NCBI GenBank assembly: GCA_027919835.1
Contig: JANVFP010000013.1
Span: 1 to 64,000, forward strand
Origin: Lentinula raphanica
Lineage: Eukaryota; Basidiomycota; Agaricomycetes; Agaricales; Omphalotaceae
DNA length: 64,000 bases
Reading direction: 5' to 3'
Of this stretch, positions 1 through 64,000 are shown one piece after another. The position numbers and the translations under genes were made by a program. Within the stretch, counting starts at the first letter, position 1, and each line of letters begins with the position of its first letter. A model generated the notes under the pieces. The model saw only the letters and a list, made by a program, of their open reading frames with translations. It had not been told where the DNA came from and searched no databases.

Positions 1-253
1 ATCTGCCTGTTTTTCCTTCACCCTCCCTCCTCTCCCTCATATCATGTATGTTCTCATTGTTTGTAAATATGTAGTTGTATGTAGCTACATCCTTACCTAT
101 CCTGTACCATTATGTAGCCCTCCATGATCCGCTTTGAATGTTATGGGCTTTGGCCCAGTGTTGGCTCCTCCATGATCCGCTTTGAATGTTATGGGCTTTG
201 GCCCAGTGTTGGCTAACTTTAACTTCCTGTCCCACCTGAGTGCAAAAGGCAGA
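1..253 (+). mobile_element. Right end of a short DIRS/Ngaro-like derivative
   Basis: This is the leader and right terminus of a gene-less retrotransposon derivative whose left part lies outside the window. The sequence matches the right parts of the complete derivatives at 8949-10263 and 45102-47489. It ends in GGCAGAGG and is followed directly by reverse transcriptase sequence of copy C1, so I infer the derivative was inserted into that gene. A 48-bp stretch of the right end is duplicated in tandem here. Confidence 0.7.
119..214. repeat. 48-bp tandem duplication in the element right end
   Basis: Two adjacent copies of a 48-bp unit beginning CCTCCATGATCCGC (119-166 and 167-214). Other copies of this terminus in the window have one unit only. 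Confidence 0.85.
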
Positions 254-887
254 GGCCTGCTCTCACTGAAATGTATCGCAAAATGAGTGGGAAGACACTC
301 CAATTTCGTCACATCCCTATCAATGGTGAAGTGCATAGAGACCTGACTTGGTTCTCTGACATGCTCAAGTCTGCCATTGGATACGATTTGTAGATGCCCA
401 AGCATGGAGTGACAGTGAAGCAGATTTTGTGTGTTGGACTGATGCAAGCAATATTGGCCTCTCCTTTGTCTATGCCAGTAATGGGTTTTGCTATCAAGTG
501 CATCCTACTCCTGGCAGCCCAATTGTAGACATCTTCTTTAGGGAGCTAATGGCTATTCTATCAGGCCTTCATCATATTGCTTCAAAACCTAGTCCACCCA
601 AGAGAGCTCTCTTCTTTTCAGACAGTCTGGATTCTGTACAAGTTCTCAGCTCTCTTGCAGTCAAAGAATCATCACACAACTCCATCCTGCTGGCTATTGC
701 TGGTATAGTTCTCAAGACTGGTATTGATATCAGAGTTCGTCACATTCCTGGCAAGGATAACATCAAGGCAGACCTTCTATCTAGACTTCTACTGGATGAC
801 TTCAAGCTCCAGTTCCCCTCCTACCGCGTCCGCACTTTTGAGCCTCCAAGAGAGCTACTGCCGGCGCAATGGAGAGAGTCCTTTTAG
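254..887 (+). pseudogene. Retrotransposon C1: 3' part of RT-RNase H gene
   Basis: This fragment begins just after the reverse transcriptase core and covers the RNase H domain. Visible RNase H residues are the Asp in WTDASNIG, the Glu in FFRELMAIL, the Asp in FFSDSLDSV and the Asp in GKDNIKADLLSR. One base is missing near 385 (ATTGGATACG where other copies read ATTGGGATACG), which puts the first 130 nt in another frame from 429-887. The 5' part of the gene is absent because a short derivative was inserted immediately upstream. The stop codon overlaps the start of the recombinase ORF by 19 nt, as in the sister copies. Confidence 0.85.
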
Positions 888-1805
888 AGGCCATGGGTGA
901 GCAGAGAAAGAGACAAGGGCACTCTGCTCACCCTCCAATGGACTTACACAAGTTAGATGACTTGGTGTTATTCCTTCAAGCCCATGCCATTGAAAAGTCT
1001 ACCAAACAGAACTATGCTACAGGTGCTAGAGATTACATCCACTTCTGCACCTCACACAAACTTGATGTGGATCCTACTCCATCCACACTCTCCAGATACA
1101 TTGCCTACACATCCAGACACATTGCTTCTGGACCCAAATATCTCTCTGGTGCTCGTCACTTTCTCAAACAACTCTATCCTCACTTTGATGAGTCTCGTGC
1201 TCATCCTCTGGTTCAAGCTACAATCAGAGGTTCCAAGAAAGTTAGAGCTGACCCAGTCAAGAGGAAGCCTCCTCTTCAAATATCTCATATCCAACTCTTT
1301 TATGACTCTCGTCATCTCTCTTATGATGATCTTCTGTTTGCAACTCTCATGAGCTGTGGCTTCTATGGCTGTCACCGCATTGGTGAACTTACTGTTCCTA
1401 ACCAGCAAGCTCTGCGTGACTGGCGTAAGGTGATCAAGCGGGCCTCTCTCAAGTTTGAGAATGGCAGAGCTGGTTACCACTTGCCTTATCACAAGAGTGA
1501 TCCTTTTTACCATGGAACAGATATTACATGGAGCCAGGCCTGCATTGTTCCTCTGTGAAGATGGAACACTCCCCTCTAGATCCTGGTTTGAATCCAGGTT
1601 CTTTGCTTATGTTGGTAGGGAGTTTGGTGGACATTCACTCAGAGTTGGTGGTGCAACCTTCTATGCCAGACTTGGTCTTTCAGAATCTGTGATAATGGCC
1701 TTGGGACGTTGGTCTTCTACAGCTTGGAAAATATATATCAGAGACAATCCTACAGTAAGGGCAGAACTACAACTAGCTTCACTCAAACAAGCCCAAAGAT
1801 CTTGA
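869..1805 (+). pseudogene. Retrotransposon C1: tyrosine recombinase, frameshifted
   Basis: Tyrosine recombinase expected to integrate a circular DNA intermediate of the retrotransposon. The first box Arg (CHRIGELTV), the HxxR motif (GHSLR) and the nucleophile Tyr (KIYIRDNP) are all present. Compared with C2 and C4, a 71-nt segment is missing after the codons for HGTDI near 1527. This shifts the frame and ends the first ORF at 1558; the C-terminal half continues in another frame from about 1540 to 1805. The deleted segment has no GT...AG ends, so I read it as a deletion and not a spliced form. Confidence 0.88.
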
Positions 1806-2016
1806 CACTGTACAATAGTATTATTGTAACACCATCCAATCTGATATACAACCATTTACCTCGCGTCTCATTCACATTTTCTTTCACCACCATCCACCCC
1901 TCAACAACATCTCATAGCAATTATAGCCCTCCATGATCCGCTCTGAATGTTATGGGCTTTGGCCCAGTGTTGGCTAACTCTTACTTCCTGTCCCACCTGA
2001 GTGCAAAAGGCAGAGG
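1806..2016 (+). mobile_element. C1 3' untranslated region and right terminus
   Basis: Non-coding tail after the recombinase. It carries the stretch starting TAGCCCTCCATGATCC that closes every copy, ending GGCAGAGG at 2016. The next base starts a new element left end (TCGACATGAAGG), so two elements are joined end to end. Confidence 0.8.
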
Positions 2017-2695
2017 TCGACATGAAGGCGGATTCCAAGGGTAGGGAGCCTTTCTGCAGGCCTCTGCAAACAACAGATCATCTCCCAGCAATTATAGTGC
2101 ACTATTCATCACACCAGGTATGTACATGAAGGTCTTCACCTTCATCATACCTAATGTGTACATGAATACACTTAATTGCTGGCCACCCACAAGAGCTCTT
2201 GCCACTATACTGTGCACGCATACAGAGCTCTATTGCCCCTACAAGTTGTCCACTATGACCTAGTGATGATACCCAGTCTGTGTGGAGCTATGCACACTTT
2301 TTCACCAAAGTGCTCAGAATCTTCTGATAGAGCTTTTGATTTACATTTCGCTCTACACCATGCAGTTCTGGATGGATCCCTTAGGTGTCTTAAGTGAAAA
2401 TGTGCGGCTCCACGTCCTCTTCGGGATGAGAACAAATTTGAAGGCATTTGGTTCACTGGTTCTCCTGCAATCATCATTTCGAGTTGCACACTCAAAACAC
2501 AAAAAGCGGACTTGAGTGTTATTTCACTCCCAGAGTCTCTAGATCACTCTGGACCATGCCTAGACACATCACATGGGTCTCTGGATATATTTCGGACATT
2601 TCCAGCGCTTATGGGGCGCTTGGATCATCAGCTGATAGCTGCACATGGTCCCATCTACCCTTGGAATCCGCCTTCATGTCGACAAAAGGCAGAGG
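2017..2695 (+). mobile_element. Rearranged short derivative with inverted left end
   Basis: Begins with the family left end and runs through about 640 bp of 5' untranslated sequence. It then switches to an inverted copy of its own first 29 bases, followed by the last 12 bases of the right end (AAAAGGCAGAGG). All coding sequence, the leader and most of the right end are missing. It lies between the right end of C1 and the left end of the next derivative. ORFs here are not conserved as proteins. Confidence 0.7.
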
Positions 2696-2723
2696 TCGAC
2701 ATGAAGGCGGATTCCAAGGGTAG
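2655..2723. repeat. Perfect 29-bp inverted repeat across an element junction
   Basis: Arms 2655-2683 and 2695-2723 are exact reverse complements separated by 11 nt. The right arm is the normal left end of the next element; the left arm is an inverted copy of it. This makes a strong hairpin in DNA or RNA. Confidence 0.9.
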
Positions 2724-3986
2724 GGAGCCTTTCTGCAGGCCTCTGCAAACAACAGATCATCTCCCAGTAATTATAGTGCACTATTCATCACAACAGGTAT
2801 GTACATGAAGGTCTTCACCTTCATCATATCTAATGTGTACATGAATACACTTAATTGCTGGCTACCTGTCAAGTGCTCTTGCCACTATACTGTGTACGCA
2901 TACAGAGCTCTATTGTCCCTACAAGTTGTCCACTATAACCCTATGATGATACTCACTCTGTGTTGAGTTATTCATATTTTTTCAGAATGCTTTAATAAAG
3001 CTTTTGAAATATTTTCTATTCTACACAAAGCATTCCTGGACCAAACCTATAGGTGTCTTAGATGGAAATATACAGTTTGATGTCCTCTTTAAGATGCAAA
3101 TAATTTTGAAGGCATTTGGTCTAGTGGTTCTCCTGCAATCCTCATTTTAAAATGCACACTCAAAACACTTGTGTGTTATTTCATTCCCAGAGCCTTTATA
3201 TCACTTAGCACCATGTCTAGACTCATCACATGGATTCCTGGACATATTTCGGACATTTCCAGCGCTTATAGGGCGCCTGGATCATCAGCTGATAGCTGTA
3301 CATGATCCCATCTTCACATGCATCAGGCAATTGATCATGGGGCTGTTTTAAATTGATGTGGCTGTTACAGGTGCCAGAGGTCTGAGCAGAGGCCTGTAAA
3401 AGCGAGTTGAAACATCAATTTGTGATCTCCCATTCTTCCTTTCCTTCCCCCACCATCTCTGACCTGGGTGAGGCTGCCTGCATGTTCCCTAGCTCTTTCT
3501 GAGCTCTGATTTCACTGTCCAGTACATTCCTACATCTATACAGACTACAGGCCTTCCAGAGGTGTCTCAGATACAGGAATCTGGTATGAAATTTTGCATT
3601 TTTCACCATCAAGACACTGAACAGATATCAAAGCACATCCAGACAGATCTAAGGTGATCAGACACTCTAGGAGTTGATTCCTTTGTTAGATCTTGGGTTT
3701 TTGGTGTCTCAGTGCGCTCTGATCATGTCTGATAAGCCTCTATATAGTACTGACTCTTGTCTACATAGATCTAACCTTGATCTGCCTGTTTTTCCTTCAC
3801 CCTCCCTCCTCTCCCTCATATCATGTATGTTCTCATTGTTTGTAAATATGTAGTTGTATGTAGCTACATCCTTACCTATCCTGTACCATTATGTAGCCCT
3901 CCATGATCCGCTTTGAATGTTATGGGCTTTGGCCCAGTGTTGGCTAACTTTAACTTCCTGTCCCACCTGAGTGCAAAAGGCAGAGG
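2696..3986 (+). mobile_element. Short DIRS/Ngaro-like derivative, divergent subfamily
   Basis: Complete gene-less derivative of 1,291 bp with both family ends. It differs from the 1,315-bp derivatives by many substitutions and small deletions between about 2900 and 3400. Its 5' region closely resembles those at 38665-39745 and 50034-51257. It is followed directly by RT sequence of C2, so it appears inserted in the pol gene of C2. Confidence 0.8.
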
Positions 3987-5689
3987 CTCCTGAACATCTT
4001 TTGAACAATCCTCAAATTCTTGCTACTTTGCACTCTATGGCTAGTCATATCAAAGTCAAAACTCCCTTCAATGTGGATCGCTTAGAACTCCTCTTGTCCA
4101 CTCATCCTAATCAGCCCTTTGTTGCTTCTGTCATTCGCTCACTGAGAGAAGGATTCTGGCCCTTCTATGAAGCAGAGTGGGAAGAGGAATGCAAGCAGAA
4201 AGTAGAGAATTATGTCACTGAGGAAGTGGATATTGCTGCACTCAAAGCTCACAGAGATCAGGAGGTAGCTGCTGGGAGGTGGTCAGAAGCACTACCAGAA
4301 GATTTTGTACTATTACCTGGCATGAAAGTTTCCCCTATGTTTGTAGTCTGGCAGAAGGGGAAAGCCAGAGTTGTCATGGACCAAACTGCATCAGGTCTCA
4401 ATGATGGTATTCCTAGAGAGGAGGCCAAAGTCAAATATGATGACATGCACACTTTTGGCCAGGTGCTCAATGATGTTATCAAAGAGCATCCTAATGAGGA
4501 GCTTGTGCTATTCAAGAGTGATGTAGCCAAAGCTTTCCTCAATCTCCCTGCTCATCCTCTCTGGCAACTTTGTCAAGTTGTATCTGTTGAAGGAAGATTT
4601 CATATTGTCAGGAGATTAATGTTTGGAACTAGAACCTCTCCTCGCTGTTGGTGCTCTGTATCAGCACTCCTTTGTTGGTTTGGGACTGAGAAGCTAGGAA
4701 TCCCCAATCTACATGTCTACATGGATGATTTCTTTGGATGGGACTTCAAGAGGAATCTGATCACATTTCATGGCAAGAAGTATCCCAAGAGACAAGTACA
4801 GCTTCTAGTCTTTTGGGACATGATTGACTGCCCCTATGAAGACAGAAAACAAGACTGGGGAGTCTGGCTGTTAATCATTGGCTTCTTGACAGATATCATG
4901 AAAGGGTCCATCTCTTTGACCCAAGAGTCCATTGATGGACTTGTAGAAGCCATCCACACATTCCTCTCATCTCCTAATCGTAAAGCTGCGCTCAGAGACT
5001 GGCAGCACCTCACAGGTTCTTTGAACTGGTCACTTAATGTTCTTCCATGGGCCAGGCCTGCTCTCACAGAAATGTATCGCAAAATGAGTGGCAAGACACT
5101 TCAATTTCGTCACATCCCTATCAATGGTGAAGTGCATAGAGACCTGACTTGGTTCTCTGACATGCTCAAGTCTGCCATTGGGATACAATTTGTAGATGCC
5201 CAAGCATGGAGTGACAGTGAAGCAGACTTTGTGTGCTGGACTGATGCAAGCAACATAGGTCTCTCCTTTGTCTATGCTAGCAATGGGTTTTGCTATCAAG
5301 TGCATCCAACTCCTGGGAGCCCAATTGTTGATATCTTCTTCAGAGAGCTACTAGCTATTCTATCTGGCCTACATCACATTGCTTCCAAACCTAGTCCACC
5401 CAAGAGAGCTCTATTTTTCTCTGATAGTTTGGACTCTGTTCAAGTGCTGAGCTCTCTTGCAGTCAAAGAATCATCACACAACTCCATCCTTCTTGCTATT
5501 GCAGGTATAGTTCTCAAGACTGGTATTGACATCAGAGTTCGTCATATTCCTGGCAAGGATAACATCAAGGCAGATCTTCTATCTAGGCTTTTACTGGATG
5601 ACTTCAAGCTCCAGTTTCCTTCCTACCGCGTCCGCACTTTTGAGCCTCCAAGAGAGCTACTGCCGGCGCGATGGAGAGAGTCCTTTTAG
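3987..5689 (+). CDS. Retrotransposon C2: reverse transcriptase-RNase H
   Basis: Pol protein of a DIRS-order retrotransposon that copies element RNA into DNA. The frame is open over about 568 codons. In order it shows an N-terminal segment (PEHLLNNPQ), RT motifs (VMDQTASGLND, LFKSDVAKAFLNL, the active-site YMDDFFGWDF), then RNase H with its Asp-Glu-Asp-Asp set (WTDASNIG, FFRELLAIL, FFSDSLDSV, GKDNIKADLLSR). No methyltransferase domain follows, which favours a Ngaro-like over a classical DIRS type. The upstream gag and the start of pol are absent because a short derivative was inserted at 3986. This is the most intact RT-RH in the window, but without gag it is probably a remnant. Confidence 0.92.
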
Positions 5690-6680
5690 AGGCCATGGGT
5701 GAGCAGAGGAAGAGACAAGGGCACTCTGCTCACCCTCCTATGGCTTGAACAAGCTAGATGACTTGGTGTTATTCCTTCAAGCCCATGCCATTGAAAAGTC
5801 TACTAAACAGAACTATACTACAGGTGCTAGGGATTACATCCACTTCTGCACCTCACACAAGCTTGATCTGGATCCTACTCCATCCACACTCTCCAGATAC
5901 ATTGCATACACATCCAGACACATTGCCTCTGGACCCAAATATCTCTCTGGTGCTCGTCACTTTCTTAAACAAATCTACCCTCACTTTGATGAATCTCGTG
6001 CTCATCCTCTGGTTCAAGCTACAATCAGAGGCTCCAAGAAAGTTAGAGCTGATCCAGTCAAGAGGAAGCCTCCTCTTCAAATATCTCATATCCAACTCTT
6101 CTATGACTCTCGTCATCTCTCCTATGATGATCTTCTGTTTGCAACTCTCATGAGCTGTGGCTTCTATGGCAGTCATCGCATTCAAGGTGAACTCACTGTT
6201 CCTAATCAGCATGATCTGCGTGACTGGCGTAAGGTGATCAAGCGGGCCTCTCTCAAGTTTGAGAATGGCAGAGCTGGTTACCACTTGCCTGATCACAAGA
6301 GTGATCCCTTTTACCATGGAACAGATATTCTCCAAAGTCATCAAGCAGTGGCTAGTCCTGTGTCTCTCCTCAAGGAATACTGTACTATCAGAGACAAACT
6401 ACATGGAGCCAGGCCTGCATTGTTCCTCTGTGAAGATGGAACACTCCCCACTAGATCCTGGTTTGAATCTAGGTTCTTTGCTTATGTTGGTAGGGAGTTT
6501 GGTGGACATTCACTTAGAGCTGGTGGTGCAACCTTTTATGCCAGACTTGGTCTTTCAGAATCTGTGATTATGGCTTTAGGACGTTGGTCTTCTACAGCTT
6601 GGAAAATATATATCAGAGACAATCCTACAGTAAGGGCAGAACTACAGCTAGCTTCACTCAAACAAGCCCAAAGATCTTGA
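5671..6680 (+). pseudogene. Retrotransposon C2: tyrosine recombinase, 5' frameshift
   Basis: The start ATG overlaps the end of the RT-RH ORF by 19 nt, as in other copies. A 1-nt deletion near 5742 (TATGGCTTGAAC against TATGGACTTGAAC) breaks the frame about 24 codons in; the remainder is open to 6680. The HxxR motif (GHSLR) and the Tyr in KIYIRDNP are present. A 3-nt insertion adds one residue right after the first catalytic Arg (HRIQGEL against HRIGEL), which may disturb the active site. Confidence 0.88.
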
Positions 6681-6892
6681 CACTGTATCCCTGTACTATT
6701 GTAACACCATCCAATCTGATATACAACCATTTAACTCGCGTCTCATTCACATTTTCTCTCACCACCATCCACCCCTCAACAACATCTCATAGCAATCTAT
6801 AGCCCTCCATGATCCGCTCTGAATGTTATGGGCTTTGGCCCAGTGTTGGCTAACTCTTACTTCCTGTCCCACCTGAGTGCAAAAGGCAGAGG
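6681..6892 (+). mobile_element. C2 3' untranslated region and right terminus
   Basis: Same layout as the other right ends: a pyrimidine-rich tail, then TAGCCCTCCATGATCC through GGCAGAGG at 6892. A new left end follows immediately. Confidence 0.82.
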
Positions 6893-7419
6893 TCGACATG
6901 AAGGCGGATTCCAAGGGTAGGGAGCCTTTCTGCAGGCCTCTGCAAACAACAGATCATCTCCCAGCAATTATAGTGCACTATTCATCACAACAGGTATGTA
7001 CATGAAGGTCTTCACCTTCATCATACCTAATGTGTACATGAATACACTTAATTGCTGGCTACCCTCCAGAGCTCTTGCCACTATACTGTGCACGCATACA
7101 GAGCTCTATTGCCCCTACAAGTTGTCCACTATGACCTAGTGGTAATACCCAGTCTGTGTGGAGTTATGCACACTTTTTCACCAAAGTGCTCAGAATCTTC
7201 TGATAGAGCTTTTGATTTACATTTCACTCTACACCATGCAGTTCTGGATGGAGCCCTTAGGTGTCTTAAGTGAAAATGTGCGGCTCCATGTCCTCTTTGG
7301 GATGAAAACAAATTTGAAGGCATTTGGTTCACTGGTTCTTCCGCAATCGTCATTTCAAGTTGCACACTCAAAACACAAAAAGCGGACTTGAGTGTTATTT
7401 CACTCCCAAAGTCTCTAGA
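6893..7419 (+). mobile_element. Truncated element left end, interrupted
   Basis: Starts with the family left terminus abutting the C2 right end. It carries 5' untranslated sequence as far as TCTCTAGA, where a second left end begins. In other copies TCTCTAGA continues as TCACTCTGG, so I infer a nested insertion at this point. Confidence 0.7.
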
Positions 7420-7709
7420 TCGACATGAAGGCGGATTCCAATGGTAGGGAGCCTTTCTGCAGGCCTCTGCAAACCACAGATCATCTCCCAGCAACTATAG
7501 TGCACTATTCATCACAACAGGTATGTACATGAAGGTCTTCACCTTCATCATACCTAATGTGTACATGAATACACTTAATTGCTGGCTACCCTCAAGAGCT
7601 CTTGCCACTATACTGTGCACGCATACAGAGCTCTATTGCCCCTACAAGTTGTCCACTATGACCTAGTGATAATACCCAGTCTGTGTGGAGTTATGCACAC
7701 TTTTTCACC
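7420..7709 (+). mobile_element. Second truncated left end, fused to inverted YR
   Basis: Left terminus plus about 280 bp of 5' untranslated sequence. At 7709/7710 it changes abruptly to the inverted recombinase gene of copy H, in the middle of both sequences. This is a rearrangement breakpoint, not an element end. Confidence 0.7.
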
Positions 7710-8299
7710 ACGAACTTGAGAGAGGCTCGCCTGATCACCTTACGCCAGTCACGCAGATCATGCTGATTAGGAACAGTGAGTTCACCAATGCGATGACAGC
7801 CATAGAAGCCACAGCTCATGAGAGTTGCAAACAGAAGATCATCATAGGAGAGATGACGAGAGTCATAGAAGAGTTGGATATGAGAAATTTGAAGAGGAGG
7901 CTTCCTCTTGACTGGATCAGCTCTAACTTTCTTGGATCCTCTGATTGTAGCTTGAACCAGAGGATGAGCACGAGATTCATCAAAGTGAGGATACAGTTGT
8001 TTGAGAAAGTGACGAGCACCAGAGAGATATTTGGGTCCAGAGGCAATGTGTCTGGATGTGTAGGCAATGTATCTGGAGAGTGTAGATGGAGTAGGATCCA
8101 GATCAAGTTTGTGTGATGTGCAGAAGTGGATGTAATCCCTAGCACCTGTAGTATAGTTCTGTATGGTGGACTTTTCAATGGCATGGGCTTGAAGGAATAA
8201 GACCAAGTCATCTAACTTGTTCAAGTCCATAGGAGGGTGAGCAGAGCGCCCTTGTCTCTTCCTCTGCTCACCCATGGCCTCTAAAAGGACTCTCTCCAT
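7710..8299 (-). pseudogene. Retrotransposon H: tyrosine recombinase, C-terminus lost
   Basis: Minus-strand recombinase fragment of about 196 codons. It keeps the first catalytic Arg region (CHRIGELTV) and stops at the codons for RASLKF, before the HxxR and Tyr motifs. It shares diagnostic bases with C8, for instance GTGATCAGGCGAGCC where C2 and C4 read GTGATCAAGCG. I therefore group it with the gag-RT fragment at 51258-53622 as one dispersed element, H. Confidence 0.82.
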
Positions 8300-8948
8300 C
8301 GCGCCGGCAGTAGCTCTCTTGGAGGCTCAAAAGTGCGGACGCGGTAGGAGGGAAACTGGAGCTTGAAGTCATCCAGTAAAGTCTAGATAGAAGATCTGCC
8401 TTGATGTTATCCTTGCCAGGAATGTGACGAACTCTGATGTCAATACCAGTCTTGAGAACTATACCAGCAATAGCAAGAAGGATGGAGTTGTGAGATGATT
8501 GTTTGACTGCCAGAGAGCTGAGCACTTGAACAGAGTCTAGACTGTCTGAAAAAAGAGAGCTCTCTTGGGTGGACTAGGTTTGGAAGCAATATGATGAAGG
8601 CCAGATAGAATAGCTAGTAGCTCTCTGAAGAAGATGTCAACTATTGGACTGCCAGGAGCTGGATGCACTTGATAACAAAACCCATTGCTGGCATACACAA
8701 AGGACAGTCCTATATTGCTTGCATCAGTCCAGCACACAAAGTCTGCTTCACTATCACTCCATGCTTGGGCATCTACAAATCGTATCCCAATGGCAGACTT
8801 GAGCATGTCAGAGAACCAAGTCAGGTCTCTATGCACTTCACCATTGATAGGGATGTGACGAAATTGAAGTGTTTTGCCACTCATTTTGCGATACATTTCT
8901 GTGAGAGCAGGCCTGGCCCAGGGAAGAACATTGAGTGACCAGTTCAAA
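8281..8948 (-). pseudogene. Retrotransposon H: 3' part of RT-RNase H gene
   Basis: RNase H part of the pol gene starting at the codons for LNWSLNVLPWARP. The frame is broken near 8548 (run of A) and near 8380 (missing bases in the codons for SRLLLD). The 5' part of the same gene lies at 38427-38664 and 51258 onward. The segment between belongs to the inserted copy C4 and a short derivative. Confidence 0.82.
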
Positions 8949-10263
8949 CCTCTGCCTTTTGCACTCAGGTGGGACAGGAAGTTAAAGTTAGCCAACACTG
9001 GGCCAAAGCCCATAACATTCAGAGCGGATCATGGAGGGCTACATAATGGTACAGGATAGGTAAGGATGTAGCTACATACCACTACATATATACAAACAAT
9101 GAGAACATACATGATATGAGGGAGAGGAGGGAGGGTGAAGGAAAAACAGGTAGATCAAGGTTAGATCTATGTAGATAAGAGTCAGTACAATGTAGAGGCT
9201 TATCAGACATGATCAGAGCGCACTGAGACACCAAAAACCCAAGATCTAACAAAGGAATCAACTTCTACAGTGTCTGATCACCTTAGATCTGTCTGGATGT
9301 GCTTTGGTATCTGTTCAGTGTCTTGATGGTGAAAAATGCGAAATTTCATACCAGATTCCTGTATCTGAGACACCTCTAGAAGGCCTATAGTCTGTACAGA
9401 TGGAGGAATGTGCTGGATAGTGAAATCAGGGCTCAAATAGAGCAAGGGGACATGCAGGCAGCCTCACCCAGGTCAGAGATGGTGGGGGAAGGAAAGGAAG
9501 AATGGGAGATCAAAAACTGATGATGAAACTCGCTTTTACAGGCCTCTGCTCAGACCTCTGGCACCTGTAACAGCCACCATCAGGACCAGATCAAACCCAT
9601 CATAATATGCCTGATGCATGTGAAGATGGGACCATGTGCAGCTATCAGCTGATGATCCAAGCGCCCCATAAGCGCTAGGAATGTCCGAAATATATCCAGA
9701 GACCCATGTGATGTGTCTAGGCATGGTCCAGAGTGATCTAGAGACTCTGGGAGTGAAATAACACTCAAGTCCGCTTTTTGTGTTTTGAGTGTGCAACTCG
9801 AAATGACGATTGCGGGAGAGCCAGTGAGCCAAATGCGTTCAAATTTGTTCTCATCCCGAAGAGGACATGGAGCCGCACATTTTCACTTAAGACACCTAAG
9901 GGATCCATCCAGAACTGCGTGGTGTAGAGCCAAATGTAAATCAAAAGCTCTATCAGAAGATTCTGAGCACTTTGGTGAAAAAGTGTGCATAACTCCACAC
10001 AGAGTGGGTATCATCACTAGGTCATAGTGGACAAGTTGTAGGGGCAATAGAGCTCTGTATGCGTGCACAGTATAGTGGCAAGAGCTCTTGAGAGTAGCCA
10101 GCAATTAAGTGTATTCATGTACACATTAGGTATGATGAAGGTGAAGACCTTCATGTATATACCTGTTGTGATGAATAGTGCACTATAATTGCTGGGAGAT
10201 GATCTGTTGTTTGCAGAGGCCTGCAGAAAGGCTCCCTACCCTTGGAATCCGCCTTCATGTCGA
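8949..10263 (-). mobile_element. Complete short DIRS/Ngaro-like derivative, 1,315 bp
   Basis: Gene-less derivative with left terminus at 10263 and right terminus at 8949 on the minus strand. It keeps about 1.1 kb of 5' untranslated region and the final ~95 bp of the autonomous element. The whole coding part is replaced by about 115 bp of unrelated pyrimidine-rich leader. Its length equals that of the derivative at 45102-47489 once the insertion there is removed, and the two look nearly identical. On its left it abuts the right end of C4. Confidence 0.85.
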
Positions 10264-10475
10264 CCTCTGCCTTTTGCACTCAGGTGGGACAGGAAGTTAA
10301 AGTTAGCCAACACTGGGCCAAAGCCCATAACATTCAGAGCGGATCATGGAGGGCTATAAATTGCTATGAGATGTTGTTGAGGGGTGGATGGTGGTGAGAG
10401 AAAATGTGAATGAGACGCGAGGTAAATGGTTGTATATCAGATTGGATGGTGTTACAATGATACTATTGTACAGTG

Positions 10476-11483
10476 TCAAGATCTTTGGGCTTGTTTGAGT
10501 GAAGCTAGTTGTAATTCTGCCCTTACTGTAGGATTGTCTCTGATATATATTTTCCAAGCTGTAGAAGACCAACGTCCCAAAGCCATAATCACAGATTCTG
10601 AAAGACCAAGTCTGGCATAAAAAGTTGCACCACCAGCTCTAAGTGAATGTCCACCAAACTCCCTACCAACATAAGCAAAGAACCTAGATTCAAACCAGGA
10701 TCTAGTGGGGAGTGTTCCATCTTCACAGAGGAACAATGCAGGCCTGGCTCCATGTAGTTTGTCTCTGATAGTACAGTATTCCTTGAGTAGAGACACAGGA
10801 CTAGCCACTGCTTGATGACTTTGGAGAATATCTGTTCCATGGTAAAAAGGATCACTCTTGTGATAAGGCAAATGATAACCAGCTCTGCCATTCTCAAACT
10901 TGAGAGAAGCTCGCTTGATTACCTTACGCCAGTCACGCAGATCATGCTGATTAGGAACAGTAAGTTCACCAATACGGTGACAGCCATAGAAGCCACAGCT
11001 CATGAGAGTTGCAAACAGAAGATCATCATAGGAGAGATGACGAGAGTCATAGAAGAGTTGTATATGAGATATTTGAAGTGGAGGTTTCCTCTTGACTGGA
11101 TCAGCTCTAACTTTCTTGGATCCTCTGATTGTAGCTTGAACCAGAGGATGAGCACAAGACTCATCAAAGTGAGGGTAGAGTTGTTTGAGAAAGTGACGAG
11201 CACCAGAGAGATATTTGGGTCCAGAGGCAATGTGTCTGGATGTGTAGGCAATGTATCTTGAGAGTGTGGATGGAGTAGGATCCAGATCAAGTTTGTGTGA
11301 GGTGCAGAAGTGGATGTAATCTCTAGCACCTGTAGTATAGTTCTGTTTGGTAGATTTTTCAATGGCATGGGCTTGAAGGAATACGACCAAGTCATCTAAC
11401 TTGTTCAAGTCCATAGGAGGGTGAGCAGAGCGCCCTTGTCTCTTCCTCTGCTCACCCATGGCCTCTAAAAGGACTCTCTCCAT
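10476..11483 (-). CDS. Retrotransposon C4: tyrosine recombinase, intact
   Basis: A 335-codon ORF and the only intact recombinase of this family in the window. It should integrate circular element DNA by strand exchange. An N-terminal SAM-like core-binding region (about residues 25-110) precedes the catalytic domain. The catalytic set is complete: Arg in CHRIGELTV (about residue 176), the HSLR motif (about 285-288) and Tyr in KIYIRDNP (about 314). The start overlaps the RT-RH stop by 19 nt, suggesting coupled translation or reinitiation. It could still act in trans, but its own element is interrupted. Confidence 0.93.
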   Translation of the reverse strand: MERVLLEAMGEQRKRQGRSAHPPMDLNKLDDLVVFLQAHAIEKSTKQNYTTGARDYIHFCTSHKLDLDPTPSTLSRYIAYTSRHIASGPKYLSGARHFLKQLYPHFDESCAHPLVQATIRGSKKVRADPVKRKPPLQISHIQLFYDSRHLSYDDLLFATLMSCGFYGCHRIGELTVPNQHDLRDWRKVIKRASLKFENGRAGYHLPYHKSDPFYHGTDILQSHQAVASPVSLLKEYCTIRDKLHGARPALFLCEDGTLPTRSWFESRFFAYVGREFGGHSLRAGGATFYARLGLSESVIMALGRWSSTAWKIYIRDNPTVRAELQLASLKQAQRS

Positions 11484-13322
11484 CGCGCCGGCAGTAGCTC
11501 TCTTGGAGGCTCAAAAGTGCGGACGCGGTAGGAGGGGAACTGGAGCTTGAAGTCATCCAGTAGAAGTCTAGATAGAAGGTCTGCCTTGATGTTGTCCTTG
11601 CCAGGAATATGACGAACTCTGATGTCAATACCAGTCTTGAGAACTATACCAGCAATAGCTAAGAGGATGGAGTTGTGTGATGATTCTTTGACTGCAAGAG
11701 AGCTCAGCACTTGAACTGAGTCTAGGCTATCTGAGAAGAACAGAGCTCTTTTTGGTGGACTAGGTTTGGATGCAATGTGATGGAGTCCTGATAAAATAGC
11801 TAGAAGCTCCCTGAAGAAGATGTCCACTACTAGGCTGCCAGGAGTAGGATGCACTTGATAGCAAAACCCATTGCTGGCATACACAAAGGACAGTCCTATA
11901 TTGCTAGCATCAGACCAGCACACAAAGTCTGCTTCACTATCACTCCATGCTTGGGCATCTACAAATCGTATCCCAATGGCAGACCTGAGCATGTCAGAGA
12001 ACCAAGTCAGGTCTCTATGCACTTCACCATTGATAGGGATGTGACGAAATTGAAGTGTCTTGCCACTCATTTTGCGATACATTTCAGTGAGAGCAGGCCT
12101 GGCCCATGGAACAACATTGAGTGACCAGTTCAAAGAGCCTGTGAGGTGCTGCCAGTCTCTGAGTGCAGCTTTCCGATTGGGAGATGAGAGGAATGTCTGA
12201 ATGGCTTCCACAAGTCCATCTATGGATTCCTGAGTCAAAGAGATGGAGCCTTTCATGATATCTGTCAAGAAGCCAATAATCAAGAGCCAGACTCCCCAGT
12301 CTTGTTTTCTGTCCTCATAGGGGCAGTCAATCATTTCCCAAAAGACTAGAAGCTGTACTTGTCTCTTGGGATACTTCTTGCCATGAAAGGTGATCAGATT
12401 TCTCTTGAAGTCCCAGCCAAAGAAGTCATCCATGTAGACATGTAGATTGGGGATTCCTAGCTTTTCAGTCCCAAACCAGCATAGTAGTGCAGACACAGAG
12501 CACCAACAGCGAGGAGATGTTCTAGTTCCAAAGACTAATCTCCTAACAATATGAAATCTTCCTTCAACAGATACAACTTGAGAAAGTTGCCAGAGAGGAT
12601 GAGCAGGGAGATTGAGGAAAGCTTTAGCTACATCACTCTTGAATAGCACAAGCTCCTCATTGGGATGCTCTTTGATAACATCATTGAGCACCTGGCCAAA
12701 AGTGTGCATGTCATCATATTTGACTTTGGCCTCCTCTCTAGGGATACCATCATTAAGACCTGATGCAGTTTGGTCCATGACAACTCTGGCTTTCCCCTTC
12801 TGCCAGACTACAAACATAGGGGAAACCTTCATGCCAGGTAATAGTACAAAATCTTCTGGTAGTGCTTCTGACCACCTCCCAGCAGCTACCTCCTGATCTC
12901 TGTGAGCTTTGAGTGCAGCAATGTCTACTTCCTCAGTGACATAGTTCTCCACCTTCTGCTTGCATTCCTCTTCCCACTCTGCTTCATAGAAGGGTCAGAA
13001 TCCTTCTCTCAGAGAGCAAATTACAGAAGCAACAAAGGGCTGATTAGGATGAGTGGATAAGAGGAGTTCCAAGCGGTCCACATTGAAAGGAGTTTCAACT
13101 TTGATATAATTAGACATAGAGTGCAAAGTAGCAAGAATTTGAGGATTGTTCAAGAGATGTTCAGGAGGTGAAGGCAGAGGAGGTGCAGTCATAGTAGATG
13201 TGATACTGGGAGGAATGATGTTACAAGATGAACTAGCAGAAGACCATAGATAGCCACGTCTAAAACGTGGATTTGAAGCAGATTGGGCAGAGTCCAGAGT
13301 ATGCTTTGTGCCAGCCAGAGAT
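11465..13322 (-). pseudogene. Retrotransposon C4: RT-RNase H with one nonsense codon
   Basis: Pol gene with RT active site YMDDFFGWDF and full RNase H motifs. A single TGG-to-TGA change at 12995-12997 (codon after REGF) stops the frame about 50 residues into the conserved part. Upstream of it the pol frame stays open into and through the overlapping gag gene, in the +1 frame relative to gag. No other lesion is seen, so the copy is young. Confidence 0.88.
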
Positions 13323-14478
13323 TTAGGCCCTTGAAGAGCGCTTTCTACTCTCTCTGCGACGCTTTGTGAGCTGGTCATAGCAGGACTGATTGTCAATGGC
13401 TCTGTGTTGTTCCCCACACTCACTGCAGTAGCCATGCTTCCTGTTATTAGGACAGGGCTCTGAACACCTCTTCTCATTCCAAAGGATGCAAGGTGTGTCA
13501 CGACGCTTTGAACTGGAGGAGGAAGATGATGAACTACTACCAGAAGGCCTCTTCCTAGCAGATAACAGCTCTTTGAGGAGAAGAGTGTGGAAGCTCTCTG
13601 GATTGCCCAAGTCAAATGGAGTGTTGGCAGCCTTCTGCCTAGCTTCTTTATCAACTCTGATAGCAACAGATGGATCATAAGGGGAAGATCTAAAGTACTC
13701 CATGATTTGAGATTTGTATGTCTCCAGCTCATGTTTGCGATGTGGATAAACCTTGAGCAATGGAACAGTCCATGCATCAAAAACTCGGAGCCATTGGGAC
13801 TCAGAAGTGACAGGAACAGATTTGAGTACTTGATCCTTACGAACCAGCTTGTACTCTGACCCAAAGTCTCTGCTATCATCATAAGTAGATGAGGAGAAGC
13901 TAACCAAGGCAGCATAGACCTTGTCAAAGTCAACAAAGCGGTCCTTGACAATGAGGCGCAGCAAGGAGACAGGGAGAGGGTCAGAGAAAGGCTGAGCAGC
14001 CAATAGGGATACAACAGGGTCCAGATTGCTCTCAGCAGCAAAGAGATTCTTGAGCTCCCAAGTTTTCTGCACATGAGCAGGAAGAGAAGAGGGACCTGAT
14101 AGATGGGCCAAGTGAGGAGCAGCTTCAAGAAGTGCAGCAGGAAGCATTGAAGCAGTAGCAGTAGGTTGTGTAGGAGAGGCAAGAAGCCTAGCCAAGGCCT
14201 CTCTCCCAGCCTGGAGAATAGGCTCTGAATCTTGAGCAGAAGTGCCAGAGTCAAGCTGAACTTGCTCATCATCCAGTGCCTGAAGCTGAGCTTGCATACT
14301 AGCCCAAGCAGCCTCATTGACAGCATCCTCATGAGAGACAGTATTCTTCTCTGCTGAAACAGCAGCCTCCTTCCCTTTGAGTTTGTCTCTCTTAAACTGA
14401 TTGGTCTCTCTCTGAATATCCATGATCTGAGACACATAGTCTTGGGACACAACAGGATCATTGGATGAAATATCTCTA
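13323..14478 (-). pseudogene. Retrotransposon C4: gag, C-terminal part
   Basis: C-terminal two thirds of the Gag-like protein. It ends in a Cys/His-rich segment (CILWNEKRC, CPNNRKHGYCSECGEQH) and a basic tail, likely an RNA-binding region. At 14478 it is cut by the giant transposon. The N-terminal part continues at 36501 on the other side with the reading frame preserved once insertion and duplication are subtracted. Confidence 0.88.
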
Positions 14479-14512
14479 CACACCGGAATTAGAATAAATT
14501 CTATCGAGCAGA
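14479..14512 (+). repeat. Left terminal inverted repeat of giant transposon
   Basis: The first 34 bp match the reverse complement of 36467-36500 at about 31 positions by eye. It starts CACACCGGAATTAG and includes CGAGCAGA. Confidence 0.88.
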
Positions 14513-15000
14513 AATCCTCACCGAACTTATATAAATCAGCGTAAATTTCACTCTTCACAATAGCACACATGAAAATATATATTGCTGCACAAATGAAAAC
14601 ATAGTTGAATGTATCCGAATTAGCGAGTATATCACATCGTCCGAAACGTTCGTCGAAAGCCCAAAAATCTTGTCAACAGAAAATGATGCAGAATTTTATA
14701 CTTTCTTTACACTTTTCCGCCTCATTGATTTCAGAGATTTTACCTGAGCAGAAGTTTCATTCGAAAGTTCACATATCATCGTTGCCGAAACGAGAATCAA
14801 AATAGAATATTTCTATTGACCTATTGCGAAGAACAAAAATGTAGTGAAAAGTCCTGCTTTTGAAAGAGTCGAAATAACGCGGTCGCGTTCGTGACCAGAC
14901 GCAGGCGCGTCGACGAAACTTGAGAGAACAACGTTAGTGCGATGATATTACAATTCGAATGTTTGGGGCACTTACGCATATGGAAAGACATGCAGCGCCT
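14513..15000. other. Left subterminal region of giant transposon
   Basis: No gene seen. The stretch is AT-rich with several short CGAAA/TTTCG words (for example GTCCGAAACG, GTCGAAAGC, GCCGAAACG). A GC-rich patch near 14880-14930 partly resembles, in inverted form, the patch near 36060-36110. Subterminal repeats of this kind are transposase-binding sites in plant CACTA elements; that role here is inference. Confidence 0.4.
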
Positions 15001-15603
15001 TCATAATGAAGCTATGACTCTTCGAATGACCGGTTTGATTACTTGCTCATAGACCTCCTGGGGATCGCCAACAAAAACGAATTTTTCGATGTGGACTGTC
15101 CCACCTGTTGAGTTCAAGCATGCAGTACTCGAGGAAAAAAGAAGAGTCTTACAATCACATGGAACACGCGGCCTACAGAAACATCGGGCCTCTAGTTCTA
15201 GATGTGCCAAATACTCTGCGAGGACGAAAAAATCAGGACTCGAGAAAACGCTCCGTATACGACATTTACCTGTTTTGTGGGCGAAGGGTGTCCACAAGGC
15301 CCCAAGCCAGATTCTTCGCTTTCCGGGGCATGCGGCCTCCCACTCGCTCATGCGCCGCCTCAAGTTGTTTGTCCTCCCTACTTTGAACACCCCCCCCAAC
15401 GACCCAACTTCGTGGAATACATATATCCAGCCACTGTTATCCTTGCTACTTGTGGCCCGAATATAGACTTTGCTGGAGAGTTTGGATAATTTATGGAACG
15501 ACCGCTTGGCATCGACAGTGATAATTGGTGTAGATTGCATAGAGATTGGGTGAGGAAGCTGAAGATGGAGGAAACAAGCGCGTGATGCTGAAGTAACAGT
15601 CAC
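15001..15603 (-). CDS. T5orf172 / GIY-YIG-type domain protein (giant element cargo)
   Basis: Small minus-strand gene nearest the left end of the giant transposon. The translated core reads GWIYVFHEVG then VFKVGRTNNLRRRMSEWE and CPGKRRIWLG. This is the pattern of the T5orf172 (Mug113-like) subgroup of GIY-YIG nuclease-fold domains, with Arg in KVGRTNN as the conserved basic residue. Two introns are likely: 15216-15269 (GTAAAT...CGCAG) and 15105-15152 (GTAAGA...AACAG). Splicing joins FAHKT to YLAHLELEARCF and then to GGTVHIEKFVF, which restores the usual domain. Such proteins are common in mushroom genomes; a DNA-cleaving or processing role for the transposon is inference. The exact N-terminus is uncertain. 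Confidence 0.75.
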   Translation of the reverse strand: MTVTSASRACFLHLQLPHPISMQSTPIITVDAKRSFHKLSKLSSKVYIRATSSKDNSGWIYVFHEVGSLGGVFKVGRTNNLRRRMSEWEAACPGKRRIWLGALWTPFAHKTGKCRIRSVFSSPDFFVLAEYLAHLELEARCFCRPRVPCDCKTLLFSSSTACLNSTGGTVHIEKFVFVGDPQEVYEQVIKPVIRRVIASL

Positions 15604-17313
15604 AGCTCAGACCGATGAGACCCATAACTAGAGATTACGACGCGACGCCAAAAAATTTTCCGACTGTGCATCCCGACGATATGACACTTCGGTCGAGAGT
15701 GTGTGCCATCGCGTCACTGTAGATCTTCTTCCTCTCCCTACTTGAGATGCGTTTCAACCTTATACAACCCTTTTCATATTCTCCAGGCGAGTACAATCAA
15801 AAACAATTTGGGCTTGAGGCGTTCTAGTTCTAGTTGGCATTGGGTTTGGGTTCAGGCATGAATTTGGGATTAGGTTTGGTGGTCGTCGTCGTTGGTCTCC
15901 AGCTTCCTCTTCATGATCCCTAATGACTGATTCTTCACAGCGCTATATTCTTTCCTACTCTTTTCGTTCTCTTGACCATCGTAGTCATCGCTAAGAATTC
16001 TCCCTAATCTATCTCGGGATTCACATCATTTCACCGATCTCACCACCTATCCCCATCCCCATTGTCACCCCAGCCGCTCCAACACCAACCGCCTTCACCC
16101 CACACCTCCGCACCCTACCCCTCCGCACCCTGACCATCCTCGGGACTGGCCCACTCTCACCACAACCAAGTCCCTGAAATGCAACCCTACAAAGACGACT
16201 TGATTTCCGAGCGAGATGAGCGTCGTTGGTAGGGAGGTGGATCCGAGCGAGATGAGCGTCATTGGTAGGGAAGTGGATGCGAGTGGGATGAGAATCAGGC
16301 TGAGCGAGTGAGAGGAGGAGGAGGAGAATGGCTCTTCCTCATCTTCGTCGTCGTATAAATGGGCGTCATTGACGTTAACGACGAGCAACGTCAACCTTTC
16401 GCACGTATCCTCCATGAAAGACTCATGCTTCTCCACCTCTGTCCGTGAGACGACAGTTCTCGAAGCCACTCGACCGAGGCGAATGTTTCGATTCGGCCCT
16501 GGTTGTCTTTATCTTCGCCTCCCGTCGGCATTTTCGATTTCGGTTTCACCTTATCCCGACTCCGCGTCGCGCATTCCCCTTCCCCTTCTCCAAGTTCTGT
16601 CTGATCTTCCCCTTCCCCTTGGCTTCGCTCTCGTCCTTTTCATCAAGAACACACCAGAAAATCCTCCTCCCACCGAGAACCACCTCTGCCCCTCCACCTC
16701 CACCTTTGGCAGAATCGGCCCCGAAACAGGAGCGAGAAACACCTGTCTGTCCGGATCATACAGACAATGTCTTTTGAATAGCATCGTGTTTTCCATCGTT
16801 GACATCGATGTCGGGTTCCCCTCATTGGCCTCATCGTCTCCCTCGTCGTCGCCGTTGGGTTGACAGCGGTGTTGAGATAGGGAGAGCCAAAAAATAAAAT
16901 CAGTACGGAGATTCGGCGAGGAGAGGCATTGAATTTCTGATATAGCATGGTCAAGTTCATATTTCCTAGTCGTTGAGGAACCCACTCGAGAAACGGCCTG
17001 TCCTTCCGAGCATGATTAGTTAGCGCGCATGAAAGATAACAGAGATGAATCGACTCACGGAAACTGAGTGTGTATGAGCGTTGGACTCTGTTCGAACTTC
17101 TGGAGTCGTCCGTTCGCAGGAAGGCGATAGTTTAAGGTCATTGCGGACCATAGACCAGTGGTTCCTCATTTGCGAACCATATAACGGTAGTTCTTCATTT
17201 GCGGACCATAGAACGGTAGCTCATCATCGCAATAAAGTTTAACAACAACATGGCTATTGGTATGACAAGTGTTACAGGACCTAGATGTTAATTTCCTGGA
17301 CAATATATATGAG
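15604..17313. other. Intergenic region of giant element, possible decayed gene
   Basis: No confident gene. ORFs on both strands between 16095 and 16985 are low-complexity. A minus-strand reading includes an acidic, Ser-rich stretch (LYDDEDEEEPFSSSSS) and a Gly/Arg-rich one, which could be a degraded exon set. Two tandem repeats lie here: a 36-bp unit at about 16206-16295 (GAGCGAGATGAGCGTC) and a roughly 30-bp unit at about 17140-17230 (GCGGACCATAGA). No database family recognised. Confidence 0.35.
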
Positions 17314-20300
17314 CTACTGTCTAGATAGATTTACCAATACAGATCTTCCATGAGAATAGTCGTAGCGAGCCGCATAGGCAACGACATCATCAAGTTCAAT
17401 GATATCTACGGCCTCTCTAAGTGTCGAGGAATATGTAGTAGCTGGAAAGTGGATGTATCGACGAAAGGGATCATGCAGTACCTTTCCAAGAGGGTTATAT
17501 GATCGCACGAGTAGCCGGACACCAGTATTTTTGCCACCACTATGCACGTTTTGAATGGACTGGATTTGACCGGCAACTGGTAATTCGCCCGATGACCGTC
17601 GATAAATGATATTGGAGTTCCCCGCATGGGTGTCAACGGGGGAAAGACGTCCATTGCCGTACTTGACATATGCACGCTGAGTGCCTTTCATCTCGACCAG
17701 TTCATCGTCATTTTGTGACACACTGACAGGAACAAAGCTTTGGTCAAAGAGGGTTTTCAACTGCTGCACAGCTGCAGGACAGTCAGGACGGCGAAGCCAG
17801 CGGCGGAGATTCGCTGTACGAGCTATGGTTTTCACTATTGTTGCTTCCATCTCACCTGTGGTTTTTAAGCTTCGTGGAATTCATGATCATCAGAAAAGGA
17901 CGTACCACCTCTGTGATCATTCGTGTTGACCTTTTGTAGCACACCAATTAGTCGTTCAAACGGAAAACACCACCACGAAAGGACAGGTCCAAAGAGCAAA
18001 AGGAAATCATAGATATGACCCGCGGCATGTATGTTAGGGCGAGGAATGCCTTCTCGAACATGCGGAAAGAGTCTTCGTAGATCTTGTGTCCAACTCGCTA
18101 TATATTCCTGATAGGCTCGAGCGCGAGAAGCAGTCATAGTGTAGCGGCAGGCCAGGATGGTAGCCTGAAAGAGCGCCATGGTATGATTGAGGGCTTGGAA
18201 AAGATGTCCTGCGTCTGTTTCATCGACAGGGGGTGGAATACCATCATTGTCACCCCAGAGTGTGACGAGCGCGATCGGGAGGTAGAGTGCACTGAGAGTA
18301 CGCCATTCGTCCGCTTTCAAAGATCCCGCCTTTGCTTCTCCAAAATTCTTGGGAACGGAATTGACCCAAGAGGGAGTAGAGGTCTCTCGAATAACAGACT
18401 GAATGTGGGCTAATGTTCCGGGTGTCCCTGTCGGTATGATGTAGGCATCCGAGCTGAGCGGTTGACGCAACCTCTGCGTTTCACAATTAGAATGCATTAA
18501 TAATAGACAGTGACCAAAGAGCTCACCCAATTCAACAACACCACGATGAGCTGATGCGAGGTAGCAGCTTCTTGACCCTTAGGAAATTCAAGTTGATCTT
18601 TGTTTCTACGTTTCGTTGTCTTCACGGCCCTAGCGATGTAGAGAGAAGACAGTCGTTCGTCGATGTTTTCGAGTTTCCTACTGAGACCTAACCCTTTGAT
18701 GATGGACTCCAAAGCACTCTTCTTACTTTGGTTGTGGAGACGCGTCCACATCTGGTCTAAAGTCAAACATTTCTTCCCCGCGAGCGATAGACAAAGAGTT
18801 TCCTGAATTTTACGAACCGCTGAGCTATGTCTCTCCTGAAGTTGGGGTGAGCCTGCTTGATATGTGTCTGGCACCCAAGGCCACTCGTATGCTACTTTGA
18901 GATCGTCGGCTGTGTGTTTGGAAGCAGATGCATCGAGACGAAGGACATGCCGGCAATGGTAATGAACGAGACCTTCGAGGAGGCAGTGCATGGCATCGAT
19001 GACGAGCATTCTCGTGGGATCCCAATACCCAAGGAGCCAAAACGAAGACCATCGGACGCCGTGTGTCTCAAAAATATGTTTGCGTTCGCCTAGAGTTTGA
19101 GCATTTTTGTACGACCACGCCCACTCCCGAAGCTCCTCCACATCCCTCGTCATCCATTGAGCATGATCTGTACAGTAAATTTGATCTTTGCCGCGTATTT
19201 TACAGACACTGCAGAGAAAGTTCGACATGTGGCCTTGTAGGCCAGCGACTTTGCGAGCAGCAGGGAGATCGTTTACAGATAGGAGGATTGCAGCTTCAAC
19301 CACAGCGCCGTCATCGGAATCGGCCGTACGCGAAATCTTGAGGCCTGGTTTCCATGTTGAGACAAATTGCTCAATGACAGGCCGAATATAGTGATCCAGC
19401 TCATCATAGGTGGGTTCATTAGGACCAGGGATGATGTTTGTGTACATGAACTCGGGCAGATATCGAATGGAGGGATCGAGGGCCAGATTAGCGCAGGATA
19501 TGACCCCTATAGAGTCATGAGCTCCACGTTGAGTGACGCGATTGGGATTGAAGAAATCAACGTGCATCGAGAATGCAAGACGTATCTTGTCCCCTCGATC
19601 AACGAAGAGTTTTCCATCCGGTCCTCGGAAGTCTTTGACAAAGTCTGCTTCGAAGACATTATGTACCTCGGACGAAGATTTGCCCGAGTGAATATTGCGT
19701 AGAGCAGAATCGGTGGCGTCTTTGGACTGCTCCACGAAGGTTGAATCAGCAAGACAACGAGCGAGATAATCTGGGAGGGATGACACGAGGTATGGCTTGA
19801 TGGGCTGGACGGTACCATCACGCCGAGTCTTCAGGAGATCGGTACCACATCTAGACGATCCGTCCTCGCCTACGACGTGATTATCACAAGTGTCGGGATA
19901 ATGGTAGAACGTCTTCTTTCCCGTCAAGGGGTGGGCTTTGTTGGTGTAGCTGCAGGTAGGACAGACGGCGTAGAGGTCGAAATGCCCATCGACGTCGAGT
20001 CTTTTGAGTGCATCAGGAATGTTTCTGGGCATTCCAGAGATGATGTCTTGCTGTGACGGCGAGAACTCAGGCGCCTGACTACCTATGCGGGAGCCGCAAG
20101 TATACATGCCTAGTTGGACACACGATACAGCAACTTGTAAGAGGAAATTGGATTCTACCAGAGACAGGCCAATGATCATATGGAAAATCACTGCCAGGAG
20201 AATAAGGACTTGATTTATTGGAGCCAGGTGCGGTAAGTCCGAATTAAAGAGGTTATCTAGGTTCTTTGAGTATACATGCGGACAATAGAGCAAACGAAAC

Positions 20301-21429
20301 ACACCTGCGTCAACTTGAATGGGGCTTTGAGGCATGATAGGTGCGTATAATGCGCAGACTTTGGCATGTAAGGTTCTCATGCGTTCCCGCAAAAGATCTC
20401 GTCGCTCCTTCAAGGTTATTTCTTTCGGCGCTGTCTTGGAAGTTTGCGTGGTCTTGTACTTGCGGTACTTCGCTCGTTCTTCGTACGTTTCGATGAGAGC
20501 AAGTCCGTCGTTAAGCCACTCGGTGACTGCATCAAGTCTTCTACACTGCAGATCCGTTGACAGAGCTGTGAAGTCGCTGGAGAAGATGTCGGTGTGGTGA
20601 GAATCGAACTCTTGTGTCAACTTCTGCAGCATGTTGAGCTCGTCTCGTTCAACTTTTCCTAGGCGAGAGCCTGTCGGGGACGGAGATCGCGAATTACTCT
20701 TCCTGGGGATAGATTGTCGAGCAAATTGCCTTCCAGGTCGAAAGGCGGGGAGAACAGAAGGTTTTCTTGGCTGGGAGACAGCTGCCAAACTCTTCATCGC
20801 CGAGTGAATGTCCAAAGATTGGACCGAGGATGGAATATGGGTGCTTGCGTCCTGGTAAAACTCAGACGCGCCGGAAAAGAGTTTGTTGTGACTGGACGTA
20901 TCCATAGGACTTGAAGTCAGTGTAGCTGCGGTGATGAGTGTCTCCAATGACTCTAAAGCACTAGAAGACTCATTCTGAGGAATAGCGTGAGTCGTTGACT
21001 GAAACAAGTTCCAAGTTCTCATTGACGCTTACCGGAATGTTGGTGCTGCCATGAGTTTTGTCTGAATCTCTATCGCGCAAGAAGGATCCTGGCATAGGAT
21101 TGTCATCTAAATGTAGGGTAGATATATCCTCTTGAAGTTGAGTTATGGGTGACCGAAGCGGTGATTCGAGATGCAGCTGAGCCATCTCCGACGTAACTCT
21201 ACTCATCGGAGACATAGGCTTGGAGATGATTAGCCGAAGACATCGATATAATGTGAAAGTATAGCTCACCTGCAGCACATCGTGTTCGGTAACTCTTGAA
21301 CCAGGACTGTTCGAACGAGACTGAGGCAAGTGAGTTGAGATTCGGTATGCATGAGATAACGCTTACATCACCCGTAGTTGATGAAGGATCCTGGCGAAGC
21401 GGTAACAAGCTTCGCAAAGCAGAGAACAT
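17314..21429 (-). CDS. Tnp2-type (CACTA) transposase
   Basis: Multi-exon transposase gene of the giant element. The main exon (18527-20974) encodes a zinc-binding-like block (CPTCSY...CDNH...RCGTDLL) and SMHVDFFNP with a candidate catalytic Asp. LLSVNDLPAARKVAGL and a CSVCK segment follow. Next comes the hallmark IFETHGVRWSSFWLLGYWDP / LVIDAMHCLLEGLVHYHCRHVL of basidiomycete Tnp2 proteins. Further exons (17906-18473; 17314-17855) carry NIHAAGHIYDFLLLFGPV-WWCFPFERLIGVLQ and a C-terminal extension. Introns inferred: 17856-17905, 18474-18526, 20975-21032, plus two short ones near the 5' end; the ATG at 21429 is the least certain point. Family knowledge places Tnp2 in Transposase_21. It appears undisrupted, so recent activity is plausible. 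Confidence 0.85.
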
Positions 21430-21691
21430 TGTGAGATGGCACGGACATATCGAGTGCAGTGCAAGTCGGTTTATTAGCATTTGAAAAGAACAAAGACGCA
21501 TGCTCGAACAATAGCGTTTGCCATATCAGGGATAAGGGTTGTTGTTGTTGTTCTTCGGAGTTTCTCGACAGTATCCAGGCGGGGACCGAAATGCGTCCTT
21601 ATGCGTCTCAAGATGTAGTTTAAGGTCATTTCGGACCAAATTCAGTAGAAAGCTACAAAATTTTAATTGTTTAGTTCCAGTTGTTGCAGCT

Positions 21692-24600
21692 GATACTGTA
21701 AAGCTTTTGTAAAAAGACCTGATGAGTTATCCAGGAGCTTTTGAAAATAGTTGTGACGACACAGAGGGGGCTCCGGAAATGGCTCCGGGGGGTGGGCATG
21801 CCTGTCACCACCTGTCACATCTGACCTATATTTACTGTTTTGGGTAGTTAATAATTATCCAGATATTAAATAAGCGGTACATTTGTAAAAAATCCTGATA
21901 AACTATAAAAATTCAAAAAAACCCCAAAAAACCTAATTAGGTCAAATCGGGGTATGTAAACAAAATAGCCTTATATGGTAAAAAATGCTGTAGGATCTAT
22001 CTAGGTGCTAAAAATAGCCAAAAAAAATCACTAAAAATGCTAAAAATATGTAGGAATGGTATATAGCCTATTGCAGATCCAGGCATCCAAAAATTACCAA
22101 AAAAGGAAATTTTTGATGATGATGTCATCTTGTAGCAAAAAATCTGAAAAAAATCCTAAAAATAGTCAAAAAATTCAGGGGTGCCTTGTTGGCCCTGAAA
22201 ATGCAAAATAAAAAAAAATACGCGACAAGTGTAAAAATTTTCATCACTCCAAATCATTCCAAATCCACTATACAGTCAGTATATATGATGTATATGCTAT
22301 ATTTAGCATCCTAGTACCTTTATTGAGCTAAAAATAGAACTTGATCTCATCTGATAGCAAAAAATCTGAAAAAATCATAAAAAATACTCAAAAAATTCAG
22401 GGGTGCCTTATTGGCCCTGAAAATGCAAAATAAAAAAATTTACACGACACAATTGAAAAACAACATCACTCCAAATCATACCAAATCCACTACACAGTCA
22501 GTATATATCATGTATATACTATTTATAGCACCCCTAGTACCCTCAATCACTTATATCACTCAAGAATCCTACCAAACTGAATGATTTGGGGTATTAAATA
22601 TATTGTACATGATATTTTTAACACACCTAGTACCCTTGATGACTCAGAACAATTTATATTACTCAATATGTTCAGTACACTTAACACTCATCAAACCTCA
22701 CACATGAAAACTCATAACAGTACTTATATGTATTATACTTAACACAGTTGACAATGAAAATACTTAAAACAGTGTTGTCAGTCACTATACTTAACACACT
22801 TAACAGTCAAAAAGTCGGAACAATGTTACTTTATATACATAACACACTCATTGTTATACTATAACACACTTATAACAACGAGTTTTGGGCGCTTATGGGC
22901 GCTTATTTGGTGTTTTTGAGTCGAAATTCATTAATAGCACACTCAATAATGTTTGTCTGGGCTCTATACTGTGTCAGGATGTTGTCTATATCATATTCTT
23001 CTAGATACAATTCAGAGAACTCGAAAATTCAACCTGTCGGGTTAGCTATATTGTGATCTTTTGAAATATAACAGTGTTTTATGTAAATGTCAATGCATAT
23101 GTCCATGTAATGCAAGTATACTGATGGTGGTTCATGAGGGAATCACTCCTACAGTCTACTAGAAGTGTCTGGACATGGTTCAGATACTCACTATGACTAT
23201 TGGACTCTGTGATATATATGTACATGTTTCATGTACACTATAGATGTCTACACCTACATGTAACAATAGATGTCATATTCAATGACCCCCATTACAGATC
23301 TCTTGGCTGTATCACATAGAGTTAGCATGGAATAGGTTGTAGGATGACTCTTTCCATGACCCAGTAGCAGTTTGACTTCATAACATGGGTGTATGCATTG
23401 ACATTTACATAAAACACTGTTATATCACAAAATATCACAATATAGCCAGCCCCACAGGCTGTAATCTTGAGTTCTCCAAATTGTATCAAGTGTAGTATGA
23501 TATAAACAACATCCTTACACAGTATAAACCCCACACAAAAATTATTGAGTGTGCTATTAAAGAATTTCGACTCAAAAATACCAAATAAGCGCCCATAAGC
23601 GCCCAAAACTTGTTGTTATAAGTGTGTTGTAGTATAACAATGAGTGTGTTATGTATATCAAGTAACATTATTCCGACTTTTTGACTGTTAAGTGTGTTAA
23701 GTATAGTGACTGATAACACTGTTTTGAGTATTTTCATTGCCAACTGTGTTAAGTATGATACATATAAGTACTGTTCTGAGTTTTAGTGTGTTAAATGTGA
23801 TGAGTACTAAGTATACTGAACATATTGAGTGATATAAATTGTTCTGAGTTTTTAAGGGTACTAGGTGTGCTAAAAATACCATGTACATTACATTTACTCA
23901 ATGTTGTCAGTTTGGTAGGATTCTTGAGTGATATAAGTGATTGAGGGCACTAGGGATGCTATAAATAGTATATACATGATATATACTAACTATATAGTAA
24001 ATTTGATAAGATTTGGAATGATGTTGTTTTTCAATTGTGTCATGTAAATTTTTTTATTTTGCATTTTCAGGGCCAATGAGGCACCCCTGAATTTTTTGAG
24101 TATTTTTTATGATTTTTTCAGATTTTTTGCTACCAGATGAGATCAAGTTCTATTTTTAGCCCAATGAGGGTACTAGGATGCTAAATATAGCATATACATT
24201 ATATATACTGACTATATAGTGGATTTGGTATGATTTGGAGTGACAAAAATTTTTACACTTGTCGCGTGTTTTTTTTATTTTGCATTTCCAGGGCCAACAA
24301 GGCACCCCTGAATTTTTTGACTATTTTTAGGATTTTTTTCAGATTTTTTGCTACAAGATGACATCATCATCAAAAAAATTTCCTTTTTTGGTAATTTTTG
24401 GATGCCTGGATCTGCAATAGGCTATATACCATTCCTACATATTTTTAGCATTTTTAGTGATTTTTTTTGGCTATTTTTAGCACCTAGATAGATCCTACAG
24501 CATTTTTTACCATATAAGGCTATTTTGTTTACATACCCCAATTTGACCTAATTAGGTTTTTTTGGGTTTTTTTGAATTTTTATAGTTTATCAGGATTTTT

Positions 24601-24796
24601 TACAAATGTACTGCTTATTTAATATCTGGATAATTATTAATTACCCAAAACAGTAAATATAGGTCAGATGTGACAGGTGGTGACAGGCATGCCCACCCCC
24701 CGGAGCCATTTCCGGAGCCCCCTCTGTGTCGTCACAACTATTTTCAAAAGCTCCTGGATAACTCATCAGGTCTTTTTACAAAAGCTTCACAGTATC
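21692..24796. mobile_element. 3.1-kb foldback element with ~1.4-kb inverted arms
   Basis: Left arm (21692 to about 23110) and right arm (about 23375 to 24796) are near-identical reverse complements, leaving a loop of about 260 bp. Ends read GATACTGT...ACAGTATC, with CT on both sides as a possible 2-bp duplication. Distinct landmarks are the CTCCGGAAATGGCTCCGG block near each end and the GGGCGCTTATGGGCGC motif. The arms are AT-rich and contain no conserved ORF. It sits between the Tnp2 gene and the Spt5-like gene of the giant transposon. Its superfamily is not recognised. Confidence 0.85.
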
Positions 24797-24944
24797 CTGT
24801 GGTTGTTGGGAGTGCGTCTTTTCGGATTGTGCTGTTCGAACTTCGCGATACAAATCACATATAGTCATTGACATGGATCAGGATACAGGAAAGTTGAATC
24901 AATAGCGATACTCCGTAAATTCACATTGCAGTATGTACATAGCA

Positions 24945-27900
24945 TTAAGCACGACGAGGTCTGATATCTACAGGAGAATAAGAAAACTCTGCTCTGACTT
25001 CACGCAGAAGCTCTGTAGACCACTTCCGTTCCTCCGCAGACTCCTTCACAAATTCGAGATCGTCAGGGTGCATGTCAAGGAGTTCATGTCCTTTGCTTTC
25101 CTTGTGTCCGGAACGGTCAACCGTGATCGTAACGAGACAGTGGTTATCCTCCTTCTTCTCCTTCTCGTAAAAATGGTGCACTCGACGAACCAATTTCCCA
25201 ATGTGTTCAGGCTGATTCCTCGCAACCACCATCAAACCTTTTTCCGTAGCTGGTTTGGCTTGTGAGCGAAAGCAGATGATGGAGATGAGAGGAACCTGGA
25301 TCATCTTGGAAGGCGTGGGTCGATGAATTATACCGATACCATTTTCGCTGGCTGTGCTCTCGACAAAAATACCATCCTTCTTATTGAGAGTGTCCAGTCC
25401 TCCCCCCCTGATATCGACCTTGATTGGAATTCCCAGTAGTTTGGGATTGAGAAGCCAATGGTCAGGCGGCGGTGGAGGTGGAGGTTCCGGAGAAGGGCTA
25501 CGAAACGGTAGAAGGGACGGAGAAGCGGGAGTCCACGGCAATGGTGACCTTGAAACTCCTGTTTGAGAAACAGGATTCGGAGTTACATGTCCTGGAGTCT
25601 GGGGAAAGGATGCGTCTCGCCCCGGGGTCAAACTTGATGGATTCGAGGCGGCGCAGAATAGTACTTCCTGCTCCAGATCACCATCGGTGAGTTGTTCAGG
25701 GGAATCAGAGAAATCGGAGTCGTCGAGTTGGCATCGGTATTGTTCATCTGGCAGGTAGAATGATTGGCGGGCTGTAGGCAAGAAAACTTCGCATAAACGC
25801 TTTTTTGAGCTGAGAATCATTTGAGCATTCAACACATCACTGGACTGGAGCATTACTTACTCAGAGAATCTGAGTGCATCATAGTCCACCTTCACCAATT
25901 GGCTAGAAGGAGTGACGGTAAAAACACGTCGTTCCACGGTGAGAATGAGTCCGCTTCGCTTTCCGCGGAGAGACGGTTCAACGGGATAACGGTTGACGTC
26001 CTTCACGAGCCCATACTGGCCTTTATAATCTCCATGTACAAATTTGACAAGGAATCCGAGCCATGGCACAGATCCAGTGCGCATTGCCTCGATGGACGAA
26101 CTGATGCTGAATTCCTTCAATTGGTGACCTTCAAGTGGGCGATATGTTATCAAAGGCGCTCGAGTACTGTACGACTGTTAGTTGACAGTGTATGGACGCA
26201 ACGGGTCACTCACTGTCGTTCACAAACTGCAGCATGGTCAATGTCAATGGAACACCTATATCTGGGAACCCATAACGAAAGACAAAGCCCGCCTCGAAAG
26301 TCGCGTCGGACGTTCTTCACGATAGCGCTGTTGTTCATGAAGCGGCCGGACTGTATGGTAACCTCAACATCCTTCCAAGGTACTTCGACATTGAACTGTT
26401 GTTGATGGCGTTGGAGTGGCTGATGATCCATCAATAACCTTCGCGTACTGAGTTCGGTTTAGCTGCATGTGGACACACGGATTTGGATCCAGCTCACCTT
26501 CTCTCTCTTACGGTATGATAACCGACAACGCACTCCTGCTTGTTAGGGAGACTAACAGTGATAGAGAGTGATCTGGTGGAATTCACTGCAACATCTTTGA
26601 TGACACCGGTTGAGCCTACATGAGGCCCAGACACCAGCATAACTTCCACGTCGAGCCAAGGAACTTTGGTATGCGAGTAATCGGGTACGGCGAGCATCAC
26701 TGAATTTGCGTGAACGCGAAAATCCTGATGCAAAAATGTAAGTACAGTTTCCACGGAACAGCGGTTACTCACCAATCCATTCGTATCTTGACCAATACAG
26801 ATCCCCAGGAGCGTATCACATTTCCCCACGACAAATCCCTTTTTCCCTATATGAACTCCAGCTACTACTTCAATATACTGGCCCAAGAGAATTTCCTTCT
26901 CCAGATTTCGTATGAGAATTGGCCATCTTTCACCTTCGATATCGACCTCGCATGCAGGATCGGATCGAGGAGTTTTCGGAATGAAGGATATCACTGTTCC
27001 GAATCGTTGACCTTCGTCTGAGTGAATCAGGACTTTCTCTCCAGGCTCGAACTGCCAGAACGAGGGTAAAGGCATGGAGGACATCTCGATCAAGTGGCCA
27101 GCGCCAGCCAATGATTTTGCATCCATGAAAAGACGGCATATGGAGGGAGGGATTTCTCGAGCAGGACATAGCGAGATAGAGTTGAAAACTTTGACCTGAA
27201 GACCGTACTCGAATCGCCAGGACTTGTAAGAAAATACATGGTCTCGTTTGTGTCGTATGAGTTCATCTTGGACGCATTTTGCAGGATTGAAGAGTTGGGG
27301 AGGAGGGCGAGATGGCAGCTTGCGTTTAGAAGAGAGAGAAGGTGCGGAAGGACCATCTTCATCGGTGAAGTGAAGACGAGGCACAACCATGACGCGAACG
27401 CCTCTGATTGAAGCTTCATCACGGAAATCATCGACTACGAGTCCGATGTCGCCCTTGTAAAGACCCAGTTTGATCTGAACCCATTGACCAGGAACGAACA
27501 CAGGTTCTGTGTCATTCGATGGGATAGTGAGACATCGGTTCAGTTCCGCTTCGGGTACGATAGCTAGCGTAGATAGCTTGAGATCTGAATACTCGCGAAG
27601 AACTTCTCTAAGCGAGCTAATGCCTGATCTAGTGAAGCTAGCCTCCAGATAGAGATAACCAACGTCACGGGGGTTGTAAAACGCCGCTCGTAGTTCGAGC
27701 GACAAGCTTTCGTGCCTCATCATGAGTTCATATACAAGGAAATACTCTTGTCGAGGCTGAAGACATGAGATTGAGTGTGTAGACTTGCCAGAAAGCAAAA
27801 CGAAACACTCACAGTGCATTTGACTCGCCAAAGGGGCCAATCCTGTCCTTGAAACCATACTCGACTAGAAAGATCTTCTGGTACGTCTGTAGGGGTGATG

Positions 27901-28233
27901 AAGTCTCTATGGATATAGGTGTTTTCGATATGTCCCACGAGCGCGTCTAGCCTTGTGGTACGAGGGGAGTTGAGAGTTTGTGAAGGGGTAGGTCGACTCA
28001 GTATGCTTGATAGTTCTAAGTTCGAATCGGCAGGTTCAGAGGACGAATGAGGCTCTGTAATCACCGTCAAAATTGGCCAAGTCAGAACAAAAAAACGTAC
28101 CTTCTACATCGACCTGGTCCTCGAACCCACTATTGCCCTCAACGTCAGTGAAATACTCCTCATCACTGTCTTGAGCCTCTAGATCGATAAACTGGTCCTT
28201 CGTGAGTTCCTCCATTGCAACGCCACTGGCCAT
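24945..28233 (-). CDS. Spt5-like multi-KOW protein (giant element cargo)
   Basis: Multi-exon gene resembling transcription elongation factor Spt5. After an acidic N-terminus (QDSDEEYFTDVEG) comes an NGN-like region (EYFLVYELMMRHESLSLELRA ... GYLYLEASF). At least five KOW-like units follow: GQWVQIKLGLYKGDIGLVVD, GQYIEVVAGVHIGKKGFVVG, DVEVMLVSGPHVGSTGVIKD, DVEVTIQSGRFMNNSAIVKN and VKFVHGDYKGQYGLVKD. The C-terminal exon is Pro/Ser-rich and ends in a charged region. Likely introns include one at about 28102-28056 (GTACGT...TACAG) and one ending near 27760. Genuine Spt5 binds RNA polymerase II through NGN. This shorter, divergent protein is more likely an element-carried paralogue; its job is unknown. 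Confidence 0.75.
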
Positions 28234-28399
28234 TCAAGTCGAATTTTGAATACCTGATTTTTCTTCATTATTGGTGGTCCTGACTTTAAGCAAAGTGTTA
28301 GTTTCACTCGTGATACTCAGTAGGCTTTAAATCATACTTGATTAATACAAGATGCTACGGTACTCTATTTATTGTTGAATAGTTGCCACCCAACATATG

Positions 28400-28641
28400 C
28401 AGGTGGAAGTTGGAGAAGAAGAAACGAGAAATTGCTCATATGACTGACGCTGCGTGATGAGTGCTCACGCGTCAGATTCGCCCACGAAAATGGAAGGTAG
28501 TTCACAGATCGTTCTGTCTAGAACCTATTGGCGCCGTGAACTAGTTTCCATTTTCGTGGGCGAATCTGACGCGTGAGCACTCATCACGCAGCGTCAGTCA
28601 TATGAGCAATTTCTCGCTTCTTCGATTCGAACTTCCACCTG
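28400..28641. repeat. Hairpin element of about 240 bp
   Basis: Near-perfect inverted arms of about 98 bp (28400-28497 and 28544-28641) with ends CAGGTGGAAGTT and its complement. Weaker pairing extends about 20 bp further out. No clear target duplication. It separates the divergent ends of the Spt5-like gene and the downstream WD40 gene. Confidence 0.8.
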
Positions 28642-29138
28642 TCTTTGTCGGTGGTCAGCTATGCACTGAGTTTTAACCTCTCATTCAGTCATAAGTAGAG
28701 GTAGACATGTATACTACCTATGGATATTACAAGCTAAGCTCAAACAATAGTTAAGATTATCGAGAAGACCTGGAAATCCAGAAATCGTTATGCAAGTTCG
28801 TTCTGCGCATCAGCCTCCCCGAAGTCAATATGCACGATGCCTCAGAAAAAGCAGAGCTCGTCCTCCTCAATCCTCCGAAGTGAAGCTGTCGATGGGTATG
28901 TTCCTATCACAAAGTTGGGAAGAATTTGACGCTGAAAGGGTTGATGCAGAGCGTCCGTCATATGTCGATTACAAAAAGAAGGGAGATGATATAACATACG
29001 GAGAGGTTTGAGAGCACATCAGGTATGTGGTTTAGAGAAATTTGAGATGCTCAAGAGTTCGAGTCATCCACTGACGTCCATAACTTAGGACCGGGAATTC
29101 CTATCCGAATATCAGCAATGCTTCGCTACAGACGCGAA
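28642..29138. other. Region between hairpin and WD40 gene
   Basis: No confident gene. A 73-codon plus-strand ORF at 28790-29011 has no recognisable feature beyond a charged C-terminus (WEEFDAERVDAERPSYVDYK) and could be one exon of a small gene. Confidence 0.3.
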
Positions 29139-30576
29139 TCAACCTACCAAGATGTTCTCCAAGACGAATAATCCAGACAGGATCACCAATAACATCCAAT
29201 GGACCTCCTCCCAAATGTTTATCTGCGTCGAAGTCTCTCTTGGAGTGGTCACAACTCTCTCCCAAATCTGTATCTCTGGTCTCTTCACATTCTCTCCTGA
29301 AAGCCCCACAAAAATCAAAGGAACACCGCAAGATTCAATCGTCTGAATCGGTGTCAGTGGTTTTCGTATCGTTGGAGAAAAACTCTTACCGAAATGGACT
29401 GAACCCAGTCCCTGATACCAACATGGATTCTATCGGTTACTTCTCCTGTGCGGCGATCGAACATGTATATCGCGCCGTGGTCACTACCGCTGACGATGGT
29501 ACTTGTACCATCGAGAAAGGCGACGTTACGAGATCTGCGCTCTCTGTGCGGGACTTCGAAAGTCTTCACTCTCTCCGTCCCGCCCATCTTGAACAGAGCG
29601 ACTCCTTCGGATACATCGTCGAGGATAAGAGCATCATCTTTAGTGTTGAGGATGGCATGACCTCTATAGGTGAGTTAGCACAACACTTGAGCGTCTTTCC
29701 AGTACTCACATTACTATGCCTGTCGTCTTTGACTTCAAGATTTTGCCTGCGTCGTCTAGAATATAACTTAGTGGCCAAAGTAAGTTCAAGTCTTCATGTC
29801 TGTTGTCTCTGTACTCACATAACGCCGTCTTCTCTACCAAAGGACCATAGTTCTGGCCCTCGCACGCCGACCTGCCCGAACGCGACCGCCTGCGGCCAGT
29901 GCCTGACAATTGAGACAGACTTGACCGTACGAGGCACCATCCCCTCGTCGATCACGAATCTGTGGATGACCTCAGCGCGATGTACAACAGCAAGCTGGCC
30001 CGAGTTGGTGTCGTAAGCCATCGCAGTGATCTCATCACCATTGGACCCTCCCTCAAGCCTCTTGCAGTAGATCTCGGAGAACTATTTGGTTCGTCAGATC
30101 CTATATACTCATCTGCGTTCCGATGATGAACTCACCCCATCTCTGGTTTTATTTCGTTGCCAGATGCATAGAAAGCCATGCTCTGTGCCATAGGCCAGTC
30201 CCTCATCCTCGTTATCAGCGCGTGTAAGCCAAACTATGGCTGTCGTGATACCTCGATCTGATACTCCCGTCGGGCAAGCGAGTGGTTTTTCATTCGACAC
30301 TTGCCAGATCTTTGTCCCGCCTTCGCCTATGCAAATGTGAGTGATACAGTTTCGAAAAAATGATGCAGATGCAAGGAACTCACCTCCAGAAGCCAAATAG
30401 AAACCTAATGGGTGTGCTGCAATGCAAGCCACGGCTCCGTAGTGGCCTCTCAAAACTCCGCGTAGGCTATACTTATGTTGCTCGCTGGTGATAGCGTTGG
30501 GATTGGCTTGAAAAATGTTCATTTGGTCTTTTGAGTTCGTGTTCTCGGTATAGCTTCTTTTATCTCTGGAATCCAC
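29139..30576 (-). CDS. WD40-repeat protein (giant element cargo)
   Basis: Intron-rich minus-strand gene. Exon translations show WD40 blades: LRGHYGAVACIAAHPLGFYLASGG spliced to GGTKIWQV; TTAIVWLTRA...GFLCIWQRN; DEITAMAYDTNSGQLAVVHR; and RNVAFLDGTSTIVSGSDHG followed by AIYMFDRRTGEVTDRIHVG. The last exon ends in a hydrophobic stretch (VHWMLLVILSGLFVLENIL) that could be a membrane anchor. About five introns with GTGAGT- or GTAAGA-type donors are needed; one joins GG|EGGTKIW near 30330-30385. WD40 propellers are protein-binding scaffolds. Partner and role are unknown. The start at 30576 (MDSRDKRSYTEN) is the first plausible ATG. Confidence 0.75.
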
Positions 30577-30829
30577 CTTCAGCTTATTGTTCTTTTGCAG
30601 AACAAAGCCGGGATTCTTATCAATCTAGCGCCGTCTTCTTGCTCTTTCACGAGTAGGGTCGAAGCTGGTCGAAGCGAATACGGGATCATGTGTGACATCG
30701 TCTATTGTTTTTTGATCTCCAGAAATCGAACATATGAAGGCATTCGTTAGTCTTTGATCCCATATCCACCCATCCACTTACTTGAAACTTCATACCTTCA
30801 CTTTGCGCCGGCGCACATAATCACCACTC

Positions 30830-31563
30830 ATGGCTTCGCTCCCTACTACCGAGTCCTCACCCACCCCTACATTCACTACCTCGAGGACTGCTGCGCGTCC
30901 TCGAGTAATTCCTCTATTTGCAACTTCCGTCATTCGTCGACGCCGACGTCCTCTCTCTTTACACCATAATTTGCCTCCTAAACCTTATATACGTCACAGA
31001 CCCACGCCTGTTAATACTTCCTCTTCCTCTGGTACTTCAACTGAAGAGCCAGGTTCTCCCCTCACGCCGATCGAGGATACATTTTCAACCTTTGTCGATT
31101 CCAATAATCCCCCGGACGCACGTCCGATCTTCATTCCTAAACCTAACAATCCTAACATCAACAATATTGGTTGGGCGTCCGCTTCCTTGAAAGCTTATCG
31201 TGTATGTGATTCTCTTGTGCTCTCATTTTTGAGTATCAAGCTGACGTCGGTTTTGTAGACTCAAGCCAGGGAGGCGGTAGAACATTATCTTGATCATCAT
31301 GTCCCTTTTGCCTCACAAGATACGGCCGCGCTTGAAAAAGCTATTGAACATGCAAGTTGCTCCTCTAAATAACATTCCCATGATTCATTGCTGAACTACT
31401 ATGATATCAGGTTGAGTCTGCTGTGGCGTTCTTCAGAGCTTACGAAGACCATTGGGCAGCAAAGCTTCTTCTCAAAGATCAGTTAAAGAGTGTGAAAGAC
31501 ACTCGGACCAAAGCTGAAGCGCGCAAGGGAAAGAAGCAGAAGGAGAAGGAACAGGAAAAGTAG
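30830..31563 (+). CDS. Small conserved-looking hypothetical protein (cargo)
   Basis: Three exons, 30830-31201, 31259-31351 and 31411-31563, join in frame to a 205-residue protein. Each exon is a whole number of codons. The first intron is GT-AG. The second starts with GC (CAT|GCAAGT) and ends TATCAG, a GC-AG intron. The N-terminus is Ser/Thr/Pro- and Arg-rich. The middle is helical (TQAREAVEHYLDHH; AVAFFRAYEDHWAAKLLLKD) and the C-terminus is a lysine-rich tail (KARKGKKQKEK-like). No domain recognised. The good frame conservation across splice sites supports a real gene. Confidence 0.65.
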
Positions 31564-31783
31564 GCCGTACTGTAGTATTGGAAAATATCGCTTAGAGAAA
31601 ATCGTATTGTCTTTTCGTACACCAAAAAGGCTGCCCTGAACTCCGACGTGGATGCGATTGAGAAGCGTCGAGTTCGATGTAACGTAGGCGTCAATTAAGC
31701 GGTGCGTCAATTCCGATGACTCGTAATTGCAATTGAGGCTCAGTTCTCATTGTTCTCACTACTACTATTACTGCAGGGTCCTC

Positions 31784-32332
31784 ATGGAAAAATCTGTGAT
31801 AAAAGCAAGAAAATCACAGATAAAGAAATCAGACCCCACCCAACTCGCAAAATCCTCACCTGCAGCTGGCTGCTTCCACACTCCTTTCGTTATGCCACGA
31901 ACACGCAAGTCCATTCCTGATGTAAGTGTTTTTATATTATTTGGATTCTCCTCTAACTTCTCTACAAAGGCATCCGTCTCCTTCCAAGTGAGAGGATTCC
32001 ATATCTCGACAAATAACACGACCACCCGAATCAAAGTCTCTACCGATTCCACTCGCCCCCCGCGCCATCATGATGTAATCCGCGTCCCACTTGTAGAGTC
32101 CCGTTTTGTCGGTTGGGATGATACCCAAGCTCATATTCACGATATTGACGTTATGTACCGTCGATGTCGGTATAGGGTGTTCTTCCAGCGACACCAATAC
32201 CTACCCACGAATGGGTTCCTCGGTATCCAGGGAGATCTCATTGTGATGCGTGTCGGATCCAAGAATACTGAAAACGTAGTCAACGCTCGTAAGGGTGACA
32301 GCGGTCGCATTCGTACTCTTGCTCAACGGTAA
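31784..32332 (+). CDS. Hypothetical protein, possibly two exons (cargo)
   Basis: A plus-strand frame runs open to 32332. An intron at 31922-31969 (GTAAGT...CAAAG) is plausible and keeps the frame. The C-terminal half reads like a compact domain (DIDVMYRRCRYRVFFQRH ... NGFLGIQGDLIVMRVGSKN), ending RIRTLAQR. I do not recognise the family. The N-terminal limit is uncertain; MPRTRKSIPD within the frame is an alternative start. Confidence 0.5.
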   Translation: MEKSVIKARKSQIKKSDPTQLAKSSPAAGCFHTPFVMPRTRKSIPDVSVFILFGFSSNFSTKASVSFQVRGFHISTNNTTTRIKVSTDSTRPPRHHDVIRVPLVESRFVGWDDTQAHIHDIDVMYRRCRYRVFFQRHQYLPTNGFLGIQGDLIVMRVGSKNTENVVNARKGDSGRIRTLAQR

Positions 32333-32616
32333 CATTCACATCACCTCACCTTCATTCGTTACTGATAATGTTACAAGCATTGCACCTCATTTGGCTACCT
32401 TTCAATTCGAAGAGGGTCGACGGATTAGAACATTCATACATCTGTGAATGAAGTTGTAGACCTTTGTAGACTCTCGTAGACGCTTCATTATGATATGATA
32501 TGCTCTGAATAGCCCCTGAAAAATCGGAACGACGAGAACAATAGAATAACCCTCCTAAATTCTCGGAACAATGAAATAATTGAGAGAAGCAAGCAGAAAT
32601 ATAACGCATTATGTTA

Positions 32617-32880
32617 TGTACGCCCACTCCTCTGCTAAACACTTATCACTGCTGATCGAAAGAACAGGGGCGCCCGGATCGCGTCGAAAAGACAATAGCG
32701 GAGGCAGGACAGGGCAGGACATCGGCTCCACTCGAAAGTGGGGTGCCAAATGGGAACAGCCTGGAACAGCCGGAACTAACATGTACGCCCACTCCTGTCG
32801 AATGCTTATCATTACTGACTGAAAGAACAGAGATGCCCAGGATCGCGTCAAAAAGACAATAGCTGAGGCAGGACATCTGA
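32617..32880. repeat. Two direct repeats of about 100 bp
   Basis: Units near 32617-32722 and 32782-32880 start TGTACGCCCACTCC and contain AAAGAACAG, GGATCGCGTC and AAAGACAATAGC. They are about 165 bp apart with some divergence. No gene is seen between 32333 and 33080 apart from this repeat. Confidence 0.75.
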
Positions 32881-33080
32881 TCCAGCCTAATTCACTCTAT
32901 TGATAAACTCCGAAAAGATAATTAGTGAGTCGTCATTGACCTCTTCAATGAATCAGGATAACGACAAATACTCTGTTCAAAAAAAATTTCCGTTCATCTT
33001 TCTCTATCAGCCTGGTGCTTAGTTTTTTTCCACCACACTCTTTAGGCAATTTTACTTCATCTCTTTCCAACTCGTCCAGC

Positions 33081-35682
33081 ATGGTTTTCGGTTTTGGCGG
33101 CAGCGACTCCCCAAGCCAGTCATCTTCAAGTCCCCAGCCGTTTCCCCCCTATCAGACGTACTCCCGAAAACGAACTAACGATGTTGAGACGGAGGACAGC
33201 AGTGATGCTACAACTCCGGATCCAACCTCCACACCATACGACAAGAAGGACAAATATAGAGCCGTGGCAGGCCCGGAACAAATGAAGTTCGATCAAGTAA
33301 GGCCATAGGTTGCCAATTTGAAAGTCTGACCTTTCTTAATGATTTGCCAGATGATGCGTGAAGTGCAAGAACTCAAGAAAACCAATATGTTTCTGACTTC
33401 GAAAGTCACTGAAGCAGAGCGCAAGGCAGAAGAATTCAGACTCTCAGCGGATGAATTCAGGGAAGCAGCCGAAGAAGCTAGGTCGTCAGCTGAAGAAGCA
33501 TTCGTGACTGTCTCAATGATGGTAAGAATCGGTTGGTCGCCAGACTTATACTGAATTCGTTATTGCAGGATGGTCAAATTACAGAACTACGCAACCAAAT
33601 CGCAGCATCGGAGATGGACGTCGATAAATCCGTGAGTGAGATCTCTAGGAGTATCTGCTCGTACTGAAATTGGCTTGCAGGTTCAGATAGACCAACCAGA
33701 CATGGCTCGAAGGACCGGCGAACCTGAAGATGCATCAATCGCTGTCCTTGTATGTGCTTTCTCTCCCCCATCTGCCCCTGTACTGCCGCCGTCTCACACT
33801 TCAGCAAAGGAGAGCCAAGCCAACCAACAGCAGCAGAGTCCACAATTGGATGCCGAGCGCATTGCACAAATCATATGTCATACACTTCCCGGAACCTTCG
33901 CGAGTTGATTCATCTAATGGGTGTTACTGGCAGATCAAGGAAAAGGAGGAAGCACTTCAGAACGCACTGATGGAAAACCAATGGTTTCGGCAACAAATCG
34001 ACGAGACGGTATGTACTCTGATACTGATATTTGTTGTTTTAGCTGAGTTTGTCTCATAGAAGATTCAACGTGATCAGGCTCTGAAGGACAAGGTATTTGT
34101 GCTCTCGTGATCGGTTTCTACCATGCTCAATCTTCCGCAGGAGGAACGCGACATAGAAATCATCGAGCTCAGGAATCAGGCTAAGAACCGTCGAAGGTCT
34201 CCGAGTTCACCCAATGCCCCCCCGGGGACTTCGTCCGCTACGGAAAATATGAACATGGACACAGATTCATCCAGTAACGGCACCCCTTCTTCGTCAGGTC
34301 CTTCATCCACTTCTACTCCAACCAGTTCCACTTCTTCCACTGGTTCTCCTCACGGTTCTGACTCTCACGGTCCTGGTTCTCCTCACGGTCCTGGTTCTCC
34401 TCACGGTCCTGGTTCTCCTCACGGTCCTGGTTCTCCTCATGGTTGTGGTTTGGACGTTCGCTTCATCATAAAGGAGACCATTGCTGCCATGGCAGCACAG
34501 GCCCCTCAAGGTTCACCCTCGACAGCACCTCGTAGTGACAAGAGGAAGAAACAGATGCCGAAGCTAGGAAGCGTCGCTTACAGGGACCTACTCAAGAAGA
34601 GTGCTCTAAACGCTATCAGTGATGATGATGAGCGCGCATGGAGGGTACGATAACGCATCTCGCTAGCCCTTCGAAGATTTACTGATATCAACTCATTGTA
34701 GAACTTTATGCGAGAGCGCTTTCGCAATGCTACTGGTCAAGACACTATCAATTCATTTCATCGCTATGCCCCCATCCAGGATCATGTCGCAAAAGCGTTC
34801 GAAAATGGTATCGGACCTGGTCCCACTGGTGATACGGAACACACACTCTACTTCGGCACGAATTATAGCCGATCAGCATGGAACAAAGCTGTTATCGACA
34901 ATATCCTACGTACTGTTCCTAGCAAGAGACAAGAACTCCGATATCAACTTTGTGATCTGGACGTGGACGTACAAGGTGCCATGTTGTGGGACTTCATCAA
35001 ACAGGCCCAAGTCTCGTGGGCTCGCTTTCACCCACGTCTCGTAGATGACAAGCCCGAAACTCCAGCGGAGGCCAGTGCTCGAGCTCAAGAGTACAACGAA
35101 CGTCGTATCGTCGATACTCGTATCAATACCCGGAAGAACCAGGCGAGCTTTGAGTCTCTTCATATTTTACCTAGAAGCTGATAGCAGTGTCAGAAGTTTG
35201 AACGGCGCAAGAAGGATATAGAGTTATTGCTGGAAAAGGCGGACCCCAATAGCTTAGATCGCACTCACCTTCAACGCACCAAAGATGTTCTCCTTACGCT
35301 TGGTGTAGATGGCCAGTCATCGGAGGAGTCGGGGGAAGAGGATACGTTCTTGGTAACTGTTCCCCATTATCGACGGCGGATCATTACACGTATGATGACG
35401 GATCTAGACAAGCGCGCCAAAGATATGTCGAAGGAACAACGCCTTGTGAACAAGAGAGCAAGGCCGCGACCAAAACACATCCGCGAGAGGTCGAATAAGA
35501 TAAGCACAAGGACAACAAAGAAGGGTCTCCCTCGCTCTTTCTATCATCGACGATATCTCCGACAATTACCTCCTTCTCTTCTTGGACAACTTCATATCGA
35601 CAAAAGGGAAACTCCCAACTTCGAGCAGTGGGCTTTGACGGGGCAGGCTGACTCGGACAGTGATTCTGATGTAGATATCTAG
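33081..35682 (+). CDS. Coiled-coil / low-complexity hypothetical protein (cargo)
   Basis: Multi-exon gene starting MVFGFGGSD. Well-supported exons are 33081-33296, 33351-33521, 33569-33631, 33681-33749, 34141-34644, 34702-35142 and 35194-35682, with short exons between 33805 and 34092. The N-terminal half is a heptad-like coiled coil (QELKKTNMFLTSKVTEAERK; ALQNALMENQWFRQQIDET). A Ser/Pro/Gly repeat follows, with several 18-bp units encoding SPHGPG near 34370-34440. The C-terminal half is a conserved-looking globular region (SFHRYAPIQDHVAKAFENG; LYFGTNYSRSAWNKAVID) with a basic tail. The intron at 35143-35193 would have a GC donor. Family not recognised by name; such proteins recur beside transposons in agaricomycetes. 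Confidence 0.65.
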
Positions 35683-36466
35683 TCTTATCGTTGCTCCAGG
35701 TTCTAGTACAATACAAGGCGGGCTTTGTATTCTCTCTCTTGACAAATGTAACATCAAATGTCGCTCTTTCAATAATAGTAATGTCGTTGGCTTTGAAGTA
35801 ACACGCATAACAATTTCTGTTCACCGAATCTATACGATAAGAGAATGGTCCGTAATGACCTAAAACTATGTGGGTAGTATGAGTTTTCGAAAGGTCGGTC
35901 ACCGTTTTATGTTCTACCTTTTTGTCCTTAGACTGATACTCAGTATGACAGTCTCTTTTCATTCTTTGTTTCTTAGGATGAGCATCTATTGACAAGGCCT
36001 GCGCGCCATGAGCTAGAACGCTCAGAAACTCATGTTTTGTCTCTTACTCTCCCCTTCAACTCTCATTGACGCACGCGCGTCTGGGCGCAAACGCAGCTGC
36101 GTTGTTTCAATGCATTTGAAACTAACAGTTTCGGTTCACATTTCCATTTCTGCGATAAGAAGGTAGATATATCTAGATTCAGAGCACATTTCGGTGCTCA
36201 TGGTTCATTAAATTTCGTATAGACTCTCTACTCGTGCAAAATATGTGGATATAATTGGTTAGAAATGTGTATCGAAAATTAGAATTTCTGTGTTACTCTC
36301 TTCCGACATGATTTATTGAGTTTCAATGAATGTTTCACCCGATAAGATAGCCTTACTGAATCGTGTACTTTTGAGTATACTTTCGTCTGTGTGAAAAGGG
36401 AAAATTTCATTCAAGCTATCTATAGGAACGAAATATGGAGTGAAATAAGTACTATCGGTGAAACAT
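35683..36466. other. Right subterminal region of giant transposon
   Basis: No gene supported; ORFs here are not conserved-looking. AT-rich, with TTTCGGTTCAC, TTTCGGTGCTC and TTTCACCCGAT words and a GC-rich patch near 36060-36110 (GCGCGTCTGGGCGC). It may contain transposase-binding subterminal repeats. Confidence 0.4.
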
Positions 36467-36500
36467 TCTGCTCGTTGGAATTTATTCTATTTCCGGTGTG
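36467..36500 (-). repeat. Right terminal inverted repeat of giant transposon
   Basis: Reverse-complement partner of 14479-14512, ending TTCCGGTGTG. The adjacent CTA (36501-36503) repeats 14476-14478. Confidence 0.88.
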
Positions 36501-38251
36501 CTAATAGCCCTAAAGGCTTCCATAGCATTGAGCTCCTCATTTCTGAACTGTTCAACAACCTCCTGCAGAGTCCTGGCTTGTTCACTGACTGCCTGAAACT
36601 CCAGAGCTTGCTCAGGGTCATCAGAGAGCCTGGCAGCAAGGGAGGGAGGAGGTGACAAGTGGGGAGCAGCAGAGGAGGATGGAACATCAGAGGGAAGAGG
36701 AGACACAGACCTGAAGTGAACATGAGCTCTACCCTGTTTAGAGGAGCTAGAAGCGCCCATGGAGCGCTCAGGAAGCGAGCTAGAGGTGTTCTGAGAGTGA
36801 ATGGGCATGTTAGAGGACTTTTGAGAGGAAGGGAGCAACTTTGATCTGGCCTGATCTGGCCTGATCTGATCAGATAAGGGTTTGAGGCGAGTTTGTGCAG
36901 GATTGAGGGGTCTAGAGGCCTCAGAAGCACTCTGACATCAGCAAAAATGTTCTGTGCTCAGGGCTACCCAACATAGATCTCAAAGAATTCCAGGTTGCCT
37001 GGGGTGTCTAGAGTCTTCAGTGTCTTTGGTGTCTCCTGAGACACCCCCCAAAACCTAAAGCCTTCAGAGTTCCTTGAATGTCTTTCAAAATCTCTGAATT
37101 TCTTTGGATATCTTTGAATATCTTTGAATATCTTTAGAAATCTTTGAATATCTCTGAGAATCTCTGAGAGTCTTCCAGAGATATTTAGATATCTTTCAAA
37201 GATTTTCCAAAGCTCTTTAATGAGTTCAAATGATTCAAAAACTTATTCAATCACTTTTACTTCATCATATGATACTCTATCTATTGCTCTTATATTGACT
37301 ATATCTACTAACACCCATATATTATGATATACTGTATTTGAACTTGATAACTATTAATTTCGGAACACATTCTGATTATATGTATCATAATATATCATTA
37401 CAACCATTATATATGTGTAATATTAACAAATATAATAGATAACAATGTATATAGTATATGTTATTATAGCTATATTCAGATTTTGACCTGGTGAAGTTCT
37501 TTTTGATTGTACACAGTCAACGGTGGCAGGTCATGTGACCACCTATATTATTGACAACTGTGAGTTATAATATTTTAACTGATATCTACACTGTATTACT
37601 ACACTATACTATTTTCTAGATGTTAAGATGCAATAGTATCTTATTTCATATTCAATATCTCAAATTTCAAATTTTTGAAAACACTCAAAGTCTTCAGAGA
37701 AGCTCAAATATCTTTCAAAGATGTTCAAAGATATTCAAAGATATTCAAAGATATTCAAAGATATTCAGAGAACATGAAAAATCTCAAGAAATCTTTAGGA
37801 TATTGGAAAAAACCTAGGCAGCTCAGAGTATCCAAGCTCTCTAGAGTATCTGGAGAGCTCAGGTTATTCCCAAAAACCTGGAGCATTTTGGGGATCTCTG
37901 AGTTACCTTTGAACAACTCAGAAACAATTTTGAAATATTTCAAGGAAACCAAATTTTGAGCCCTTTTCCCAAAGAGTTCTGAGAGTCTAGATACTTTAAA
38001 CTATTTGAAAGACTTTAGACTTTTGGGGGAATCTCTGGTGTCTTTGAAAGACCTCTGGTCAGGGGTATTTTTCCTGATGGATCTGCTCTGATCTTGGTGG
38101 ATAAGGATTGGGGGAGAGTTTGAGCAAGATCAAGGTGTCTGAAGGGCTTAGATGAGGCCTGATCAGCATGGATCTGGCTAGATTTGGACATGGAGGGTGT
38201 AGCAGCATGGATAGCAAGAGGATCTGGTGATTCAGAGCGATGGGGAGCCAT
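36501..38251 (-). pseudogene. Retrotransposon C4: gag, N-terminal part, interrupted
   Basis: N-terminal gag coding segments at 38082-38251 (start MAPHRSESPDPL) and 36501-36935, separated by the CATCAGG element at 36936-38079. The Ser/Pro-rich N-terminus is followed by HVHFRSVSPLPSDVPSSSAA and a helical segment (ALEFQAVSEQARTLQEVVEQ). The frame is continuous with 13323-14478 after removal of both insertions, so gag was intact before them. Confidence 0.85.
36936..38079. mobile_element. CATCAGG-ended non-autonomous element (1,144 bp)
   Basis: Ends CATCAGCAAAAAT and ATTTTTCCTGATG are inverted repeats, with GA duplicated on each side (36934-36935 and 38080-38081). Subterminal arrays of GAATATCTTTG/CAAAGATATTC units on either half are complementary. 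The AT-rich centre keeps TTTTTGATTGTACA and CGGTGGCAG, shared with the other members. It is the most divergent long member of the family. No transposase. Confidence 0.82.
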
Positions 38252-38426
38252 ACAGAGTGTTGAGATGAAGATGGTGCTCAGGGAGAGCAGGAGGATGAAG
38301 GAAAAACAGGTAGATCAAGGTTAGATCTATGTAGATAAGAGTCAGTACAATGTAGAGGCTTATCAGACATGATCAGAGCGCACTGAGACACCAAAAACCC
38401 AAGATCTAACAAAGGAATCAACTTCT
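38252..38426 (-). other. C4 5' leader, truncated
   Basis: Retrotransposon leader upstream of the C4 gag start, matching other copies as far as AGAAGTTGATTCC. It then joins RT sequence of element H directly. About 0.9 kb of the expected 5' region, including the left terminus, is missing. Confidence 0.72.
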
Positions 38427-38664
38427 CAGTTCAAAGAACCTGTGAGGTGCTGCCAGTCTCTGAGTGCAGCTTTGCGATTGGGAGATGAGAGGAATGTGTG
38501 GATGGCTTCCACAAGTCCATCTATGGATTCCTGGGTCAAAGAGATGGAGCCTTTCATGATATCTGTCAAGAAGCCAATGATCAAGAGCCAGACTCCCCAG
38601 TCTTGTTTTCTGTCTTCATAGGGGCAGTCAATCATGTCCCAAAAGACTAGAAGCTGTACTTGTC
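38427..38664 (-). pseudogene. Retrotransposon H: middle fragment of the RT gene
   Basis: Encodes the RT segment from RQVQLLVFWDMIDC to RDWQHLTGSLN. It is sequence-contiguous with 51258 (TCTTGGG...) across the C5 insertion. It overlaps the downstream fragment ending at 8948 by 9 bp across the C4 insertion. It matches C8 more closely than C2 or C4. Confidence 0.8.
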
Positions 38665-39745
38665 TCGACATGAAGGCGGATTCCAAGGGTAGGGAGCCTT
38701 TCTGCAGGCCTCTGTAAACAACAGATCATCTCCCAGTAATTATAGTGCACTATTCATCACAACAGGTATGTACATGAAGGTCTTCACCTTCATCATACCT
38801 AATGTGTACATGAATACACTTAATTGCTGGCTACCTCTCAAGTGCTCTTGCCACTATATTGTGTATGCATACAGAGCTCTATTGTCCCTACAAGTTGTCC
38901 ACTATAACCCTATGATGATACTCACTCTGTGTTGAGTTATTCATATTTTTTCAGAATGCTTTAATAAAGCTTTTGAAATATTTTCTATTCTACACAAAGC
39001 ATTCCTGGACCAAACCTATAGGTGTCTTAGATGGAAATATACAGTTTGATGTCCTCTTCAAGATGCAAATAATTTTGAAGGCATTTGGTCTAGTGGTTCT
39101 CCTGCAATCCTCATTTTAAAATACTCATCACATGGATTCCTGGACATATTTCGGACATTTCCAGCGCTTATAGGGCGCCTGGATCATCAGCTGATAGCTG
39201 TACATGATCCCATCTTCACATGCATCAGGCAATTGATCATGGGGCTGTTTTAAATTGATGTGGCTGTTACAGGTGCCAGAGGTCTGAGCAGAGGCCTGTA
39301 AAAGCGAGTTGAAACATCAATTTTTGATCTCCCATTCTTCCTTTCCTTCCCCCACCATCTCTGACCTGGGTGAGGCTGCCTGCATGTTCCCTAGCTCTTT
39401 CTGAGCTCTGATTTCACTGTCCAGTACATTCCTACATCTGTACAGACTACAGGCCTTCCAGAGGTGTCTCAGATACAGGAATCTGGTATGAAATTTCGCA
39501 TTTTTCACCATCAAGACACTGAACAGATACCAAAGCACATCCAGACAGATCTAAGGTGATCAGACACTCTAGGAGTTGATTCCTTTGTTAGATCTTGGGT
39601 TTTTGGTGTCTCAGTGCGCTCTGATCATGTCTGATAAGCCTCTACATAGTACTGACTCTTATCTACATAGATCTAACCTTGATCTGCCTGTTTTTCCTTC
39701 AATCTCCTGCTCTCTCTGAGCACCATCTTCATCTCAACAATCTAT
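38665..39745 (+). promoter_or_regulatory. C5 5' untranslated region
   Basis: About 1.08 kb before gag and shared with the short derivatives. It should hold the promoter and the signals for replication and packaging, since derivatives with only this region and the right end have been mobilised. The word CAGGCCTCTGC near the terminus has its reverse complement (GCAGAGGCCTG) near 39290. No protein-coding signal is seen. Confidence 0.55.
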
Positions 39746-41512
39746 ATGGCTCCTCATCACTCTGAATCATCAGATCCTCATGCTTTCCATGCTTCTACAC
39801 CATCCAAGTCAAAATCTAGTCAGATCCAGCATGATCAGACCTCATCCAAGCCATTCCAACACATCAATTTTGCTCAAGCTCTTCCCAAACTTTCATCCAG
39901 CAAGACCAGAGCTAATCAGACTGCATCCCAGGCCTCTAGACCACTCATTCTTGATCATGTTCTTCTCCCTCCTTCATCTGACCAGATCAGGCCAGACCAG
40001 GCCAGATCAAAGTCACTCTCTTCTTCTCTCAAGTCCTCTAACAAGCATTCTGACTCCCAGATCACACCCAGCTTACCTTCCCAGTACTCCAAGGGCACCT
40101 CTAGCTCCTCTAGGCAGTCTGAAACCCATGTTCACTTCAGGTCTGTTTCTCCTCATTCCCAGAATGTTCCATCCTCCTCTGCTGCTCCTCACTTGTCACC
40201 CTCTCTCTCCCTTGCTGACAGGCTCTCTGATGACCCTGTGCAGGCTCTGGAGTTTGAGACAGTTGGTGAACAAGCCAGGGCTCTTCAGGAGGTTGTTGAA
40301 CAGTTCAGAAATGAGGAGATCAATGCTATGGATGCCTTTAGGGCTGTTAGAGATCTCTCTTTCAATGATGCTGTTATATCCCAAGACTATGTGTCTCAGA
40401 TCATGGATATCCAGAGAGAGACTAATAAGTTTAAGAGAGATCAGAGAGCTAAGCTCAAAGGGAAGAAGACTGCTGTCTCAGCAGATCAGAATGATGTCTC
40501 TCATGAAGAAGCTGTCAATGAAGCTGCCTGGGCTAGCATGCAGACTCAGATTCAGGATCTGGATGATGAGCAAGCCCAGCTTGAATGTGGTGCTTCTCCT
40601 CAAGATCCAGAGCCTATTCTACAGGCTGGGAGAGATGCCTTGGCTAGACTTCTTGCCTCTCCTGTCAAACCTGCTTCAACTGCTTCAATGCTTCCTGCTG
40701 CACTTCTTGAAGCTGCTCCTCACTTGGCACATCTATCAGGCCCCTCATCTCTTCCTGCTCATGTGCAGAAAACTTGGGAACTCAAGAACCTCTTTGCTTC
40801 TGAAAGCAATCTTGACCCAGTTGTATCTTTACTTGCTGCTCAACCTTTCTCTGATCCTCTCCCTGTCTCTTTGCTTCGCCTCATTGTCAAGGATCGCTTC
40901 GTGGACTTTGATAAAGTCTATGCTGCACTGGTCAGCTTTTCCTCATCTACCTATGATGATAGCAGAGATTTTGGGTCAGAATACAAGCTGGTTCGTAAGG
41001 ATCAAGTTCTCAAGTCTATGCCTGTCACCTCTGAGTCACAATGGCTCCGAGTTTTTGATGCATGGACTGCTCCTTTGCTCAAGGTTTATCCACATCGCAA
41101 AGATGAGCTGGAGACATACAAAGCACAAATTATGGAGTATTTCAGATCCTCACCTTATGATCCATCTGTGGCTATCAGGGTTGATAAAGAAGCTAGGCAG
41201 AAAGCTGCCAACACTCCATTTGACCTGGGCAATCCAGAGAGCTTCCACACTCTTCTTCTCAAAGAGTTGTTATCTGCTAGAAAGAGGCCTTCTGGTGGTA
41301 GCCAATCTTCTTCCTCATCCAGCTCAAAGCGTCGTGACACACCTTGCATCCTTTGGAATGAGAAGAGGTGTTCAGAGCCCTGTCCTAATAACAGGAAGCA
41401 TGGCTACTGCAGTGAGTGTGGAGAACAGCACAGAGCCATTGACAATCAGTCCTGCTATGACCAGCTCCAGAAGCGTCGCAGAGAGAGTAGAAAGCGCTCT
41501 TCAAGGGCCTAA
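39746..41512 (+). CDS. Retrotransposon C5: gag-like protein
   Basis: Full-length ORF of 588 codons beginning MAPHHSESSDPH, the best gag copy in the window. The N-terminal third is Ser/Pro/Gln-rich and probably disordered. A central helical region follows (EQARALQEVVEQFRNEEINA; KTWELKNLFASESNLDPVVS; SLLRLIVKDRFVDFDKVYAA). The C-terminus has a Cys/His cluster (CILWNEKRC, CPNN, CSECGEQH) and the basic tail RRRESRKRSSRA, probably RNA-binding. The +1 frame is open across nearly the whole gene and runs into pol. Leader TCTCAACAATCTATATGG gives the start. Confidence 0.9.
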   Translation: MAPHHSESSDPHAFHASTPSKSKSSQIQHDQTSSKPFQHINFAQALPKLSSSKTRANQTASQASRPLILDHVLLPPSSDQIRPDQARSKSLSSSLKSSNKHSDSQITPSLPSQYSKGTSSSSRQSETHVHFRSVSPHSQNVPSSSAAPHLSPSLSLADRLSDDPVQALEFETVGEQARALQEVVEQFRNEEINAMDAFRAVRDLSFNDAVISQDYVSQIMDIQRETNKFKRDQRAKLKGKKTAVSADQNDVSHEEAVNEAAWASMQTQIQDLDDEQAQLECGASPQDPEPILQAGRDALARLLASPVKPASTASMLPAALLEAAPHLAHLSGPSSLPAHVQKTWELKNLFASESNLDPVVSLLAAQPFSDPLPVSLLRLIVKDRFVDFDKVYAALVSFSSSTYDDSRDFGSEYKLVRKDQVLKSMPVTSESQWLRVFDAWTAPLLKVYPHRKDELETYKAQIMEYFRSSPYDPSVAIRVDKEARQKAANTPFDLGNPESFHTLLLKELLSARKRPSGGSQSSSSSSSKRRDTPCILWNEKRCSEPCPNNRKHGYCSECGEQHRAIDNQSCYDQLQKRRRESRKRSSRA

Positions 41513-44436
41513 ATCTCTGGCTGGTACAAAGCATTTATTGGATACATCTGAATCTACTTCTAATCCACGTTTTAGACGTGGTTATTTATGGTCTTCTACT
41601 AGTTCTTCTTGTAACATCATTCCTCCCAGTATCACATCTACTATGACTGCACCTCCTCTACCTTCACCTCCTGAACATCTCTTGAACATCAGGAAAAATG
41701 TACTGAGCTTTCAGCCACTAAAAGCTGCTTTCAGGCCCCCTAGAGCCTTTCAAGGCTTTGGAGCCCCCAAAGCATGCAAAGATACCCCCCAAATCCTAGG
41801 CACTCTCAGCCACTTGAAAGTTCTGGGGTATTCTTTGAGATGCTTTGAGGTGCTTTGAGAATCTTTGAGTGTCTTTGAGGATCTTTGAGTGTCTTTGAGG
41901 ATCTTTGAGTGTCTTTGAGGATCTTTGAGTGTCTTTGAGTGTCTTTGAGGTGCTTTGAGATGCTTTCAAAGGCAAAAGATATGAATAAAAATCAATTGAT
42001 TCCTCTTATTTCTATTTTGCATTACATTCTATTTCATATTCTTGTATTATGTAATTTCTAATTATATTATATTACATAAGACTTATATAATTACAAGAAT
42101 TTGTAATGTACTAGTTAATTATCAAATTATATAGGGAATCTAATCTACAAATCTCATATATAAAGTCCTTCATTGAGATATGATAACATATACAACATGT
42201 AGATATGTAGTTAATATAGCTATATATAAGTTTGGACCATGTGACAAACTTTTTGATTGTACATGGTTCACGGTGGCAGCCCAAATATATCATTGAAACA
42301 AGATCTTGTCATACTAGTTGTCAATGGCAGATTTTGATGTATGTATGTTCTAGATTAAGCAAGTTCTGCCATGCACTTATGTAATTTCCTATTTGGGTGA
42401 TGTTTTCTTCATTTAATTTGATATTAAAAGTTGCTAAAAAGCTCTGCAAAGACTTTCAAAGATCCTCAAAGATCCTCAAAGACCCTCAAAGATCCTCAAA
42501 GCACTTCAAAGCACTACAAAGCAGTTTGGTGACCTGGGTTACCTGGGCAACCTAGGCCATTGAGGCACTTTCAGAGTCTCTAGGAATTAGCCATTTCTTG
42601 AGGTGCTCTCAGATCAAAGTATATTCCTTTGAGGTTGCCTAAGAAATGCCCATTTTCCTCAGTGCTTTCTAGCTCTCCTAAGCATGTAGGCCCTCTAGAG
42701 AGCCTCAAAGATACTCATAGTTGCCTAGGCCTAGAGTGTTTTTCCTGATGAATAATCCCCAAATTTTTGCTACTCTACAATCTATGTCTGGTTACATCAA
42801 AGTTGAAACTCCATTCAATGTGGATCGTTTGGAACTCCTCTTATCTTCTCATCCTAACCAACCTTTTGTTGCTTCTGTTATTCGTTCATTGAGAGAAGGG
42901 TTCTGGCCTTTCTATGAAGCAGAGTGGGAAGAAGAATGCAGACAAAAAGTTGATAACTATGTGACTGAACCAGTAGACATTGCAGCACTTAGAGCTCACA
43001 GAGATCAGGAGGTAGCTGCTGGAAGGTGGTCAGAAGCACTACCAGAAGATTTTGTACTATTGCCTGGCATGAAAGTTTCCCATATGTTTGTAGTCTGGCA
43101 GAAGGGGAAAGCTAGAGTTGTCATGGATCAAACTGCATCAGGTCTCAATGATGGTATTCCTAGAGAGGAGGCCAAAGTGAAATATGATGATATGCACACC
43201 TTTGGTCAGGTGCTCAATGATGTTATCAAAGAGCACCCTAATGAGGAGCTTGTGCTATTCAAGAGTGATGTGGCTAAAGCCTTCCTCAATCTCCCTGCTC
43301 ATCCTCTCTGGCAACTTTGTCAAGTTGTTTCTGTTGATGGAAGATTTCACATTGTTAGGAGACTGGTCTTTGGGACTAGAACCTCTCCTCGCTGTTGGTG
43401 CTCTGTGTCTGCACTGCTCTGTTGGTTTGGGACTGAGAAGCTAGGAATCCCTAATCTACATGTTTACATGGATGACTTCTTTGGCTGGGACTTCAAGAGG
43501 AATCTAATCACCTTTCATGGCATGAAATATCCCAAGAGACAAGTACAGCTTCTAGTCTTTTGGGACATGATTGATTGCCCTTATGAAGATAGAAAACAAG
43601 ACTGGGGAGTCTGGCTTTTGATCATAGGCTTCTTAACAGATATCATGAAAGGGTCCATCTCTTTGACTCAGAAATCCATAGATGGACTTGTAGAAGCTAT
43701 TCATACATTCCTCTCATCTCCCAATCGTAAAGCTGCACTCAGAGACTGGCAGCATCTAACAGGTTCTCTAAACTGGTCACTTAATGTTCTTCCATGGGCT
43801 AGACCTGCTCTTACAGAAATGTATCGCAAAATGAGTGGGAAGACACTTCAATTTCGTCACATCCCTATCAATGGTGAAGTGCATAGAGACCTGACCTGGT
43901 TCTCTGATATGCTCAAGTCTGCCATTGGGATACGATTTGTAGATGCCCAAGCATGGAGTGATAGTGAAGCAGACTTTGTGAGCTGGACTGATGCAAGCAA
44001 CATAGGCCTATCCTTTGTCTATGCCAGTAATGGCTTTTGTTATCAGGTGCATGCAACTCCTGGCAGCCCCATTGTAGACATCTTCTTCAGAGAGCTGCTA
44101 GCTATTTTATCTGGCCTACATCACATTGCTTCCAAGCCTAGTCCACCCAAGAGAGTCCTATTCTTCTCAGATAGCCTGGACTCAGTTCAAGTGCTCAGCT
44201 CTCTTGCAGTCAAAGAATCATCACACAACTCCATCCTCTTAGCTATTGCTGGTATAGTTCTCAAGACTGGTATTGACATCAGAGTTCGTCATATTCCTGG
44301 CAAAGATAACATTAAGGCAGATCTTCTGTCTAGACTTCTACTGGATGACTTCAAGCTCCAGTTTCCCTCCTACCGCGTCCGCACTTTTGAGCCTCCAAGA
44401 GAGCTACTGCCGGCGCGATGGAGAGAGTCCTTTTAG
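41513..44436 (+). pseudogene. Retrotransposon C5: RT-RNase H, split by an insertion
   Basis: Pol frame +1 to gag, open from within gag to 41684, then interrupted by the element at 41687-42750, then open to 44436. Frame bookkeeping across the 1,066-bp insertion plus duplication is consistent with a formerly intact gene. RT active site YMDDFFGWDF and the RNase H set are intact (WTDASNIG, GKDNIKADLLSR). It ends 19 nt into the recombinase ORF. Confidence 0.87.
41687..42750. mobile_element. CATCAGG-ended non-autonomous element (1,064 bp)
   Basis: Ends CATCAGGAAAAATG and TTTTTCCTGATG; AA duplicated at 41685-41686 and 42751-42752. Both halves carry arrays of about 10-bp units (CTTTGAGGAT/GTCTTTGAG on the left; CAAAGATCCT on the right) that can pair with each other. 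The centre is AT-rich. A 60-codon minus-strand ORF is shared by three copies but is just conserved element sequence. Nearly identical, inverted, to 48810-49873. Confidence 0.87.
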
Positions 44437-45101
44437 AGGCCATGGGTGAGCAGAGGAAGAGACAAGGTCACTCTGCTCACCCTCCTATGGACTTGAACAA
44501 GTTAGATGATTTGGTGTTATTCCTTCAAGCCCATGCCATTGAGAAGTCTACCAAACAGAACTATACTACAGGTGCTAAAGATTATATCAGGTTCTGCACC
44601 TCTCATAATCTGGATCTGGATCCCACCCCATCCACACTCTCCAGATACATTGCCTACACATCCAGACATATTGCCTCTGGACCCAAATATCTCTCTGGTG
44701 CTCGTCACTTTCTCAAACAACTCTATCCTCACTTTGATGAATCTCGTGCTCATCCTCTGGTTCAAGCTACAATCAGAGGCTCCAAGAAAGTTAGAGCTGA
44801 TCCAGTCAAGAGGAAGCCTCCTCTTCAAATTTCTCATATCCAACTCTTCTATGACTCTCGTCATCTCTCCTATGATGATCTTCTGTTTGCTACTCTATCG
44901 AGTTGTGGCTTCTATGGTTGTCATTGCATTGGTGAACTCACTGTTCCTAATCAGTATGACTTGCGTGACTGGCGTAAGGTGATCAAGCGTGCTTCTCTCA
45001 AGTTTGAGAATGGCAGAGCTGGTTATCATTTGCCTTATCACAAAAGTGATCTTTTCTATCATGGAACAGATATTCTCCAAAGTCATCAAGCAGTGGCTAG
45101 T

Positions 45102-47489
45102 TCGACATGAAGGCGGATTCCAAGGGTAGGGAGCCTTTCTGCAGGCCTCTGCAAACAACAGATCATCTCCCAGCAATTATAGTGCACTATTCATCACAAC
45201 AGGTATGTACATGAAGGTCTTCACCTTCATCCATCAGGAAAAATGTACTGAGCTCTCAGCCACTAAAAGCTGCTTTCAAGCCCCCTAGGGCCTTTCAAGG
45301 CTTTGGAGCCCCCAAGGCATGCAAAGATACCCCCTAAATCCTAGGCACTCTCAGCCACTTGAAAGTTCTGGGGTATTCTTTGAGGTGCTTTGAGGTGCTT
45401 TGAGAATCTTTGAGTGTCTTTGAGGATCTTTGAGTGTCTTTGAGTGTCTTTGAGGATCTTTGAGTGTCTTTGAGTGTCTTTGAGGAGCTTTGAGATGCTT
45501 TCAAAGGCAAAGAATATGAATAAAAATTAATTGATTCCTCTTATTTCTATTGTACATTACATTCTATTTCATATTCTTGTATTATATAATTTCTAATTAT
45601 ATTATATTACATAAGACTGATATAATTACAAGAATTTGTAATGTACTAGTTAATTATTAAATTATATAGAGAATCTAATCTACAAATCTCATATATAAAG
45701 TCTTTCATTGAGATATGATAACATATACAACATGTAGATATGTAGTTAATATAGCTATATATAAGTTTGGACCATGTGACAAACTTTTTGATTGTACATG
45801 GTTCACGGTGGCAGCCCAAATATATCATTGAAACAAGATCTTGTCAAAGTTGTCAATGGCAGTTTTTGATGCATGTATTCTCTAAATTAAGCAAGTTCTG
45901 CAATGCACTTATGTAATTTCCTATTTGGGTGATGTTTTCTTCATTTAATTTGATATTAAAAGTTGCTAAAAAGCTCTGCAAAGACTCTCAAAGACTCTCA
46001 AAGACTCTCAAAGATCCTCAAAGACCCTCAAAGACCCTCAAAGATTCTCAAAGCACTTCAAAGCACTACAAAGCAGTTTAGTGACCTGGGTTACCTGGGC
46101 AACCTAGGCCATTGAGGCACTTTCAGAGTCCCTAGGAATTAGCCATTTCTTGAGGTGCTCTCAGATCAAAGTATATTCCTTTGAGGTTGCCTAAGAAATG
46201 CCCATTTTCCTCAGTGCTTTCTAGCTGTCCTAAGCATGTAGGCCCTCTAGAGAGCCTCAAAGATACTCATAGTTGCCTAGGCCTAGAGTGTTTTTCCTGA
46301 TGTCATACCTAATGTGTACATGAATACACTTAATTGCTGGCTACTCTCAAGAGCTCTTGCCACTATACTGTGCACGCATACAGAGCTCTATTGCCCCTAC
46401 AACTTGTCCACTATGACCTAGTGATGATACCCACTCTGTGTGGAGTTATGCACACTTTTTCACCAAAGTGCTCAGAATCTTCTGATAGAGCTTTTGATTT
46501 ACATTTGGCTCTACACCACGCAGTTCTGGATGGATCCCTTAGGTGTCTTAAGTGAAAATGTGCGGCTCCATGTCCTCTTCGGGATGAGAACAAATTTGAA
46601 CGCATTTGGCTCACTGGCTCTCCCGCAATCGTCATTTCGAGTTGCACACTCAAAACACAAAAAGCGGACTTGAGTGTTATTTCACTCCCAGAGTCTCTAG
46701 ATCACTCTGGACCATGCCTAGACACATCACATGGGTCTCTGGATATATTTCGGACATTCCTAGCGCTTATGGGGCGCTTGGATCATCAGCTGATAGCTGC
46801 ACATGGTCCCATCTTCACATGCATCAGGCATATTATGATGGGTTTGATCTGGTCCTGATGGTGGCTGTTACAGGTGCCAGAGGTCTGAGCAGAGGCCTGT
46901 AAAAGCGAGTTTCATCATCAGTTTTTGATCTCCCATTCTTCCTTTCCTTCCCCCACCATCTCTGACCTGGGTGAGGCTGCCTGCATGTCCCCTTGCTCTA
47001 TTTGAGCCCTGATTTCACTATCCAGCACATTCCTCCATCTGTACAGACTATAGGCCTTCTAGAGGTGTCTCAGATACAGGAATCTGGTATGAAATTTCGC
47101 ATTTTTCACCATCAAGACACTGAACAGATACCAAAGCACATCCAGACAGATCTAAGGTGATCAGACACTGTAGAAGTTGATTCCTTTGTTAGATCTTGGG
47201 TTTTTGGTGTCTCAGTGCGCTCTGATCATGTCTGATAAGCCTCTACATTGTACTGACTCTTATCTACATAGATCTAACCTTGATCTACCTGTTTTTCCTT
47301 CACCCTCCCTCCTCTCCCTCATATCATGTATGTTCTCATTGTTTGTATATATGTAGTGGTATGTAGCTACATCCTTACCTATCCTGTACCATTATGTAGC
47401 CCTCCATGATCCGCTCTGAATGTTATGGGCTTTGGCCCAGTGTTGGCTAACTTTAACTTCCTGTCCCACCTGAGTGCAAAAGGCAGAGG
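45102..47489 (+). mobile_element. Short derivative inserted in the C5 recombinase
   Basis: Starts TCGACATGAAGG and ends GGCAGAGG. Host sequence GCTAGT precedes it and CCTGTGTCT follows; uninterrupted copies read GCTAGTCCTGTGTCT, so nothing is duplicated or lost. Without the nested element at 45232-46302 and its 2-bp duplication it is 1,315 bp. It matches the minus-strand copy at 8949-10263. Insertion without duplication fits a tyrosine recombinase. Confidence 0.9.
45232..46302. mobile_element. CATCAGG-ended non-autonomous element (1,071 bp)
   Basis: Same family and orientation as 41687-42750 with small differences in array copy number. TC is duplicated (45230-45231 and 46303-46304). The empty site reads CCTTCATCATACC in other copies. 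Confidence 0.87.
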
Positions 47490-47721
47490 CCTGTGTCTCT
47501 ACTGAAGGAATACTGTGCTATCAGAGACAAACTACATGGAGCCAGGCCTGCATTGTTCCTCTGTGAAAATGGGACACTCCCCACTAGATCCTGGTTTGAA
47601 TCCAGGTTCTTTGCTTATGTTGGTAGGGAGTTTGGTGGACATTCACTAAGAGCTGGTGGTGCAACTTTTTATGCCAGACTTGGACTTTCAGAATCTGTGA
47701 TAATGGCTTTAGGACGTTGGT

Positions 47722-48655
47722 TAGACTCGTCCCCAGTCGGCTATTCTCGGCCCGGTTACGTTCGATGAAAAGTCGATCGAAGAACGGCTCGAAGAGCCGA
47801 CTGGAATCACTTAACCGTAGCGTAGTACAGGTTCCATTAGCGCCCGTTCGAATATTTTGACTTCAAATTTTCGAACTTGACTTTTGTACCAACCTTCATA
47901 TTTCCACAATCCTAGGAGGCCATTATGTGCTGAAATAAATTATAAGACACTTGTCGAAGTCCGATTTTCAAAGCACTCAAATTTGACTGAGTTATTGATA
48001 GATTTTGCACCAACTCCTCTGTGTGTGTGTGTGTGTGAGCCTTCGGGTGACAGAGAACCCATGCCCTTCATTGGGCTTGACAACATTGACTTTGCTAGGT
48101 CCCAGAAGAGTATCAAATGACTTTTCAAGGTATTCTATACACTCACTGCTTCATGATTCATGAGCCTGATGGGCTGGTACTGGCCCCTGGGCAAGCTTGG
48201 AAAGCTTGAACACTGGTAGTTGTTTTAGATCTGGATTAGGTTAAGTGTGAGCTGGTACTAGTGCCCAGGAGCATTTAAAGACTGAAGATTCATAGCAAGC
48301 GGGTCCCAAAATTGTTCATTTTTGTTGAAAAGGAGCTGTGTTCAAGCCTGTTCAAGCAAGACCGGGCTTAATCTTGATCGGCCTATAAAACAGTGCTTAC
48401 TGGAGTTTTCAAAGTTCTGATTTCGACACTATCCTTGTATTTTTAATCTCTATCCATCTATCTACTTGTAATTGTCTTAAGGAAATATTTATACAAAAGT
48501 TGGTGTAAAAATCGCTAAGTCATTTTATTCGTACGGGCGCTTAAAGAACCTGTACTAGGTCCCGGTTAAGTTTTCCCAGTCGCCGCATACGCGGCATTTT
48601 GATCGACATTTTCATCAAACATCGCAGCGTCATTGAGGCGCTGGGTACGAGTCTA
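47722..48655. mobile_element. Mutator-like non-autonomous element (934 bp)
   Basis: Termini TAGACTCGTCCCCAG and its inverted partner (one mismatch in 15), flanked by the 9-bp duplication GACGTTGGT (47713-47721, 48656-48664). A 9-bp duplication is typical of Mutator-like elements. A second inverted pair lies inside (GTACAGGTTCCATTAGCGCC near 47825, and its counterpart near 48530). A short GT dinucleotide run lies near 48020. No transposase ORF. Confidence 0.85.
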
Positions 48656-48756
48656 GACGTTGGTCTTCTTCAGCTTGGAAAATATATATCAGAGACAATC
48701 CTACAGTAAGGGCAGAATTACAGCTAGCTTCTCTCAAACAAGCCCAAAAATCTTGA

Positions 48757-50033
48757 AACTGTATTATAGTACTTTTGTAACATCATCCTATCTGATATAC
48801 AACCATTTACATCAGGAAAAACACTCTAGGCCTAGGCAACTATGAGTATCTTTGAGGCTCTCTAGAGGGCCTACATGCTTAGGAGAGCTAGAAAGCACTG
48901 AGGAAAATGGGCATTTCTTAGGCAACCTCAAAGGAATATACTTTGATCTGAGAGCACCTCAAGAAATGGCTAATTCCTAGAGACTCTGAAAGTGCCTCAA
49001 TGGCCTAGGTTGCCCAGGTAACCCAGGTCACCAAACTGCTTTGTAGTGCTTTGAAGTGCTTTGAGGATCTTTGAGGGTCTTTGAGGATCTTTGAGGATCT
49101 TTGAAAGTCTTTGCAGAGCTTTTTAGCAACTTTTAATATCAAATTAAATGAAGAAAACATCACCCAAATAGGAAATTACATAAGTGCATGGCAGAACTTG
49201 CTTAATCTAGAACATACATACATCAAAATCTGCCATTGACAACTAGTATGACAAGATCTTGTTTCAATGATATATTTGGGCTGCCACCGTGAACCATGTA
49301 CAATCAAAAAGTTTGTCACATGGTCCAAACTTATATATAGCTATATTAACTACATATCTACATGTTGTATATGTTATCATATCTCAATGAAGGACTTTAT
49401 ATATGAGATTTGTAGATTAGATTCCCTATATAATTTGATAATTAACTAGTACATTACAAATTCTTGTAATTATATAAGTCTTATGTAATATAATATAATT
49501 AGAAATTACATAATACAAGAATATGAAATAGAATGTAATGCAAAATAGAAATAAGAGGAATCAATTGATTTTTATTCATATCTTTTGCCTTTGAAAGCAT
49601 CTCAAAGCACCTCAAAGACACTCAAAGACACTCAAAGATCCTCAAAGACACTCAAAGATCCTCAAAGACACTCAAAGATCCTCAAAGACACTCAAAGATT
49701 CTCAAAGCACCTCAAAGCATCTCAAAGAATACCCCAGAACTTTCAAGTGGCTGAGAGTGCCTAGGATTTGGGGGGTATCTTTGCATGCTTTGGGGGCTCC
49801 AAAGCCTTGAAAGGCTCTAGGGGGCCTGAAAGCAGCTTTTAGTGGCTGAAAGCTCAGTACATTTTTCCTGATGTACCTCGCGTCTCATTCACATTTTCTT
49901 TCACCACCATCCACCCCTCAACAACATTTCATAGCAATTATAGCCCTCCATGATCCGCTTTGAATGTTATGGGCTTTGGCCCAGTGTTGGCTAACTTTAA
50001 CTTCCTGTCCCACCTGAGTGCAAAAGGCAGAGG
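48757..50033 (+). mobile_element. C5 3' untranslated region and right terminus
   Basis: Tail after the recombinase, interrupted by the CATCAGG element at 48810-49873. It resumes with CCTCGCGTCTCATTC and ends GGCAGAGG at 50033. The left terminus of another derivative follows immediately. Confidence 0.82.
48810..49873. mobile_element. CATCAGG-ended non-autonomous element, inverted copy (1,064 bp)
   Basis: Opposite orientation but the same length as 41687-42750 and very similar to it, so a recent relative. TA is duplicated (48808-48809, 49874-49875); empty copies read CCATTTACCTCGCG. Confidence 0.87.
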
Positions 50034-51257
50034 TCGACATGAAGGCGGATTCCAAGGGTAGGGAGCCTTTCTGCAGGCCTCTGTAAACAACAGATCATCT
50101 CCCAGTAATTATAGTGCACTATTCATCACAACAGGTATGTACATGAAGGTCTTCACCTTCATCATACCTAATGTGTACATGAATACACTTAATTGCTGGC
50201 TACCTCTCAAGTGCTCTTGCCACTATACTGTGTATGCATACAGAGCTCTATTGTCCCTACAAGTTGTCCACTATAACCCTATGATGATACTCACTCTGTG
50301 TTGAGTTATTCATATTTTTTCAGAATGCTTTAATAAAGCTTTTGAAATATTTTCTATTCTACACAAAGCATTCCTGGACCAAACCTATAGGTGTCTTAGA
50401 TGGAAATATACAGTTTGATGTCCTCTTCAAGATGCAAATAATTTTGAAGGCATTTGGTCTAGTGGTTCTCCTGCAATCCTCATTTTAAAATACTCATCAC
50501 ATGGATTCCTGGACATATTTCGGACATTTCCAGCGCTTATAGGGCGCCTGGATCATCAGCTGATAGCTGTACATGATCCCATCTTCACATGCATCAGGCA
50601 ATTGATCATGGGGCTGTTTTAAATTGATGTGGCTGTTACAGGTGCCAGAGGTCTGAGCAGAGGCCTGTAAAAGCGAGTTGAAACATCAATTTTTGATCTC
50701 CCATTCTTCCTTTCCTTCCCCCACCATCTCTGACCTGGGTGAGGCTGCCTGCATGTTCCCTAGCTCTTTCTGAGCTCTGATTTCACTGTCCAGTACATTC
50801 CTACATCTGTACAGACTACAGGCCTTCCAGAGGTGTCTCAGATACAGGAATCTGGTATGAAATTTCGCATTTTTCACCATCAAGACACTGAACAGATACC
50901 AAAGCACATCCAGACAGATCTAAGGTGATCAGACACTCTAGGAGTTGATTCCTTTGTTAGATCTTGGGTTTTTGGTGTCTCAGTGCGCTCTGATCATGTC
51001 TGATAAGCCTCTACATAGTACTGACTCTTATCTACATAGATCTAACCTTGATCTGCCTGTTTTTCCTTCACCCTCCCTCCTCTCCCTCATATCATGTATG
51101 TTCTCATTGTTTGTAAATATGTAGTTGTATGTAGCTACATCCTTACCTATCCTGTACTATTATGTAGCCCTCCATGATCCGCTTTGAATGTTATGGGCTT
51201 TGGCCCAGTGTTGGCTAACTTTAACTTCCTGTCCCACCTGAGTGCAAAAGGCAGAGG
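50034..51257 (+). mobile_element. Short DIRS/Ngaro-like derivative (1,224 bp), tandem to C5
   Basis: Both family ends present; 5' region nearly identical to that of C5 (38665-39700), including shared small deletions. Joined head-to-tail to C5. Its right end abuts RT sequence of H (TCTTGGGATAC). Confidence 0.83.
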
Positions 51258-53622
51258 TCTTGGGATACTTCTTGCCATGAAAGGTGATCAGATTTCTCTT
51301 GAAGTCCCAGCCAAAGAAATCATCCATGTAGACATGTAGATTAGGGATTCCTAGCTTCTCAGTCCCAAACCAACAGAGAAGTGCAGACACAGAGCACCAA
51401 CAGCGAGGAGAAGTTCTAGTTCCAAAGACCAGTCTCCTGACAATATGAAATCTTCCTTCAACAGATACAACTTGGCACAGTTGCCAGAGAGGATGAGCAG
51501 GGAGATTGAGGAAAGCTTTAGCTACATCACTCTTGAATAGCACAAGCTCCTCATTAGGGTGCTCCTTGATAACATCATTGAGCACCTGGCCAAAAGTGTG
51601 CATGTCATCATATTTGACTTTGGCCTCCTCTCTTGGGATACCATCATTGAGACCTGATGCAGTTTGGTCCATGACAACTCTGGCTTTCCCCTTCTGCCAG
51701 ACTACAAACATAGGGGAAACCTTCATGCCAGGTAATAGTACAAAGTCATCTTGTAGTGCTTCTGACCACCTCCCAGCAGCTACCTCCTGATCTCTGTGAG
51801 CTTTAAGTGCAGCAATGTCCACTTCCTCAGTGACATAATTCTCTACTTTCTGCTTGCATTCCTGTTCCCACTCTGCTTCATAGAAAGGCCAGAATCCTTC
51901 TCTCAGAGAGCAGATTACAGAAGCAACAAAGGGCTGATTAGGATGAGTGGATAAGAGGAGTTCCAAGCGGTCCACATTGAAAGGAGTTTCAACTTTGATA
52001 TAACTAGACATAGAGTGCAAAGTAGCAAGAATTTGAGGATTGTTCAAGAGATGTTCAGGAGGTGAAGGTAGAGGAGGTGCAGTCATAGTAGATGTGACAC
52101 TGGGAGGAATAATGTTACAAGAGGAACTAGCAGAAGACCATAGATAGCCACGCCTAAAGCGTGGATTTGAAGCAGATTGGGTAGAGTCCAGGGTATGCTT
52201 TGTGCCAGCCAGTGATTTAGGCCCTTGAAGAGCGCTTTCTACTCTCTCTGCGATGCCTCTGGAGCTGGTCATAGCAGGACTGGTTGTCAATGGCTCTGTG
52301 CTGTTCCCCACACTCACTGCAGTAGCCATGCTTCCTGTTATTAGGACAGGGCTCTGAACACCTCTTCTCATTCCAGAGGATACAAGGTGTGTCACGACGT
52401 TTTGAACTGGGAGAGGAAGAAGATTGGCCGCCACCAGAAGGCCTCTTTTCTAGCAGATAACAACTCTTTGAGGAGAAGAGTGTGGAAGCTCTCTGGATTG
52501 CCCAAATCAAATGGAGTGTTGGCAGCCTTCTGCCTAGCTTCTTTATCAACCCTGATAGCAACAGATGGATCATAAGGGGAAGATCTAAAGTACTCCATGA
52601 TTTGAGATTTGTATGTCTCCAGCTCATTTTTGCGATGTGGATAAACCTTGAGCAATGGAGCAGTCCATGCATCAAACACTCGGAGCCATTGAGACTCTGA
52701 AGTGACAGGAACAGACTTGAGTACTTGATCCTTACGAACCAGCTTGTACTCTGACCCAAAGTCTCTGCTATCATCATAAGTAGATGAGGAGAAGCTAACC
52801 AAGGTAGCATAGACCTTGTCAAAGTCAACAAAGTGGTCCTTGACAATGAGGCGAAGCAGAGAGACAGGGAGAGGGTCAGAGAAAGGCTGAGCAGCCAACA
52901 GTGATACAACAGGGTCAAGATGGCTCTCAACAGCAAAGAGATTCTTGAGCTCCCAAGTTTTCTGCACATGAGCAGGAAGAGATGTAGGCCCTGACAGATG
53001 GGCCAAGTGAGGAGCAGCTTCAAGAAGTGCAGCAGGAAGCATTGAAGCATTAGCAGTAGGTTTTGAAGGAGAGGCAAGAAGCCTAGCCAAGGCATCGCTC
53101 CCAGCCTGTAGAATAGGCTCTGAATCTTGAGCAGAAGTGCCAGAGTCAAGCCGGGCTTGCTCATCATCCAGGTCCTGAATTTGGGCTTGCATGCTAGCCC
53201 AAGCAGCCTCATTGACAGCATCCTCATGAGAGACAGCATTCTGATCAGCTGAAACAGCAGCCTCCTTCCCTTTGAGTTTGTCTCTCTTAAACTGATTGGT
53301 CTCTCTCTGAATATCCATGATCTGAGACACATAGTCTTGGGATACAACAGGATCATTGGATGATATATCTCTAATAGCCCTAAAGGCATCCATAGCATTG
53401 ATCTCCTCATTTCTGAACTGTTCAACAACTTCCTGCAGAGTCCTGGCTTGTTCACTGACTGCCTGAAACTCCAGAGCTTGCTCAGGGTCATCAGAGAGCC
53501 TGGCAGCAAGGGAGGGAGGAGGTGACAAGTGGGGAGCAGCAGAGGAAGATGGAACATCAGAGGGATGAGGAGACACAGACCTGAAGTGGACATGAGCTCT
53601 ACCCTGTTTAGAGGAGCTAGAA
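51258..53622 (-). pseudogene. Retrotransposon H: gag and 5' part of RT
   Basis: Minus-strand gag from SSSKQGRAHVHFRS to its C-terminus, then pol as far as ITFHGKKYPK. The gag frame is broken near 52445 by an extra A (CTGCTAGAAAAGAGG), an error also present in C8. Both ends are cut by insertions: a short derivative at 53623 and C5 plus its derivative at 51258. RT motifs VMDQTASGLND and YMDDFFGWDF are present. Confidence 0.85.
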
Positions 53623-54883
53623 CCTCTGCCTTTTGCACTCAGGTAGGACAGGAAGTAAGAGTTAGCCAACACTGGGCCAAAGCCCATAACATTCAGAGCG
53701 GATCATGGAGGGCTACATAATGGTACAGGATAGGTAAGGATGTAGCTACATACCACTACATATATACAAACAATGAGAACATACATGATATGAGGGAGAG
53801 GAGGGAGGGTGAAGGAAAAACAGGCAGATCAAGGTTAGATCTATGTAGATAAGAGTCAGTACAATGTAGAGGCTTATCAGACATGATCAGAGCGCACTGA
53901 GACACCAAAACCCAAGATCTAGCAAAGGAATCAACTCCTAGAGTGTCTGATCACCTTAGATCTGTATGGATGTGCTTTGATGTCTGTTCAGTGTCTTGAT
54001 GGTGAAAAATGCGAAATTTCATACCAGATTCCTGTATCTGAGACACCTCTAGAAGGCCTGTAGTCTGTACAGATGGAGGAATGTGCTGGACAGTGAATTC
54101 AGGGCTCAAATAGAGCAAGGGGACATGCAGGCAGCCTCACCCAAGTCAGAGATGGTGGGGGAAGGAAAGGAAGAATGGGAGATCAAAAACTGATGATGAA
54201 ACTCGCTTTTACAGGCCTCTGCTCAGACCTCTGGCACCTGTAACAGCCACCATCAGGACCAGATCAACCCCATCATGATATGCCTGATGCATGTGAAGAT
54301 GGTATCATGTGCAGCTATCAGCTGATGATCCAAGCGCCCCATAAGTGCTGGAAATGTCCGAAATATATCCAGAGACCCATGTGATGTGTCTAGGCATGGT
54401 CCAGAGTGATCTAGAGACTCTGGGAGTGAAATAACACTCAAGTCCGCTTTTTGTGTTTTGAGTGTGCAACTCGAAATGACGATTGCGGGAGAACCAGTGA
54501 ACCAAATGCCTTCAAATTTGATTTCATCCCGAAGAGGACATGGAGCCGCATATTTTCACTTAAGGCACCTAAGGGATCTGTCCAGAACTGCATGGTGTAG
54601 AGCGAAATGTAAATCAAAAGCTCTATCAGAAGATTCTGAGCACTTTGGTGAAAAAGTGTACATAACTCCACACAGACTGGGTATCATTACTAGGTCATAG
54701 TGGACAACTTGTAGGGGCAATAGAGCTCTGTATGCGTGCACAGTATAGTGGCAAGAGCACTTGAGGGTGGCCAGCAATTAAGTGTATTCATGTACAGTAC
54801 ACATTAGGTATGATGAAGGTGAAGACCTTCATGTACATACCTGTTGTGATGAATATGGCACTATAATTGCTGGGAGATGATCT
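53623..54883 (-). mobile_element. Short derivative, left end truncated, inserted in H gag
   Basis: Minus-strand derivative with right end at 53623 (GGCAGAGG followed by gag codons). Its left end is truncated at 54883, where sequence switches to the plus-strand 5' region of C8. The first ~80 bases of the expected left end are missing. Confidence 0.75.
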
Positions 54884-55637
54884 AATTTGAAGGCATTTGG
54901 CTCACTGGTTCTCCCGTAATCATCATTTCAAGTTGCACACTCAAAACACAAAAAGCGGACTTGAGTGTTATTTCACTCCCAGAGTCTCTAGATCACTCTG
55001 GACCATGCCTAGACACATCACATGGGTCTCTGGATATATTTTGGAAATTCCCAGCGTATATGGGGCACTTGGATCATCAGCTGATAGCTGCACATGATAC
55101 CATCTTCACATGCATCAGGCATATCATGATGGGGTTGATCTGGTCCTGATGGTGGCTGTTACAGGTGCCAGAGGTCTGAGCAGAGGCCTGTAAAAGCGAG
55201 TTTGCCCATCAGTTTTTGATCTCCCATTCTTCCTTTCCTTCCCCCACCATCTCTGACCTGGGTGAGGCTGCCTGCATGTCCCCTTGCTCTATTTGAGCCC
55301 TGATTTCACTCTCCAGCACATTCCTCCATCTGTACAGACTATAGGCCTTCTAGAGGTGTCTCAGATACAGGAATCTGGTATGAAATTTCGCATTTTTCAC
55401 CATCAAGACACTGAACAGACATCAAAGCACATCCAGACAGATCTAAGGTGTTCAGACACTCTAGGAGTTGATTCCTTTGTTAGATCTTGGGTTTTTGGTG
55501 TCTCAGTGCGCTCTGATCATGTCTGATAAGCCTCTACATTGTACTAACTCTTATCTACATAAATCTAACCTTGATCTGCCTCTTTTTCCTTCATCTTCCT
55601 GCTCTCCCTGAGCACCATCTTCATCTCAACACTGTGT

Positions 55638-58600
55638 ATGGCTCCCCATCGCTCTGAATCACCAGATCCTCTTGCTATCCATGCTGCTACACCCTCCATG
55701 TCCAAATCTAGCCAGATCCATGCTGATCAGGCCTCATCTAAGCCCTTCAGACACCTTGTGTATCCCAAGACTATGTGTCTCAGATCATGGATATTCAGAG
55801 AGAGACCAATCAGTTTAAGAGAGACAAACTCAAAGGGAAGGAGGCTGCTGTTTCAGCTGATCAGAATGCTGTCTCTCATGAGGATGCTGTCAATGAGGCT
55901 GCTTGGGCTAGCATGCAAGCCCAAATTCAGGACCTGGATGATGAGCAAGCCCGGCTTGACTCTGGCACTTCTGCTCAAGATTCAGAGCCTATTCTACAGG
56001 CTGGGAGCGATGCCTTGGCTAGGCTTCTTGCCTCTCCTTCAAAACCTACTGCTAATGCTTCAATGCTTCCTGCTGCACTTCTTGAAGCTGCTCCTCACTT
56101 GGCCCATCTGTCAGGGCCTACATCTCTTCCTGCTCATGTGCAGAAAACTTGGGAGCTCAAGAATCTCTTTGCTGTTGAGAGCCATCTTGACCCTGTTGTA
56201 TCACTGTTGGCTGCTCAGCCTTTCTCTGACCCTCTCCCTGTCTCTCTGCTTCGCCTCATTGTCAAGGACCACTTTGTTGACTTTGACAAGGTCTATGCTA
56301 CCTTGGTTAGCTTCTCCTCATCTACTTATGATGATAGCAGAGACTTTGGGTCAGAGTACAAGCTGGTTCGTAAGGATCAAGTACTCAAGTCTGTTCCTGT
56401 CACTTCAGAGTCTCAATGGCTCCGAGTGTTTGATGCATGGACTGCTCCATTGCTCAAGGTTTATCCACATCGCAAAAATGAGCTGGAGACATACAAATCT
56501 CAAATCATGGAGTACTTTAGATCTTCCCCTTATGATCCATCTGTTGCTATCAGGGTTGATAAAGAAGCTAGGCAGAAGGCTGCCAACACTCCATTTGATT
56601 TGGGCAATCCAGAGAGCTTCCACACTCTTCTCCTCAAAGAGTTGTTATCTGCTAGAAAAGAGGCCTTCTGGTGGCGGCCAATCTTCTTCCTCTCCCAGTT
56701 CAAAACGTCGTGACACACCTTGTATCCTCTGGAATGAGAAGAGGTGTTCAGAGCCCTGTCCTAATAACAGGAAGCATGGCTACTGCAGTGAGTGTGGGGA
56801 ACAGCACAGAGCCATTGACAACCAGTCCTGCTATGACCAGCTCAGAGGCGTCGCAGAGAGAGTAGAAAGCGCTCTTCAAGGGCCTAAATCACTGGCTGGC
56901 ACAAAGCATACCCTGGACTCTACCCAATCTGCTTCAAATCCACGCTTTAGGCGTGGCTATCTATGGTCTTCTGCTAGTTCCTCTTGTAACATTATTCCTC
57001 CCAGTGTCACATCTACTATGACTGCACCTCCTCTACCTTCACCTCCTGAACATCTCTTGAACAATCCTCAAATTCTTGCTACTTTGCACTCTATGTCTAG
57101 TTATATCAAAGTTGAAACTCCTTTCAATGTGGACCGCTTGGAACTCCTCTTATCCACTCATCCTAATCAGCCCTTTGTTGCTTCTGTAATCCGCTCTCTG
57201 AGAGAAGGATTCTGGCCTTTCTATGAAGCAGAGTGGGAACAGGAATGCAAGCAGAAAGTAGAGAATTATGTCACTGAGGAAGTGGACATTGCTGCACTTA
57301 AAGCTCACAGAGATCAGGAGGTAGCTGCTGGGAGGTGGTCAGAAGCACTACAAGATGACTTTGTACTATTACCTGGCATGAAGGTTTCCCCTATGTTTGT
57401 AGTCTGGCAGAAGGGGAAAGCCAGAGTTGTCATGGACCAAACTGCATCAGGTCTCAATGATGGTATCCCAAGAGAGGAGGCCAAAGTCAAATATGATGAC
57501 ATGCACACTTTTGGCCAGGTGCTCAATGATGTTATCAAGGAGCACCCTAATGAGGAGCTTGTGCTATTCAAGAGTGATGTAGCTAAAGCTTTCCTCAATC
57601 TCCCTGCTCATCCTCTCTGGCAACTGTGCCAAGTTGTATCTGTTGAAGGAAGATTTCATATTGTCAGGAGACTGGTCTTTGGAACTAGAACTTCTCCTCG
57701 CTGTTGGTGCTCTGTGTCTGCACTTCTCTGTTGGTTTGGGACTGAGAAGCTAGGAATCCCTAATCTACATGTCTACATGGATGATTTCTTTGGCTGGGAC
57801 TTCAAGAGAAATCTGATCACCTTTCATGGCAAGAAGTATCCCAAGAGACAAGTACAGCTTCTAGTCTTTTGGGACATGATTGACTGCCCCTATGAAGACA
57901 GAAAACAAGACTGGGGAGTCTGGCTCTTGATCATTGGCTTCTTGACAGATATCATGAAAGGCTCCATCTCTTTGACCCAGGAATCCATAGATGGACTTGT
58001 GGAAGCCATCCACACATTCCTCTCATCTCCCAATCGCAAAGCTGCACTCAGAGACTGGCAGCACCTCACTGGTTCTTTGAACTGGTCACTCAATGTTCTT
58101 CCCTGGGCCAGGCCTGCTCTCACAGAAATGTATCGCAAAATGAGTGGCAAAACACTTCAATTTCGTCACATCCCTATCAATGGTGAAGTGCATAGAGACC
58201 TGACTTGGTTCTCTGACATGCTCAAGTCTGCCATTGGGATACGATTTGTAGATGCCCAAGCATGGAGTGATAGTGAAGCAGACTTTGTGTGCTGGACTGA
58301 TGCAAGCAATATAGGACTGTCCTTTGTGTATGCCAGCAATGGGTTTTGTTATCAAGTGCATCCAGCTCCTGGCAGTCCAATAGTTGACATCTTCTTCAGA
58401 GAGCTACTAGCTATTCTATCTGGCCTTCATCATATTGCTTCCAAACCTAGTCCACCCAAGAGAGCTCTTTTTTTTTCAGACAGTCTAGACTCTGTTCAAG
58501 TGCTCAGCTCTCTGGCAGTCAAAGAATCATCTCACAACTCCATCCTTCTTGCTATTGCTGGTATAGTTCTCAAGACTGGTATTGACATCAGAGTTCGTCA

Positions 58601-58745
58601 CATTCCTGGCAAGGATAACATCAAGGCAGATCTTCTATCTAGACTTTTACTGGATGACTTCAAGCTCCAGTTTCCCTCCTACCGCGTCCGCACTTTTGAG
58701 CCTCCAAGAGAGCTACTGCCGGCGCGATGGAGAGAGTCCTTTTAG
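55638..58745 (+). pseudogene. Retrotransposon C8: gag-pol collapsed into one long frame
   Basis: A 1,035-codon open frame created by three frame changes. It starts in the gag frame (MAPHRSESPDPL). A deletion near 55757 removes several hundred bases of gag and moves it into the pol frame. An extra A near 56657 returns it to the gag frame through the Cys/His cluster. A small deletion near 56846 (CAGCTCAGAGGCG against CAGCTCCAGAAGCG) moves it back to pol. RT and RNase H motifs are complete to the end. The Leu-rich first third is out-of-frame gag, so a functional Gag is unlikely. RT-RH itself looks intact. Confidence 0.85.
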
Positions 58746-59730
58746 AGGCCATAGGTGAGCAGAGGAAGAGACAAGGGCGCTCTGCTCACCCTCCTATGGA
58801 CTTGAACAAGTTAGATGACTTGGTCTTATTCCTTCAAGCCCATGCCATTGAAAATTCCACCATACAGAACTATACTACAGGTGCTAGGGATTACATCCAC
58901 TTCTGCACATCACACAAACTTGATCTGGATCCTACTCCATCTACACTCTCCAGATACATTGCCTACACATCCAGACACATTGCCTCTGGACCCAAATATC
59001 TCTCTGGTGCTCGTCACTTTCTCAAATAACTGTATCCTCACTTTGATGAATCTCGTGCTCATCCTCTGGTTCAAGCTACAATCAGAGGATCCAAGAAAGT
59101 TAGAGCTGATCCAGTCAAGAGGAAGCCTCCTCTTCAAATTTCTCATATCCAACTCTTCTATGACTCTCGTCATCTCTCCTATGATGATCTTCTGTTTGCA
59201 ACTCTCATGAGCTGTGGCTTCTATGGCTGTCATCGCATTGGTGAACTCACTGTTCCTAATCAGCATGATCTGCGTGACTGGCGTAAGGTGATCAGGCGAG
59301 CCTCTCTCAAGTTTGAGAATGGCAGAGCTGGTTACCACTTGCCTTATCACAAGAGTGATCCTTTTTACCATGGAACAGATATTCTCCAAAGTCATCAAGC
59401 AGTGGCTAGTCCTGTGTCTCTCCTCAAGGAATACTGTACTATCAGAGACAAACTACATGGAGCCAGGCTGCATTGTTCCTCTGTGAAGATGGAACACTCC
59501 CCTCTAGATCTTGGTTTGAATCCAGGTTCTTTGCTTATGTTGGTAGGGAATTTGGTGGACATTCACTCAGAGCTGGTGGTGCAACTTTTTATGCCAGACT
59601 TGGTCTTTCTGAATCTGTGATTATGGCTTTAGGACGTTGGTCTTCTACAGCTTGGAAAAATATCAGAGGCAATCCTACAGTAAGGGCAGAACTACAACTA
59701 GCTTCACTCAAACAAGCCCAAAGATCTTGA
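58727..59730 (+). pseudogene. Retrotransposon C8: tyrosine recombinase, multiply broken
   Basis: Stop codon TAA at 59027-59029 (CAA in other copies), a 1-nt deletion near 59468 (CCAGGCTGCATT against CCAGGCCTGCATT), and loss of bases near 59658. The last change turns AWKIYIRDNP into AWKNIRGNP and removes the nucleophilic Tyr. First Arg and HSLR remain. The start overlaps the pol stop by 19 nt. Confidence 0.88.
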
Positions 59731-59923
59731 CACTGTATAACTGTACTATTGTAACACCATCCAATCTGATACACAACCATTTACAGCGGTTTTCATAAGT
59801 GTGCGGAAAATCAAAAAAAAAAAAATTCAGGCATCCCATCAGGCGCCCAATACGTCACACAGTCTCATCACACTTGAACGTTACTGTACTGAGTCCTCCA
59901 CCTTTATTTCTGCATTCCTCACT

Positions 59924-60973
59924 ATGCCTCGTCGCTACTCAGATGACTTGAAGGCTCGAGCAATCATTCTATATTTTGATTATCAACTTACTGTTCATCA
60001 AATCTGCATGTATCTTGGTATCAAGAAGACCCTCGTCTACAAACTCATCAATCAGTATGAATCCGGAATTATCCTAGACCGACGTTATCATTCTGGTCGT
60101 CCGCGGACCCTTGATGCCATTCACGAAGAATATATCCATTCTCTTGTTCAACACAGACCATGTCTATATCTTGATGAAATTCAAGAAGCTTTATTCCAAG
60201 CACGAGGCGTCCAAATTTCAATCCCACTTCTATGCCGCACTCTGAAAAAGCTCGATTTCACTCGAAAAGTTTGTTCTGTACAAGCTCTGGAAAGGAATGA
60301 GAACAAGAGAGCATACTTTATGCTTCACATGGCTAGGCTTGCACCACGTCTAGATATGCTCATGTTCATTGATGAAGCTGCGCGCAACCGTCGAACGTCT
60401 TATCGAACATATGGGCGGGCTCTCCGAGGACAAAGATGTGTCCAGAGGCGACACTTTGTTCGAGGCCACCGCGTATCTATCCTCCCTGCACTCACAATCG
60501 ATGGACTTATTGGTTACGACATCATTCCGGGTGCAGTATCTACTGCAAAGTTCATGAAATTCTTGGAGCGTCATGTTGTAAGTTTTGTTCAAATATCCCT
60601 TACACTTGGTCTATTTCTTTTACTCTGTAGATACCTTATACAACTCCTTATCCTGGCCCTAGAAGTGTTATTGTAATGGACAACTGTAGCATTCACCATG
60701 CAGAAGAAGTTCGTGAACTTATCGAGGATCAAGCATGTACGTCCTTCATATCTTCATTTTGACCCGATAAGCTGATATCACACAGTATGCAAGCTCATCT
60801 TCCTTCCGCCCTATTCTCCGGATTTCAACCCAATTGAACAAGCATTTTCCTCAATCAAAGCATTCTTACGCAGACATCCACAAGATTATTCGAACTCGAT
60901 CATAGATCAAGCGTGTCGAAGTATAACTGGTACAAAGGCGTGGGGCTACTTTAGTGCATCAGGTTATATCTAA
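59924..60973 (+). CDS. Tc1/mariner-type DDE transposase
   Basis: Three exons (59924-60577, 60631-60736, 60786-60973) encode about 315 residues. The N-terminal helix-turn-helix region (YSDDLKARAIILYFDYQLTV; YLGIKKTLVYKLINQYE) and RRYHSGRPRTLD linker precede the catalytic domain. Asp in MFIDEAARN, Asp in VIVMDNCSIHH and Glu in PDFNPIEQAFSSIK form the DDE set; I count 35 residues between the second Asp and the Glu. Introns are GTAAGT...TGTAG and GTACGT...CACAG. No stop or frameshift is visible, so it may be active. It acts on the inverted ends of this element. Confidence 0.88.
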
Positions 60974-61148
60974 TGTATAACGAGTCCAATTTCTCAAGGA
61001 TTACAATATAAGTAGCAGTTCAATGTGGATCAATGACGTGAACACAAGGCATAGCACAGAAACGAAGGACGGGGCCAACACCCATGAGTGAGCGCTCGAA
61101 ACCCCATAGAACAAGTAAACAATGATAAAAGAGCAAGAGGAACAAGAA

Positions 61149-63111
61149 CTACAGCGAATTTTGATAGTCATTATCTTCATTGAGGATAGCAGCGTAACCA
61201 CAAGGAATAGGCAGGAAGGATTCAGTTGCATCGGAAAAATAAAACCAGTCACATTCGTCATTGTCATCAATATCATCACTCTCACCAATAGAACCCATGT
61301 ATCGTGCAGCACCAGAGCCATCTTTCCAACGCTTTTCTAGTTGAACACGGCGCTTCTTTGATGGTTCTGGAGGAGTCTCTGCTTGGTCTGCCGGAGTGAG
61401 TTTGCGTTTTGCGAGGGGACCATTCCACCAGATGGGTGCTTCGCGCTTCAATCGAATAGCATCCCCTGGTGAAAGGCCTATAGCAGTGAGAGCACTGTCG
61501 TTCACAACATCGAGGATATCAGGGCCATATCCGGCACTTTCCAACGCATATTGATGTAGGGTAGCATGTGGGATGCCAAGAGTTTTCTCGGCATGTTCGA
61601 GGAAACGAGGAAGTTTCGAGGGACTGTTTCTGACTGGAGAGCTGGCAGGTGTACGAGAGGGAGAATGCAAGCGGGACTTTGAGCGATGATCATGGGATTT
61701 TGAATGAGACTCAGAATGCGAGTGGGACTTTGAGTGAGTAGCAGAGCGTGAGTGTGAGCGAGACCGAGACCGAGACCGAGACCGAGAGCGTGAGCGCGAG
61801 CGACGATGTGAATGAGTTTGATTTGAAGCAAAGTTTGACATCGCAGAGAGAAAAGATGTTACAGATCCGAGCACAGAATCATCGGTTGATGAAGCGCTGC
61901 TAACGGCTCGTCCACGACGATCACCATGTGCAAGACGAGGCACAGGTTTGAATAGGATATCGTTGGCAGGTGGCTGGTCCAAAGTTGCAGTTTTAGCCAT
62001 CTATAGATGAAATTGTAGACATCAATGGAAGCAATGAAAAATAACTTACAATAGCACGAACCCAAATTTCGACAGCAACATTCGAGAGTCGGACAGGTGA
62101 ACCACTGACTGGATCATGATATGTATATGAATTATCCGTAGTGTTCTTGTAACGCTTGTCGAGTTCACGTAAAATCTTCACTTCACGATGTTGCTCAGGG
62201 GTGAGACCATCATCATCATCCTATGAAGGTTGTACAATGTAAGCTCTGAAGACAGAAGATACTGAATACATACATCGTCATCCAATGCACTGTTTTCCGA
62301 TGATTTTTCACTCTCTGATGACACGTTATCATCTGTAGCATTCTTTGCCTTCTTCTTCAGTTTCTTCATGATATTTAGCATTACTAGTCACTCATCGAAG
62401 ATGATTTACTCGTACCTTTGCATGTGTATCGATTTGGATCATGTCAACGTATAATGTAATGTCTTTTGCTGGCTGAGTTTTGATGATTTTGGATGTGATT
62501 TCAAGATATTCTGTGGTATTTTCGATATCCGTAGCATCGCGAGCTCTGATTGAATGTTATGAAAAAATGACATCTGTTACACATGAGAGGAACACGTACT
62601 TTTGTGGAGGTACATGAATCTTTAGAGGAAAGACACGGTTCTCAGAGACTTGGTAGATTTCATTCAGTTTGAGTTTCTCTAGGATACAGTTCAGGAGTTG
62701 GATATAATTTGCTTCGGATTTGGAGAACGTGAATTGAAGGGCCTTGTTCTTTGCATCAGGAAAATCACACCTGTCTCTGGAGACTCCAGGGACACCCCCC
62801 AAATCCTAGAGAGATTTTATCTCTTTCAGCTCTCTCAGAGAAATTTTGGCACCCTCAGAGATCTTCAAAGATGCCCAGAGATGCCCAGAGACTCTAAAGC
62901 ATTTTTATTACTCTGAGGTTGCTCAGGATTTGGGGGGTGTCCCTGGAGTCTCCAGAGACAGGGTGATTTTGCTGATGTGGTTTGTCCTTCTTCGTGACTG
63001 TCTTTCTTTTGATGCCTTTTCCATGACGACGGTAGTATAAGTGGTAAGCTGCAGGTTCACAGAGGCTTCAAACGAAGCTTGCTCAGACTCCTCTTCTTCG
63101 GCGGATGACAT
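61149..63111 (-). pseudogene. Passenger gene of the Tc1/mariner element, disrupted
   Basis: Multi-exon minus-strand gene starting MSSAEEEESEQASFEASVN at 63111. Clear exons are 61149-62000, 62050-62220, 62274-62383, 62416 to about 62546, and one ending near 62600. The last exon has an Arg/Ser-Lys/Ser dipeptide region (RSRSRSRSHSRSATHS). It then has a SAM-like segment (FLEHAEKTLGIPHATLHQYA; GYGPDILDVVNDSALTAIGL; GDAIRLKREAPIWWNG) and an acidic tail. A CATCAGG element (62754-62977) splits the first exon. The joined frame also needs one extra base near 63023 to read HGKGIKRKTVTKKDK, so a 1-nt deletion is likely. The function is unknown; similar SAM-like proteins occur in many basidiomycetes. Confidence 0.72.
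62754..62977. mobile_element. Short CATCAGG-ended element (224 bp)
   Basis: Inverted ends of about 55 bp (CATCAGGAAAATCAC and CATCAGCAAAATCAC) with TG duplicated (62752-62753, 62978-62979). It shares the CCCCCCAAATCCT motif with the 1.06-kb members and has the look of a MITE. It lies within the first exon of the passenger gene. Confidence 0.85.
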
Positions 63112-63258
63112 GGTAGGAGAGAAGTGGGTAGAAGAGAAAGAAAAAGACTGATCTATTCCAATGATTATGAAGCAACTTAGGTGATGTCGTGACGTGAGGC
63201 ATAAGTGACGTATCGATTTTTTTTTTTTCGATTTTCCGCACACTTATGAAAAGCGCTG

Positions 63259-63418
63259 TAACTCGCGTCTCATTCACAATTCCTTTCACCACCATCCACC
63301 CCTCAACAACATCTCATAGCACTTATAGCCCTCCATGATCCGCTCTGAATGTTATGGGCTTTGGCCCAGTGTTGGCTAACTCTTACTTCCTGTCCCACCT
63401 GAGTGCAAAAGGCAGAGG
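63259..63418 (+). mobile_element. C8 3' end and right terminus
   Basis: Resumes the C8 tail after the Tc1/mariner insertion (ACTCGCGTCTCATTC) and ends GGCAGAGG at 63418. Confidence 0.82.
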
Positions 63419-64000
63419 TCGACATGAAGGCGGATTCCAAGGGTAGGGAGCCTTTCTGCAGGCCTCTGCAAACAACAGATCATCTCCCAGCAATTATAGT
63501 GCACTATTCATCACAACAGGTATGTACATGAAGGTCTTCACCTTCATCATACCTAATGTGTACATGAATACACTTAATTGCTGGCCACCCTCAAGAGCTC
63601 TTGCCACTATACTGTGTACGCATACAGAGCTCTATTGCCCCTACAAGTTGTCCACTATTACCTAGTGATGATACCCAGTCTGTGTGGAGTTATGCACACT
63701 TTTTCACCAAAGTGCTCAGAATGGTCTGGTAGAGCTTTTGATTTACATTTCGCTCTACACCATGCAGTTCGGGACAGATCCCTTAGGTGTCTTAAGTGAA
63801 AATGTGCGGCTCCATGTCCTCTTCGGGATGAGAACAAATTTGAAGGCATTTGGCTCACTGGTTCTCCCGTAATCATCATTTCGAGTTGCACACTCAAAAC
63901 ACAAAAAGCGGACTTGAGTGTTATTTCACTCCCAGAGCCTCTAGATCACTCTGGACCATGCCTAGACACATCACATGGGTCTCTGGACATATTTCGGACA
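63419..64000 (+). mobile_element. Left end of a further DIRS/Ngaro-like element, runs off the window
   Basis: Family left terminus joined directly to the C8 right end, followed by 5' untranslated sequence to the window edge. Whether it is a full copy or a short derivative cannot be seen. Confidence 0.8.

What the first reader, a model, noticed from the sequence alone, without database searches (positions are those of the whole stretch)
14479..36500. 22-kb cargo-carrying CACTA-like transposon caught with both ends and a 3-bp target duplication
Termini CACACCGGAA.../...TTCCGGTGTG, a CTA duplication, and the undisturbed gag sequence elsewhere in the window define the borders to the base. Inside are a Tnp2 transposase and about six non-transposase genes: T5orf172/GIY-YIG, Spt5-like multi-KOW, WD40, coiled-coil and two small ones. 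Ordinary CACTA elements carry one or two genes. The frame of the host gag is restored exactly when 22,022 bp plus 3 bp are removed. That the cargo moves as a unit and helps the element is my inference.
Basis: partly seen in the sequence, partly recalled or inferred. Interest (0 to 1): 0.93.

Follow-up and report, generated by a model that had tools for sequence, protein, structure and literature searches.

The report
Large multi-gene CACTA transposon in mushroom
A mushroom's jumping gene about 19 kb long (22 kb with another repeat nested inside it) carries six genes besides its transposase, some of which, including a relative of the transcription factor Spt5, also sit beside the related transposase in other mushroom genera.

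Summary
CTA|CACACCGGAA…TTCCGGTGTG|CTA bounds 14479-36500, and the joined flanks align without a gap to an uninterrupted copy in the window (95.6%, 549 bp). The termini define a family: 41 hits against 0 for a reversed control, and 14 of 14 short derivatives fetched carry 3-bp duplications. The transposase is intact.

The "cargo" is better called an accessory module. WD40, Spt5-like KOW and Tnp2 keep their order in Collybiopsis (merged gene models); KOW and Tnp2 apparently share a contig in Rhodocollybia. All seven genes show in-frame dN/dS of 0.13-0.49 against decayed copies in the same genome; shifted-frame controls give 0.71-2.45.

Corrections: 3,115 bp is a nested foldback repeat, so the element proper is about 18.9 kb. 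No second copy with both ends at this spacing was found; the best relative is a colinear, decayed gene block of about 28 kb on C20 without recognised ends. What the accessory genes do is inferred. A 16-20 kb EnSpm with 4-5 ORFs is reported from a red alga, so this is a new variant of a known kind.

The parts
14476..14478 (.). target-site duplication CTA, left copy
   Evidence: empty site
14479..14514 (+). left terminal inverted repeat (32/36 identical to right; weaker similarity, 65%, to about 239 bp)
15001..15540 (-). T5orf172 (GIY-YIG-like) protein, start codon assigned by eye; dN/dS 0.32 against the C13:134.6k copy
   Evidence: Pfam 36.2 bits, cut-off 20
17314..21429 (-). Tnp2 transposase, 5 exons, 1293 aa, no internal stop; dN/dS 0.18 over 838 codons
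21687..24801 (.). nested 3,115-bp foldback repeat flanked by GTTGTTG (21680-21686, 24802-24808); not part of the element proper
24945..28233 (-). Spt5-like NGN-KOW protein, 6 exons, 1000 aa; dN/dS 0.18 over 979 codons
28376..28665 (.). about 290-bp hairpin between the KOW and WD40 genes, also in the C20 copy
29139..30522 (-). WD40 protein with a hydrophobic C-terminal segment, 6 exons, 377 aa; dN/dS 0.15
30830..31563 (+). small protein G4, 3 exons, 206 aa; dN/dS 0.35 (17 changes only)
31892..32332 (+). small protein G5, 2 exons, 130 aa; dN/dS 0.13
33081..35682 (+). coiled-coil protein CC, multi-exon, about 688 aa in a hand-made model; dN/dS 0.33 and 0.49 in the two parts compared (471 codons)
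36465..36500 (-). right terminal inverted repeat
36501..36503 (.). target-site duplication CTA, right copy

Best explanation
A CACTA/EnSpm-type DNA transposon of about 18.9 kb (22.0 kb with a nested foldback repeat), probably autonomous, inserted in a retroelement-like ORF of Lentinula raphanica. Tnp2 cuts and pastes DNA between the CAC...GTG inverted termini and makes 3-bp duplications (read from the structure and from the family of short derivatives; no experiment). T5orf172, KOW, WD40, G4, G5 and CC form an accessory module kept by purifying selection; WD40-KOW-Tnp2 keeps its order in another genus. Inferred: the module serves the element. The Spt5-like protein would act on Pol II transcription or silencing of the element, CC could be a TnpA-like end-binding or assembly partner, and T5orf172 a nuclease used during transposition or repair.
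For: Termini, duplication and gapless empty site. Terminus pattern 41 hits (the window's own two included), reversed control 0. 14 of 14 distinct 816-821 bp derivatives fetched have perfect 3-bp duplications, 11 different triplets; nearest-pair identity 96-99%. Tnp2 without stops, motif residues conserved, grouped (100/100) with Collybiopsis, Tetrapyrgos and two unnamed proteins, apart from the 19 other own-genome rows of that tree. Colinear CC-G5-WD40-KOW-Tnp2 on C20 and CC-G5-WD40-KOW on C69. Collybiopsis P0006 = WD40+KOW and P0022 = KOW+Tnp2 in the window's order; Rhodocollybia P0016 (KOW) and P0027 (Tnp2) with consecutive tags and equal contig length 54,044. In-frame dN/dS: KOW 0.18, Tnp2 0.18, T5 0.32, CC 0.33 and 0.49; WD40 0.15, G5 0.13, G4 0.35; shifted frames 0.71-2.45.
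Against: No second copy with both termini around these genes was found. The C20 and C13:134k copies lose similarity to the window within one base of each other, 770 bp before its right terminus. 38 of 45 KOW-family clusters in this genome have no Tnp2 within 30 kb (7 do, 2.1 expected, window and C20 included). None of 27 other Tnp2 loci shows KOW, WD40 or CC within about 1.5 kb, though the window's own locus shows none in that flank either, so this says little. KOW genes 64-75% identical lie on C25, C27 and C44 without WD40 or G5 hits. The compared copies are decayed: C20 KOW has two in-frame stops and an insertion, C20 Tnp2 has small indels and a foldback. No experiment on any protein.
Confidence: 0.8

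Rival explanations
1. Composite (macro-) transposon: two ends of one terminus family happened to flank a gene block with an older Tnp2 element, and the whole was mobilised once.
For: No other copy found pairs these ends with these genes; the last 766 bp on the right match elsewhere only C28:149.7k (70%, last 360 bp) and 49-bp ends; C20 and C13:134k diverge from the window at nearly the same base; C13:134k has the left end next to an inverted CC fragment.
Against: The two ends resemble each other over about 239 bp; T5orf172 lies just inside the left end here and at C13:134k; the interior encodes an intact transposase with a gene order shared with another genus.
Confidence: 0.15
2. The accessory genes are passengers of no use to the element.
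For: Gene content varies between related loci; KOW, G5 and CC occur without Tnp2.
Against: dN/dS below 0.5 for all seven genes and conserved order in Collybiopsis.
Confidence: 0.15
3. WD40-KOW-Tnp2 is a host gene cluster with a domesticated transposase.
For: KOW and Tnp2 are under selection and the cluster is shared between genera.
Against: Block or parts of it at several places in L. raphanica (C13, C20, C69), and Collybiopsis KOW or Tnp2 proteins listed with three different contig lengths; here the block lies inside termini with a duplication, within a repeat.
Confidence: 0.05

Closest known systems
CACTA (En/Spm) superfamily, e.g. CNIRT6 of Cryptococcus (PMC12810828, passages seen)
   Same: CAC...GTG inverted termini, 3-bp duplications, CMC-type transposase
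   Different: CNIRT6 is about 7.5 kb, begins CACTG and contains one reported 6.9-kb gene; this one begins CACAC, is about 18.9 kb net and has seven genes
En/Spm families of the red alga Chondrus crispus, 16-20 kb with 4-5 ORFs (review PMC6431247, passage seen; original not seen)
   Same: CACTA element enlarged by extra ORFs
   Different: the passage does not name the extra ORFs; fungal host and Spt5-like/WD40/T5orf172 set here
Fungal DNA transposons with a TET/JBP dioxygenase (PMC12730594; abstract and sections 3.1.5, 3.2.2, 4.2 seen)
   Same: EnSpm, Plavaka, Kyakuja and other elements with an accessory gene thought to counter silencing
   Different: no TET/JBP match in the Pfam scans of the predicted proteins; other accessory genes instead
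Spt5 and plant RDM3 (SPT5L/KTF1; the synonymy is recalled)
   Same: NGN plus KOW array; profile matches fungal Spt5 at 2e-34 and 'RNA-directed DNA methylation 3' at 7e-13
   Different: encoded beside a transposase; the sequence match covers about the first 420 of 973 profile positions
VANDAL/VANC anti-silencing system (search listing and abstract beginnings)
   Same: a transposon that encodes its own anti-silencing protein, as a model
   Different: plant elements; no sequence relation was tested

Membership tests
CACTA/EnSpm | termini 5'-CAC...GTG-3' (criterion used in PMC12730594 section 3.1.5) | tested here: met
CACTA/EnSpm | classical terminal pentamer CACTA or CACTG | tested here: not met
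   terminus is CACAC; filed under EnSpm by the wider CAC criterion, so 'CACTA-type' is meant in that sense
CACTA/EnSpm | 3-bp target-site duplication | tested here: met
   CTA in the window; 14 of 14 short relatives fetched
CACTA/EnSpm | Transposase_21 (Tnp2) with D, D, E and C(2)C between second D and E | tested here: met
   which residues are catalytic was assigned by eye; E seen in the spliced window protein, P0022 and P0024 (the other rows end before it)
CACTA/EnSpm | H(3-4)H between second D and E (PMC12730594) | tested here: inconclusive
   the strictly invariant pair is H(2)H; an H(4)H is present in five of six rows
CACTA/EnSpm | arrays of short subterminal repeats (recalled) | tested here: inconclusive
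   most frequent 7-mers occur 2-4 times in the terminal 300-600 bp
Plavaka | termini TGT...ACA or CATCA...TGATG (PMC12730594 section 3.2.2) | tested here: not met
KDZ | 4-8 bp target duplications (KDZ1-3 in PMC12810828 passages) | tested here: not met
   3 bp
Starship | tyrosine-recombinase captain gene (recalled) | tested here: not met
   no such family in the proteins scanned

The most novel reading that the evidence does not exclude
A lineage of mushroom CACTA-type transposons has taken over a Pol II elongation factor: its own Spt5 paralogue, kept with a WD40 protein and the transposase in more than one genus, engages the host polymerase to secure transcription of the element or to block its co-transcriptional silencing. 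It would be the first transposon-encoded Spt5 known to me (none in the listings of searches).
Probability: 0.3. Interest if true: 0.82.

Novelty: new variant of a known kind. Interest (0 to 1): 0.6.

Why it matters
It gives a base-exact example, with an intact transposase, of a fungal CACTA-type element about two and a half times the length of CNIRT6, with accessory genes that are under selection and in part kept between genera. It makes a general question testable: whether DNA transposons recruit transcription machinery (Spt5-like), not only demethylases, to escape silencing in mushrooms.

Tried and rejected
Plavaka, KDZ and Starship were rejected on termini, duplication length or missing genes. 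'Passengers only' was downgraded by dN/dS and shared order. Structure predictions of CC (mean pLDDT 41.4, 3 rows) and the KOW protein (42.4, 14 rows) were too poor for a fold search, so none was run. T5orf172 found no solved structure by sequence. Tnp2 found nothing in plasmids, which are no fungal collection. KOW-Tnp2 proximity over the genome gave a modest excess only. Some dN/dS runs had a wrong phase: Tnp2, G4, G5 and CC, G4 and G5; the values used are Tnp2, KOW, CC and T5 and G4, G5 and WD40 (WD40 was partial). Codons with a stop or gap in either copy were left out. About 390 bp in the middle of CC (33750-34140) and its 3' end were not compared. I did not scan the viral or prokaryotic contig collections. 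Papers opened without use: PMC13066641 and PMC4455052 (passages), PMC10799480 (term search, no occurrence), PMC1636069 (passages).
Full report
What is there. The window is the first 64 kb of contig C13 in a 49-Mb, 75-contig genome. The length of C20 (1,076,856) equals the contig length listed for a Lentinula raphanica KOW protein (P0002) and two CC proteins, and that of C69 (27,837) equals that listed for P0030. The species is therefore almost certainly L. raphanica (Agaricales, Omphalotaceae).

Borders. 14479 starts CACACCGGAATTAGAATAAATTC and the sequence up to 36500 ends in its imperfect reverse complement (22 of 24, 32 of 36 positions), with CTA on both sides. Joining 300 bp of each flank, with one CTA, gives a sequence that aligns without a gap to 53074-53622 (95.6%, 549 bp). 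The join is open in two minus-strand frames, like the uninterrupted copy; the ORF has no Pfam family.

The terminus family. The 23-base terminus with up to 3 mismatches occurs 41 times, the window's two ends included, and its reversed control 0 times. Loci were fetched for the first 30 hits. They hold 14 distinct short elements of 816-821 bp with both ends, and 14 of 14 have a perfect 3-bp duplication, 11 different triplets in all. Each has a partner 96-99% identical, while the family as a whole goes down to 64%, which suggests several subfamilies with recent movement. Two more pairs (C26, C44) are visible and were not fetched. Five ends in the fetched loci had no partner there, the left end at C13:134573 among them; three further unpaired hits (C16:208725, C20:669718, C49:103361) were not fetched.

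Genes. Scripted and hand-made models give, from the left: T5orf172 (-), Tnp2 (-, 1293 aa), the nested foldback, Spt5-like KOW (-, 1000 aa), WD40 with a hydrophobic C-terminus (-, 377 aa), G4 (+), G5 (+), CC (+). Pfam. The KOW profile matches Spt5 structures at 2e-34 over about the first 420 of 973 profile positions, and plant RNA-directed DNA methylation 3 at 7e-13. Tnp2 has the Transposase_21 domain and the motifs VDFFNP, NDLPA, C(2)C and PFERL; their reading as D, D and E is mine.

Nested element. 21687-24801 is a palindrome flanked by GTTGTTG. Its first 600 bp match 40 scored arms at 98-100%, the window's own included; as one insertion can give two arms I count about 33 places, and 40 of 896 candidates were scored. 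Copies lie at the end of the Tnp2 homology and inside the WD40 gene of the C20 copy. Without it and one GTTGTTG the element is about 18.9 kb.

Other copies. C20 holds CC (from 180.8k), G5 (184.1k), WD40 (186-190k), KOW (192-206k, split by about 10.8 kb) and Tnp2 (206.3-209.1k), colinear with the window. C69 holds KOW, WD40, G5 and CC in the same order. C20:161.6-163.7k has T5orf172 and CC; protein P0029, which merges G4, G5 and CC, probably lies there, which is my inference. C13:134573 has the left terminus, T5orf172 and an inverted 3' piece of CC. C28 has G5 and CC at 168.6-171.8k and a degenerate right terminus at 149.7k. C1 has G5 and CC. No copy with both termini around the genes was found; this is the main gap.

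Other species. The protein searches scored capped candidate lists (7,995, 7,990 and 7,989) and returned 21 KOW, 6 Tnp2 and 3 CC proteins. Collybiopsis confluens P0006 is one gene model with WD40 (61% over residues 11-373) followed by KOW (49% over 400-1363); P0022 has KOW (51%) followed by Tnp2 (64%); the order equals the window's. Rhodocollybia butyracea P0016 (KOW) and P0027 (Tnp2) have consecutive tags and equal listed contig lengths, so they are apparently neighbours; P0008 begins with the WD40 C-terminus (58% over 66 residues) before KOW. Tetrapyrgos nigripes has a nearly full-length Tnp2 (P0024). In a tree of 26 rows the window, C20, two Collybiopsis, one Tetrapyrgos and two unnamed proteins form one side of a branch (100/100) against 19 other own-genome rows; 8 of 28 own-genome loci offered gave no suitable ORF and were left out, and the program warned of long branches.

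Selection. Nei-Gojobori dN/dS between window and C20 (for T5, C13:134k): KOW 0.183 (979 codons), Tnp2 0.177 (838), T5 0.319 (200), CC 0.334 (158) and 0.494 (313); WD40 0.150 (352), G5 0.133 (130), G4 0.351 (205, 17 changes). The same alignments read in shifted frames gave 0.71-2.45. dS differs along the element (0.06 in G4, 0.12 in WD40, 0.19 in KOW, 0.29-0.37 in the others), which suggests a mosaic history. The C20 copy is decayed (two in-frame stops and an insertion in KOW, small indels and a foldback in Tnp2), so the values are averages over a time under selection and a time without.

Against the reading. 38 of 45 KOW clusters are not within 30 kb of a Tnp2. None of 27 other Tnp2 loci shows KOW, WD40 or CC within about 1.5 kb, but the window's own locus shows none in that flank either. 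KOW copies on C25, C27 and C44 lack WD40 and G5 hits. C20 and C13:134k lose similarity to the window at 35730 and 35731, 770 bp before its right end, so the right end may have a separate history.

Mechanism. Cut-and-paste by Tnp2 at CAC...GTG ends with 3-bp duplications is read from structure and family, not from experiment. That the accessory genes serve the element is inferred from selection and shared order. For the Spt5-like protein I think action on Pol II transcription or on silencing most likely. Plant SPT5L/KTF1 acts in siRNA-directed silencing (PMC3111484, title and abstract beginning), and VANC proteins show that transposons can encode anti-silencing factors (PMC10398659, PMC5735166, abstract beginnings).

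Literature. The listings of searches showed no report of a CACTA element with an Spt5-like gene or of this element; some listings were short against the papers found (15 of 24, 15 of 99, 8 of 93), and subscription journals are largely not held. The 16-20 kb EnSpm families of Chondrus crispus with 4-5 ORFs (PMC6431247, passage) are the nearest precedent for size, TET/JBP-bearing fungal elements (PMC12730594, abstract and three sections) for accessory genes.

Noticed in passing
window 21687-24801: 3,115-bp palindromic foldback repeat with 7-bp flanks GTTGTTG; 40 scored arms at 98-100% identity (about 33 places by my count, 896 candidates), so a recently expanded element of unknown type.
   Followed up: partly
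14 loci, e.g. C7:214070-214887, C9:1423919-1424735: Non-autonomous elements of 816-821 bp with the same termini and 3-bp duplications (14 of 14 fetched); each has a partner 96-99% identical.
   Followed up: yes
C13:134573-136357 and C20:161592-163745: Variant arrangement with T5orf172 next to CC on the same strand; suggests shuffling or inversion of the interior.
   Followed up: partly
window 28376-28665: About 290-bp hairpin between the KOW and WD40 genes, shared with the C20 copy.
   Followed up: no
window 1-14478 and 36504-64000: Dense mutually inverted repeats with sub-threshold reverse-transcriptase and recombinase-like similarity, possibly a DIRS-like retroelement (recalled label).
   Followed up: no
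window 59741-60676: ORF with an HTH_Tnp_1 match above its Pfam cut-off (26.8 bits, cut-off 24.1) and a sub-threshold DDE_3 match: another DNA-transposase gene or remnant.
   Followed up: no
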